Below, in pieces: positions 1 to 64,000 of a DNA stretch of 64,000 bases. The notes under the pieces were generated by a model. That model did no database searches. It worked only from the letters and a program-made list of their open reading frames with translations, and had not been told where the DNA came from. This stretch comes from Tachypleus tridentatus (Eukaryota; Arthropoda; Merostomata; Xiphosura; Limulidae), in contig NC_134830.1 in NCBI RefSeq assembly GCF_004210375.1, forward strand, positions 9,114,001 through 9,178,000, written 5' to 3'. The position numbers and the translations under genes were made by a program. Numbering within the stretch: the stretch's first letter is position 1; every line of letters begins with the position of its first letter.

Positions 1-207
1 TTCTATATTCGAGAAACAAGCAGAAAAATGGACACTAGATTCAAAGTACAACAACAAAAACACCTTCACACGTTTTCGAACCAGTGTAAATCAAATAAAC
101 GCAACATAACCATAGAAAACTCCCAGCTACTAAGTAGGGAAACAAACGTAAAATCAAATAAGCCCTACTTATACATCAACTAGAATCAAAATTAAACCAG
201 CATAAGA

Positions 208-474
208 CCCGGCATGACCAGATGGTTAAAGCACTCGATTCGCAATCCGAGGAGCGTGGGTTCTAATCCTCGTCATACCAAACATGCTTGCCCTTTCAGC
301 CGTGAGGTTGTTATAAAGTTACGGTCAATACCAGTATTCGTTGGTAAAAGAGTTGGCGGTGGGTGGTGATGACTAATTGCCTTCCCTCTAGTCTTACACT
401 GTTAAATTAGGGACAGCTGGCGCAGATAGCCATCGTGTAGCTTTGTTCGAAATTCAAAAACAAACAAACCAAAA
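208..474 (+). mobile_element. tRNA-derived SINE in unit 1
   Basis: The tRNA-like head starts CCCGGCATGACCAG with a B box near GGGTTCTAATCC. It is followed by the family body (GGCGGTGGGTGGTGATGAC, CCTTCCCTCTAGTCTTACAC) and a CAAACAAACC-rich tail. The anticodon-loop position reads TTCGCAA, where the family norm elsewhere in the window is TCGTAA (Thr CGT). Relative to other units the B-box flank reads TCCTCG for TCCCCG. Confidence 0.88.
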
Positions 475-866
475 CGCAAACGAACTTGGCAGGGTTTCAG
501 TTTGAGAGAGAGGAGAAGTCTCAAGAATTCTCTCCCCAACAGAAGTGATCAGGAACGTTGTGGTTCATCTTCGGCCCCTCACGTGAAAAATTATTTAACT
601 GTGCTTGAAATTTCGCCTTGTGTAATTTTTACTTCTTTAAGGTGCAGTGCGATGGGGCATTATAAAATTAACAGGTGAGAAAGGGGAAAGCGAAACAAAG
701 ACGGCACTGAAGAAGTGAGCCAGGCCAGAGCCCGACAAGCAGACACCAACGTGAAACGACTCGATTCAGGACTGGGCAATAGTGTTGACTTTGGCTGGGA
801 TCTAAAGATCCAATGTCTGAGATTTGGATGTGTGGGAAACGCGAGTGCCCCGCGAAACCGACTTTC

Positions 867-900
867 ACAGGACAGGCGCCGAAAGTTTTATCTGTCCTGT
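867..900. repeat. 9-bp hairpin in the GC-richer part of the unit
   Basis: ACAGGACAG and CTGTCCTGT form a perfect stem around a 16-nt loop. It is repeated in every unit, the last at about 26507-26540. There the array boundary lies only about 15 bp downstream. No RNA family recognised. Confidence 0.6.
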
Positions 901-1792
901 AATAAACAAACCAATTGTTGGGTGAAAACAAATATTTATTTAATACAACTTATCAGTCAATAATGTTTTTATTCAGTACTTTTTTCTTGTACTTACATTT
1001 TAATCGCGTTTTAGGCTAATATCATGATCGGATCTGTCATTTAGCAAAACTACTTTTAATTTGCATAAACATTACTTATGTGAATGTTCTCAAACATAAT
1101 TGTTAATTTTGTGATGGATGAGTGAAACAATTGAGCACTTACCATTAAACTTCTTGTACATATATCAAATTTAAAATGTTCACCCTTTTTAACCCTTCAA
1201 TAACAGCGTATGCATTTAATAAATTAATGCTTGCTATTTATGTCCATCTTGTTTCAAAGTTACGATAACAATTTTGGAAAACGTTACGTTCTTGACCTTT
1301 CAGTTTCACAGTATTTTACTTTTTAATATTACTGTTAATTTCAAAAGTTTATCTTGGTTACAATTTTTAACATCTTCAGTAGTATGTCTTATGGTTTTAA
1401 AGATAAAAGTTTAAATCACTTTAAATGTTTTAATTTTTTCTTAATTCAACGTCGAAACCCGTTCAGTCATTTTATCAAGCCTTTTATTTCTACCTAGAAC
1501 AACGCGAGTACCATGGATTTCTTTGTAATTAGCGCTTACAGCCATTTCTTTCTCTACACGAAACAGACGAGTAATAGTTGCGTAACATGTTAGAAGCAAA
1601 GCTTTTCCCACCATTTTCTTCGAAAGACATAATCATACTTTAATTTTACCAAATTTTTAATACATGATGCGACTCGTATGTATACAGATAAGTAATAAAT
1701 AATCCAAAAAATGAACAACCTCCTTGTAAATATGAATATGGAATTTAATTATACAAACTTAACTTTGAAATATTTATTCATTGAACTCGTGC

Positions 1793-1809
1793 ACACTGGT
1801 CACCAGTGT
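1793..1809. repeat. 17-bp palindrome in U5-unit spacer
   Basis: ACACTGGT-C-ACCAGTGT is a perfect palindrome around one base, present in each unit about 2 kb upstream of U5. Function unknown. Confidence 0.6.
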
Positions 1810-3648
1810 TGTATAGCATGTTCTCGTTATGCGTGTGCTTGAGGCGAGTAAGGTTAGAGTGATGTTTGATCGGAAATGGTTCATAAAGCCAAACGTAAGT
1901 CGGATGATCTGTACATCCCTGCTCGGGCACTTTGATCCCTGAATTGGCCCGTTTGTGTATTGTTCATGATTTATCCGACCTGCATCTCGTCGTCTCTCCT
2001 CGTCCCTTTTCTTGCTTTGCCTTCGCTTTGTTGCCTGCCACGCCTACCAGACTAGCATTTACACGAATCAAATCACACCCATCAATCTGTCTATCCTTAT
2101 TATCCATTCACTTAGTTATTTTCTGAATGTGTGGGGTTGAAGGAGGACTGTTTAGTCTTCGAGCACTGCAGGGGATTAATGTTTTGCAAGAAATATTAAT
2201 CTTATACCTAAACACCTGCCGTAATTGTGTGTGTGAAGTCAATAGTTACAGTTAAACAGCTTTGTCGCCATATAACTGTTCTTTTATTGTCCTCAGTATT
2301 TTATCCCGCTGTTTATTTCTTTAGTATGCATATCACCTCGCTTTAACCATTGCATATTGATTTATTATTGTGTTCAAATGTAAAGTTTAGTAACAGTATC
2401 TTATGCTATAAAGCCAATCACTTTGTCGTGCCTATCAAAGCGGTATTTAAAACGCCTAATCAGGATCAACATTTTATAGAAAAGCTTCAAGCCCCATTAT
2501 GGATACCGTTTGTTCAAGTACCACAACCTTCTTCAGGCTTAAATGCAGTAAACTATAAGCACAGGCAACTAACTGTACAAATGGGCGTGTCTGATTCAGC
2601 ATTAGATTGACCCGGTAAATGTATTTTAAAAAGTAACAATTACTCGAATAGTAACACTTGATGCTAAACAATGGATTTAAAAGAAAACAAGAAAAAAAAA
2701 CGTATTTCGTATAGGAGTTAGAAATTTAAGCAAAACAGTCAATTAACTTAAAATAATTTAATATTAAAACTACCAATATTTTTTAAGCAAATATGTTGAG
2801 AACTCATTGATCGATATTTAAGTTAGGTAACACTCAAGACATTACAAAGTTAAAGTGGACTTCTTGAATCACTAAAACGTAAACATAGGTTGAAGTACTT
2901 TCATGTCACGTGAACTACGGAGAATAACGCACCACGAGCAAAAGTAGTACCACCAAACTACTAAAATTAATGATTTACCGAAAACAGCGTTCAAAGAGAC
3001 TTATGTTTCTGTATTGCTTTTATAAAATTTGAGTGTACGGCAGACTTTGTTGTTTGTTCGGCCCAAATGTTTTCACACCAAACGATGTCAAACAACGATC
3101 ACGCCTTTCCGGAGAAACTTCAATTTCAGGTAGTGTTAAATGTAATTAGACTTTGAGAAATTTGGATGTTGTTCAAAGTAACGCCGTTTCACGGGCACAC
3201 GAAAGCAAATAAATACGTTTCATACAGTGTTTGGTTATTGATGTTTCTGATTATCATAAAGTTCGAAAGTAAATTTCCAGATGTTTGAGAAATTATTCAG
3301 TTATTATGATAGTTAAACAAGTAGTTTAGTGATCAGATTTAAAAGTAAAATGTGGTTTACCCCCTATTATATCTAGTGTTTTACGCTTGTCTTTAAAGGT
3401 TATTTTGGTCCTTTAATTCAGCACAAATACCTGAAACATCAGATGCGTGTAACAAGATATCAGAAGATATTAGTCTCACTCTGAACCACAGTTTTAATGT
3501 TCTCATCTAAAATGCATCGTCCCCCCCTTTTCAGACGGTAAGGATGAACTTGTCCACTATCGGGATTGTTATCACTTCGAGAAGTTTCGTACGTTTTTTA
3601 CAACACAGTTGACATTCTCTTTAAAACAAAAACAATGTAATTAAATTG

Positions 3649-3671
3649 TATGATACAAAAGTTGTATCATA
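3649..3671. repeat. Perfect inverted repeat upstream of U5
   Basis: TATGATACAA, a 3-base spacer, then TTGTATCATA, a perfect 10-bp inverted repeat 114-136 bp upstream of U5. It recurs unchanged in the other units. It could be a bound operator-like site or a small hairpin; I do not recognise it. Confidence 0.7.
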
Positions 3672-3710
3672 TTTTAAGATGTATGAAGGTGAATTCCATA
3701 TAACGACGTC

Positions 3711-3729
3711 TAATTCCTGTAACACCGAC
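3711..3729 (+). promoter_or_regulatory. Candidate PSE of U5 gene
   Basis: TAATTCCTGTAACACCGAC lies 74 to 56 bp upstream of U5 in copy 1. The same sequence sits at -74 in all six genes (7983, 12254, 16531, 20805, 25076). Arthropod snRNA promoters use a proximal sequence element in roughly this window, and the fly element begins with a similar AATTCCC core. The call rests on position and partial resemblance. Conservation between copies is not independent evidence, because the whole unit is homogenised. Confidence 0.4.
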
Positions 3730-3784
3730 GAAATCGTTTCGAAAGTGTTTGTATAAGTAGAGGCGTTTGAGAGAAATTGCTTTA

Positions 3785-3901
3785 ATGCTCAGGTTTCCCT
3801 TCATTTCGTATTAATCTTTCGCCTTTACTAAAGATTACCGTGGAGGGAACATTACAATGAGCCTATAGGCAAATTTTTGAAGTCTCACGTCGGTGAGACA
3901 A
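3785..3901 (+). ncRNA. U5: U5 spliceosomal snRNA, array copy 1
   Basis: U5 is the core RNA of the U4/U6.U5 tri-snRNP; its loop 1 holds the exon ends during both splicing steps. The start was set by alignment with the remembered human U5 5' end (same 39-nt spacing to the loop). Visible parts: GCTCA near the 5' end pairs with TGAGC after the internal loops; TTCCCT pairs with AGGGAA; TAATCTTT pairs with AAAGATTA to close loop 1; AAATTTTTGA is the Sm site; GTCTCAC(GTCG)GTGAGAC (3882-3899) is the 3' terminal hairpin. The length of about 117 nt fits the family (human 116). Oddity: loop 1 reads GCCTTTAC with three T, one short of the near-invariant GCCTTTTAC. This copy is therefore either defective or carries a homopolymer sequencing error. 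Confidence 0.95.
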
Positions 3902-3910
3902 CAATCTATG

Positions 3911-3923
3911 AATAAAAATAGAG
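3911..3923 (+). promoter_or_regulatory. 3'-box-like element after U5
   Basis: AATAAAAATAGAG starts 10 bp after the U5 3' end and resembles the metazoan snRNA 3' box (GTTT-N-AAAARNNAGA), which directs Integrator cleavage. It is present after every U5 copy. The leading GTTT is missing, so the match is partial. Confidence 0.45.
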
Positions 3924-4477
3924 TTGAGAAAGCGACTTTAGTGGTGCATGAATTTTAGCGCGAGTTGTTGCTATGATGTTTTAGTTCTCGATGAAATATT
4001 GTGTTTTGGAAAAACGTTTTTAATACTGAACATATATTTCGCATTATAACTGTTTTCATACTACGATTATGCAAACTTCAACAAATCTGGAATTAATATA
4101 AATATTGTAATCGTGTTTTATAAATATCATTTTCTCATGTAATTTTCCAAAATATTAAAGACGATAACGCAAAAATAAAAGGGCCCAGCATTAGTGAGAC
4201 AGAAATACTTGAATAAGAGGAAACGAGTACTGGGTCTGTTTTCATCTTGTAATGCGACAACTGCCACGACTTCTATATTCGAGAAACAAGCAGAAAAATG
4301 GACACTAGATTCAAAGTACAACAACAAAAACACCTTCACACGTTTTCGAACCAGTGTAAATCAAATAAACGCAACATAACCATAGAAAACTCCCAGCTAC
4401 TAAGTAGGGAAACAAACGTAAAATCAAATAAGCCCTACTTATACATCAACTAGAATCAAAATTAAACCAGCATAAGA

Positions 4478-4744
4478 CCCGGCATGACCAGATGGTTAAA
4501 GCACTCGATTCGCAATCCGAGGAGCGTGGGTTCTAATCCCCGTCATACCAAACATGCTTGCCCTTTCAGCCGTGAGGTTGTTATAAAGTTACGGTCAATA
4601 CCAGTATTCGTTGGTAAAAGAGTTGGCGGTGGGTGGTGATGACTAATTGCCTTCCCTCTAGTCTTACACTGTTAAATTAGGGACAGCTGGCGCAGATAGC
4701 CATCGTGTAGCTTTGTTCGAAATTCAAAAACAAACAAACCAAAA
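4478..4744 (+). mobile_element. tRNA-derived SINE in unit 2
   Basis: Same insertion at the same place in the unit, so it was copied with the unit rather than inserted anew. The B-box flank is TCCCCG. Confidence 0.88.
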
Positions 4745-7700
4745 CGCAAACGAACTTGGCAGGGTTTCAGTTTGGAGAGAGAGGGAGAAGTCTCAAGAAT
4801 TCTCTCCCCAACAGAAGTGATCAGGAACGTTGTGGTTCATCTTCGGCCCCTCACGTGAAAAATTATTTAACTGTGCTTGAAATTTCGCCTTGTGTAATTT
4901 TTACTTCTTTAAGGTGCAGTGCGATGGGGCATTATAAAATTAACAGGTGAGAAAGGGGAAAGCGAAACAAAGACGGCACTGAAGAAGTGAGCCAGGCCAG
5001 AGCCCGACAAGCAGACACCAACGTGAAACGACTCGATTCAGGACTGGGCAATAGTGTTGACTTTGGCTGGGATCTAAAGATCCAATGTCTGAGATTTGGA
5101 TGTGTGGGGAAACGCGAGTGCCCCGCGAAAACCGACTTTCACAGGACAGGCGCCGAAAGTTTTATCTGTCCTGTAATAAACAAACCAATTGTTGGGTGAA
5201 AACAAATATTTATTTAATACAACTTATCAGTCAATAATGTTTTATTCAGTACTTTTTTCTTGTACTTACATTTTAATCGCGTTTTAGGCTAATATCATGA
5301 TCGGATCTGTCATTTAGCAAAACTACTTTTAATTTGCATAAACATTACTTATGTGAATGTTCTCAAACATAATTGTTAATTTTGTGATGGATGAGTGAAA
5401 CAATTGAGCACTTACCATTAAACTTCTTGTACATATATCAAATTTAAAATGTTCACCCTTTTTAACCCTTCAATAACAGCGTATGCATTTAATAAATTAA
5501 TGCTTGCTATTTATGTCCATCTTGTTTCAAAGTTACGATAACAATTTTGGAAAACGTTACGTTCTTGACCTTTCAGTTTCACAGTATTTTACTTTTAATA
5601 TTACTGTTAATTTCAAAAGTTTATCTTGGTTACAATTTTAACATCTTCAGTAGTATGTCTTATGGTTTTAAAGATAAAAGTTTAAATCACTTTAAATGTT
5701 TTAATTTTTCTTAATTCAACGTCGAAACCCGTTCAGTCATTTTATCAAGCCTTTTATTTCTACCTAGAACAACGCGAGTACCATGGATTTCTTTGTAATT
5801 AGCGCTTACAGCCATTTCTTTCTCTACACGAAACAGACGAGTAATAGTTGCGTAACATGTTAGAAGCAAAGCTTTTCCCACCATTTTCTTCGAAAGACAT
5901 AATCATACTTTAATTTTACCAAATTTTTAATACATGATGCGACTCGTATGTATACAGATAAGTAATAAATAATCCAAAAAATGAACAACCTCCTTGTAAA
6001 TATGAATATGGAATTTAATTATACAAACTTAACTTTGAAATATTTATTCATTGAACTCGTGCACACTGGTCACCAGTGTTGTATAGCATGTTCTCGTTAT
6101 GCGTGTGCTTGAGGCGAGTAAGGTTAGAGTGATGTTTGATCGGAAATGGTTCATAAAGCCAAACGTAAGTCGGATGATCTGTACATCCCTGCTCGGGCAC
6201 TTTGATCCCTGAATTGGCCCGTTTGTGTATTGTTCATGATTTATCCGACCTGCATCTCGTCGTCTCTCCTCGTCCCTTTTCTTGCTTTGCCTTCGCTTTG
6301 TTGCCTGCCACGCCTACCAGACTAGCATTTACACGAATCAAATCACACCCATCAATCTGTCTATCCTTATTATCCATTCACTTAGTTATTTTCTGAATGT
6401 GTGGGGTTGAAGGAGGACTGTTTAGTCTTCGAGCACTGCAGGGGATTAATGTTTTGCAAGAAATATTAATCTTATACCTAAACACCTGCCGTAATTGTGT
6501 GTGTGAAGTCAATAGTTACAGTTAAACAGCTTTGTCGCCATATAACTGTTCTTTTATTGTCCTCAGTATTTTATCCCGCTGTTTATTTCTTTAGTATGCA
6601 TATCACCTCGCTTTAACCATTGCATATTGATTTATTATTGTGTTCAAATGTAAAGTTTAGTAACAGTATCTTATGCTATAAAGCCAATCACTTTGTCGTG
6701 CCTATCAAAGCGGTATTTAAAACGCCTAATCAGGATCAACATTTTATAGAAAAGCTTCAAGCCCCATTATGGATACCGTTTGTTCAAGTACCACAACCTT
6801 CTTCAGGCTTAAATGCAGTAAACTATAAGCACAGGCAACTAACTGTACAAATGGGCGTGTCTGATTCAGCATTAGATTGACCCGGTAAATGTATTTTAAA
6901 AAGTAACAATTACTCGAATAGTAACACTTGATGCTAAACAATGGATTTAAAAGAAAACAAGAAAAAAAAAACGTATTTCGTATAGAGTTAGAAATTTAAG
7001 CAAAACAGTCAATTAACTTAAAATAATTTAATATTAAAACTACCAATATTTTTTAAGCAAATATGTTGAGAACTCATTGATCGATATTTAAGTTAGGTAA
7101 CACTCAAGACATTACAAAGTTAAAGTGGACTTTTTGAATCACTAAAACGTAAACATAGGTTGAAGTACTTTCATGTCACGTGAACTACGGAGAATAACGC
7201 ACCACGAGCAAAAGTAGTACCACCAAACTACTAAAATTAATGATTTACCGAAAACAGCGTTCAAAGAGACTTATGTTTCTGTATTGCTTTTATAAAATTT
7301 GAGTGTACGGCAGACTTTGTTGTTTGTTCGGCCCAAATGTTTTCACACCAAACGATGTCAAACAACGATCACGCCTTTCCGGAGAAACTTCAATTTCAGG
7401 TAGTGTTAAATGTAATTAGACTTTGAGAAATTTGGATGTTGTTCAAAGTAACGCCGTTTCACGGGCACACGAAAGCAAATAAATACGTTTCATACAGTGT
7501 TTGGTTATTGATGTTTCTGATTATCATAAAGTTCGAAAGTAAATTTCCAGATGTTTGAGAAATTATTCAGTTATTATGATAGTTAAACAAGTAGTTTAGT
7601 GATCAGATTTAAAAGTAAAATGTGGTTTACCCCCTATTATATCTAGTGTTTTACGCTTGTCTTTAAAGGTTATTTTGGTCCTTTAATTCAGCACAAATAC

Positions 7701-8056
7701 CTGAAACATCAGATGCGTGTAACAAGATATCAGAAGATATTAGTCTCACTCTGAACCACAGTTTTAATGTTCTCATCTAAAAATGCATCGTCCCCCCCCT
7801 TTTCAGACGGTAAGGATGAACTTGTCCACTATCGGGATTGTTATCACTTCGAGAAGTTTCGTACGTTTTTTACAACACAGTTGACATTCTCTTTAAAACA
7901 AAAACAATGTAATTAAATTGTATGATACAAAAGTTGTATCATATTTTAAGATGTATGAAGGTGAATTCCATATAACGACGTCTAATTCCTGTAACACCGA
8001 CGAAATCGTTTCGAAAGTGTTTGTATAAGTAGAGGCGTTTGAGAGAAATTGCTTTA

Positions 8057-8175
8057 ATGCTCAGGTTTCCCTTCATTTCGTATTAATCTTTCGCCTTTTA
8101 CTAAAGATTACCGTGGAGGGAAACATTACAATGAGCCTATAGGCAAATTTTTGAAGTCTCACGTCGGTGAGACAA
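8057..8175 (+). ncRNA. U5: U5 spliceosomal snRNA, array copy 2
   Basis: Loop 1 is canonical (CGCCTTTTACT, 11 nt) inside the perfect TAATCTTT/AAAGATTA stem. The Sm site has five T and the 3' hairpin is intact. The only peculiarity is one extra A in the GGAGGGAAACATT stretch on the 3' side of the long stem. This falls in a run of A and may be an assembly length error. Its upstream and downstream control motifs are the same as in copy 1. It is a good candidate for an expressed gene. Confidence 0.97.
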
Positions 8176-8751
8176 CAATCTATGAATAAAAATAGAGTTG
8201 AGAAAGCGACTTTAGTGGTGCATGAATTTTAGCGCGAGTTGTTGCTATGATGTTTTAGTTCTCGATGAAATATTGTGTTTTGGAAAAACGTTTTTAATAC
8301 TGAACATATATTTCGCATTATAACTGTTTTCATACTACGATTATGCAAACTTCAACAAATCTGGAATTAATATAAATATTGTAATCGTGTTTTATAAATA
8401 TCATTTTCTCATGTAATTTTCCAAAATATTAAAGACGATAACGCAAAAATAAAAGGGCCCAGCATTAGTGAGACAGAAATACTTGAATAAGAGGAAACGA
8501 GTACTGGGTCTGTTTTCATCTTGTAATGCGACAACTGCCACGACTTCTATATTCGAGAAACAAGCAGAAAAATGGACACTAGATTCAAAGTACAACAACA
8601 AAAACACCTTCACACGTTTTCGAACCAGTGTAAATCAAATAAACGCAACATAACCATAGAAAACTCCCAGCTACTAAGTAGGGAAACAAACGTAAAATCA
8701 AATAAGCCCTACTTATACATCAACTAGAATCAAAATTAAACCAGCATAAGA

Positions 8752-9018
8752 CCCGGCATGACCAGATGGTTAAAGCACTCGATTCGCAATCCGAGGAGCG
8801 TGGGTTCTAATCCCCGTCATACCAAACATGCTTGCCCTTTCAGCCGTGAGGTTGTTATAAAGTTACGGTCAATACCAGTATTCGTTGGTAAAAGAGTTGG
8901 CGGTGGGTGGTGATGACTAATTGCCTTCCCTCTAGTCTTACACTGTTAAATTAGGGACAGCTGGCGCAGATAGCCATCGTGTAGCTTTGTTCGAAATTCA
9001 AAAACAAACAAACCAAAA
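8752..9018 (+). mobile_element. tRNA-derived SINE in unit 3
   Basis: Orthologous copy of the unit SINE, full length, no copy-specific change noted. Confidence 0.88.
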
Positions 9019-12000
9019 CGCAAACGAACTTGGCAGGGTTTCAGTTTGAGAGAGAGGAGAAGTCTCAAGAATTCTCTCCCCAACAGAAGTGATCAGGAAC
9101 GTTGTGGTTCATCTTCGGCCCCTCACGTGAAAAATTATTTAACTGTGCTTGAAATTTCGCCTTGTGTAATTTTACTTCTTTAAGGTGCAGTGCGATGGGG
9201 CATTATAAAATTAACAGGTGAGAAAGGGGAAAGCGAAACAAAGACGGCACTGAAGAAGTGAGCCAGGCCAGAGCCCGACAAGCAGACACCAACGTGAAAC
9301 GACTCGATTCAGGACTGGGCAATAGTGTTGACTTTGGCTGGGATCTAAAGATCAATGTCTGAGATTTGGATGTGTGGGGAAACGCGAGTGCCCGCGAAAA
9401 CCGACTTTCACAGGACAGGCGCCGAAAGTTTTATCTGTCCTGTAATAAACAAACCAATTGTTGGGTGAAAACAAATATTTATTTAATACAACTTATCAGT
9501 CAATAATGTTTTTATTCAGTACTTTTTTCTTGTACTTACATTTTAATCGCGTTTTAGGCTAATATCATGATCGGATCTGTCATTTAGCAAAACTACTTTT
9601 AATTTGCATAAACATTACTTATGTGAATGTTCTCAAACATAATTGTTAATTTTGTGATGGATGAGTGAAACAATTGAGCACTTACCATTAAACTTCTTGT
9701 ACATATATCAAATTTAAAATGTTCACCCTTTTTAACCCTTCAATAACAGCGTATGCATTTAATAAATTAATGCTTGCTATTTATGTCCATCTTGTTTCAA
9801 AGTTACGATAACAATTTTGGAAAACGTTACGTTCTTGACCTTTCAGTTTCACAGTATTTTACTTTTTAATATTACTGTTAATTTCAAAAGTTTATCTTGG
9901 TTACAATTTTTAACATCTTCAGTAGTATGTCTTATGGTTTTAAAGATAAAAGTTTAAATCACTTTAAATGTTTTAATTTTTCTTAATTCAACGTCGAAAC
10001 CCGTTCAGTCATTTTATCAAGCCTTTTATTTCTACCTAGAACAACGCGAGTACCATGGATTTCTTTGTAATTAGCGCTTACAGCCATTTCTTTCTCTACA
10101 CGAAACAGACGAGTAATAGTTGCGTAACATGTTAGAAGCAAAGCTTTTCCCACCATTTTCTTCGAAAGACATAATCATACTTTAATTTTACCAAATTTTT
10201 AATACATGATGCGACTCGTATGTATACAGATAAGTAATAAATAATCCAAAAAATGAACAACCTCCTTGTAAATATGAATATGGAATTTAATTATACAAAC
10301 TTAACTTTGAAATATTTATTCATTGAACTCGTGCACACTGGTCACCAGTGTTGTATAGCATGTTCTCGTTATGCGTGTGCTTGAGGCGAGTAAGGTTAGA
10401 GTGATGTTTGATCGGAAATGGTTCATAAAGCCAAACGTAAGTCGGATGATCTGTACATCCCTGCTCGGGCACTTTGATCCCTGAATTGGCCCGTTTGTGT
10501 ATTGTTCATGATTTATCCGACCTGCATCTCGTCGTCTCTCCTCGTCCCTTTTCTTGCTTTGCCTTCGCTTTGTTGCCTGCCACGCCTACCAGACTAGCAT
10601 TTACACGAATCAAATCACACCCATCAATCTGTCTATCCTTATTATCCATTCACTTAGTTATTTTCTGAATGTGTGGGGTTGAAGGAGGACTGTTTAGTCT
10701 TCGAGCACTGCAGGGATTAATGTTTTGCAAGAAATATTAATCTTATACCTAAACACCTGCCGTAATTGTGTGTGTGAAGTCAATAGTTACAGTTAAACAG
10801 CTTTGTCGCCATATAACTGTTCTTTTATTGTCCTCAGTATTTTATCCCGCTGTTTATTTCTTTAGTATGCATATCACCTCGCTTTAACCATTGCATATTG
10901 ATTTATTATTGTGTTCAAATGTAAAGTTTAGTAACAGTATCTTATGCTATAAAGCCAATCACTTTGTCGTGCCTATCAAAGCGGTATTTAAAACGCCTAA
11001 TCAGGATCAACATTTTATAGAAAAGCTTCAAGCCCCATTATGGATACCGTTTGTTCAAGTACCACAACCTTCTTCAGGCTTAAATGCAGTAAACTATAAG
11101 CACAGGCAACTAACTGTACAAATGGGCGTGTCTGATTCAGCATTAGATTGACCCGGTAAATGTATTTTAAAAAGTAACAATTACTCGAATAGTAACACTT
11201 GATGCTAAACAATGGATTTAAAAAAGAAAACAAGAAAAAAAAACGTATTTCGTATAGGAGTTAGAAATTTAAGCAAAACAGTCAATTAACTTAAAATAAT
11301 TTAATATTAAAACTACCAATATTTTTTAAGCAAATATGTTGAGAACTCATTGATCGATATTTAAGTTAGGTAACACTCAAGACATTACAAAGTTAAAGTG
11401 GACTTTTTGAATCACTAAAACGTAAACATAGGTTGAAGTACTTTCATGTCACGTGAACTACGGAGAATAACGCACCACGAGCAAAAGTAGTACCACCAAA
11501 CTACTAAAATTAATGATTTACCGAAAACAGCGTTCAAAGAGACTTATGTTTCTGTATTGCTTTTATAAAATTTGAGTGTACGGCAGACTTTGTTGTTTGT
11601 TCGGCCCAAATGTTTTCACACCAAACGATGTCAAACAACGATCACGCCTTTCCGGAGAAACTTCAATTTCAGGTAGTGTTAAATGTAATTAGACTTTGAG
11701 AAATTTGGATGTTGTTCAAAGTAACGCCGTTTCACGGGCACACGAAAGCAAATAAATACGTTTCATACAGTGTTTGGTTATTGATGTTTCTGATTATCAT
11801 AAAGTTCGAAAGTAAATTTCCAGATGTTTGAGAAATTATTCAGTTATTATGATAGTTAAACAAGTAGTTTAGTGATCAGATTTAAAAGTAAAATGTGGTT
11901 TACCCCCTATTATATCTAGTGTTTTACGCTTGTCTTTAAAGGTTATTTTGGTCCTTTAATTCAGCACAAATACCTGAAACATCAGATGCGTGTAACAAGA

Positions 12001-12327
12001 TATCAGAAGATATTAGTCTCACTCTGAACCACAGTTTTAATGTTCTCATCTAAAATGCATCGTCCCCCCCTTTTCAGACGGTAAGGATGAACTTGTCCAC
12101 TATCGGGATTGTTATCACTTCGAGAAGTTTCGTACGTTTTTTACAACACAGTTGACATTCTCTTTAAAACAAAAACAATGTAATTAAATTGTATGATACA
12201 AAAGTTGTATCATATTTTAAGATGTATGAAGGTGAATTCCATATAACGACGTCTAATTCCTGTAACACCGACGAAATCGTTTCGAAAGTGTTTGTATAAG
12301 TAGAGGCGTTTGAGAGAAATTGCTTTA

Positions 12328-12445
12328 ATGCTCAGGTTTCCCTTCATTTCGTATTAATCTTTCGCCTTTACTAAAGATTACCGTGGAGGGAACATTACAA
12401 TGAGCCTATAGGCAAATTTTTTGAAGTCTCACGTCGGTGAGACAA
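12328..12445 (+). ncRNA. U5: U5 spliceosomal snRNA, array copy 3
   Basis: All stems and the 3' hairpin are present. Loop 1 again has only three T (GCCTTTAC), as in copy 1, while the Sm run has six T instead of five. Both are one-base changes in T runs, so read errors are a plausible cause. If real, the shortened loop would be expected to impair exon alignment, because loop 1 length and sequence are nearly fixed across eukaryotes. Confidence 0.95.
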
Positions 12446-13021
12446 CAATCTATGAATAAAAATAGAGTTGAGAAAGCGACTTTAGTGGTGCATGAATTTT
12501 AGCGCGAGTTGTTGCTATGATGTTTTAGTTCTCGATGAAATATTGTGTTTTGGAAAAACGTTTTTAATACTGAACATATATTTCGCATTATAACTGTTTT
12601 CATACTACGATTATGCAAACTTCAACAAATCTGGAATTAATATAAATATTGTAATCGTGTTTTATAAATATCATTTTCTCATGTAATTTTCCAAAATATT
12701 AAAGACGATAACGCAAAAATAAAAGGGCCCAGCATTAGTGAGACAGAAATACTTGAATAAGAGGAAACGAGTACTGGGTCTGTTTTCATCTTGTAATGCG
12801 ACAACTGCCACGACTTCTATATTCGAGAAACAAGCAGAAAAATGGACACTAGATTCAAAGTACAACAACAAAAACACCTTCACACGTTTTCGAACCAGTG
12901 TAAATCAAATAAACGCAACATAACCATAGAAAACTCCCAGCTACTAAGTAGGGAAACAAACGTAAAATCAAATAAGCCCTACTTATACATCAACTAGAAT
13001 CAAAATTAAACCAGCATAAGA

Positions 13022-13288
13022 CCCGGCATGACCAGATGGTTAAAGCACTCGATTCGCAATCCGAGGAGCGTGGGTTCTAATCCCCGTCATACCAAACATG
13101 CTTGCCCTTTCAGCCGTGAGGTTGTTATAAAGTTACGGTCAATACCAGTATTCGTTGGTAAAAGAGTTGGCGGTGGGTGGTGATGACTAATTGCCTTCCC
13201 TCTAGTCTTACACTGTTAAATTAGGGACAGCTGGCGCAGATAGCCATCGTGTAGCTTTGTTCGAAATTCAAAAACAAACAAACCAAAA
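13022..13288 (+). mobile_element. tRNA-derived SINE in unit 4
   Basis: Orthologous copy of the unit SINE, full length. Confidence 0.88.
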
Positions 13289-16200
13289 CGCAAACGAACT
13301 TGGCAGGGTTTCAGTTTGGAGAGAGAGGGAGAAGTCTCAAGAATTCTCTCCCCAACAGAAGTGATCAGGAACGTTGTGGTTCATCTTCGGCCCCTCACGT
13401 GAAAAATTATTTAACTGTGCTTGAAATTTCGCCTTGTGTAATTTTTACTTCTTTAAGGTGCAGTGCGATGGGGCATTATAAAATTAACAGGTGAGAAAGG
13501 GGAAAGCGAAACAAAGACGGCACTGAAGAAGTGAGCCAGGCCAGAGCCCGACAAGCAGACACCAACGTGAAACGACTCGATTCAGGACTGGGCAATAGTG
13601 TTGACTTTGGCTGGGATCTAAAGATCAATGTCTGAGATTTGGATGTGTGGGGAAACGCGAGTGCCCGCGAAAACCGACTTTCACAGGACAGGCGCCGAAA
13701 GTTTTATCTGTCCTGTAATAAACAAACCAATTGTTGGGTGAAAACAAATATTTATTTAATACAACTTATCAGTCAATAATGTTTTTATTCAGTACTTTTT
13801 TCTTGTACTTACATTTTAATCGCGTTTTAGGCTAATATCATGATCGGATCTGTCATTTAGCAAAACTACTTTTAATTTGCATAAACATTACTTATGTGAA
13901 TGTTCTCAAACATAATTGTTAATTTTGTGATGGATGAGTGAAACAATTGAGCACTTACCATTAAACTTCTTGTACATATATCAAATTTAAAATGTTCACC
14001 CTTTTTAACCCTTCAATAACAGCGTATGCATTTAATAAATTAATGCTTGCTATTTATGTCCATCTTGTTTCAAAGTTACGATAACAATTTTGGAAAACGT
14101 TACGTTCTTGACCTTTCAGTTTCACAGTATTTTACTTTTAATATTACTGTTAATTTCAAAAGTTTATCTTGGTTACAATTTTAACATCTTCAGTAGTATG
14201 TCTTATGGTTTTAAAGATAAAAGTTTAAATCACTTTAAATGTTTTAATTTTTCTTAATTCAACGTCGAAACCCGTTCAGTCATTTTATCAAGCCTTTTAT
14301 TTCTACCTAGAACAACGCGAGTACCATGGATTTCTTTGTAATTAGCGCTTACAGCCATTTCTTTCTCTACACGAAACAGACGAGTAATAGTTGCGTAACA
14401 TGTTAGAAGCAAAGCTTTTCCCACCATTTTCTTCGAAAGACATAATCATACTTTAATTTTACCAAATTTTTAATACATGATGCGACTCGTATGTATACAG
14501 ATAAGTAATAAATAATCCAAAAAATGAACAACCTCCTTGTAAATATGAATATGGAATTTAATTATACAAACTTAACTTTGAAATATTTATTCATTGAACT
14601 CGTGCACACTGGTCACCAGTGTTGTATAGCATGTTCTCGTTATGCGTGTGCTTGAGGCGAGTAAGGTTAGAGTGATGTTTGATCGGAAATGGTTCATAAA
14701 GCCAAACGTAAGTCGGATGATCTGTACATCCCTGCTCGGGCACTTTGATCCCTGAATTGGCCCGTTTGTGTATTGTTCATGATTTATCCGACCTGCATCT
14801 CGTCGTCTCTCCTCGTCCCTTTTCTTGCTTTGCCTTCGCTTTGTTGCCTGCCACGCCTACCAGACTAGCATTTACACGAATCAAATCACACCCATCAATC
14901 TGTCTATCCTTATTATCCATTCACTTAGTTATTTTCTGAATGTGTGGGGTTGAAGGAGGACTGTTTAGTCTTCGAGCACTGCAGGGGATTAATGTTTTGC
15001 AAGAAATATTAATCTTATACCTAAACACCTGCCGTAATTGTGTGTGTGAAGTCAATAGTTACAGTTAAACAGCTTTGTCGCCATATAACTGTTCTTTTAT
15101 TGTCCTCAGTATTTTATCCCGCTGTTTATTTCTTTAGTATGCATATCACCTCGCTTTAACCATTGCATATTGATTTATTATTGTGTTCAAATGTAAAGTT
15201 TAGTAACAGTATCTTATGCTATAAAGCCAATCACTTTGTCGTGCCTATCAAAGCGGTATTTAAAACGCCTAATCAGGATCAACATTTTATAGAAAAGCTT
15301 CAAGCCCCATTATGGATACCGTTTGTTCAAGTACCACAACCTTCTTCAGGCTTAAATGCAGTAAACTATAAGCACAGGCAACTAACTGTACAAATGGGCG
15401 TGTCTGATTCAGCATTAGATTGACCCGGTAAATGTATTTTAAAAAGTAACAATTACTCGAATAGTAACACTTGATGCTAAACAATGGATTTAAAAAGAAA
15501 ACAAGAAAAAAAAAACGTATTTCGTATAGGAGTTAGAAATTTAAGCAAAAACAGTCAATTAACTTAAAATAATTTAATATTAAAACTACCAATATTTTTT
15601 AAGCAAATATGTTGAGAACTCATTGATCGATATTTAAGTTAGGTAACACTCAAGACATTACAAAGTTAAAGTGGACTTTTTGAATCACTAAAACGTAAAC
15701 ATAGGTTGAAGTACTTTCATGTCACGTGAACTACGGAGAATAACGCACCACGAGCAAAAGTAGTACCACCAAACTACTAAAATTAATGATTTACCGAAAA
15801 CAGCGTTCAAAGAGACTTATGTTTCTGTATTGCTTTTATAAAATTTGAGTGTACGGCAGACTTTGTTGTTTGTTCGGCCCAAATGTTTTTCACACCAAAC
15901 GATGTCAAACAACGATCACGCCTTTCCGGAGAAACTTCAATTTCAGGTAGTGTTAAATGTAATTAGACTTTGAGAAATTTGGATGTTGTTCAAAGTAACG
16001 CCGTTTCACGGGCACACGAAAGCAAATAAATACGTTTCATACAGTGTTTGGTTATTGATGTTTCTGATTATCATAAAGTTCGAAAGTAAATTTCCAGATG
16101 TTTGAGAAATTATTCAGTTATTATGATAGTTAAACAAGTAGTTTAGTGATCAGATTTAAAAGTAAAATGTGGTTTACCCCCTATTATATCTAGTGTTTTA

Positions 16201-16604
16201 CGCTTGTCTTTAAAGGTTATTTTGGTCCTTTAATTCAGCACAAATACCTGAAACATCAGATGCGTGTAACAAGATATCAGAAGATATTAGTCTCACTCTG
16301 AACCACAGTTTTAATGTTCTCATCTAAAAATGCATCGTCCCCCCCCTTTTCAGACGGTAAGGATGAACTTGTCCACTATCGGGATTGTTATCACTTCGAG
16401 AAGTTTCGTACGTTTTTTACAACACAGTTGACATTCTCTTTAAAAACAAAAACAATGTAATTAAATTGTATGATACAAAAGTTGTATCATATTTTAAGAT
16501 GTATGAAGGTGAATTCCATATAACGACGTCTAATTCCTGTAACACCGACGAAATCGTTTCGAAAGTGTTTGTATAAGTAGAGGCGTTTGAGAGAAATTGC
16601 TTTA

Positions 16605-16723
16605 ATGCTCAGGTTTCCCTTCATTTCGTATTAATCTTTCGCCTTTTACTAAAGATTACCGTGGAGGGGAACATTACAATGAGCCTATAGGCAAATTTTT
16701 GAAGTCTCACGTCGGTGAGACAA
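16605..16723 (+). ncRNA. U5: U5 spliceosomal snRNA, array copy 4
   Basis: Canonical loop 1 (GCCTTTTAC), five-T Sm site and intact 3' hairpin. It has one extra G in the GGAGGGGAACATT strand of the long stem, shared with copy 5. The shared change suggests a real sub-variant spread between adjacent units, or the same assembly bias. Confidence 0.97.
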
Positions 16724-17299
16724 CAATCTATGAATAAAAATAGAGTTGAGAAAGCGACTTTAGTGGTGCATGAATTTTAGCGCGAGTTGTTGCTATGATG
16801 TTTTAGTTCTCGATGAAATATTGTGTTTTGGAAAAACGTTTTTAATACTGAACATATATTTCGCATTATAACTGTTTTCATACTACGATTATGCAAACTT
16901 CAACAAATCTGGAATTAATATAAATATTGTAATCGTGTTTTATAAATATCATTTTCTCATGTAATTTTCCGAAATATTAAAGACGATAACGCAAAAATAA
17001 AAGGGCCCAGCATTAGTGAGACAGAAATACTTGAATAAGAGGAAACGAGTACTGGGTCTGTTTTCATCTTGTAATGCGACAACTGCCACGACTTCTATAT
17101 TCGAGAAACAAGCAGAAAAATGGACACTAGATTCAAAGTACAACAACAAAAACACCTTCACACGTTTTCGAACCAGTGTAAATCAAATAAACGCAACATA
17201 ACCATAGAAAACTCCCAGCTACTAAGTAGGGAAACAAACGTAAAATCAAATAAGCCCTACTTATACATCAACTAGAATCAAAATTAAACCAGCATAAGA

Positions 17300-17566
17300 C
17301 CCGGCATGACCAGATGGTTAAAGCACTCGATTCGCAATCCGAGGAGCGTGGGTTCTAATCCCCGTCATACCAAACATGCTTGCCCTTTCAGCCGTGAGGT
17401 TGTTATAAAGTTACGGTCAATACCAGTATTCGTTGGTAAAAGAGTTGGCGGTGGGTGGTGATGACTAATTGCCTTCCCTCTAGTCTTACACTGTTAAATT
17501 AGGGACAGCTGGCGCAGATAGCCATCGTGTAGCTTTGTTCGAAATTCAAAAACAAACAAACCAAAA
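17300..17566 (+). mobile_element. tRNA-derived SINE in unit 5
   Basis: Orthologous copy of the unit SINE, full length. Confidence 0.88.
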
Positions 17567-20500
17567 CGCAAACGAACTTGGCAGGGTTTCAGTTTGGAGA
17601 GAGAGGGAGAAGTCTCAAGAATTCTCTCCCCAACAGAAGTGATCAGGAACGTTGTGGTTCATCTTCGGCCCCTCACGTGAAAAATTATTTAACTGTGCTT
17701 GAAATTTCGCCTTGTGTAATTTTACTTCTTTAAGGTGCAGTGCGATGGGGCATTATAAAATTAACAGGTGAGAAAGGGGAAAGCGAAACAAAGACGGCAC
17801 TGAAGAAGTGAGCCAGGCCAGAGCCCGACAAGCAGACACCAACGTGAAACGACTCGATTCAGGACTGGGCAATAGTGTTGACTTTGGCTGGGATCTAAAG
17901 ATCCAATGTCTGAGATTTGGATGTGTGGGGAAACGCGAGTGCCCGCGAAAACCGACTTTCACAGGACAGGCGCCGAAAGTTTTATCTGTCCTGTAATAAA
18001 CAAACCAATTGTTGGGTGAAAACAAATATTTATTTAATACAACTTATCAGTCAATAATGTTTTTATTCAGTACTTTTTTCTTGTACTTACATTTTAATCG
18101 CGTTTTAGGCTAATATCATGATCGGATCTGTCATTTAGCAAAACTACTTTTAATTTGCATAAACATTACTTATGTGAATGTTCTCAAACATAATTGTTAA
18201 TTTTGTGATGGATGAGTGAAACAATTGAGCACTTACCATTAAACTTCTTGTACATATATCAAATTTAAAATGTTCACCCTTTTAACCCTTCAATAACAGC
18301 GTATGCATTTAATAAATTAATGCTTGCTATTTATGTCCATCTTGTTTCAAAGTTACGATAACAATTTTGGAAAACGTTACGTTCTTGACCTTTCAGTTTC
18401 ACAGTATTTTACTTTTAATATTACTGTTAATTTCAAAAGTTTATCTTGGTTACAATTTTAACATCTTCAGTAGTATGTCTTATGGTTTTAAAGATAAAAG
18501 TTTAAATCACTTTAAATGTTTTAATTTTTCTTAATTCAACGTCGAAACCCGTTCAGTCATTTTATCAAGCCTTTTATTTCTACCTAGAACAACGCGAGTA
18601 CCATGGATTTCTTTGTAATTAGCGCTTACAGCCATTTCTTTCTCTACACGAAACAGACGAGTAATAGTTGCGTAACATGTTAGAAGCAAAGCTTTTCCCA
18701 CCATTTTCTTCGAAAGACATAATCATACTTTAATTTTACCAAATTTTTAATACATGATGCGACTCGTATGTATACAGATAAGTAATAAATAATCCAAAAA
18801 ATGAACAACCTCCTTGTAAATATGAATATGGAATTTAATTATACAAACTTAACTTTGAAATATTTATTCATTGAACTCGTGCACACTGGTCACCAGTGTT
18901 GTATAGCATGTTCTCGTTATGCGTGTGCTTGAGGCGAGTAAGGTTAGAGTGATGTTTGATCGGAAATGGTTCATAAAGCCAAACGTAAGTCGGATGATCT
19001 GTACATCCCTGCTCGGGCACTTTGATCCCTGAATTGGCCCGTTTGTGTATTGTTCATGATTTATCCGACCTGCATCTCGTCGTCTCTCCTCGTCCCTTTT
19101 CTTGCTTTGCCTTCGCTTTGTTGCCTGCCACGCCTACCAGACTAGCATTTACACGAATCAAATCACACCCATCAATCTGTCTATCCTTATTATCCATTCA
19201 CTTAGTTATTTTCTGAATGTGTGGGGTTGAAGGAGGACTGTTTAGTCTTCGAGCACTGCAGGGGATTAATGTTTTGCAAGAAATATTAATCTTATACCTA
19301 AACACCTGCCGTAATTGTGTGTGTGAAGTCAATAGTTACAGTTAAACAGCTTTGTCGCCATATAACTGTTCTTTTTATTGTCCTCAGTATTTTATCCCGC
19401 TGTTTATTTCTTTAGTATGCATATCACCTCGCTTTAACCATTGCATATTGATTTATTATTGTGTTCAAATGTAAAGTTTAGTAACAGTATCTTATGCTAT
19501 AAAGCCAATCACTTTGTCGTGCCTATCAAAGCGGTATTTAAAACGCCTAATCAGGATCAACATTTTATAGAAAAGCTTCAAGCCCCATTATGGATACCGT
19601 TTGTTCAAGTACCACAACCTTCTTCAGGCTTAAATGCAGTAAACTATAAGCACAGGCAACTAACTGTACAAATGGGCGTGTCTGATTCAGCATTAGATTG
19701 ACCCGGTAAATGTATTTTAAAAAGTAACAATTACTCGAATAGTAACACTTGATGCTAAACAATGGATTTAAAAAGAAAACAAGAAAAAAAAACGTATTTC
19801 GTATAGGAGTTAGAAATTTAAGCAAAAACAGTCAATTAACTTAAAATAATTTAATATTAAAACTACCAATATTTTTTAAGCAAATATGTTGAGAACTCAT
19901 TGATCGATATTTAAGTTAGGTAACACTCAAGACATTACAAAGTTAAAGTGGACTTTTTGAATCACTAAAACGTAAACATAGGTTGAAGTACTTTCATGTC
20001 ACGTGAACTACGGAGAATAACGCACCACGAGCAAAAGTAGTACCACCAAACTACTAAAATTAATGATTTACCGAAAACAGCGTTCAAAGAGACTTATGTT
20101 TCTGTATTGCTTTTTATAAAATTTGAGTGTACGGCAGACTTTGTTGTTTGTTCGGCCCAAATGTTTTCACACCAAACGATGTCAAACAACGATCACGCCT
20201 TTCCGGAGAAACTTCAATTTCAGGTAGTGTTAAATGTAATTAGACTTTGAGAAATTTGGATGTTGTTCAAAGTAACGCCGTTTCACGGGCACACGAAAGC
20301 AAATAAATACGTTTCATACAGTGTTTGGTTATTGATGTTTCTGATTATCATAAAGTTCGAAAGTAAATTTCCAGATGTTTGAGAAATTATTCAGTTATTA
20401 TGATAGTTAAACAAGTAGTTTAGTGATCAGATTTAAAAGTAAAATGTGGTTTACCCCCTATTATATCTAGTGTTTTACGCTTGTCTTTAAAGGTTATTTT

Positions 20501-20878
20501 GGTCCTTTAATTCAGCACAAATACCTGAAACATCAGATGCGTGTAACAAGATATCAGAAGATATTAGTCTCACTCTGAACCACAGTTTTAATGTTCTCAT
20601 CTAAAATGCATCGTCCCCCCCTTTTCAGACGGTAAGGATGAACTTGTCCACTATCGGGATTGTTATCACTTCGAGAAGTTTCGTACGTTTTTTACAACAC
20701 AGTTGACATTCTCTTTAAAACAAAAACAATGTAATTAAATTGTATGATACAAAAGTTGTATCATATTTTAAGATGTATGAAGGTGAATTCCATATAACGA
20801 CGTCTAATTCCTGTAACACCGACGAAATCGTTTCGAAAGTGTTTGTATAAGTAGAGGCGTTTGAGAGAAATTGCTTTA

Positions 20879-20997
20879 ATGCTCAGGTTTCCCTTCATTT
20901 CGTATTAATCTTTCGCCTTTTACTAAAGATTACCGTGGAGGGGAACATTACAATGAGCCTATAGGCAAATTTTTGAAGTCTCACGTCGGTGAGACAA
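20879..20997 (+). ncRNA. U5: U5 spliceosomal snRNA, array copy 5
   Basis: Same sequence as copy 4 over the gene, as far as can be read: canonical loop 1, GGAGGGGAACATT on the 3' stem strand, Sm site AAATTTTTGA and hairpin GTCTCAC(GTCG)GTGAGAC. Confidence 0.97.
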
Positions 20998-21573
20998 CAA
21001 TCTATGAATAAAAATAGAGTTGAGAAAGCGACTTTAGTGGTGCATGAATTTTAGCGCGAGTTGTTGCTATGATGTTTTAGTTCTCGATGAAATATTGTGT
21101 TTTGGAAAAACGTTTTTAATACTGAACATATATTTCGCATTATAACTGTTTTCATACTACGATTATGCAAACTTCAACAAATCTGGAATTAATATAAATA
21201 TTGTAATCGTGTTTTATAAATATCATTTTCTCATGTAATTTTCCAAAATATTAAAGACGATAACGCAAAAATAAAAGGGCCCAGCATTAGTGAGACAGAA
21301 ATACTTGAATAAGAGGAAACGAGTACTGGGTCTGTTTTCATCTTGTAATGCGACAACTGCCACGACTTCTATATTCGAGAAACAAGCAGAAAAATGGACA
21401 CTAGATTCAAAGTACAACAACAAAAACACCTTCACACGTTTTCGAACCAGTGTAAATCAAATAAACGCAACATAACCATAGAAAACTCCCAGCTACTAAG
21501 TAGGGAAACAAACGTAAAATCAAATAAGCCCTACTTATACATCAACTAGAATCAAAATTAAACCAGCATAAGA

Positions 21574-21839
21574 CCCGGCATGACCAGATGGTTAAAGCAC
21601 TCGATTCGCAATCCGAGGAGCGTGGGTTCTAATCCCCGTCATACCAAACATGCTTGCCCTTTCAGCCGTGAGGTTGTTATAAAGTTACGGTCAATACCAG
21701 TATTCGTTGGTAAAGAGTTGGCGGTGGGTGGTGATGACTAATTGCCTTCCCTCTAGTCTTACACTGTTAAATTAGGGACAGCTGGCGCAGATAGCCATCG
21801 TGTAGCTTTGTTCGAAATTCAAAAACAAACAAACCAAAA
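21574..21839 (+). mobile_element. tRNA-derived SINE in unit 6
   Basis: Orthologous copy, one A shorter in the GGTAAAGAGTT stretch. Confidence 0.88.
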
Positions 21840-24800
21840 CGCAAACGAACTTGGCAGGGTTTCAGTTTGGAGAGAGAGGGAGAAGTCTCAAGAATTCTCT
21901 CCCCAACAGAAGTGATCAGGAACGTTGTGGTTCATCTTCGGCCCCTCACGTGAAAAATTATTTAACTGTGCTTGAAATTTCGCCTTGTGTAATTTTTACT
22001 TCTTTAAGGTGCAGTGCGATGGGGCATTATAAAATTAACAGGTGAGAAAGGGGAAAGCGAAACAAAGACGGCACTGAAGAAGTGAGCCAGGCCAGAGCCC
22101 GACAAGCAGACACCAACGTGAAACGACTCGATTCAGGACTGGGCAATAGTGTTGACTTTGGCTGGGATCTAAAGATCCAATGTCTGAGATTTGGATGTGT
22201 GGGAAACGCGAGTGCCCCGCGAAAACCGACTTTCACAGGACAGGCGCCGAAAGTTTTATCTGTCCTGTAATAAACAAACCAATTGTTGGGTGAAAACAAA
22301 TATTTATTTAATACAACTTATCAGTCAATAATGTTTTTATTCAGTACTTTTTTCTTGTACTTACATTTTAATCGCGTTTTAGGCTAATATCATGATCGGA
22401 TCTGTCATTTAGCAAAACTACTTTTAATTTGCATAAACATTACTTATGTGAATGTTCTCAAACATAATTGTTAATTTTGTGATGGATGAGTGAAACAATT
22501 GAGCACTTACCATTAAACTTCTTGTACATATATCAAATTTAAAATGTTCACCCTTTTAACCCTTCAATAACAGCGTATGCATTTAATAAATTAATGCTTG
22601 CTATTTATGTCCATCTTGTTTCAAAGTTACGATAACAATTTTGGAAAACGTTACGTTCTTGACCTTTCAGTTTCACAGTATTTTACTTTTTAATATTACT
22701 GTTAATTTCAAAAGTTTATCTTGGTTACAATTTTAACATCTTCAGTAGTATGTCTTATGGTTTTAAAGATAAAAGTTTAAATCACTTTAAATGTTTTAAT
22801 TTTTCTTAATTCAACGTCGAAACCCGTTCAGTCATTTTATCAAGCCTTTTATTTCTACCTAGAACAACGCGAGTACCATGGATTTCTTTGTAATTAGCGC
22901 TTACAGCCATTTCTTTCTCTACACGAAACAGACGAGTAATAGTTGCGTAACATGTTAGAAGCAAAGCTTTTCCCACCATTTTCTTCGAAAGACATAATCA
23001 TACTTTAATTTTACCAAATTTTAATACATGATGCGACTCGTATGTATACAGATAAGTAATAAATAATCCAAAAAATGAACAACCTCCTTGTAAATATGAA
23101 TATGGAATTTAATTATACAAACTTAACTTTGAAATATTTATTCATTGAACTCGTGCACACTGGTCACCAGTGTTGTATAGCATGTTCTCGTTATGCGTGT
23201 GCTTGAGGCGAGTAAGGTTAGAGTGATGTTTGATCGGAAATGGTTCATAAAGCCAAACGTAAGTCGGATGATCTGTACATCCCTGCTCGGGCACTTTGAT
23301 CCCTGAATTGGCCCGTTTGTGTATTGTTCATGATTTATCCGACCTGCATCTCGTCGTCTCTCCTCGTCCCTTTTCTTGCTTTGCCTTCGCTTTGTTGCCT
23401 GCCACGCCTACCAGACTAGCATTTACACGAATCAAATCACACCCATCAATCTGTCTATCCTTATTATCCATTCACTTAGTTATTTTCTGAATGTGTGGGG
23501 TTGAAGGAGGACTGTTTAGTCTTCGAGCACTGCAGGGGATTAATGTTTTGCAAGAAATATTAATCTTATACCTAAACACCTGCCGTAATTGTGTGTGTGA
23601 AGTCAATAGTTACAGTTAAACAGCTTTGTCGCCATATAACTGTTCTTTTATTGTCCTCAGTATTTTATCCCGCTGTTTATTTCTTTAGTATGCATATCAC
23701 CTCGCTTTAACCATTGCATATTGATTTATTATTGTGTTCAAATGTAAAGTTTAGTAACAGTATCTTATGCTATAAAGCCAATCACTTTGTCGTGCCTATC
23801 AAAGCGGTATTTAAAACGCCTAATCAGGATCAACATTTTATAGAAAAGCTTCAAGCCCCATTATGGATACCGTTTGTTCAAGTACCACAACCTTCTTCAG
23901 GCTTAAATGCAGTAAACTATAAGCACAGGCAACTAACTGTACAAATGGGCGTGTCTGATTCAGCATTAGATTGACCCGGTAAATGTATTTTAAAAGTAAC
24001 AATTACTCGAATAGTAACACTTGATGCTAAACAATGGATTTAAAAAGAAAACAAGAAAAAAAAACGTATTTCGTATAGAAGTTAGAAATTTAAGCAAAAC
24101 AGTCAATTAACTTAAAATAATTTAATATTAAAACTACCAATATTTTTAAGCAAATATGTTGAGAACTCATTGATCGATATTTAAGTTAGGTAACACTCAA
24201 GACATTACAAAGTTAAAGTGGACTTTTGAATCACTAAAACGTAAACATAGGTTGAAGTACTTTCATGTCACGTGAACTACGGAGAATAACGCACCACGAG
24301 CAAAAGTAGTACCACCAAACTACTAAAATTAATGATTTACCGAAAACAGCGTTCAAAGAGACTTATGTTTCTGTATTGCTTTTATAAAATTTGAGTGTAC
24401 GGCAGACTTTGTTGTTTGTTCGGCCCAAATGTTTTCACACCAAACGATGTCAAACAACGATCACGCCTTTCCGGAGAAACTTCAATTTCAGGTAGTGTTA
24501 AATGTAATTAGACTTTGAGAAATTTGGATGTTGTTCAAAGTAACGCCGTTTCACGGGCACACGAAAGCAAATAAATACGTTTCATACAGTGTTTGGTTAT
24601 TGATGTTTCTGATTATCATAAAGTTCGAAAGTAAATTTCCAGATGTTTGAGAAATTATTCAGTTATTATGATAGTTAAACAAGTAGTTTAGTGATCAGAT
24701 TTAAAAGTAAAATGTGGTTTACCCCCTATTATATCTAGTGTTTTACGCTTGTCTTTAAAGGTTATTTTGGTCCTTTAATTCAGCACAAATACCTGAAACA

Positions 24801-25149
24801 TCAGATGCGTGTAACAAGATATCAGAAGATATTAGTCTCACTCTGAACCACAGTTTTAATGTTCTCATCTAAAAATGCATCGTCCCTCCCCTTTTCAGAC
24901 GGTAAGGATGAACTTGTCCACGGTCGGGATTGTTATCATTTCGAGAAGTTTCGTACGTTTTTTACAACACAGTTGACATTCTGTTTAAAAACAAAAACAA
25001 TGTAATAAAATTGTATGATACAAAAGTTGTATCATATTTTAAGATGTATGAAGGTGAATTCCATATAACGACGTCTAATTCCTGTAACACCGACGAAATC
25101 GTTTCGAAAGTGTTTGTATAAGTAGAGGCGTTTGATAGAAATTGCTTTA

Positions 25150-25267
25150 ATGCTCAGGTTTCCCTTCATTTCGTATTAATCTTTCGCCTTTTACTAAAGA
25201 TTACCGTGGAGGGAACATTACAATGAGCCTATAGGCAAATTTTTGAAGTCTCACGTTGGTGAGACAA
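25150..25267 (+). ncRNA. U5: U5 spliceosomal snRNA, array copy 6 (edge copy)
   Basis: Last U5 before the right array boundary. Loop 1 is canonical. The 3' hairpin loop is GTTG instead of GTCG, with the 7-bp stem unchanged, so folding is preserved. There is a single substitution just upstream of the gene (TTTGATAGAA for TTTGAGAGAA). Its unit carries clearly more substitutions than the internal units, as expected for an array-edge copy that is less often homogenised. It still looks functional. Confidence 0.96.
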
Positions 25268-25843
25268 CAATCTATGAATAAAAATAGAGTTGAGAAAGCG
25301 ACTTTAGTGGTGCATGAATTTTAGTGCGAGTTGTTGCTATGATGTTTTAGTTCTCGATGAAATATTGTGTTTTGGAAAAACGTTTTTAATACTGAACATA
25401 TATTTCGCGTTATAACTGTTTTCATACTACGATTATGCAAACTTCAACAAATCTGGAATTAATATAAATATTGTAATCGTGTTTTATAAATATCATTTTC
25501 TCATGTAATTTTCCAAAATATTAAAGACGATAACGCAAAAATAAAAGGGCCCAGCATTAGTGAGACAGAAATACTTGAATAAGAGGAAACGAGTACTGGG
25601 TCTGTTTTCATCTTGTAATGCGACAACTGCCACGACTTCTATATTCGAGAAACAAGCAGAAAAATGGACACTAGATTCAAAGTACAACAACAAAAACACC
25701 TTCACACGTTTTCGAACCAGTGTAAATCAAATAAACGCAACATAACCATAGAAAACTCCCAGATACTAAGTAGGGAAACAAACGTAAAATCAAATAAGCC
25801 CTACTTATACATCAACTAGAATCAAAATTAAACCAGCATAAGA

Positions 25844-26110
25844 CCCGGCATGACCAGATGGTTAAAGCACTCGATTCGCAATCCGAGGAGCGTGGGTTCT
25901 AATCCCCGTCATACCAAACATGCTTGCCCTTTCAGCCGTGAGGTTGTTATAAAGTTACGGTCAATACCAGTATTCGTTGGTAAAAGAGTTGGCGGTGGGT
26001 GGTGATGACTAATTGCCTTCCCTCTAGTCTTACACTGTTAAATTAGGGACAGCTGGCGCAGATAGCCATCGTGTAGCTTTGTTCGAAATTCAAAAACAAA
26101 CAAACCAAAA
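25844..26110 (+). mobile_element. tRNA-derived SINE in terminal partial unit
   Basis: Orthologous copy in the truncated last unit, which ends about 445 bp further on. Confidence 0.88.
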
Positions 26111-26555
26111 CGCAAACGAACTTGGCAGGGTTTCAGTTTGGAGAGAGAGGGAGAAGTCTCAAGAATTCTCTCCCCAACAGAAGTGATCAGGAACGTTGTG
26201 GTTCATCTTCGGCCCCTCACGTGAAAAATTATTTAACTGTGCTTGAAATTTCGCCTTGTGTAATTTTTACTTCTTTAAGGTGCAGTGCGATGGGGCATTA
26301 TAAAATTAACAGGTGAGAAAGGGGAAAGCGAAACAAAGACGGCACTGAAGAAGTGAGCCAGGCCAGAGCCCGACAAGCAGACACCAACGTGAAACGACTC
26401 GATTCAGGACTGGGCAATAGTGTTGCCTTTGGCTGGGATCTAAAGATCCAATGTCTGAGATTTGGATGTGTGGGGAAACGCGAGTGCCCCGCGAAAACCG
26501 ACTTTCACAGGACAGGCGCCGAAAGTTTTATCTGTCCTGTAATAAACAAACCAAT

Positions 26556-27058
26556 GTAAAGGAACACCTTTATACCTTCCCTAATTAATAACATCGTATC
26601 CGTTCTCGACCCTAAGACGTGTATCCCGCAACGGTCCATTGCAAACTCTTTGTTAACCTGAAGATAAGCTGGGAAGGTCGAAACGTTGTTCTCTGCTTTT
26701 CAATAAAAGTGTTAATACCCATACCAGCTGTTTTGAGATAGGTATTCTATAACCCATTCATTTACAGAAATTACTTCTATATTCTAATTTATTTTGTGTT
26801 AAAGTCAACTACTGCTACACAAATCAATAAAAACAACAATCAAACAAAAGACCTAGAATAAAACAAACCTAACAAACACAACCTGCCAGTATAAAATTAT
26901 AGCGAGTTTTAAGAAAAACTCCATTTCCGTCTGGACTTGGCAACACTTCTCAATCAGAGAAATTACTGAAGGCATATTTAATCCTAACTTTATGTACTGT
27001 GAGTTTGACGTCAAAGTTAAAACCATGTTTTACACCCCTTTTTTTTTAAATACAAATG
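26556..27058. other. Flank of the array, no gene seen
   Basis: Unique-looking AT-rich sequence after the array break, with A/C-rich low-complexity stretches near 26820-26880. Apart from the ribozyme-like motif listed separately, I see nothing coding. Confidence 0.6.
26658..26691 (+). other. Hammerhead-ribozyme-like motif (Penelope type), degenerate
   Basis: CTGAAGA fits the hammerhead CUGANGA core. After 14 nt comes GTCGAAAC, fitting the GAAA core, followed by GTTGTTC. The same tail, with a better stem II, occurs at 39435. Penelope-like retroelements are known to carry type I hammerheads in their terminal repeats. Stem II pairing is poor here, so this copy is probably dead. The site lies about 100 bp from the edge of the U5 array. 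Confidence 0.5.
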
Positions 27059-27150
27059 TGCCTGCCAGGGATCGAACCTGGGGCCTTCCGTGTGTAGCCC
27101 CTGCTGACATTTTCCTCAACACAGCAGGTGTTATTGTTCCAAATCCCGCG
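27059..27150 (-). repeat. tRNA-like SINE fragment with internal hairpin
   Basis: On the minus strand, CCAGG-TTCGATC-CCTGG is a perfect T-arm/B box, preceded by ACACACGGAAGG, which resembles a Val tRNA variable region. No credible D arm is present. Instead CCTGCTG and CAGCAGG form a 7-bp stem over a 15-nt loop. This is best read as a tRNA-derived repeat, not a working tRNA. Confidence 0.45.
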
Positions 27151-27199
27151 GTAACAGCTGCCTTTAACTTATCATTTGTGTTATTGAATATAACATTCT

Positions 27200-27610
27200 A
27201 ACATATGGATGGATCGGGACTTACGGGCCACCCTGTACAAACGATCATCGGTCATACATCTATTACACACTTTTACCTGATCACTTTTTTTATCTGATAG
27301 AATGCAGGCTTTCCAACTGGATCTATAAGGCGTATAGCATACCGTAGAGATGATATACCTATTTGTAACTGAAAGCATACATGCCCAATTCCTGTATAGA
27401 TACCATTCATACGTTTCCTTAGAATCGGACCTTTTAGAGCGCAACCTAGTTCGATTAATTTGTCCTTAATTTGGTTATCCGCTATGTATTCTTGTACTTG
27501 GAAGAATGAAACCGTTACAACTTTGTTAGTGACACCAAGTACATCACAAACCTGACAGTTAATAACAACACCATCATCTATAGCCGAATCAGCATCACTT
27601 TGCAAAACAA
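27200..27610 (-). mobile_element. Retroelement ORF1/gag-like RNA-binding fragment, broken
   Basis: The minus strand encodes a stretch of about 110 residues whose pattern (KDKLIELGCALKGPI, then YTGIGHV, then AIRL, then GKPAFY) resembles the RNA-binding region of ORF1/gag-like proteins. A short cysteine pair typical of a zinc knuckle (KVCNRCM) lies just downstream. The fragment is short and broken, with no reverse transcriptase next to it. Which class of retroelement it came from cannot be decided here; a non-LTR ORF1 is my first guess. Confidence 0.45.
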
Positions 27611-27639
27611 AGATAACTTCTAATCCTCCAGATCTGGAA

Positions 27640-29786
27640 AAGTTTGATGTATGACCATATTCTGCACATATTTACCGAAATACATCCCTGTAGTCGATAT
27701 TATCAAGACCCAAAAAACAGAACGCTTCATACACGATTTCATATCGCACAAATCATCACCCCTCATTATGTCACTTTCCACCCCTAGTGGGGAAGACATA
27801 ATGGTCCGCGCAAAAACGTATCTTAATATTTAATTAAACAGCAAATAATTTAGTTTATCTAACTTAAAATAATGACTAAAAGAATATAATTTGCAACAAG
27901 ACTCAAGGAAAATGAAACCAAACTACAAAAACTTCAGAAATGCAGCCGCGGAGCCCATGCAAAACACATCTTCACTCAGCGACGAGAAAAAACCACCTTT
28001 TTTTACACCCTTCTTTTAGATTATCTCCCAGAAACCCTTGTAAGCTAATTTTCTATATAAACATATTTTTGCGGGTGTTTTGTTATGTGTTAGGTAAATG
28101 TGTTAATTATATTTCATTTTAGTAGAAGTAATTATTAATTAGTTTGTTACAACGTTACACCTAAACTGGAAAACTTAATTTTTATACTTTAATTATTTGT
28201 AAACTTGAAACCACAGTAGATAACCATAAGTTTAGTTAATGGAACAGCGATACAGCAATAGGTTGCTTCAGTTATATATTAATTGCAAGTAATATAGTAC
28301 AATGTAGCCCATTGCATGAATAATACGGTTCACTATTGCCAGAATGTTTCCCAATACTTTACTGCCACGCATGATATTGTGCATTTATTTGCTTTTTGTA
28401 TAAAGTAGCTTGTATTTTGAATGTTAATAAGTATGTTGGTTATATGTGTATTATTACTGACAAGTGGTATAATTAATAGTATTTGACGTTTTGATTATGT
28501 TATTCAACTGTGTGTTTTTTTTTCTTCATCAGAGGCATATTTCCTTTAGTCGGTTAGTACTATTTGTTGCGAATTACTGATTTATTATGTCGTTTATATA
28601 TGTCGAATATATGTCGTTTTAAAAAAGAAACTAACGAAACAAACATGGATAAACATCTAATGGTAAATCCGTTACATATTTAAAAACGTGAAAAAAATTA
28701 GAAAAATGATTTGCTTAATGTAAATTTGTTTGTAGTTTTTATCCTTTTTTTATAGATTTTCAAAGCCATGGTAGTTTAAAAAGTTCGAAGAACAATAATA
28801 TGAAAAAAAACAAACTGAAAATAATATTTTCCAGTCACTCAGAATAACCATCATATCAACACTTCAAGCTAAACGTAGTGTTAAACATTTTTAGTATAAA
28901 TTATATGTCAGGGCATAATCCTTACTTTTAGTTTGAGTACCATTAAAATATGGAATAAGAATTGTCAATTGCGTGGATTTTTTGGGTGATTTTAATATAC
29001 ACATTCTAGTGATGTTGATGGGTATGTGTGGAAATCCTTATTAAGCTTCCAACCTAATGTCTGTGTATGTTGCAGGAATGTATTATAAAGGAAAGGATTC
29101 TTCAGTACAAAACCTCTGGGAAAAACAGGTGAAGGTGTTATAAAAGATGAAATTAAATTTAGTATCCTAGTGATGTTTTATTGATAGAATAAGATGACAA
29201 AGTCTGAGGAAAAGGATTTTAGTGCATAATGCTAGTAGGCTGTACACTAAACTAAAACATGTACATAAGGTGTGTGTTTTTTATCTGATATAATATTCTG
29301 TTTCTATGTAGTAAAGAGCATGTACTGTTACATGATAGATAGTTACAGTCTGTAGTAACTGGCTGACTCATGAGACTGTTATTGCTCAACTGGTTTTTCA
29401 ATGGTAAAAGGTTGGGTGAGCAGTCAGTGCTGCATGTAGACTAACTACTGGGGTTTGGTAAGGTTGGGTGATCGGTGCTTCATGAACCTACAGGGTTTTG
29501 TTCTATCGGTGTGAATGAATATTATTGACATGATTATTTCCAGTAAGATTGTATCAAAAATTGTATACACTGTATTATAGTTTTTTCTGTAGTGTTGTTA
29601 TAATGTCATGTTCAATGATTAAACCTATAGTATATAAACTTAAATAAAATCATTTTAATGTTGTTTTTTATCATAGTATTTTGAGTATCAAATTTGAATA
29701 TTAGTGTATCAGATTGTTTCCAGTTTTACTGTTTATTGTGTGTCTTACTGTCATGAATTATTAAATATTTGCTTTTTTTTTTTCAG
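27640..29786. other. Non-coding, upstream of the GAPDH relic
   Basis: AT-rich, with short poly-A and poly-T runs. I see no exon or repeat I can name. A non-coding first exon of the GAPDH copy may lie here, because the first recognisable exon starts at a splice acceptor. Confidence 0.5.
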
Positions 29787-33048
<3,262 letters not shown>

Positions 33049-36000
33049 AGTGTAGAGCTATTCCTTCCAGTTACTTTTATCCAGAATGTAGGGCTCTTTT
33101 TTCCAGCTACTTTTCATCCAGAGTGTAGGGCTCTTTCCTTCCAGTTACTTTTCATCCAGAGTGTAGGATCTCTTTTTTCCAGCTACTTTTCATCCAGAGT
33201 GTAGGGCTCTTCCTTCCAGTTACTTTTCATCCAGAGTGTAGGGCTCTTCCTTCCAGTTACTTTTCATCCAGAGTGTAGGGCTCTTCCTTCCAGTTACTTT
33301 TCATCCAGAGTGTAGGGCTCTTTTTTCCAGCTACTTTTCATCCAGAGTGTAAAGCTCTTCCTTCCAGTTACTTTTCATCCAGAGTGTAAAGCTCTTCCTT
33401 CCAGTTACTTTTCATCCAGAGTGTAGGGATCTTTTTCCAGCCACTCTTTCATCAGAGTGTTCTTTTTCCAGCTACTTTTCATCCAGAGTGTAGGGCTCTT
33501 TTTTTTCCAGCTACTTTTCATCCAGAGTGTAGGGCTCTTCCTTCCAGTTACTTTTCATCCAGAGTGTAGGGCTCTTCCTTCCAGTTACTTTTCATCCAGA
33601 GTGTAAAGCTCTTCCTTCCAGTTACTTTTCTTCCAGAGTGTAGGGATCTTTTTTTCCAGTTACTTTTCATCCAGAGTGTAGGGCTCTTCCTTCCAGCTTA
33701 CTTTTCATCCAGAGTGTAGGGCTCTTTTTTTCCAGCTACTTTTCATCCAGAGTGTAGGGCTCTTTTTTTCCAGCTACTTTTCATCCAGAGTGTAGGGCTC
33801 TTTTTTTCCAGCTACTTTTCATCCAGAGTGTAGGGCTCTTTTTTTCCAGCTACTTTTCATCCAGAGTGTAGGGCTCTTCCTTCCAGTTACTTTTCATCCA
33901 GAGTGTAGGGCTCTTTTTTTCCAGCTACTTTTCATCCAGAGTGTAGGGCTCTTCCTTCCAGTTACTTTTCATCCAGAGTGTAAAGCTCTTCCTTCCAGTT
34001 ACTTTTCTTCCAGAGTGTAGGGATCTTTTTTTCCAGCTACTTTTCATCCAGAGTGTAGGGCTCTTCCTTCCAGTTACTTTTCATCCAGAGTGTAGGGCTC
34101 TTCCTTCCAGTTACTTTTCATCCAGAGTGTAGGAAGCTCTTCCTTCCAGCTACTTCCATCCAGAGTGTAGGGCTCTTTTTTCCAGCTACTTTCATCCAGA
34201 GTGTAGGGCTCTTTTTCCAGCTACTTTCATCCAGAGTGTAGGGCCTTTTTTCCAGCTACTTTTCATCCAGAGTGTAGAGCTCTTCCTTCCAGTTACTTTT
34301 CATCCAGAGTGTAAAGCTCTTCCTTCCAGTTACTTTTCTTCCAGAGTGTAGGGATCTTTTTTTCCAGCTACTTTTCATCCAGAGTGTAGAGCTCTTCCTT
34401 CCAGTTACTTTTCATCCAGAGTGTAGGGCTCTTTTTTTCCAGCTACTTTTCATCCAGAGTGTAGGGCTCTTTTTTTCCAGCTACTTTTCATCCAGAGTAT
34501 AGGGCTCTTTTTTTCCAGCTACTTTTCATCCAGAGTGTAGGGCTCTTTTTTTCCAGCTACTTTTCATCCAGAGTGTAGGGCTCTTTTTTCCAGCTACTTT
34601 CATCCAGAGTGTAGGGCTCTTTTTTCCAGCTACTTTTCATCCAGAGTGTAGGGCTCTTTTTTTCCAGCTACTTTTCATCCAGAGTGTAGGGCTCTTTTTT
34701 TCCAGCTACTTTTCATCCAGAGTGTAGAGCTCTTCCTTCCAGTTACTTTTCATCCAGAGTGTAGGGATCTTCCTTTCAGTTACTTTTCATCCAGAGTGTA
34801 GGACTTTCCCTTCCAGTTACTTTTCATCCAGAGTGTAGGGCTTTTCCTTCCAGTTACTTTTCATCCAGAGTGTAGGGATCTTCCTTTCAGTTAATTTTCC
34901 AGTTACTTTTACATCCTGAGTGTAGGGCTTTTCCTTCCAAATACTTTTCATCCAGAGTGTAGGGATCTTCCTTTCAGTTAATTTTCATTCAGAGTGTAGG
35001 ACTTTCCCTTCTAGTTACTTTGTATCCTGAGTGTAGGGCTTTTCCTTCCAAATACTTTTCATCCAGAGTGTAGTAATTTTCATTTCAGTTAGGACTTTCC
35101 TTCATTACAGAGTGTAGGGCTTTTCCTTCCAAATACTTTTCATCCAGAGTGTAGGGATCTTCCTTTCAGTTAATTTTCATTCAGAGTGTAGGACTTTCCC
35201 TTCTAGTTACTTTGTATCCTGAGTGTAGGACTCTTCCTTTCAGTTACTTCCCTTAGAGTGTAGAACTCTTTCTTCCCTTTACTTCTTATCCAGGATGTAG
35301 GGCTGTTCCTTCCAGTTAGTTTTCATCCAGATGTAGGGCTCTTCTCTCTCTTGTTACTTCTTACTTAGAGTGTATGACTCTTCCTGTACTAACTACTTAA
35401 AGAGTAGGTCTCTTGTTCCCTGAGAGTGTAGAACTCTTCCTTCAGTTACTTCCCTTAGAGTGTAGAACTCTTTCTTCCCTTTACTTCTTATCCAGGATGT
35501 AGGGCTGTTCCTTCCAGTTAGTTTTCATCCAGTATGTAGGGCTCTTCTCTCTTGTTACTTCTTACTTAGAGTGTATGACTCTTCCTTGTACTAACTTGTT
35601 ACTTAAAGAGTAGGTCTCTTCGTTTTAGTGCCTTCCCTGAGAGTGTAGAACTCTTCCTTCCAATTACTTTTATCCAGAATGTAGGGCTCTTTTTTTCCAG
35701 CTACTTTTCATACAGAGGGTAGGGCTCTTCCTTCCAGTTAGTTTTTATCCAGAGTGTAGGGATCTTCATTCCTTTTACTTTTCATCCAGAGTGTAGGATT
35801 CTTCATTTCAATTACTTTTCATCCAGAGTGTGGTGCTTTTGCTTCTAGTTACTTTTCACCCAAGGGGCAGGGATCTTCCTTTCAGTTACCTTTGATCCAG
35901 AGTGTAGTGCTCCTCCATTCACTATTTTTTCATCATAGAGTGTAGGGCTCTTTTTTTCAATTACTTTTCATACAGAGTGTAGGGCTCTTTGTTCCATTTA

Positions 36001-37636
36001 CTTTTCATCCAGAGTGTAGTGCTTTTCCTTCCAATTATTTTTCATCAGGAGTATAGGGCTTTTCCTTTCAGTTACTTTTCATCCAGAGTGTAAGGCTTTT
36101 CCTTTTAGTTTCTTCCATTAGAGTGTAGAACTTTTCCTTGCCTTTACTTCTTATCCAGAATATAGGGCTGTTTATTCCAGTTAGTTTTCATCCAGAGTGA
36201 TGGTTTCTTTTTTCTAGTTGCTACTCACTCATAGTGTAGGCCTCTTCCTTCCAGTTACTTTTCATACAGTGCGTGGAGCTGTTCCTTCTAGTTACTTTTC
36301 ATCCAGAGTGTAGGGCTCCTCCTTCCAGCTACTTTTCATCCAGAGTGTAGGGCTCTTCATCCAGTTACTTTGCATCCAGAGTGTAGGGCTCTTTCCGTAC
36401 AATAAGTTTTCATCCAGACTGTAGATCTCTTCCTTCCAGCTACTCATCATCCAGAGTGTAGAGCTCTCCCTTCCAGCTACTTTTCATCCAGAGTGTAGAG
36501 CTCTCCCTTCCAGCTACTTTTCATCCAGAGTGTAGGGCTCTTCCGTACAATAAGTTTTCATCCAGACTGTAGATCTCTTCCTTCCAGCTACTCATCATTC
36601 AGACTGTAGGACCTTTCTTCCAGCTACTTTTCATCCAGAGTGTAGAGCTCTCCCTTCCAGCTACTTTTCATCCAGAGTGTAGGGCTCTTCCTCACTCTTA
36701 CTTTTCATATAGAGTATAATGTGCTTCCTTACAATTATTTTTCATCCAGAGTGTAGTGCTTTTCCATCCAATTACTTTTCATCTGGAGTGTAAGGTTCTT
36801 CCTTCCACTTACTTTTTATCTAGAGTGTAGGACTCGTCCTTTTAGTTACTTCCATTAGAGTGTAGAACTTTTCCTAGCCTTTACTTCTTATCCAGAATAT
36901 AGGGCTGTTTCTTCCAGTTAGTTATCATCCAGAGTGATGGTCTTTTTCTTCTAGTTACTACTCACTTATAGTGTAGGCCTCTTCCTTCCAATTACTTTTC
37001 ATCTGGGGTGTTGAGCTGTTCCTTCTTGTTACTTTTCATCCAGAGTGTAGGGTTCTTTCTTCCAGTTTGTCTTCATTCAGAGTGTAGGGTTCTTCCAGTT
37101 ACTTTTCATTCAGAATGTAGTGCTCTTTCTTCCAGTTTGTCTTCATTCAGAGTGTAGGGCTCTTCCAGTTACATTTCATTCAGAATGTAGCGCTCTTCCT
37201 TCCAGTTACTTTTCACTAAGATTGTAGGGTTTTTCTTTCTTGCTACTTCTTACTAAGAGTGTGGGACATTTTCTTCAAGTTGCTTGTTGCTTAGGGTGTA
37301 AAACTCTTCCTTCCATTTACTTCACTTTAAGTGCAGAACTCTTCCTTTCAGTTATTTTTCATCCAGAGTGTTGGGCTTTTCCTTCTATTTATTTTTCACC
37401 CTGAGTGTATTGCTCTTCCTTCCAATTACTTTTCATCCAGTGTAGTGCTCTTCTAGTTACTTTTCATTCATAGTGTAGGGATCTTTCTTCTAGTTATTTC
37501 TCAATCATAGTGTAGGACACTTCCATCCAGTTTCTTTTTACTCAAAAGTGTAGGACATTTCCATCTTTTGAGTATCCACTAACAGTGTACGTACAACTCT
37601 TCCTTGTACTTACTTTTTAATTAGTGTAGGACACTT
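33049..37636. repeat. 4.6-kb minisatellite, 37-bp unit
   Basis: The core TTTTCATCCAGAGTGTAGG recurs about every 37 bp, for something over 110 copies. Two unit types alternate irregularly, differing in the linker: CCTTCCAGTTAC and TTTTTTCCAGCTAC. From 33060 to about 34900 the units are nearly uniform. From about 35000 to the end they are diverged and include longer duplicated blocks, for example around 35240 and 35450. No long open frame crosses it. Confidence 0.95.
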
Positions 37637-37639
37637 GAG

Positions 37640-38939
37640 TCCATTTGATTTGAGATGTCTTTCATTCTGAAATACTTTTAACATAGGATAATCAAGGACA
37701 TTTTTTATTTATAAAAGTATAAAAACTAATTCTTGAAGTCTCTTAATATCTGGATATTTCTTGTTCTTAATTGAGGTGAGAAAGCTTTTTAATTTCTAAT
37801 GATTATTATTTTCCCCATATCTTCTTTTTTGTATATATCATATGTGAGTAGCACGATTTCAAAGAGAAGTATGCCCACAATTAGTAAAATTACAGCGGAC
37901 ATGAAAAATATAATAAACTTAGCGGTTTGCGGTAAGTATATTATGGAATTTGATTTATTCTGTGTTAAATAAATTGAAGCTAACACTACTGAAATATCAC
38001 AAACACAAAGTTGATAAACATTTCGAGTGGTAGCGATTTTTCCATCTGCTGAGAGCAGACCAAAATTATACGAGGAATTCGGAAAAACACAACAGCTCCA
38101 TTTGCTCTAGAACTTGTTTTATAATCTCTTTGATAGTTTTCTGTGGAACTGGTTTCTAAGGTTTTACTCCTAGCCACATGACGTGTCTACAATGTCAGAT
38201 AGATAATTGTTGTTATGAGAAAATAATTTTTGCACTTTTGTATTTTAGTGTTTTGATAAAAGTTAAGAAAAACGACCTTTATATTCCAGATAAATATAAA
38301 AGAATATATATTATTTTAAACCATGTTTCGCGTTTGCGCCTTCTTTGGCGTTAAAATACGTAATTTATTGATATTAAAATATTCGTTAAATTATAAAACT
38401 GTTATGTTCTCTTTTTCGAGTCTTCCGTGACGTGTTTAACAATGTATAAAACATTATTATAGTATAGTTATAATACACATTACGTAGCCATACAAACACG
38501 TCACATATATTACTTGAATTAATATACAATAAAGATTATCGGTTTCTTTTGACGATTCGTTAATTGAGACTAAAATAGATACAAAATCTCTTACACCAAA
38601 TGCCGCATCGTTGATATTTGTTTTTAAGGATTCCAAATTGAACGTCGAAGCTAACAAATCGCGTTCATTTTACTCTTATTTTAAAATAGTTTAGTACATA
38701 GTTCAGTCCCGGTTGTTAGCTTATAATTTCATAGACTTATCGATGAGGCATTCTAAATAATCCAAAAATAAAGGCAATTTTAATAAAATAATAAAAAGTA
38801 TGTTATGAGCGAAATTAGAGGTAATAAACATTTTTCTTTGGACTGAAACGTCAGTATTTGGTATGTAAGTGTTTGTCTCTCTTAAAATAAAAATGAGAAT
38901 TTGTTTGTTCCGAAAATGTACCTGCACCTACCATCTAAA
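37640..38939. other. AT-rich stretch with weak minus-strand coding hints
   Basis: Holds several short minus-strand open frames, one listed as a candidate exon. No homologue recognised. Confidence 0.4.
37789..37984 (-). CDS. Candidate terminal exon of an unknown membrane protein
   Basis: On the minus strand a good acceptor (TTGTGATATTTCAG) is followed by an open frame of about 64 codons ending in a stop. It encodes one strongly hydrophobic segment (FIIFFMSAVILLIVGILLF) followed by a basic, acidic tail (YDIYKKEDMGK). The pattern suits a single-pass membrane protein. I do not recognise it, upstream exons are not secure, and chance is quite possible. Confidence 0.22.
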
Positions 38940-38951
38940 TGCGCATGCGTA
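38940..38951. promoter_or_regulatory. NRF1-like palindrome, possible promoter
   Basis: TGCGCATGCGTA differs by one base from the NRF1 consensus TGCGCATGCGCA, which marks many animal promoters and is striking in AT-rich DNA. On the minus strand it is followed by GGTGCAG|GTACAT, a fair splice donor. It could be the promoter of the weak gene at 37.8-38.9 kb. Confidence 0.35.
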
Positions 38952-38999
38952 CAAACCAATGTGAGTATACTTTATTATTATTTTGTACAGCAATGTGCT

Positions 39000-39121
39000 G
39001 TTGTTGTTAAGTTAAGCACAAAGCTACACAATGGGCTATCTGTGCTCTGCCCACCACGGGTATGGAAACCCGCCTTTTAGCGTTGTAAGTCCGCAGACAT
39101 ACCGCTGAGCCACTGGGGGGC
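39000..39121 (-). mobile_element. Val-tRNA-derived SINE
   Basis: On the minus strand the head GCCCCCCAGTGGCTCAGCGG contains an A box. The anticodon loop reads CTTACAA (Val TAC), and GGGTTTCCATACCC stands at the B box. It is flanked by an 11-bp target duplication, AGCAATGTGCT (38989-38999) and AGCTATGTGCT (39122-39132), with one mismatch. A different family from the Thr-type SINEs. Confidence 0.8.
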
Positions 39122-39132
39122 AGCTATGTGCT

Positions 39133-39330
39133 AAAAACCTTTACTGTTGCTCCACATTGATTGATTTAGTGTTTTATGGCACAAAGCAGGTAGGCTATCT
39201 GTTGCTCTACAACCTAACGTTGGATATTTTAAAAACTTTTATTTGTATATTTCTTGCTATTTTTATGTACAGTAAAATTTAACAATAACTAAACTAAAGT
39301 GAAAATGTACCCAAGTTAGTGTTAATTTAT
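39133..39330. repeat. Possible fragment of another SINE, otherwise AT-rich
   Basis: TTTAGTGTTTTATGGCACAA followed by AGGCTATCTG near 39165-39200 looks like part of a dispersed arthropod SINE body. The rest is featureless. Confidence 0.3.
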
Positions 39331-39434
39331 TTCTTTATCGAATATAGGCGTACTTAGTAAAGGCCTGATTTGTGTTAAGCCTTTGTGAACTTTCATAAAG
39401 TTCATAAATGTGAACTTTGTGAATCTTTGTGAAC

Positions 39435-39467
39435 CTGACGATGACCGAAGAAGGTCGAAACGTTGTT
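39435..39467 (+). other. Hammerhead-ribozyme-like motif, Penelope-type repeat
   Basis: CTGACGA (CUGANGA core), then GACC-GAAGAA-GGTC as a perfect 4-bp stem II, then GAAAC and GTTGTTC. This order matches a type I hammerhead up to stem III. The downstream sequence TCAACCCAAACGAGCCG recurs at 49448, showing that it belongs to a dispersed element. I could not place the cleavage triplet and stem I with certainty. No reverse transcriptase is nearby, so this is a solo end fragment. Confidence 0.6.
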
Positions 39468-39499
39468 CGCTCTTCTATGTAAAATATTTTCTCAACCCA

Positions 39500-39889
39500 A
39501 ACGAGCCGTTTTTGCATATATAAAGTTTCACTTTGTAGAAAGGAAAAGAAGTTCTAAGAATCGTTCACGTGTTTTTCTATACTTTTTTGTGTTTTTTTCA
39601 AATCGCTTCAAAATATTCTTACTTAGATCAAACCATTGTTTCACTTACCACAGTTAATATTTATTATGATGTTTAGTGACGAAACTTTTCACCTTTTTCT
39701 TCACTAAAGGCACAGAGATTTTCAGGAAAATAGTTAATATCCAAGTGTAAGAAATGAACTTTGAAACTTATATTACAATTCGTCTCTTTTTATTTATCGA
39801 GCATATAATCGTTATTTGGGTCCTTGTTCTTTCCTAAACAATTTATTCATCTCAAATCAATTTCTTAATGTGAGACCAAACAAAATCCC
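39500..39889. other. AT-rich, nothing recognised
   Basis: Follows the Penelope-type end. No coding signal. Confidence 0.5.
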
Positions 39890-40380
39890 TTCTTTTAGTT
39901 CTACTTCAGAAAAAGCTGAAAACTGCTCATAGAGGTAGATACATGAAACAGTCACCAACTTTGTTTTAGGCCTTTACAACCCACTCCATCAAGCCCAGTT
40001 TTATGTGAACTGGAGATAATAATACTTTCATTGTGTCAACCAAACTTTCATGTTCAATATTTTCGATCCAAGTATAAACTGACTCTGCATTACCATTGCT
40101 TCTATATCCAGTGCTGTTATGTTCTGCTGTCCCATTCACATAACAAACGTGGAAACTTTGTGCAACTGGATTGTTGACCCAACAATATACAAAGGACTTT
40201 TACGTCTCCACAAAGTGGCCAATCATATTCTTTGTATTTAACCTTATTATGAATACATTCAAGGTTTTCTAACCTTTCCTTTATGTGAACCGAATATGTA
40301 ATAGGAACAGATGTATATTTGTCATCCTTTTGAAGAACAACAAATTTTGGACTTCTTATGGAGGAATTAAAGAACAATTC
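39890..40380 (-). mobile_element. Relic of a dispersed invertebrate mobile-element gene
   Basis: The minus strand shows, in order, CGDVKVLCILLGQQ, LCEWDSR and, further on, VHIKLGL. This is the motif order of a repeated protein family I recall from aphid, hydra and other invertebrate genomes, probably carried by a mobile element of unclear class. The copy is a broken partial fossil with several interruptions. Confidence 0.5.
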
Positions 40381-40815
40381 CTTGGTTCATAAGCTATAGC
40401 TCATAGTATTGGGATAAATTAAACAATATTGTTACAGTGAACCTCCTCAGAAAAGATATGGTATTAATGGTTTCTTATGGTACGACTGGTACAACAAAAT
40501 TTTTTGACACCAAATTCAGATGAAACTGTACCAGTTGAGTAGATGCAGGTACATAATGTTTTAGAGCAATGGGTTTATAGCAGATTGAAGAGAAGAAATT
40601 TCCATTTTATTACGAGTGTTGAAGCCTTCCAGTGTTATATACAAACTACTTCCCTTAAAATCTCAATACCTTAAGAGAAAATTAGTATTGGAATGATTAC
40701 ATCCAAACATCAAAGAAATGAAGATGGGGTATCAGGGAAAGTAGAACATCAGCATGATGGCTGATTACTGCTGGTCATTGAAACAATAAGCTACAGATGC
40801 AATACATAAGTCTGT
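40381..40815. other. No gene seen
   Basis: Upstream continuation of the relic on the minus strand may reach here, but I cannot recognise coding sequence. Confidence 0.4.
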
Positions 40816-40819
40816 TCAT

Positions 40820-41090
40820 TTTTATTTTCACACAAAGCTCCAAGAGGGCTATCTGTGCTATCCATCCCTGATCTAGCAGTGAAAGACTGAAGGGAATACT
40901 GCTAGTCATCACCTCCCACTGTCAAATTTCAGGCCACTCTTTTACCAAAGTGGGACTGACCATACCATTAAAATGCCCCCACAGATGAAATGGCAATCAT
41001 GCTTAGAGGGACAAGGATTGAAATCCACAACCCAAAGATTGCAAGTTCAGCACTCTAATGACCTGGCCATGTCAAGACTCTCAGTATATC
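40820..41090 (-). mobile_element. Old, diverged Thr-tRNA SINE
   Basis: Reads in reverse as the SINE family with many substitutions: AGGGCTATCTGTGCTA, CTAGTCATCACCTCCCA and a head ending ACCTGGCCATGTC. Clearly older than the other copies. Confidence 0.75.
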
Positions 41091-41543
41091 ACTAATCATC
41101 TGGCCATGTCAAGCCTCCCAGTATATCACTATAACACTTAGATTTGATAAAAGAATTAGGATAAATGAGGATGCATGTTTGTCTCACATCAGTGATCTTC
41201 CATTTTCTTCACTTTGTTCATATTTTTGTTAGCAAACATAATAATAAAAATGTTCATTGTGGTAAACAAAATAATAATACAGCTTAAGACTATAATAACA
41301 AATATTTATTAAAGCAGTTTCACCTTGTTAATGATATAACATCTTATCAAAACATTAAATGTTTATTTCCTTTTGTGGGTTTATTGAATACCCAATACAT
41401 TATTACTCTTTGGGAAAACTGACAAACACAGTCTGTTAACTTTCTTGTTCTAGAGCGATGCTGGCTGTCATAAACAACTTCATGTAACACATTTCAACAT
41501 ATATTTGGGGATATTTCATTTTTACTGTATTAATAACATTTTA

Positions 41544-41814
41544 GGGCCTGGCATGGCCTAGCGCGTAAGGCGTGCGACTCGTAATCCGAGGGTAGCGGGT
41601 TCGAGTCTGCGTAGCGCCAAACATGCTCGCCCTCCCAGCCGTGGAGGCGTTATAATGTGACAGTCAATCCCACCATTCGTTGGTAAAAGAGTAGCTCAAG
41701 AGTTGGCGGTGGGTGGTGATGACCAGCTGCCTTCCCTCTAGTCTTACACTGCTAAATTAGGGACGGCTAGCACAGATAGCCCTCGAGTAGCTTTGTGCGA
41801 AATTCCAAACTTCC
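41544..41814 (+). mobile_element. Thr-tRNA SINE inserted at the PAK stop codon
   Basis: Full-length element: GGCCTGGCATGGCC head, anticodon loop CTCGTAA (Thr CGT), B box GGGTTCGAGTC, full body. It is flanked by a perfect 12-bp target duplication AATAACATTTTA (41532-41543 and 41815-41826). The right-hand duplicate contains TTA at 41824-41826, which is the TAA stop of the minus-strand PAK gene. The SINE therefore now begins the 3' UTR, in antisense. Confidence 0.93.
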
Positions 41815-41823
41815 AATAACATT

Positions 41824-44800
41824 TTACTGCATCTCTGGTTGACATTCTAAAAGATCGTAAAGATTACACCCATCTGCCAGTTCAATGAAAGGATGCTGTG
41901 TGAAAAAAAATAATAAAAAACATCTGTTTAATAAAAGTAATTATTCTACATCATACACATTATGTTAAATTAGTCTCTGTAAACAGTACTGTGTAAAAAT
42001 GTTAGGACAAGGGAATACTCTGTCATTCTTTCCATTTTATGAGTCCAAGTTTGAAATATTTCATTCAAAATGTGTGTTGTATGTCAGGCAGAAGAAAGGT
42101 GAAAGATACTTATCTCACCACACAGCACCTACTATGAAGCAGGGGAGAGGCAGTGTGATAGTATGGGGGGGGGTGTTTATGATGAGATGACAGGAGATAT
42201 TTATGTTCTACTAAATATAGAGATTAATATACCTGAGGTTTCACCTTCCATTATTCTTTTCATGGAGCCTGAAATCTAATTTTTAACTTTATTCTAACAC
42301 TTTTGTATAGTACTGTAATATAAGTTTCATATTTTTAAAGAGTATGTCATTCCAAAGACATGCTGACAACTGAAGATTAAGTAATTCCACGTATTAAACT
42401 AAAACCCTCTAACAATATGATTTTATAAACACGGTCAAATCAAGTGTTCTCTAAATTATATTCTTCTAGAAGAATATATAACAATTGACATTTAACAATC
42501 CTCTGTAAGAAGATATCTTACAGTTTACAATTTGTACTGATTAAAATGTTATATATACTTTACCATAAAAACATAAGAAACAGAAAATTACAAAAAGATA
42601 AAAACAGAAAATTCATTACACATTACCAGTCCTACATGAGTCTATCTATAACTTCAAGAATTACCAGCTTTTTGTAATATAAAACACTATATAATAAAAC
42701 TTGATCAACTCACAGCAGGTATCAAAATCACATAAACAACAAAAACAAAAATTATAAGATACATGTAATTGTTTCTCAAACCATTAATGAAATGTTATTC
42801 TCCATTAATTATGAGAAAAATTAAACTTTTTCATCACCAGGTTCAAAATGTTTGTTTTCCATTACAAGTTACAACACTAATAATGATAACATCTACCTTT
42901 ATAATGTATATGTTTTTGTTTGTAGATTTATTTTTCTCAAACATCTAAGAAAATATTCAAAACCATGGTATGATGTTGTATATTTATCATACTATAATTT
43001 GTATAGATTTGTATCAATGGTTTTTCTTTATCAAGATTCACATAACCTTCTGACATGACTCTTATTACAATTTTTGTTAATACATGACACTGCAGGTATG
43101 TTATTTCTTTCTCTTTCTGAACTTGGAAGATTTCATCATGTGACATGATGGATTTATTGGTAACGTTCTGGTATAACTTCCTCCTCAAGAGTTACATGAT
43201 ACATTTCATTCCTAGCACCATCAACTGACAATTGGTTTTTGATACAGATGTGAAATCCCTCACAATATACTTATTTTATAAATATTAGATATTTGAGATT
43301 ATGAAACTACAAACTGTTATAATGGCTAATGCAAAAATTTGTGGAAACAACAAACAGACAAGTAACTCTTACTTGGGGAAAACAAAGTGTACTTTATTAA
43401 ATATATAATATAATGGTTATTAGAATTCTTATAGAATGGAACAGTTGTTTTCTATAACTAGTGTACAATGTACACCATGTTTATGTATGAATAAGGACAA
43501 GGGTAAATACAAACAATGTCACAATATTTTGTCATTAAATATAAATAGAGAACAAGCTCTTAGATAAACCATACAAAATATTGTAAAAATCAGGTGTGTT
43601 TTTTAATGAATAATAAACACATTAAAATTCAAAGTATCTGAATATAAGATCCAACAACATTTTGAGTTTTATAATCTCAAAAATTATATCACAGGAATAT
43701 TGTTATGAAGTACAACCACTTTTACCAGTTAGAGATCAACTGAAGTGAAGGTGAATGGATGGACTTAAATATAATAACAAGTTTTACAAAGTAAAAATAT
43801 TCACCTTAAAGTTGGTCAGTTTAACAGCAGTAAAACTTGATATTGTGTGGATTTATGGATATTACAAAATAAACAAATATGAAACTAAGAGTAATTTATA
43901 CCATACCTTTAAGAGTTCAGAGGCAGTGTATCTTTTAGTTACGTCCACTTCTAAACATTTATTCAAAAAATCTTGAAAAACTGGAGACAGGTTGTCTTTA
44001 TTTTCAATTTCTGGCTTCCCATTTGTTAGTATTAAGTTATATATATGAAAAGAAATTATGGTTATAAAAATATTTAAGTATACATAATGAAAAATTATAA
44101 CCAATACTGTTAGTTACATTAGCATTACAGAGATAGAATATACCTTACTTATAAAACACAAAAATACTATCTGCTTCATGGACTATTACAGAATCGTCAT
44201 TACTTGACAACCATGACATCACCATGTACAACTTTTTGGATAATTCCTCCCTAATAATATTTAAATAGCTCCAAAAGTATATCACCATGGGTGAATTACC
44301 TAAATTGTTACTGTTTCATTATAGTGGCTTAAGAAGATGATAGTAATACTATGGCCAAAAACATTAAAAGTTAACAAGTTACAAAACATTAATATGTACA
44401 TTCAATAATTACATGTTTGTTACTGTAAACATTCTTGTCATAATATTTATTGTTGTTATATTCATTTTATTCAATACAACTATATGTATGAATAATGTGC
44501 AAAGCCATCTTTTAGTCTTTATTACATCTATTCCGTGTAGTTGGTGAAAGACACTCTGTACAAAACAGTTGTGTTTTATAGTACAAAAGTGTAGCTTTTA
44601 AGAATTTGGGTATTGTGAAACAATGGTAACTTGGTAATTAACTTTATTAGAGAAGCATTTGTGTTGAACAAAAGCAAACCATTAATCCACCCAAGTCATT
44701 AAGACCTAGAAAATGTTCATGAAAAACTAATTTCATTCATTGAAAGACTCTCTTAAATGTACAAAAACAAACTTTAATATTGTCATTATACCAAAGTCTT

Positions 44801-47800
44801 TAATTTTCCATCTAAATTTAGTTCTTTTATAACTTCTAAAACCTAAACAAACAATGTAAAAAGAAGAAAAATGGGAGACATCCATATAAGGAGAAAATTT
44901 AAATTCAATCTACTCTTATTCCTTGGCTGTAAGCACTGGTTACTAACACTTACCATGTCAGAATTTTCATCATAATAAGGAGGTTGACCATCAATCATTT
45001 CAATGGCTGTAATGCCCAGTGACCAAATGTCAACCTCCAGTCCATACATTTTCCCTATTATTACTTCTGGAGCCATCCATTGACAAGTGCCAACCACTGA
45101 TATTCGTTTATTTCGTTCAGGGGACATTTTGGCACATAATCCAAAATCAGCTGTGTGATGGAGAAAACCAAAAATAATGTTTTCATGTGAGAGCAAATGA
45201 AAACAGAATTAAGTTGTACAGAGCTTCTAATCAGCCTTACAAAATCAACTTAAGGTGTATTAATAATTGTTACAGGTTTGTAGTCACTTCATCAGGCTGA
45301 ACTCAGCTACGAAATGTTCAACATTTCTAAAACTAGTTAACCTTATCCTGCCAGGTATAATATATCATTTTTTATGAGGGCACAATTATTTTTGTTTAGA
45401 TTTACAACAAAATAAAATTATTTTGTCATTTGTTTCAGATAAATTAATAAAAAATATTCAATTGGTTAACTATAATTTCAATTTATTCTGGTCCTATTGA
45501 TAATATTGATTGTAAAATAGAAATAATTAAACATCCAAATATACAAATGGAACTTGTCAACATACAAATCTGCTTAGTTCCAGAACAAATAGTTTGAAAT
45601 AAAATATTTATTTTAGAAATTAGTAGTGTTAAAAAATGTAAAATATAATTAAATAACAAAAATCATGAGTTAAACATGGAAAATTAACAAAATATTTAAA
45701 ACCAACTGGCTTAAAACTGGTTATAAAAACAAGTGTTGGTGTTGTTTTCACATTGTTCTCAGTTTCTCCATTGTGGCTTAGAATCAAAAGTGTGTGAGAA
45801 ACAGTATTTCAAATCTATCTTTTGTATCCTACAAATCAGAGCCAAACAAGCTTTTCATTCAATATTAGAACTCATCAGTTTGGTTAGATGGTGAGACACA
45901 AAAGTTTCTATGAAACACTATTTATACATGTGGTATAAAACATTAAATATTTCAATATAAATGGTGTAAATACTGAAATATTGTACAAGTTAAAAGTTAT
46001 TATAAAACAAGTTAACTGTAGATGTATTTCATTGTTTATATTCCTCTTAACTTGTCTATTGTGGTTCAAAATTACAGGTGTATAAAAGTTAAAACAAAAT
46101 GGTTTTCTTACATACCTGTAATTTTTCAATCACAACAGACAAATTAAGAAATATATAGAAAAGTAAACACATCTGTAGTTGATTTGTTTTATAATAATGA
46201 AAACTTTAAATATTAAATTTCAGACAGACAGGTTTTAAAAAACAATTTTGTATTTTTTGTTTGCTGTTTGTATATTACTGGCTTATAGTACTATGAGACA
46301 AATGTTACTTTCCATTAATATATACATATAATTTATAATAAGGTCTTCACATAAGACTGCTTTTTGATAAATAAACTATCAGATTAATATTTGTTTCCAA
46401 CTGACAAATAGTAACTTAAACTCTTGTTTTAATGAAACTAATGTGTTGTTTGAAAGTCAAGTAATCTATGATAAAAAGTGTTAGAAACAAGTTAAAGTAC
46501 TTAGAACTACACATGTTCACAAAGTCATTATATGTCTAAAAACTGACCTAGTTTTATACTGCAGTCCTTTCCAAGTAAAATGTTACCACTTTTAATGTCT
46601 CTGTGAATTATGTTATTAATATGTAGAAATTCTATACCTTTGAGAACCTACATGAAATATGAATTTGTTTTAAATATAAATACATTAAGATATCAGTATA
46701 ATTTTAGTGTGTTTGTTGTATTCAATACTGTATATATAATGATATTTTGATACAACAATACAAACATGAAGTACAACAAAAAAAATATTAAAGCTTGTTT
46801 ATATTAATAACTACCAGAAGTACCTGGCTTTGATCAGGTTAATTTATTACTTGTTTTATTATCTGCTGTCAAGAGTAAAGTGTGGGATTTACAGGTTGAG
46901 ACAAACAACTTTGGTAACTTTAAACCTAAATCATTTCTGAATTAAAGTATTTTATATATTTCATTTATACTTTCAGTACGTGGACTAACAACAGTATTAC
47001 ACTATACTTTTGTTACTAAGGAACATGACATAAAATGAGTGGTTGTAAAGCATTATTATCAAGACACATTATTTAACCTATATGTGTTTTTGTATAAATG
47101 AAAGTACACAACTGTGTTCAGATTATTAGGTTGATATATTATATTGTGACAGAGGCAGACTGGCCAATGTGCCATTGTACTTTGGCCTCCTCAAATAAAG
47201 TGCAAAGGTCATATATAACTCTGTGCTGGTGGGATGGTATAGGTCCTAACCAGTAATGAAACAGCACAGCCCCTAAACAGGGCCTAGTCCACCTCTGCTA
47301 CATGTCTATGTCATTGTGATTGTTTTGAATCTATTTTAGTGTAAAGGTATAGCCTATATATGTTTCTTATTAAGCAACATGGCATAACAGTCATTGTCCT
47401 TTCTCAGGAAATGAATGTTTATGAATGTATCCTATGTTTTGACAAGGAACTACAATAATTATTGAAAACATTTAAATAAATTACAATGATCAGATCTCTG
47501 CTATAATAAAAACCTATACTGACAATAATCAATATGACTTACTTCTTTACAAACCACTGATATTTTATTTTCACAGAGACAAGTTTTGTTGACAATGTCA
47601 GTCAAACAGCCACCTTCCATATATTCCATTATTACCTAAACATACATTTTATTATTTATTAAAATTATACATAATAATGAGACAAAATCATATATCAAAT
47701 AAAAATAGAAAAGTTTTACAAACAATTGTTCATGAGGTGGGAACTAAAGTAACAACAGTTCATAAACATTCTTTAATATTTAGATTTTTATTATCTAGAA

Positions 47801-50800
47801 AGATGTGTGGTTCATAGAAAATATTACAAATTCAATTTCAAGAGTGTTAATAAAGAGTGATTACTTTTCAACTTCTTTCGTAGTTTTATCTATTTACAAT
47901 TTTTATTTTTTACCACAAAATATTTTTATATTTTTTTAAATGTACATTGTTTTATATGTTAGTTACTAATGATGTTATCTTATATCCAACATTTATAAAC
48001 AAAACAATTCAGATTGTATTTTGTGTGAGAAACTTCTAAGTTAATATTTATTGTATTTCACACAAAGTTTACAGTTTTGCAAATAATGCTACATTTAATA
48101 CAATAATTTCTACAACCACATATAAACTACGTGAACCAAACATACATAGAAGATGGATAAATCAACGTAATAAATTACAGAGTGCTACTGATATATATTG
48201 TGTTCATGAGAGATAGTATACTACTAGGAACACTGTAAGGAAGTACAAGTTATTTCAAAATCATATATATGGAATCAGTTAAAAATTATTGTGTCTGAAA
48301 CAAATATGGCTCCAATCTACAGTCTCTTATAAGAGATCTTTCAAGTATTATTTATAATCAGAATTTAAAAAAAAAATCACACCTAGAAGAGTAATATGTA
48401 AAAAAATATTCTTAAATGTGAAGAATTGCTTGAAATAAACATATTTAACTAAATAAAGACAGAACCTTAACCTACTCTCTATAAGAGGTAATATTAAAAA
48501 TAAAAGAGAACTAATATGTAACACTAACAACACTTACCCAGAGCTCATCACCAACAAGATAACTGTCCACGTACTTCACTATATTAGGATGTTTCTTTTC
48601 TTGAAGTACTGATAATTCGCTAATTAGAAGTTCTTTTTTTACTTGTTGGTTTAAATTTATCTGTTTAACAGCAACTTTCACACCAGTCGCTTTATCAATG
48701 GCTGTATAAATTGTTCCTGAAGCACTGAAACGGTAGAACAAAATATCATAAGATCTGTAATGTGCTAGAACATGAACATATTACACCATGCTACTAATAA
48801 AATTATTCTACCTTTTAAAATAATAATAGATTATCAGATGTTTCTAATCTTATATTTTTATAAGGTTAAAAACTGTATGCTTAGTTTATCATACTGTAAT
48901 TACAAAATTATCGACAATTTAATGTTTGTTATTATATGAACGCGATTCTAATATACTGATAAAATATAAATGATTTAATGCATAACAATATTAATTGCAC
49001 TACAGATTATGTGGATAATTAAACCTTGTATGTGATCATGTGTACTTTAAACGTTGTCATGACAATAATGTCGTTCTATACTGTACAATTATTTAGTTTC
49101 AATTTTTCAACACTTTATGAAGTATGCAACTATTTTTGCTGTGACTAAAATAGTTATTTTTGAATACAAACTTTTGTTGATGTAAAATGAAACAGTTGCA
49201 TTTGTGTCAGGTGAATCAGACTGACCACTTGCAACTGTACGTTTTTAGTTTACATAATAGACCAGTAAAGGGTAAGATGTCTTAATATTGAACGTTTCTA
49301 TATTTTATAATTTAAATCATATTTTCGGTACATCAGGAATATCATTCTATAGATTGGTTAAAAAGCATTTATATTTTCCTTCTGTATCCCACATACTGTG
49401 ATAATATAATGAAAGTTATATTCGCTCCTCTACGTAAAAATTTTTCTCAACCCAAACGAGCCGTTTTTTGTTTTGTTTGTTTGTTTGTTTTGAATTTCGC
49501 ACAAAGCTACTCGAGGGCTATCTGTGCTAGCCGTCCCTAATTTAGCAGTGTGAGACTAGAGGGAAGGCAGCTAGTCATCACCACCCACCGCCAACTCTTG
49601 GGCTACTCTTTTACCAACGAATAGTGGGATTGACCGTCACATTATAACGCCCCCACGGCTGAAAGGGCGAGCATGTTTGGCGTGACCGGGATGCGAGCCG
49701 TTTTTACATAAATATAATGAAAGTTGTACTCTTCTATACTGAAAATGTATTACCAATAGGTACGTTCCTCCTTTCACACAAATAACTGGTTTTATTCAGT
49801 GCTGCCCCCTATATGCGTCTCTAAAGTACATTATAATGCGAATCTTTCCACCATTGAGAATTTCACACATCATCGTTATGCATGAGACTTCCTCTGTCAA
49901 ACTCTACCAGACTAACACTTGGAGTTTTGTCTAAAATTGGAAGCATCAGTTTATATGAGTATGAAATAGGTACAAATTTCTTTTGTACATTCGATAGGTG
50001 GATGGACCAGCGCTAGGGTCAAAAAGAAACATCCAAAGGATGCACCTGGAGACAAGAGAGTCAGATCCGAAGAACTGGTGTGATATACCGTATACTATTT
50101 ACCCATCTGAGAAAGGTATAATATCAAATCCCTCAGCAGTGAAACTGAACAGAACCAACGCAGGTGTACTAATATCTTTGGAATAAGATACTTCTAGAGA
50201 GAGCAGAAGGGAAGGAACTGTGACAATGCCAAGTACCTTCACCGTGACCCTCGACACGGATGGAATATAATCGAGGAAGGCAGACAAACATTTGTAACAA
50301 GTGTGTCAAGATTTATGTTCATTGGTTCCACTCTAATCCAAAATCCGACCACCGACAACTGATATTTATCTACATGTGGGTATAATGAGGGATCCCAATT
50401 CAAGGAATGAACCACAATTTGACGTCTTACTCCTCTTGTTTTTGTATGATTTAATGTGGAGGATTTCATGTCGTCTACACCAGCACAACACGACAACCAC
50501 AATCTACACTGAATGGATTTTATTATATCATTAAGGATGTTGCCCTTACAGTACTTACACAAGCAATATAGAACTGGAGAGTATTAACGGTCCACAGACT
50601 CCACTAAAACAGAAAGAGTATTAAACCTCATAGAGAGTCTGGAGACACGAAAACACTTGAAACAGTGCAATGGGTGACCACTAAACCCTATTTTAAAAAC
50701 AGACCATACCGATTTATTTAATACAAAGGATAGCAAGAATGGGTAGATATCTCTTTCTTCTTTATACATGTAGTCCATAAGTGGTATAGTCCAGTACGAG

Positions 50801-51598
50801 TATATTTATAAAGAAATTCTACCTTCAGAAAAACCTTCAAATGATCTTGTTAAATACCCCTTCAATACCGATAGCCCAAGAGTTGGCGGTGGGTGGTGAT
50901 GACTAGCTGCCTTCCCTCTAGTCTTACACTGCTAAATTAGGGACGGCTAGCACAGATAGCCCTCGAGTAACTTTCTGCGAAATTCCAAAAACCAAACTGG
51001 TATTTTTTTCTTCTACACAAGGAAAAAGTGAAATACTGTAAAAGTACGAAGTATTATGAAGAAAGTATAAAAACATTTTATTTCAGTGGCCACTATATGA
51101 CATTTAATTAACCCTTGTTTTAATATTTAGTTTCGATCATGACGCCTGCTTTTTAATAGTATTTGGAACATAAAGAATTTGTGACGTAAAATTTACAAAA
51201 TGATCAATTTAATGTCATACATTCACTCAGTTGAAAAGTTTTTAAAACAAATCAAGGTACAACAGCAGTTTTTTTCAAAGAAAATCAACATATGGTCTTA
51301 GAAAAACAAGCTGATTAAGAGATACAGCTAAAGTAAAACAATACCTTATAATTAATTAGTGCTATGTTTTTATCTGTTACATTTATTTCTTCTGAATCCT
51401 TTCGTAAAATCATAAGCGATTCTACTTTGGGATTCGACTTCTAAAATACTCATATACAGAACCTCAAGTTCTAATAAGAACACTTACCACACTCAATTTA
51501 TCATATTTTATCATAAATTTAAATACAATAAAAATCTGCTGAGATACTTACCCATGGCCGATTTCTGATACTTTTCTATATTTCATATTGGGATCTCC
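41824..51598 (-). CDS. Pak: PAK-family Ser/Thr kinase, kinase-domain exons
   Basis: Seven minus-strand exons: 51552-51598, 48538-48724, 47543-47635, 46548-46647, 44954-45150, 43907-44044 and 41824-41895 (stop). They total 834 bp, exactly 278 codons, with no stops. Order of motifs: IGHGASGTIY (glycine loop, across a splice), [10 protein letters not shown] (ATP lysine), [14 protein letters not shown] (catalytic loop), [37 protein letters not shown]. It matches group I PAKs along its length; these are kinases activated by Rac/Cdc42 that control the cytoskeleton. Departures: the activation-loop Thr is Ser (KRISVVGT), GTPYW is GTCQW, and the tail after HPFIELADG is unlike PAK1. All introns have canonical ends except the one before 44044, whose acceptor reads CAT. 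The CRIB and N-terminal exons were not found upstream. It is a diverged paralogue, or possibly a decaying one. Confidence 0.88.
41984..42315 (+). mobile_element. Internally deleted Tc1 element (MITE-like)
   Basis: Ends are CAGTACTGTGTAAAAATGTTAG and its near inverse (CTAACACTTTTGTATAGTACTG), the known CAGTACTGTG-type Tc1 terminus. Only about 330 bp remain. The inside keeps a transposase scrap with [17 protein letters not shown] and GSVIVWG. The first catalytic Asp position is Tyr (YESKFEIF). Non-autonomous. It lies in the intron between the last two PAK exons. Confidence 0.8.
42457..42478. repeat. Perfect 22-bp palindrome
   Basis: TATATTCTTCT followed by its exact reverse complement. It contains TTCTAGAA, an inverted heat-shock-element core. 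Intronic; significance unknown. Confidence 0.6.
47150..47297. mobile_element. Possible hAT-like MITE
   Basis: About 148 bp with imperfect terminal inverted repeats: CAGAGGCAGACTGGCC on the left and, inverted from the right, CAGAGGTGGACTAGGCC. CAGAGGTGG is a usual hAT terminus. The 8-bp target duplication is not evident, so it is old or misassigned. Lies in a PAK intron. Confidence 0.4.
49421..49457 (+). mobile_element. Penelope-type end fragment, interrupted by SINE
   Basis: TTCGCTCCTCTACGTAAAAA and TTTCTCAACCCAAACGAGCC match the sequence after the hammerhead-like motif at 39435. The fragment resumes after the SINE at 49695. Confidence 0.6.
49469..49694 (-). mobile_element. Thr-tRNA SINE, head-truncated, nested in Penelope fragment
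   Basis: Tail, body and part of the tRNA head are present on the minus strand. The head breaks off near the B box. The 11-bp target duplication GAGCCGTTTTT flanks it (49458-49468 and 49695-49705). Confidence 0.88.
49998..50790 (-). other. Unrecognised block with several open stretches
   Basis: Higher in GC than its AT-rich intron surroundings. It has minus-strand open stretches of 62 to 107 codons in different frames (50099-50287, 50239-50562, 50584-50778). The longest is rich in Cys, Trp and Tyr ([32 protein letters not shown]). It reads like the remains of a protein gene or of an inserted element, within the PAK intron. I do not recognise the family. Confidence 0.3.
50874..50996 (+). mobile_element. 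5'-truncated Thr-tRNA SINE
   Basis: Only the second half of the body (AGTTGGCGGTGGGTGGTGAT to CGAAATTCC) is present. It begins right after the unrecognised block. Confidence 0.85.
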
Positions 51599-51825
51599 CT
51601 AAGAAACAATACTACTTAACTTTATCATGATTTCTTTGTCTGTCAGTTTTTCATCCAATCCAACAAGTGAGCAGTTTTCAGTTCCTATTTTTTAATAAAT
51701 TATCTATACTGGTAGAGACACTTAGTTATTAATTTTGTAACAATGAAATAATAATTCAAAGCCAATGATGTATTCACAGAGCAACTGTGAACCCAATGTT
51801 CTGACACCAGTGAAATAATCAATGT

Positions 51826-52099
51826 TTTTGTTTTGGAATTTCGCACAATACTACTCGAGGGCTATCTGTGCTAGCCGTCCTTAATTTAGCAGTGTAAGAC
51901 TAGAGGGAAAGCAGCTAGTCATCACCACCCACCGCCAACTCTTGGGCTACTCTTTTACCAACGAAAAGTGGGATTGACCGTCACATTATAACGCCCCCAC
52001 GGCTGGGAGGGCAAGCATGTTTTGGCGCGACTCGGGCGCGAACCCGCGACCCTCAGATTACGAAGCGCACGCCTTAACGCGCTAGGCCATGCCAGGCCC
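51826..52099 (-). mobile_element. Full-length Thr-tRNA SINE
   Basis: Complete tail, body and head on the minus strand. The head ends CTAGGCCATGCCAGGCCC and the anticodon region is AGATTACGAAGCGC. Sits about 230 bp upstream of the first PAK kinase exon. Confidence 0.9.
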
Positions 52100-52450
52100 A
52101 CCTTAGGTAACTAAAGCGAATGAAACTTTCTTGACTAATATCATAATTGTATGCTCGAAATGATATACCTATATAAAGTTAACAATATCTATAATGTAAA
52201 TAAAATTAATTAATAATGACCAGCCTTATTGTTGAGCTGCAATAATTATTACTGTAATTATTTTAGTGCTATCTGTGTTATGGAGGTTAAACCCTGAACT
52301 CCAGTTTTATACGGCCTTAAACTTACCGTTGATCACTTAGGAGGACATTTTTTAATAGTTTGCATGCCTATTTTTTTTCCCCAGATTCACGCTCAGTTTA
52401 TTCAGAGTAGCGCAAGTAATCCAACGATTAAATGTCATACGTAACATGTG

Positions 52451-52722
52451 CCCGGCATGGCCAGGTGAGTTAAGGCGTTCGATTCGTAATCTGAGGATCG
52501 CGGGTTCGAATCCCCGTCGTACCAAACATGCTCGCCCCCTTAGCCATGGGGGCGTTATAATGTTTTGCACAATCCCACTATTCATTGGTAAAAGAGTAGC
52601 CCAAGAACTGGTGGTGAGTAGTGATGACAGCTGCCTTCCCTCTCGGCTTACAGTGCTAAATTAGGGACGGTTAGCTCAAATAGCCCTCGTGTAGTTTTGC
52701 GCGAAATTCAAAAACAAACAAA
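52451..52722 (+). mobile_element. Full-length Thr-tRNA SINE with intact cloverleaf head
   Basis: The head has CTCGTAATC-type anticodon loop features (TTCGTAATCTGAG) and a perfect B box GGTTCGAATCCCC. The body is moderately diverged (GGTGGTGAGTAGTGATGAC), with a CAAACAAAC tail. Confidence 0.9.
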
Positions 52723-53151
52723 CATATGCAATATGTATAATCGTTCTTCTTACATTTGTTTATAATTTTGTCGCAGAACGAGAAAAGATAGCAAGGACAT
52801 TTATTACAAGGTGCAAACCGTACTGAGATATTTTTGAGTAAAATTATAAGTATTGAACTGTGATGTATACATCATCGCTTTTTTATTTTCCATAAGTGTA
52901 ACATTCGTCAAAATATTAATTCATATGCTTGAAGTATTAAATATGCTACCAAACCAAAAGGCTTATTTATAACTGGCTTTAGTAATTTACAAAAAAATGG
53001 GATAGGTGTGGCCGATATTAATATGCCGGAACTGTGGATCCGAAGATTTATGAATATTGCCTTATTGACACAAAATGCACTCTTTCACCTTGGAGCGATA
53101 GTTGTGATATAAGATAAATCGATTTCCATTATTCGTTCACACAAAAGTAAT
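52723..53151. other. AT-rich intergenic, nothing recognised
   Basis: Between two SINEs. No coding or PAK exon signal seen. Confidence 0.5.
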
Positions 53152-53430
53152 TTTTGTTGTTGTTTATTTGTTTAATTTCTTTTAAAGCAATTCGAGGGTT
53201 ATCTGTGCTAGTCGTCTTAAGTTCAGGATTGATAGACTAGAGAAAGTAAATAGTTGAAGTCACCCACCACCAACTTTTAGGTTACTTTTATCAACGAAAA
53301 AGTGCAATTAATCATCACTTTATAACGTCTTTAACGATGAAATGGCAATCATGTTTGGCATTGCGATTTTAGCCTACGACCCACAGATTGCGAATCGAGC
53401 GCTCTATCCATGAGGCCATGCCAGACTTAT
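53152..53430 (-). mobile_element. Old Thr-tRNA SINE with target duplication
   Basis: Strongly diverged body, recognisable by GGTTATCTGTGCTAG and GAGGCCATGCCAGAC. The 9-bp duplication AAAAGTAAT (53143-53151 and 53431-53439) is still perfect. Confidence 0.8.
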
Positions 53431-53522
53431 AAAAGTAATCCAATTGTTGGCGGTGGGTACCCTTAATTACTTGAATTATCTCTGATCATTACTCAAAAAT
53501 TAAGATCAGTTATGAGCAAATA

Positions 53523-55093
53523 CATTACTGGCCAAAATTTTAAGGCCAATGAGCATAAAGAAAAAAATATGCTTTTGAATTGATAGACTCAACCACTTAT
53601 TTGAGTAGAGCTTCGAAAGATGAAAATAAGAAAATGGAAAAAAATTAGCACTTAATAGGGAAAATGTGAACATTATGAAATTAGCCTAAATACTAGCTGG
53701 TCAAAAGTTTAAGACCATACTGAAACGAAGCGTTAATCGGTAAACACGTAACGAAAGTTATTCATTTGTGTTCAAGCATTAGCGTTGTCAACATCTTCAG
53801 CTGACGTCTCCTGTATTACATTGGGTAAAAACATGGCAAAGGATAAAAAGTTGACAGGGTTTGAATGGGCAGAATTGTCGAGCTGCAAAAGCAAGGTCTC
53901 TCTGAACGTGCCATCGCTGGTGAGATTGGGCGTAGTAAAACTGCTGTTGCAAATTTCTTAAAAGACCCTGAGAGATACAAAACGAGAATTTCAACTGGTC
54001 GGCCCAAGAAAATTTCACTGGCGTTGAGCAGGAGGTTTCGACGGGTTGTCCGACAAGACACCAGCCGATCGTCGAACCAGATTAAAGCCCTTACGGACAC
54101 AGAATGCAGCTCAAGAACCATAAGACGGGATCTACGAAAGAAAGGCTTTAAAAACCGTAAACGTCTTCAAAGGCCACGTCTCCTTCCACACCACGAAACA
54201 ACTCGGTTAAACTTTGCTGAGAAGCACAAAACATCGGACGTAGAAAAGTGGAAGAAGGTTTTGTTTTCTAATGAGAAAAAATTTAACCTGGATGGTCCAG
54301 ATGGCTTCCAACGTTGCTGGCACGATAAGGATATCCTACTGGAGACATTTTGTACACGACACAGTGGAGGAGGTTCCATCATATCTGGGGTGCTTTCTCT
54401 TTCCATGGAACAATGGAACTTCAGGTTATACGGGAATGTCATACACCAGCTGCCTACATTGGCATGTTGGAGAGAGCATCTTTATTGACTGAAGGCCCTC
54501 GCTTGTATGGAAATGACTGGATCTTTCAGCAAAACAACCCTGCAATCCGCAATGCTCGCAGGACAAAGGACTGTTTCATGGCAAATAATGTATGTGATTC
54601 TTTTGGACCATCCAACGTGTTCGCCCGAACTGAACCCCATTGAAAATGTTTAGGGGTTGATGGCAAGGGAAGTCTATAGAAATGGATATCAATTCCAAAC
54701 AGTGCATGATCTTCGTGAAGCCATCTTCACCACTTGGAATAACATTCCAGCCAGCCTTCTGCAAACGCTTATATCAACCATACCAAAGCGAATGTTTGCA
54801 GTAATTCGCAATGATGGCCGTGCAACTCACTATTGAAACCTCTTATTGGGCATTTCCTTCCCTGTTTAGAACTTCATTTTGGTATGGTTTTAAACTTTTG
54901 ACCAGCCAGTATTTAGACTAATTTCATAGTTTTTACATTTTCCCTATTAAATGCTAAAAAGTTTTTATTTTATTTTCCCTGTTCATATTTTTATCTTTCG
55001 AAGCTCGACTCAAATAAATGGTTGAGTCTAACAACGCAAAATGCATATTTTTTCTTTATGTTTTTGACCTTAAGATTTTGGTCAGCTGTGTGG
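53523..55093 (+). mobile_element. Tc1/mariner-superfamily element with ~200-bp inverted repeats
   Basis: Left end GGCCAAAATTTTAAGGCC; the right end read inverted is GACCAAAATCTTAAGGTC. The match continues for about 200 bp (GACTCAACCA, TTTGAGT-GAGCTTCGAAAGAT, TTAATAGGGAAAATGT, AGTTTAA-ACCATAC). TA flanks both ends (53521-53522 and 55094-55095). It encloses a dead transposase. It lies between the PAK kinase exons and the SFT2D3 start. Confidence 0.9.
53865..54838 (+). pseudogene. Dead mariner-like transposase
   Basis: The first 190 or so codons are open: an HTH region (LSERAIAGEIGRSKTAVANF), the GRPKK linker, a second HTH (SSRTIRRDLRKKGF), then WKKVLFSNEKKFNLDGPDG. Similarity then shifts frame several times: FHGTMELQV and GNDWIFQQNNPAIRNARR lie in another frame, then NPIENV. 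Two of the three catalytic acids are changed. The first Asp is Asn (FSNEKKF) and the second is Asn (QQNNPAI); the NPIEN glutamate remains. It cannot be active. Confidence 0.9.
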
Positions 55094-55095
55094 TA

Positions 55096-55577
55096 CCTTT
55101 TTATAGTTTTGCGAGAAATATTCTAAAACAAACGGATATGAAATAAATATGCTACACACAGTATAATTTTTTTTACTTCCAGGATTGATCTGTTGTTTTC
55201 GACATATCATTTCAGTAATTTATTATAATTTCCATATCACTACAACTTTTCGCTTGTTATAAGTACATGGTTACGCAATAGGGTATCTTTATTCTGGCCA
55301 CTGCAGGTATCGAAACCTGTTTTTCAGTGTAATATGACCTTCGATTTATTGCTAAGACGCGAGGAGGGATTGTATTATGGATTGCAGTGATAACTATAGT
55401 TGCTTTAGCTATTCATTAAACATTTTGTCATAATGATTATTTTGAAATAGTTTGCAGTTATCATTGTTATTTTATTAATATATTCGTTGTATAAAAAGGT
55501 AAATAAAATGAGTTTAAAACGCTGGTGAAAATAAATAAGAAGCCTTCAAGCGTCTGTAGCGTATGGGTTACGAAAAT
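55096..55577. other. Presumed 5' region of SFT2D3
   Basis: AT-rich. Contains a short tRNA-like B-box trace (CTGCAGGTATCGAAACCTG, 55301-55320) but no clear TATA or initiator. The gene's promoter is expected here. Confidence 0.4.
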
Positions 55578-58500
55578 ATGGTGGACTTGAATCAAGATTT
55601 GAATAATTATTTAGCGCGTTCTGACACCAATCGTCAAAATTTCGTAGCCAGCAATAAGTATGATACATTTAAGAGTTGGTTTACAACAAAATTTAATCAG
55701 GGAAAAAGTGTATTAATTCAGGAAACAAAATCTACAAATGGATGGACGTCGCAAATTGAGAAAGACCCTGTATTTCGAATTTTGGTGAGATAGAAAGTTA
55801 GGCTTCGCAAGGGACATAAACGTTACTGGAATTATAAATTAATACAGTGAAATAAGCGTAATGCTCAGTTTTCTCATTCCGAGACTGTGCCACACCCACC
55901 ACAGTATTGATGTAACCCCCAAGTTGTAAAGTTTGAGCCAATTTTTAGACAAATTAAGGGAAAATGAAAATATCTATTTACTATTCAAATTTTAATGTTA
56001 AAATACTTTTGTAAGTTTTCTTTTAGATTGACAATAACAGAAACGTTGTCTTTAGTTGACTTGAAAAATACCGGTCTCGTACATAAGTTGTATTGTGTAT
56101 AGTATTAGTAATGATAGCTAATTTACTGCATTATATTTATACAGCATAGTTATATCTAATAATGCCCAATTCTTTATCGTTCCTAAACTAGAAAGTTTGT
56201 ATCACAAGTATATATATAAACTCCTGTATTTTCAGAGTTCTTATAATACTGACCACTATTAGTAATTGATTTTTTCTTTATTGTGTTCATTCCTCCAAAA
56301 GCTAGATGACTAGCTTTTCTGTTTCAGTGAATAATTAATTGAATTTCAACTTAGCACATTGTGTCTATAAACATTATGAAGTACATTTATATACTTAATT
56401 CATTAAGCAAAAAAACAAACAAACAACAACATAAAAACATTACTGTAAACATTTTTCAGACATAATTTATAATCACATTTACAGTAGGAATTTACTTTTT
56501 GTGCTAATAGTAATGTGGAAATTATACCATGATGTACCAACTGATTGTGTGTGAGAAGATGTGAGTAACCTTACTATTATTATTAACCCAGAAATAGTTT
56601 TGATAAAGAAATAGTTGTGTTCAATTTTTCAAAACTTCATTCTTATTTTCTTTCATACATATAAATACTGTATAATGTCTGGGGTTTTCCTCTGACATTT
56701 AAGCAATGTAATTTTGCTAGTGGTAGAGCAAAGAGGATTTAGAGTGCATCTACAGGAATATTGGATACAAGTCTAAAGAGGTTATAATTTCATTGTATAA
56801 GTCACTGATTAGGCCACATTTGGAATATTTTGTTCAGTATTAGGCTCCTTACCCAAGGAAGGACATCAAATTCTTCGAAAGAGTTCAGAGGAAGGTTACT
56901 AGAATGATGTCTGGGATGGAGGGAGTGTCTTATGAGGAGAGGCTGAAATATTTGAAATTGTTTTCTCTTGTATAATAGAAGGGTTATAGGAGATCTGATT
57001 GAGGTGTTTAAGATGGTAAAGGCAATTCATTGTGTTGATGTATCATCTTTATACTTAATGGTGAGAATAATAGAACTAAGGGACACAAATATGAACTTTT
57101 GTCAAGGTAGAAGTCATCTTTAACTAAAACAGTTTTATTCTTCTTACAGAGTGGCTGGTCTTTGAAAAAGGTCGTTTTCACATGTTTAGAATGCAGTAAA
57201 TTTAAGTGAGTTAACTTTAACAGAAAGCTTAATAACTGTATGAACAATAAAGGCTGGCTTTAAGATATTTATATCAACTGAAACACATAGGAAAGAGGTA
57301 GGATAAATGAGCATGCATCAAAAAATAGTATTAGATAATGATATGGGATGTTAGTTAAACAACATGATGGAATTTGGTGCTATGATAATCATTGAGGATG
57401 GATGTGACAATACCTTGTCATTTGATAGTTCAACCTAACAAAAAATATATAGTTAAGAGGATAGGACAACCTAGCTGGATCGGTAGGTCCTTTATTGTTC
57501 TTAAATATTGTGCTATGTTCCTTGTATAAACTAACAATCATATTCATGGTGTCTCAGTTTTTGGAAATTTGTTTAACAGTTTCACATACTTGAATAAAGT
57601 CATCAAAAGTTTCATGTTCTGGAGAAAAGACGTGTTTAAGCTGCTTGTTATACAGAAACCCATCAGATCAAGCAGTTTTTTATATGTATCATATACAGCC
57701 TTACATTTTCCATATATTTCAATTCATGTTAGGAGACTAAAGCTGTACATGATAACAGAACATAAGTAACTGATAGCAGGAAGCTCTAAACGAACATCTT
57801 TAGCATTTCATTCAGGGATTTACACCTATCATTTTTTTCTTATATCAGGAATCCACGAGCTCAGAAAGGTGTTAATGAATGTGAGTCACTTTCAGTGGAT
57901 ATTATTTTTAATTTCATTTACTTAAAAACACCAATAAATCATACAGAAATTTCTCCCTGTGGTTTCAGCCATTTATTTTCAGTTTCAAACATGATCCAAG
58001 TTTTTGTATGAGTGCTGTATTAAAAAAATATATATCTTGGAATAATTTTTAATCAAGAGATTGAAACTGGAGGAAAATATGCATAATTCCTTCTTTCTCC
58101 AGTTATTTAGTTGTTTTCTTTTTTAATTCCTACATGGATGTATATCCAGGTATGTTGGGCCGGATATATTCAGTTGTTACTGTGCTGGACCGTAAAGTTA
58201 GAGATTTGTAGTAAGTGTCCTGTCATTACAAATTATTGTTTTATTACCCACACATAAGGATAGGGGACGAATTGTCTATTTCTTTGTGATGTAAAGAAAC
58301 TATGCTTGTGTAGTTAAAGTGTAGCTTGTTATAGTATTTAGTGTTTTCTACACAGTCTACATTCTTCTCATGAATAAGTAGAATTTTTTGGTTTGAAATT
58401 GTTGAGTTTCTCCAGAACCTCATAGCATCAGTATGCATTGTACGATAATAGTTGTCTTTTGATCTCACAAAGTAGAACCACCACCTCTTTCAAACATTTT

Positions 58501-60619
58501 GAGTATGAGCTTGCAAAGCCATTTTGTCAACTAGAAAATCGAAGAGTTGGTCATTGGTGTGGTTTGTAGCCACCTTCAATCTAGTTTATCAGTTCAAAAT
58601 TAGGAATTGTTCATGCAGATAGCCCATTTGTAACTTTACACAAATCTATAAACCTAACCATTAGTGTTAACTTCAAGTAAGCATAAAATTCATCTTCTGT
58701 GAAAAATGTCAAGCTAATTCTCATAGACTTTTTGCATAATACAGTTTAACTGTCTGTCTGTGATATCTGTAAATATGTTATAAATATAGATTTATTTTAC
58801 GAAATAAATAACTTTTACAACGTGGTTGATGAAGGATAGTTTTTCTCTAAGTACATTTATCTATGATATTTACCTAAATATTATGAGCATTCTGGCAAAC
58901 AAACACTTTTAGTATTAAGATGTCTGTATGTTTGATCCAAATCCAGAAGAAACTACTTTTGAATGTCATACATTATAAGTCTTACAACTCCTTTTTTCCC
59001 ATGTTCCAGACCAGAAGACAGAGAATTATAGGATTCATAGGATGTATCCTAATGGGCTTCTTTTGCTTCACCTTGGTAAGCATGCTCTATTCAGTTTTCT
59101 ATAACATACATTTAAAAGAGAAATACAGTTTCCAGGCATGATGTTTTTTAATAAAACCCAAATATTTACATCATAGAAGATGTATATGGTAAAGTACTCA
59201 GTTATATGTTATTTTTATAGGAATCTGTATATTTAACCAGAAGCTTTGAGCTTGTCACCAAGTGTTAGGCTAAGATCAATTCTGATAAGTCTCTGAAAAG
59301 GCTGGAAGGTTTGTAATTAGGTAAGAACCGTGTTACAAAGTACAGAGTAAATTATTTTCTTGTATTTATTTGAAAACTTCTAACATGAAACAATGAACTT
59401 GAATAAGTCATGTTCTTGTTTTTCATGTGTTTAATTATAGTAAGTTTGACATTGATACTTTATAGGAAGCTTATTCCTTAAGTATAAATGAAGCTGTTCA
59501 TGACTGTGCTGTTAGGAAGACAAGTACTGAATGAACAGTTGGTTTGATTTATCAAACTCCAAATAGGCTTAGTGAAAATTATGAATTCAAGCACACAAGA
59601 TTGAGAAACATTGAAAGGACTTGTGTGAAATCTATGTTGATATTTTAGGATAAGACTAAAATGTCAACTATGTTGGAGCTTTGCTGTTACAACCTTTCAG
59701 ATTCAAAGCATAAAGACAGTTTGTGTCACAGTAGAAGATTCTTATTAGATATTCTTTACGGTTACCTTGTTTGCATGAATGTCAGTATTTAAGAGAAAGC
59801 TCAAGCCAAGTGACCAAAACAATTCTTTTTTCAAAGCATTTTAAATAGGAATGGAAGCAAAGACAGGTGCAGTTGATTTTGTTGGAGTGTACAAGAAGAG
59901 GTAATATAATGTAGGTTTGACTAGTGTAATGGCCACTGATTTTGAGTAGTAACATTATTTTTATTGATTGGGTATTTAAAATATATGTATAATAGTTTTA
60001 TATATAGTAGACCTAGCATTTGTCAACCTTTATATTCACAAAATAGGTAGATGGAATCATTCAGTAATACCTTTACATTTACAGAATAGGTAGCTGGATT
60101 TATTCATTAATATTAGGCCTAACAACTCTTACATTCACAGAATGGAAAGGCTGAATCAATGAGTAATGGTAGGCCTAACAACTCTCAACTTTACATTTAC
60201 AGAATAGAAAGACTGAATCGTTCATTGTCATTGAGTTATCTTAATAGTATATACAGCTGAAGATGGTGTGAATAAATTAATCTAAGACTGCTACCTTCAC
60301 AACTGCTGCTATAACAATTTTGGCATGTGAGGATCTGGTACACAAATAACTGCATAAAGAGAAAACTTGTAATACACTCACAAGTCATGAGTCAGTGTTA
60401 TGTACTTTCAAAATCACTATCTGTATTGGGAAGAAACATGAAATGGCTTTATTTTACTTATATTGTCAATTTATAACAACATTGAATAATAGGAATTATT
60501 ACTATTTTTATTTTGATTGTTCCATTTTTTTAGGCTGGGTTTCATGCCCCATTTCTTCTGTTAAAAGCTCGAAAGTTTGCTCTCTTGTACAGTCTTGGCA
60601 GTCTATTCATAATTTGTAG
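55578..60619 (+). CDS. SFT2D3: SFT2D3, SFT2-domain vesicle transport protein (first three exons)
   Basis: Exons 55578-55784, 59010-59075 and 60534-60619 join in phase, with donors GTGAGA, GTAAGC, GTATGT and acceptors TTCCAG and TTTTAG. The start at 55578 gives MVDLNQDLNNYL, aligning with the DLHRQLQEYLAQ start of human SFT2D3; an upstream in-frame ATG (55563) is less likely. Exon 2 (TRRQRIIGFIGCILMGFFCF) opens the first membrane segment. Exon 3 (FHAPFLLLKARKFALLYSLG) is nearly the human AP-LLLRARKFALL-SLGS. SFT2 proteins are four-pass membrane proteins of the Golgi/endosome, thought to help vesicle fusion. Exon 3 ends two bases into a codon. The remaining two membrane segments must be encoded beyond the right edge. 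The intron after it holds the 70-bp repeats and the Tc1. Confidence 0.87.
55785..56714. other. SFT2D3 intron 1, first part
   Basis: AT-rich intron sequence with no repeat or exon that I recognise. Confidence 0.5.
56715..57530 (+). mobile_element. LINE 3' fragment (CR1-like reverse transcriptase end)
   Basis: Encodes the thumb/C-terminal region typical of CR1-type LINEs: VIISLYKSLIRPHLEYFVQ, then YPRKDIKFFERVQRKVTRM, then VSYEERLKYLKLFSL, with later stops. The 3' part reads GGATCGGTAGGTCCTTTATTGTTC, like CR1 3' ends (GG-CC-A-TAGGTCCTTT). 5'-truncated, as is usual for LINEs, and inactive. Located in SFT2D3 intron 1. Confidence 0.82.
57531..59009. other. SFT2D3 intron 1, last part
   Basis: AT-rich. 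Contains one unrecognised minus-strand open stretch (listed separately) and otherwise no identifiable feature. Confidence 0.5.
58244..58550 (-). other. Unrecognised minus-strand protein-like relic
   Basis: A minus-strand frame of about 74 codons (SKDNYYRTMHTDAMRFWRNS, then HEKNVDCVENTKYYNK) has a protein-like residue mix unlike random AT-rich DNA. Similar-looking sequence continues upstream in another frame. It may be the fossil of an inserted element's gene. No family recognised. Confidence 0.25.
59076..60533. other. SFT2D3 intron 2
   Basis: Ordinary intron. A loosely repeated phrase (TTTACA-TT-ACAGAATAG) occurs about four times at 60040-60210. Confidence 0.5.
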
Positions 60620-61051
60620 GTATGTGAAGATTTTTTACTTGATGTTCATACAGAAAGGTCTTCTGGAACTTTAAAATTAAATTCAAATGAGAATCTATTA
60701 ACTAAATTTAGAAATTAAAATATGTAAATAAATAAAGATTTTGGTCATTTCTACAGATCAATGTAATTAATAAGATAAAATGTTGTGATCTCTAGTTTTG
60801 TTATTTGGGCAAAGTAAGGTGTTTTCTAGAAATTTTTTTTTAAATTATGCAGGGCTTACCGCATTATAGTTGTTTAATAAAAATTAAGGATATTATTTAT
60901 GGACAAACCTAGTGAAAAAACATCTTCAAGGCATGATCCCTTTGATGATAAAGTTTATTGACTTTAAAGTTGTGAAGATAAATGTATTTCACTGTATTAC
61001 ATTTGTGTATATGTCTATTGTGATGACAAAACAATCAGCGCATTTACTATT
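60620..61051. other. SFT2D3 intron 3 start, nothing recognised
   Basis: AT-rich sequence between exon 3 and the 70-bp repeats. Confidence 0.5.
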
Positions 61052-62320
61052 TAATATTTACATGTATTGAAAAGTCTTAAATATTGTGATTGAACAGTAT
61101 ACTGTGTTGATTAATTACAGATGTCATTTACATGTATTGAAAAGTCTTAAATATTGTGATTGAACAATATACAGTGTTGATTCATTACAGATGTCATTTA
61201 CATGTATTGAAAAGTCTTAAATATTGTGATTGAACAGTATACTGTTTGATTCATTACAGATGTCATTTACATGTATTGAAAAGTCTTAAATATTGTGATT
61301 GAACAATATACAGTGTTGATTCATTACAGATGTCATTTACATGTATTGAAAAGTCTTAAATATTGTGATTGAACAATATACAGTGTTGATTCATTACAGA
61401 TATCATTTACTTGTATTGAAAAGTCTTAAATATTGTGATTGAACAATATACAGTGTTGATTCATTACAGATGTGATTTACATGTATTGAAAAGTCTTAAA
61501 TATTGTGATTGAACAGTATACTGTGTTGATTCATTACAGATGTCATTGACATGTATTGAAAAGTCTTAAATATTGTGATTGAACAGTATACTGTGTTGAT
61601 TCATTACAGATGTCATTTACATGTATTGAAAAGTCTTAAATATGGTGATTGAACAGTATACTGTGTTGATTCATTACAGATGTCATTGACATGTATTGAA
61701 AAGTCTTAAATATTGTGATTGAACAGTATACAGTGTTGATTCATTACAGATGTCATTGACACGTATTGGAAAGTCTTAAATATTGTGATTGAACAGTATA
61801 CAGTGTTGATTCATTACAGATGTCATTTACATGTATTGAAAAGTCTTAAATATTGTGATTAAACAGTATACAGTGTTGATTCATTACAGATGTCATTTAC
61901 ATGTATTGAAAAGTCTTAAATATTGTGATTAAACAGTATACAGTGTTGATTCATTACAGATGTCATTTACATGTATTGAAAAGTCTTAAATATTGTGATT
62001 GAACAATATACAGTGTTGATTCATTACAGATGTCATTTACATGTATTGAAAAGTCTTAAATATTGTGATTAAACAGTATACAGTGTTGATTCATTACAAA
62101 TGTCATTCACATGTATTGAAAAGTCTTTAAATATGGTGATTAAACAATATACAGTGTTGATTCATTACAGATGTCATTCATATGTATTGAAAAGTCTTAA
62201 ATATGGTGATTGAACAATATACGGTGTTAATTCATTACAGATATCATTTACATGTATTTAAAAGTCTTAAATATTGTGATTGAACAATATACAGTGTTAA
62301 TTCATTAGAGATATCATTTA
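61052..62320 (+). repeat. 70-bp tandem repeat, about 18 units
   Basis: The unit reads ATGTCATTTACATGTATTGA and onwards, with CTTAAATATTGTGATT and GATTCATTACAG. Period is 70 bp, with two interchanging sub-variants (GAACAGTATACTG and GAACAATATACAG). Each unit contains TTCATTACAG followed by ATG, which resembles a splice acceptor. The array resumes at 63956 after the Tc1 insertion and continues past the window edge. Confidence 0.95.
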
Positions 62321-63955
62321 CAGTCATGTGAAAAAGTTAGGATGCCCTATGAAAGCCTGTGTATTTTTGTAACATTTTTGGATATATAGATATTTAATAT
62401 CATTTTTAATAATACTGAGAGATTATAGGAATATAACTAAACAATTAAAACTGAAGAAAAGACTTTTCAAGATCTTCTCTAAATGCAATTTTACAAATAT
62501 GCATGTTCTAACTGAGGAAAAAAATTAGGACACCCCCACATCTATTCCCACTTAAAATGGCTAAACTTACACACAGGTGTATCACACCAGGTGCATATGA
62601 TTAGAAGATTGTTACTCAGCATTTTGAATGAGGCTTTCCCTATATAAACCTCAGACATATAATTTGGTGTGCTCCTGACTGTTGAAGTGAGAGGGAGCAC
62701 CATGGTGAGAGCAAAAGAGCTGTCTGAGGCCTTCAGAAAGAAAATTGTAGCAGCTGATGAGTCTGATAAGGGATTTAAAAAGATCCCAAAGAATTTTGAA
62801 ATCAGCCATTCCACTGTCCGGAAAATAGTCAACAAGTGGAGGGCTTTCAAAACAACTGAGAACATCTCCAGGTCTGGTCTTCCAAGCAACTTCACCCCGA
62901 GAGCAAACCGCAAGATGCTACAAGAGGTCTCCAAACACCCTAACATGTCATCACGGGACCTACAGCAGGCTCTGGCTACTGTTGATGTGAAAGTGCATGC
63001 CTCTACAATCATAAAGAGACTGCACAAGTTTAACTTGCATGGGAGGTGTGCAAGGAGAAAACCTTTGCTCTCTAAAAGAAACATCAAAGCCAAACTGAAG
63101 TTTGCCAGAGAGAATGTAGACAAAGACCAGGACTTCTGGAATAATGTTCTTTGGACAGATGAGTCCAAATTTGAATTATTTGGACACCAGAATAGAGGAC
63201 ATGTTTGGCAAAAACCAAATACAGCATTTGTATTTGGAAATACAAGAAAAGAACCTCATACCAAGTGTGAAGCATGGAGGTAGAAGTGTCGTGGTCTGGG
63301 GCTGCTTTGCTGCAGCAGGACCTGGACAGCTCACAATCATAGAATGCACCATGCATTCTACTGTGTATCAGAGGGTGCTTGAGGAACATGTGAGTTCATT
63401 TGTAAGAATATTAAGCTGAAGAAGAACTGGACCCTGCAACATGATAATGACCCAAAACAAACCAGTCAATCCACCAAGGACTGGCTGAAAACTAAGAAAT
63501 GGAGAGTCCTGGAATGGTCGAGTCAAAGCCCAGATCTTAATCCCATTGAGATGCTGTGGGGTGACTTGAAACAGGCTGTACATGCAAGAAACCCCTCAAA
63601 CAGCACACAGCTGAAAGAATTCTGCATTGAGCAGTGGGGCAAATTTTCTTCAGACTGATGTCGGAGACTGGTAGATGTCTACAAGAAGCATCTCGCTGCA
63701 GTTATTTCACCCAAAGGGGGTAACACTAGCTATTAGGGGTAGGGTGTCCTAACTTTTACCTCAGTTAGAATATGCATTTTTGTAAAATTACATTTACAGA
63801 AGATCTTGAAAAGTCTTTTCTTCAGTTTTAATTGTTTAGCTATATTCCTATAATCTCTCAGTATTGTTGAAATTGAGATTAAATATCTATATATCCAAAA
63901 ATGTTACAAAAATACACAGGCTTTCATAAGGTGTCCTAACTTTTTCACATGACTG
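62321..63955 (+). mobile_element. Tc1 element, full length, inserted in the 70-bp repeat
   Basis: Starts CAGTCATGTGAAAAAGTTAG and ends with the inverse CTAACTTTTTCACATGACTG. The inverted repeats extend for about 200 bp, with few differences between arms. TA flanks both ends (62319-62320, 63956-63957). Rejoining the flanks restores the repeat phrase CATTTACATGTATTG, so it entered an existing repeat array. Encloses a nearly complete transposase. Confidence 0.95.
62702..63737 (+). pseudogene. Tc1 transposase, lightly damaged
   Basis: Start MVRAKELSEAFRKKI. Paired HTH DNA-binding domain (ISHSTVRKIVNKWR, then NMSSRDLQQAL and ASTIIKRLHKFNLHG), then WTDESKFELFG with the first catalytic Asp, SVVVWGCFAA, HDNDPKQTS with the second, and SPDLNPIEMLWG with the Glu 34 residues later (DD34E). 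The tail is VISPKGGNTSY. The frame breaks near 63235 and 63405, and there is one TGA near 63657. All three catalytic residues are kept. It is inactive as read, but far less decayed than the mariner-like copy at 53865. Confidence 0.92.
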
Positions 63956-64000
63956 TACATGTATTGAAATATGGTGATTGAACAATACACAGTGTTAATT
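63956..64000 (+). repeat. 70-bp tandem repeat resumes
   Basis: TACATGTATTGAAATATGGT and onwards continues the array of 61052-62320 after the Tc1. Confidence 0.9.

Follow-up and report, generated by a model that had tools for sequence, protein, structure and literature searches.

Organization of the Tandem Array

The DNA analysed here, a stretch of 64 kb referred to below as the window, opens with a head-to-tail tandem array of genes for U5, a core splicing RNA that binds Sm proteins and positions exons through its loop. According to self-BLAST and to the alignment of the units, the array (positions 1-26555) consists of six complete units, which start at positions 1, 4271, 8545, 12815, 17093 and 21367 and measure 4270, 4274, 4270, 4278, 4274 and 4270 bp, respectively, followed by a partial unit of 919 bp. 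The units share 99.2-99.6% identity with each other, and the off-diagonals of the self-BLAST comparison occur at one to six unit lengths. The right end of the array is located at position 26555, where it is followed by a clean single-copy flank unrelated to the unit, and the left end lies beyond the edge of the window. An earlier note on this DNA had proposed a tandem organization with a unit of macrosatellite size, a single U5 gene in each complete unit of 4.27 kb and a ratio of unit to gene of about 36. All of these proposals are borne out, the organization and the unit size by self-BLAST and the unit alignment, the single gene per unit by the Rfam model RF00020 together with self-BLAST, and the ratio by the measured lengths (4274/118). 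The coordinates of the features discussed below are collected in Table 1.

Table 1. Coordinates of the U5 array and of its component features in the window.
Feature	Positions	Strand	Description	Evidence
Tandem array	1..26555	+	Six complete units and one partial unit	Self-BLAST and unit alignment
U5 copy 1	3785..3900	+	Loop one T short (GCCTTTAC); stem 1 without one G	RF00020, 81.3 bits
U5 copy 2	8057..8174	+	Intact; U-A in place of the stem-1 U-G pair	RF00020, 97.6 bits
U5 copy 3	12328..12444	+	Loop one T short; stem 1 without one G; Sm site with one additional T	RF00020, 81.1 bits
90 bp preceding copy 4 (representative)	16515..16604	+	Presumed promoter region	Identical in five units
U5 copy 4	16605..16722	+	Intact	RF00020, 97.8 bits; fold z -3.96
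Candidate snRNA 3' box core, AAAAATAGA	16736..16744	+	13 bases past the gene; in all units	AAARNNAGA
tRNA-derived SINE (representative unit)	17300..17564	+	265 bp	Dispersed relatives; tRNA-like head
U5 copy 5	20879..20996	+	Intact; identical to copy 4	RF00020, 97.8 bits
Divergent patch	24887..25409	+	10 substitutions private to the last complete unit, in the promoter region and the U5 gene	Substitution clustering
U5 copy 6	25150..25266	+	Loop intact; stem 1 without one G; C to T in the 3'-hairpin loop	RF00020, 91.2 bits
Partial seventh unit	25637..26555	+	Right edge of the array; carries no U5 gene	Self-BLAST, unit alignment

The U5 Genes

A search of the entire 64 kb with Rfam returned exactly six matches above cut-off, all of them to RF00020 (gathering score 40 bits), full length and on the plus strand, with scores of 81.1-97.8 bits and E-values ranging from 2.7e-12 to 4.3e-16. 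The check with the U5 covariance model suggested in the earlier note, run here within the window, accordingly matched 6 of the 6 copies end to end, and neither Rfam nor BLAST revealed any further U5 copy outside the array within the 64-kb window. The U5 fold beats shuffled sequences by a z-score of about -4, none of 200 shuffles being as stable. A pattern built on the U5 core found no match in viral and prokaryotic contigs.

Depending on the copy, the genes as assembled are either intact or depart from the intact form by a few single-base changes. The loop GCCUUUUAC is closed by an 8-bp stem in four of the six copies, and it is one T short in those starting at 3785 and 12328, which contain GCCTTTAC (aligned as GCC-TTTAC) instead of GCCTTTTAC. 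The statement of the earlier note that the exact loop GCCTTTTAC occurs in every unit has consequently to be restricted to copies 2, 4, 5 and 6, and its companion statement, an exact 8-bp loop-closing stem, stands in so far as the stem is intact in all six copies, but in copies 1 and 3 it closes a loop shorter by one base. The two remaining structural elements that had been pointed out, the Sm site and the 3' hairpin, were recovered throughout, the site AATTTTTG occurring in 6/6 copies (with an extra T at 12328) and the hairpin being intact in all six. The alignment assigns the G missing from copies 1, 3 and 6 to the 3' strand of stem 1.

The 90 bp located upstream of the gene are the same in five units and differ by one base in the last one; the whole unit is likewise conserved. 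This presumed promoter region contains a TATA-like motif, TATAAG, at -33 to -28 (16572-16577 in copy 4). The PSE expected upstream was not identified, the Drosophila-type (PSEA) consensus being unmatched in place. Downstream of the gene, the motif AAAAATAGA is a candidate core of an snRNA-type 3' box. Of the 3'-box consensus only this core is fitted, GTTT being unmatched, and AAARNNAGA occurs only three times per unit when both strands are counted.

Spacer and Surrounding Sequences

Besides the U5 gene, the unit contains a tRNA-derived SINE, which occupies the same position in every complete unit, about 0.7 kb downstream of the start of the U5 gene. Seven relatives of this element, with 67-89% identity, are dispersed on both strands between positions 40810 and 53422. 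This shared position means that the element entered before the present units spread. No match to the SINE pattern occurred in viral contigs. A match to a plastid UTR family, which overlaps the tRNA-like head of the SINE on the minus strand, was discarded as lying far below the cut-off of that family. With respect to other genes, no U1, U2 or 5S gene was found in the unit by Rfam, and a permissive Rfam search of positions 1-28000 brought up no further RNA gene that was credible. The presence of a protein-coding gene in the unit was also considered and rejected, the open reading frames extending over 80-90 amino acids and the two of them that were tested having no Pfam match.

To the right of the array, the segment 26556-26760 contains CTGAAGATAAGCTGGGAAGGTCGAAACGTTG, which is, presumably, reminiscent of the hammerhead-like ends of Penelope-type elements, and gives no Rfam match up to an E-value of 1. 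Further downstream, the window comprises a 4.5-kb minisatellite (33049-37554) that has a strong AT skew and repeats a 37-bp unit (AGTGTAGGGCTCTTTCCTTCCAGCTACTTTTCATCCAG) about 121 times, a satellite (61056-62322) made of 18 copies of a 70-bp unit that are 95% alike, and two Tc1/mariner-type transposase fragments (53865-54488 and 62663-63283; Pfam HTH_Tnp_Tc3_2). A protein kinase exon occurs on the minus strand at 44843-45208 and is closest, among solved structures, to the PAK1-type kinases; as regards the origin of the DNA, this PAK-like exon in the flank shows a eukaryote only.

Differences between the Units

The six complete units differ from one another by 15 clean substitutions and by 31 indel columns. 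Of the latter, 27 lie in homopolymers of at least four bases, although such runs account for only 11% of the unit. Eleven indel columns divide units 1-4 into two pairs; nine of these columns, including that of the U5 loop, group units 1 and 3 versus units 2 and 4, and no clean substitution separates these two pairs, whereas units 5 and 6 combine the two indel patterns in mosaic fashion. Because real divergence should give substitutions too, most of the length differences, including those in U5, are read as consensus errors. In this respect, the single bases lost from the T4 run of the U5 loop and from the G4 run of stem 1 are most probably homopolymer errors that a long-read assembly left uncorrected and not the marks of true pseudogenes, and units 1 and 3 were probably corrected differently from units 2 and 4 in the assembly. 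As a more general warning, U5 genes residing in arrays of this type are easily mis-assembled, so that apparent loop variants need accurate reads.

The clean substitutions are distributed otherwise, 11 of the 15 being private to the last complete unit. Ten of these private substitutions are confined to a 525-bp stretch around the U5 gene of that unit and form a divergent patch (Table 1), the clustering of which was not equalled in tightness by any of 100,000 random placements. Such a patch would be expected of a unit that lies at the edge and is less well homogenised, and likewise of a tract converted from a different U5 copy; reads misassigned from another U5 locus may also be its source. The concentration of substitutions in the last complete unit fits a weaker homogenisation at the edge of the array. 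The divergence of the edge unit argues against the array being one unit merely repeated by the assembler.

Nature of the Array

The explanation which best accounts for these observations, and which we hold with considerable confidence, is a genuine chromosomal array of U5 genes, probably from an animal, organized like human RNU2 and with a spacer that has taken up a SINE. Every unit would function as an independent RNA polymerase II transcription unit for U5, separate transcription of each intact copy being expected because each unit has an upstream region and a putative 3' box to itself. Unequal crossing-over and gene conversion would keep the units alike, and the unit at the edge would be homogenised less, so that its divergent patch persists. 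The number of copies that are fully intact as assembled, three out of six (copies 2, 4 and 5), counts against this explanation, as does the negative outcome of the search for a PSE.

The expansion of one or two real units into six by the assembler is an unlikely alternative, in which the predominance of homopolymer-length indels, typical of consensus error, and the patterns shared by units 1 and 3 and by units 2 and 4, as though the same pair of units had been entered two times, would find a ready cause. However, the units are also told apart by the 15 clean substitutions, 11 of which belong to the last complete one, the array stops part-way through a unit, where unrelated sequence takes over, and the collapse of repeats is a commoner assembly error than their expansion, so that the true number of units may as well be higher than the number assembled.

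It seems quite improbable that the array is real but composed of two classes, functional U5 units alternating with units of a decayed or variant type whose loop is shorter by one base. The absence of any clean substitution splitting the two classes, which differ in homopolymer and dinucleotide lengths only, would hardly result from divergence alone, and the mosaic character of units 5 and 6 is equally difficult to reconcile with such an alternation, although the pairing of units 1 and 3 versus 2 and 4 in nine of the 11 evenly split indel columns, with the U5 loop column among them, is what it would produce. The conservation of the loop, in addition, suggests that shortening it would harm U5.

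Still less credence is given to an inactive, U5-derived macrosatellite, which would include a U5 pseudogene by chance. The large spacer, the SINE in the unit and the imperfect state, as assembled, of three of the six copies could be understood in this way, but the match to the gene is of full length and comprises the Sm site and the 3' hairpin, the flanks are conserved with a 3'-box-like motif in place, which would be expected to be missing from retrotransposed U5 pseudogenes, and copies 4 and 5 are both intact and identical. The least likely of all these readings is that the short-loop copies are real, with the loop GCCUUUAC, and give a variant RNA that is made and used or tolerated in a natural two-class U5 population.

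Comparison with Known snRNA Gene Arrays

Maternal snRNA arrays are known in zebrafish. The array described here is a further example of the known tandem arrays of snRNA genes and is not new in kind. The closest counterpart, with which the earlier note had already compared the array, is human RNU2 at 17q21, a 6.1-kb unit containing one U2 gene, five Alus and an LTR and repeated in 6-82 copies (PMC3795722). The likeness holds, both arrays being made of near-perfect tandem units of several kb, with one snRNA gene, no other coding sequence and a SINE-bearing spacer. They differ by the gene, U5 instead of U2, and by the length of the unit, 4.27 instead of 6.1 kb. Papers cited in the same source argue that RNU2 is homogenised by unequal crossing-over and gene conversion (PMC3795722).

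The arrangement had also been claimed as distinctive for U5, a claim that is weakened by the tandem U5 genes known in fishes and grasshoppers. In the fishes studied, tandem U2-U5 units are the common situation and U1, U2 and U5 are linked in soles; the U5 genes of the tandem units each have an annotated PSE and 3' box, and the unit obtained by PCR measures about 1 kb (PMC3464664). A tandemly repetitive linkage in which the U1, U2 and U5 snRNA genes take part is also cited for fish in another paper (PMC8167085). The U5 genes of the present array are similarly arranged in tandem units but, unlike those of the fish units, which are short and shared with U2, they occur alone in 4.27 kb. Among arthropods, the morabine grasshoppers offer another parallel, U5 having been counted as one of their tandem multigene families along with U1, U2 and U6, on the basis of short reads and a U5 seed (PMC7754599). 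Concerted evolution is a general trait of snRNA families (PMC4291461). The U5 sets of Drosophila, with seven distinguishable genes (PMC4291461), and of human, with five named genes (PMC7073466), are multi-copy as well but devoid of a long-unit array.

A U5-only array of long units was found in none of the open-access papers searched, and the association of U5 alone with a long spacer may be what is distinctive here. Provided that the array is real and represents the main source of U5, it would constitute a second long-unit snRNA array, devoted to a different snRNA and probably belonging to an invertebrate. The ideas developed for RNU2, namely on the rate of homogenisation, the divergence of the edges and the role of the repeats residing in the spacer, would then become testable on U5.
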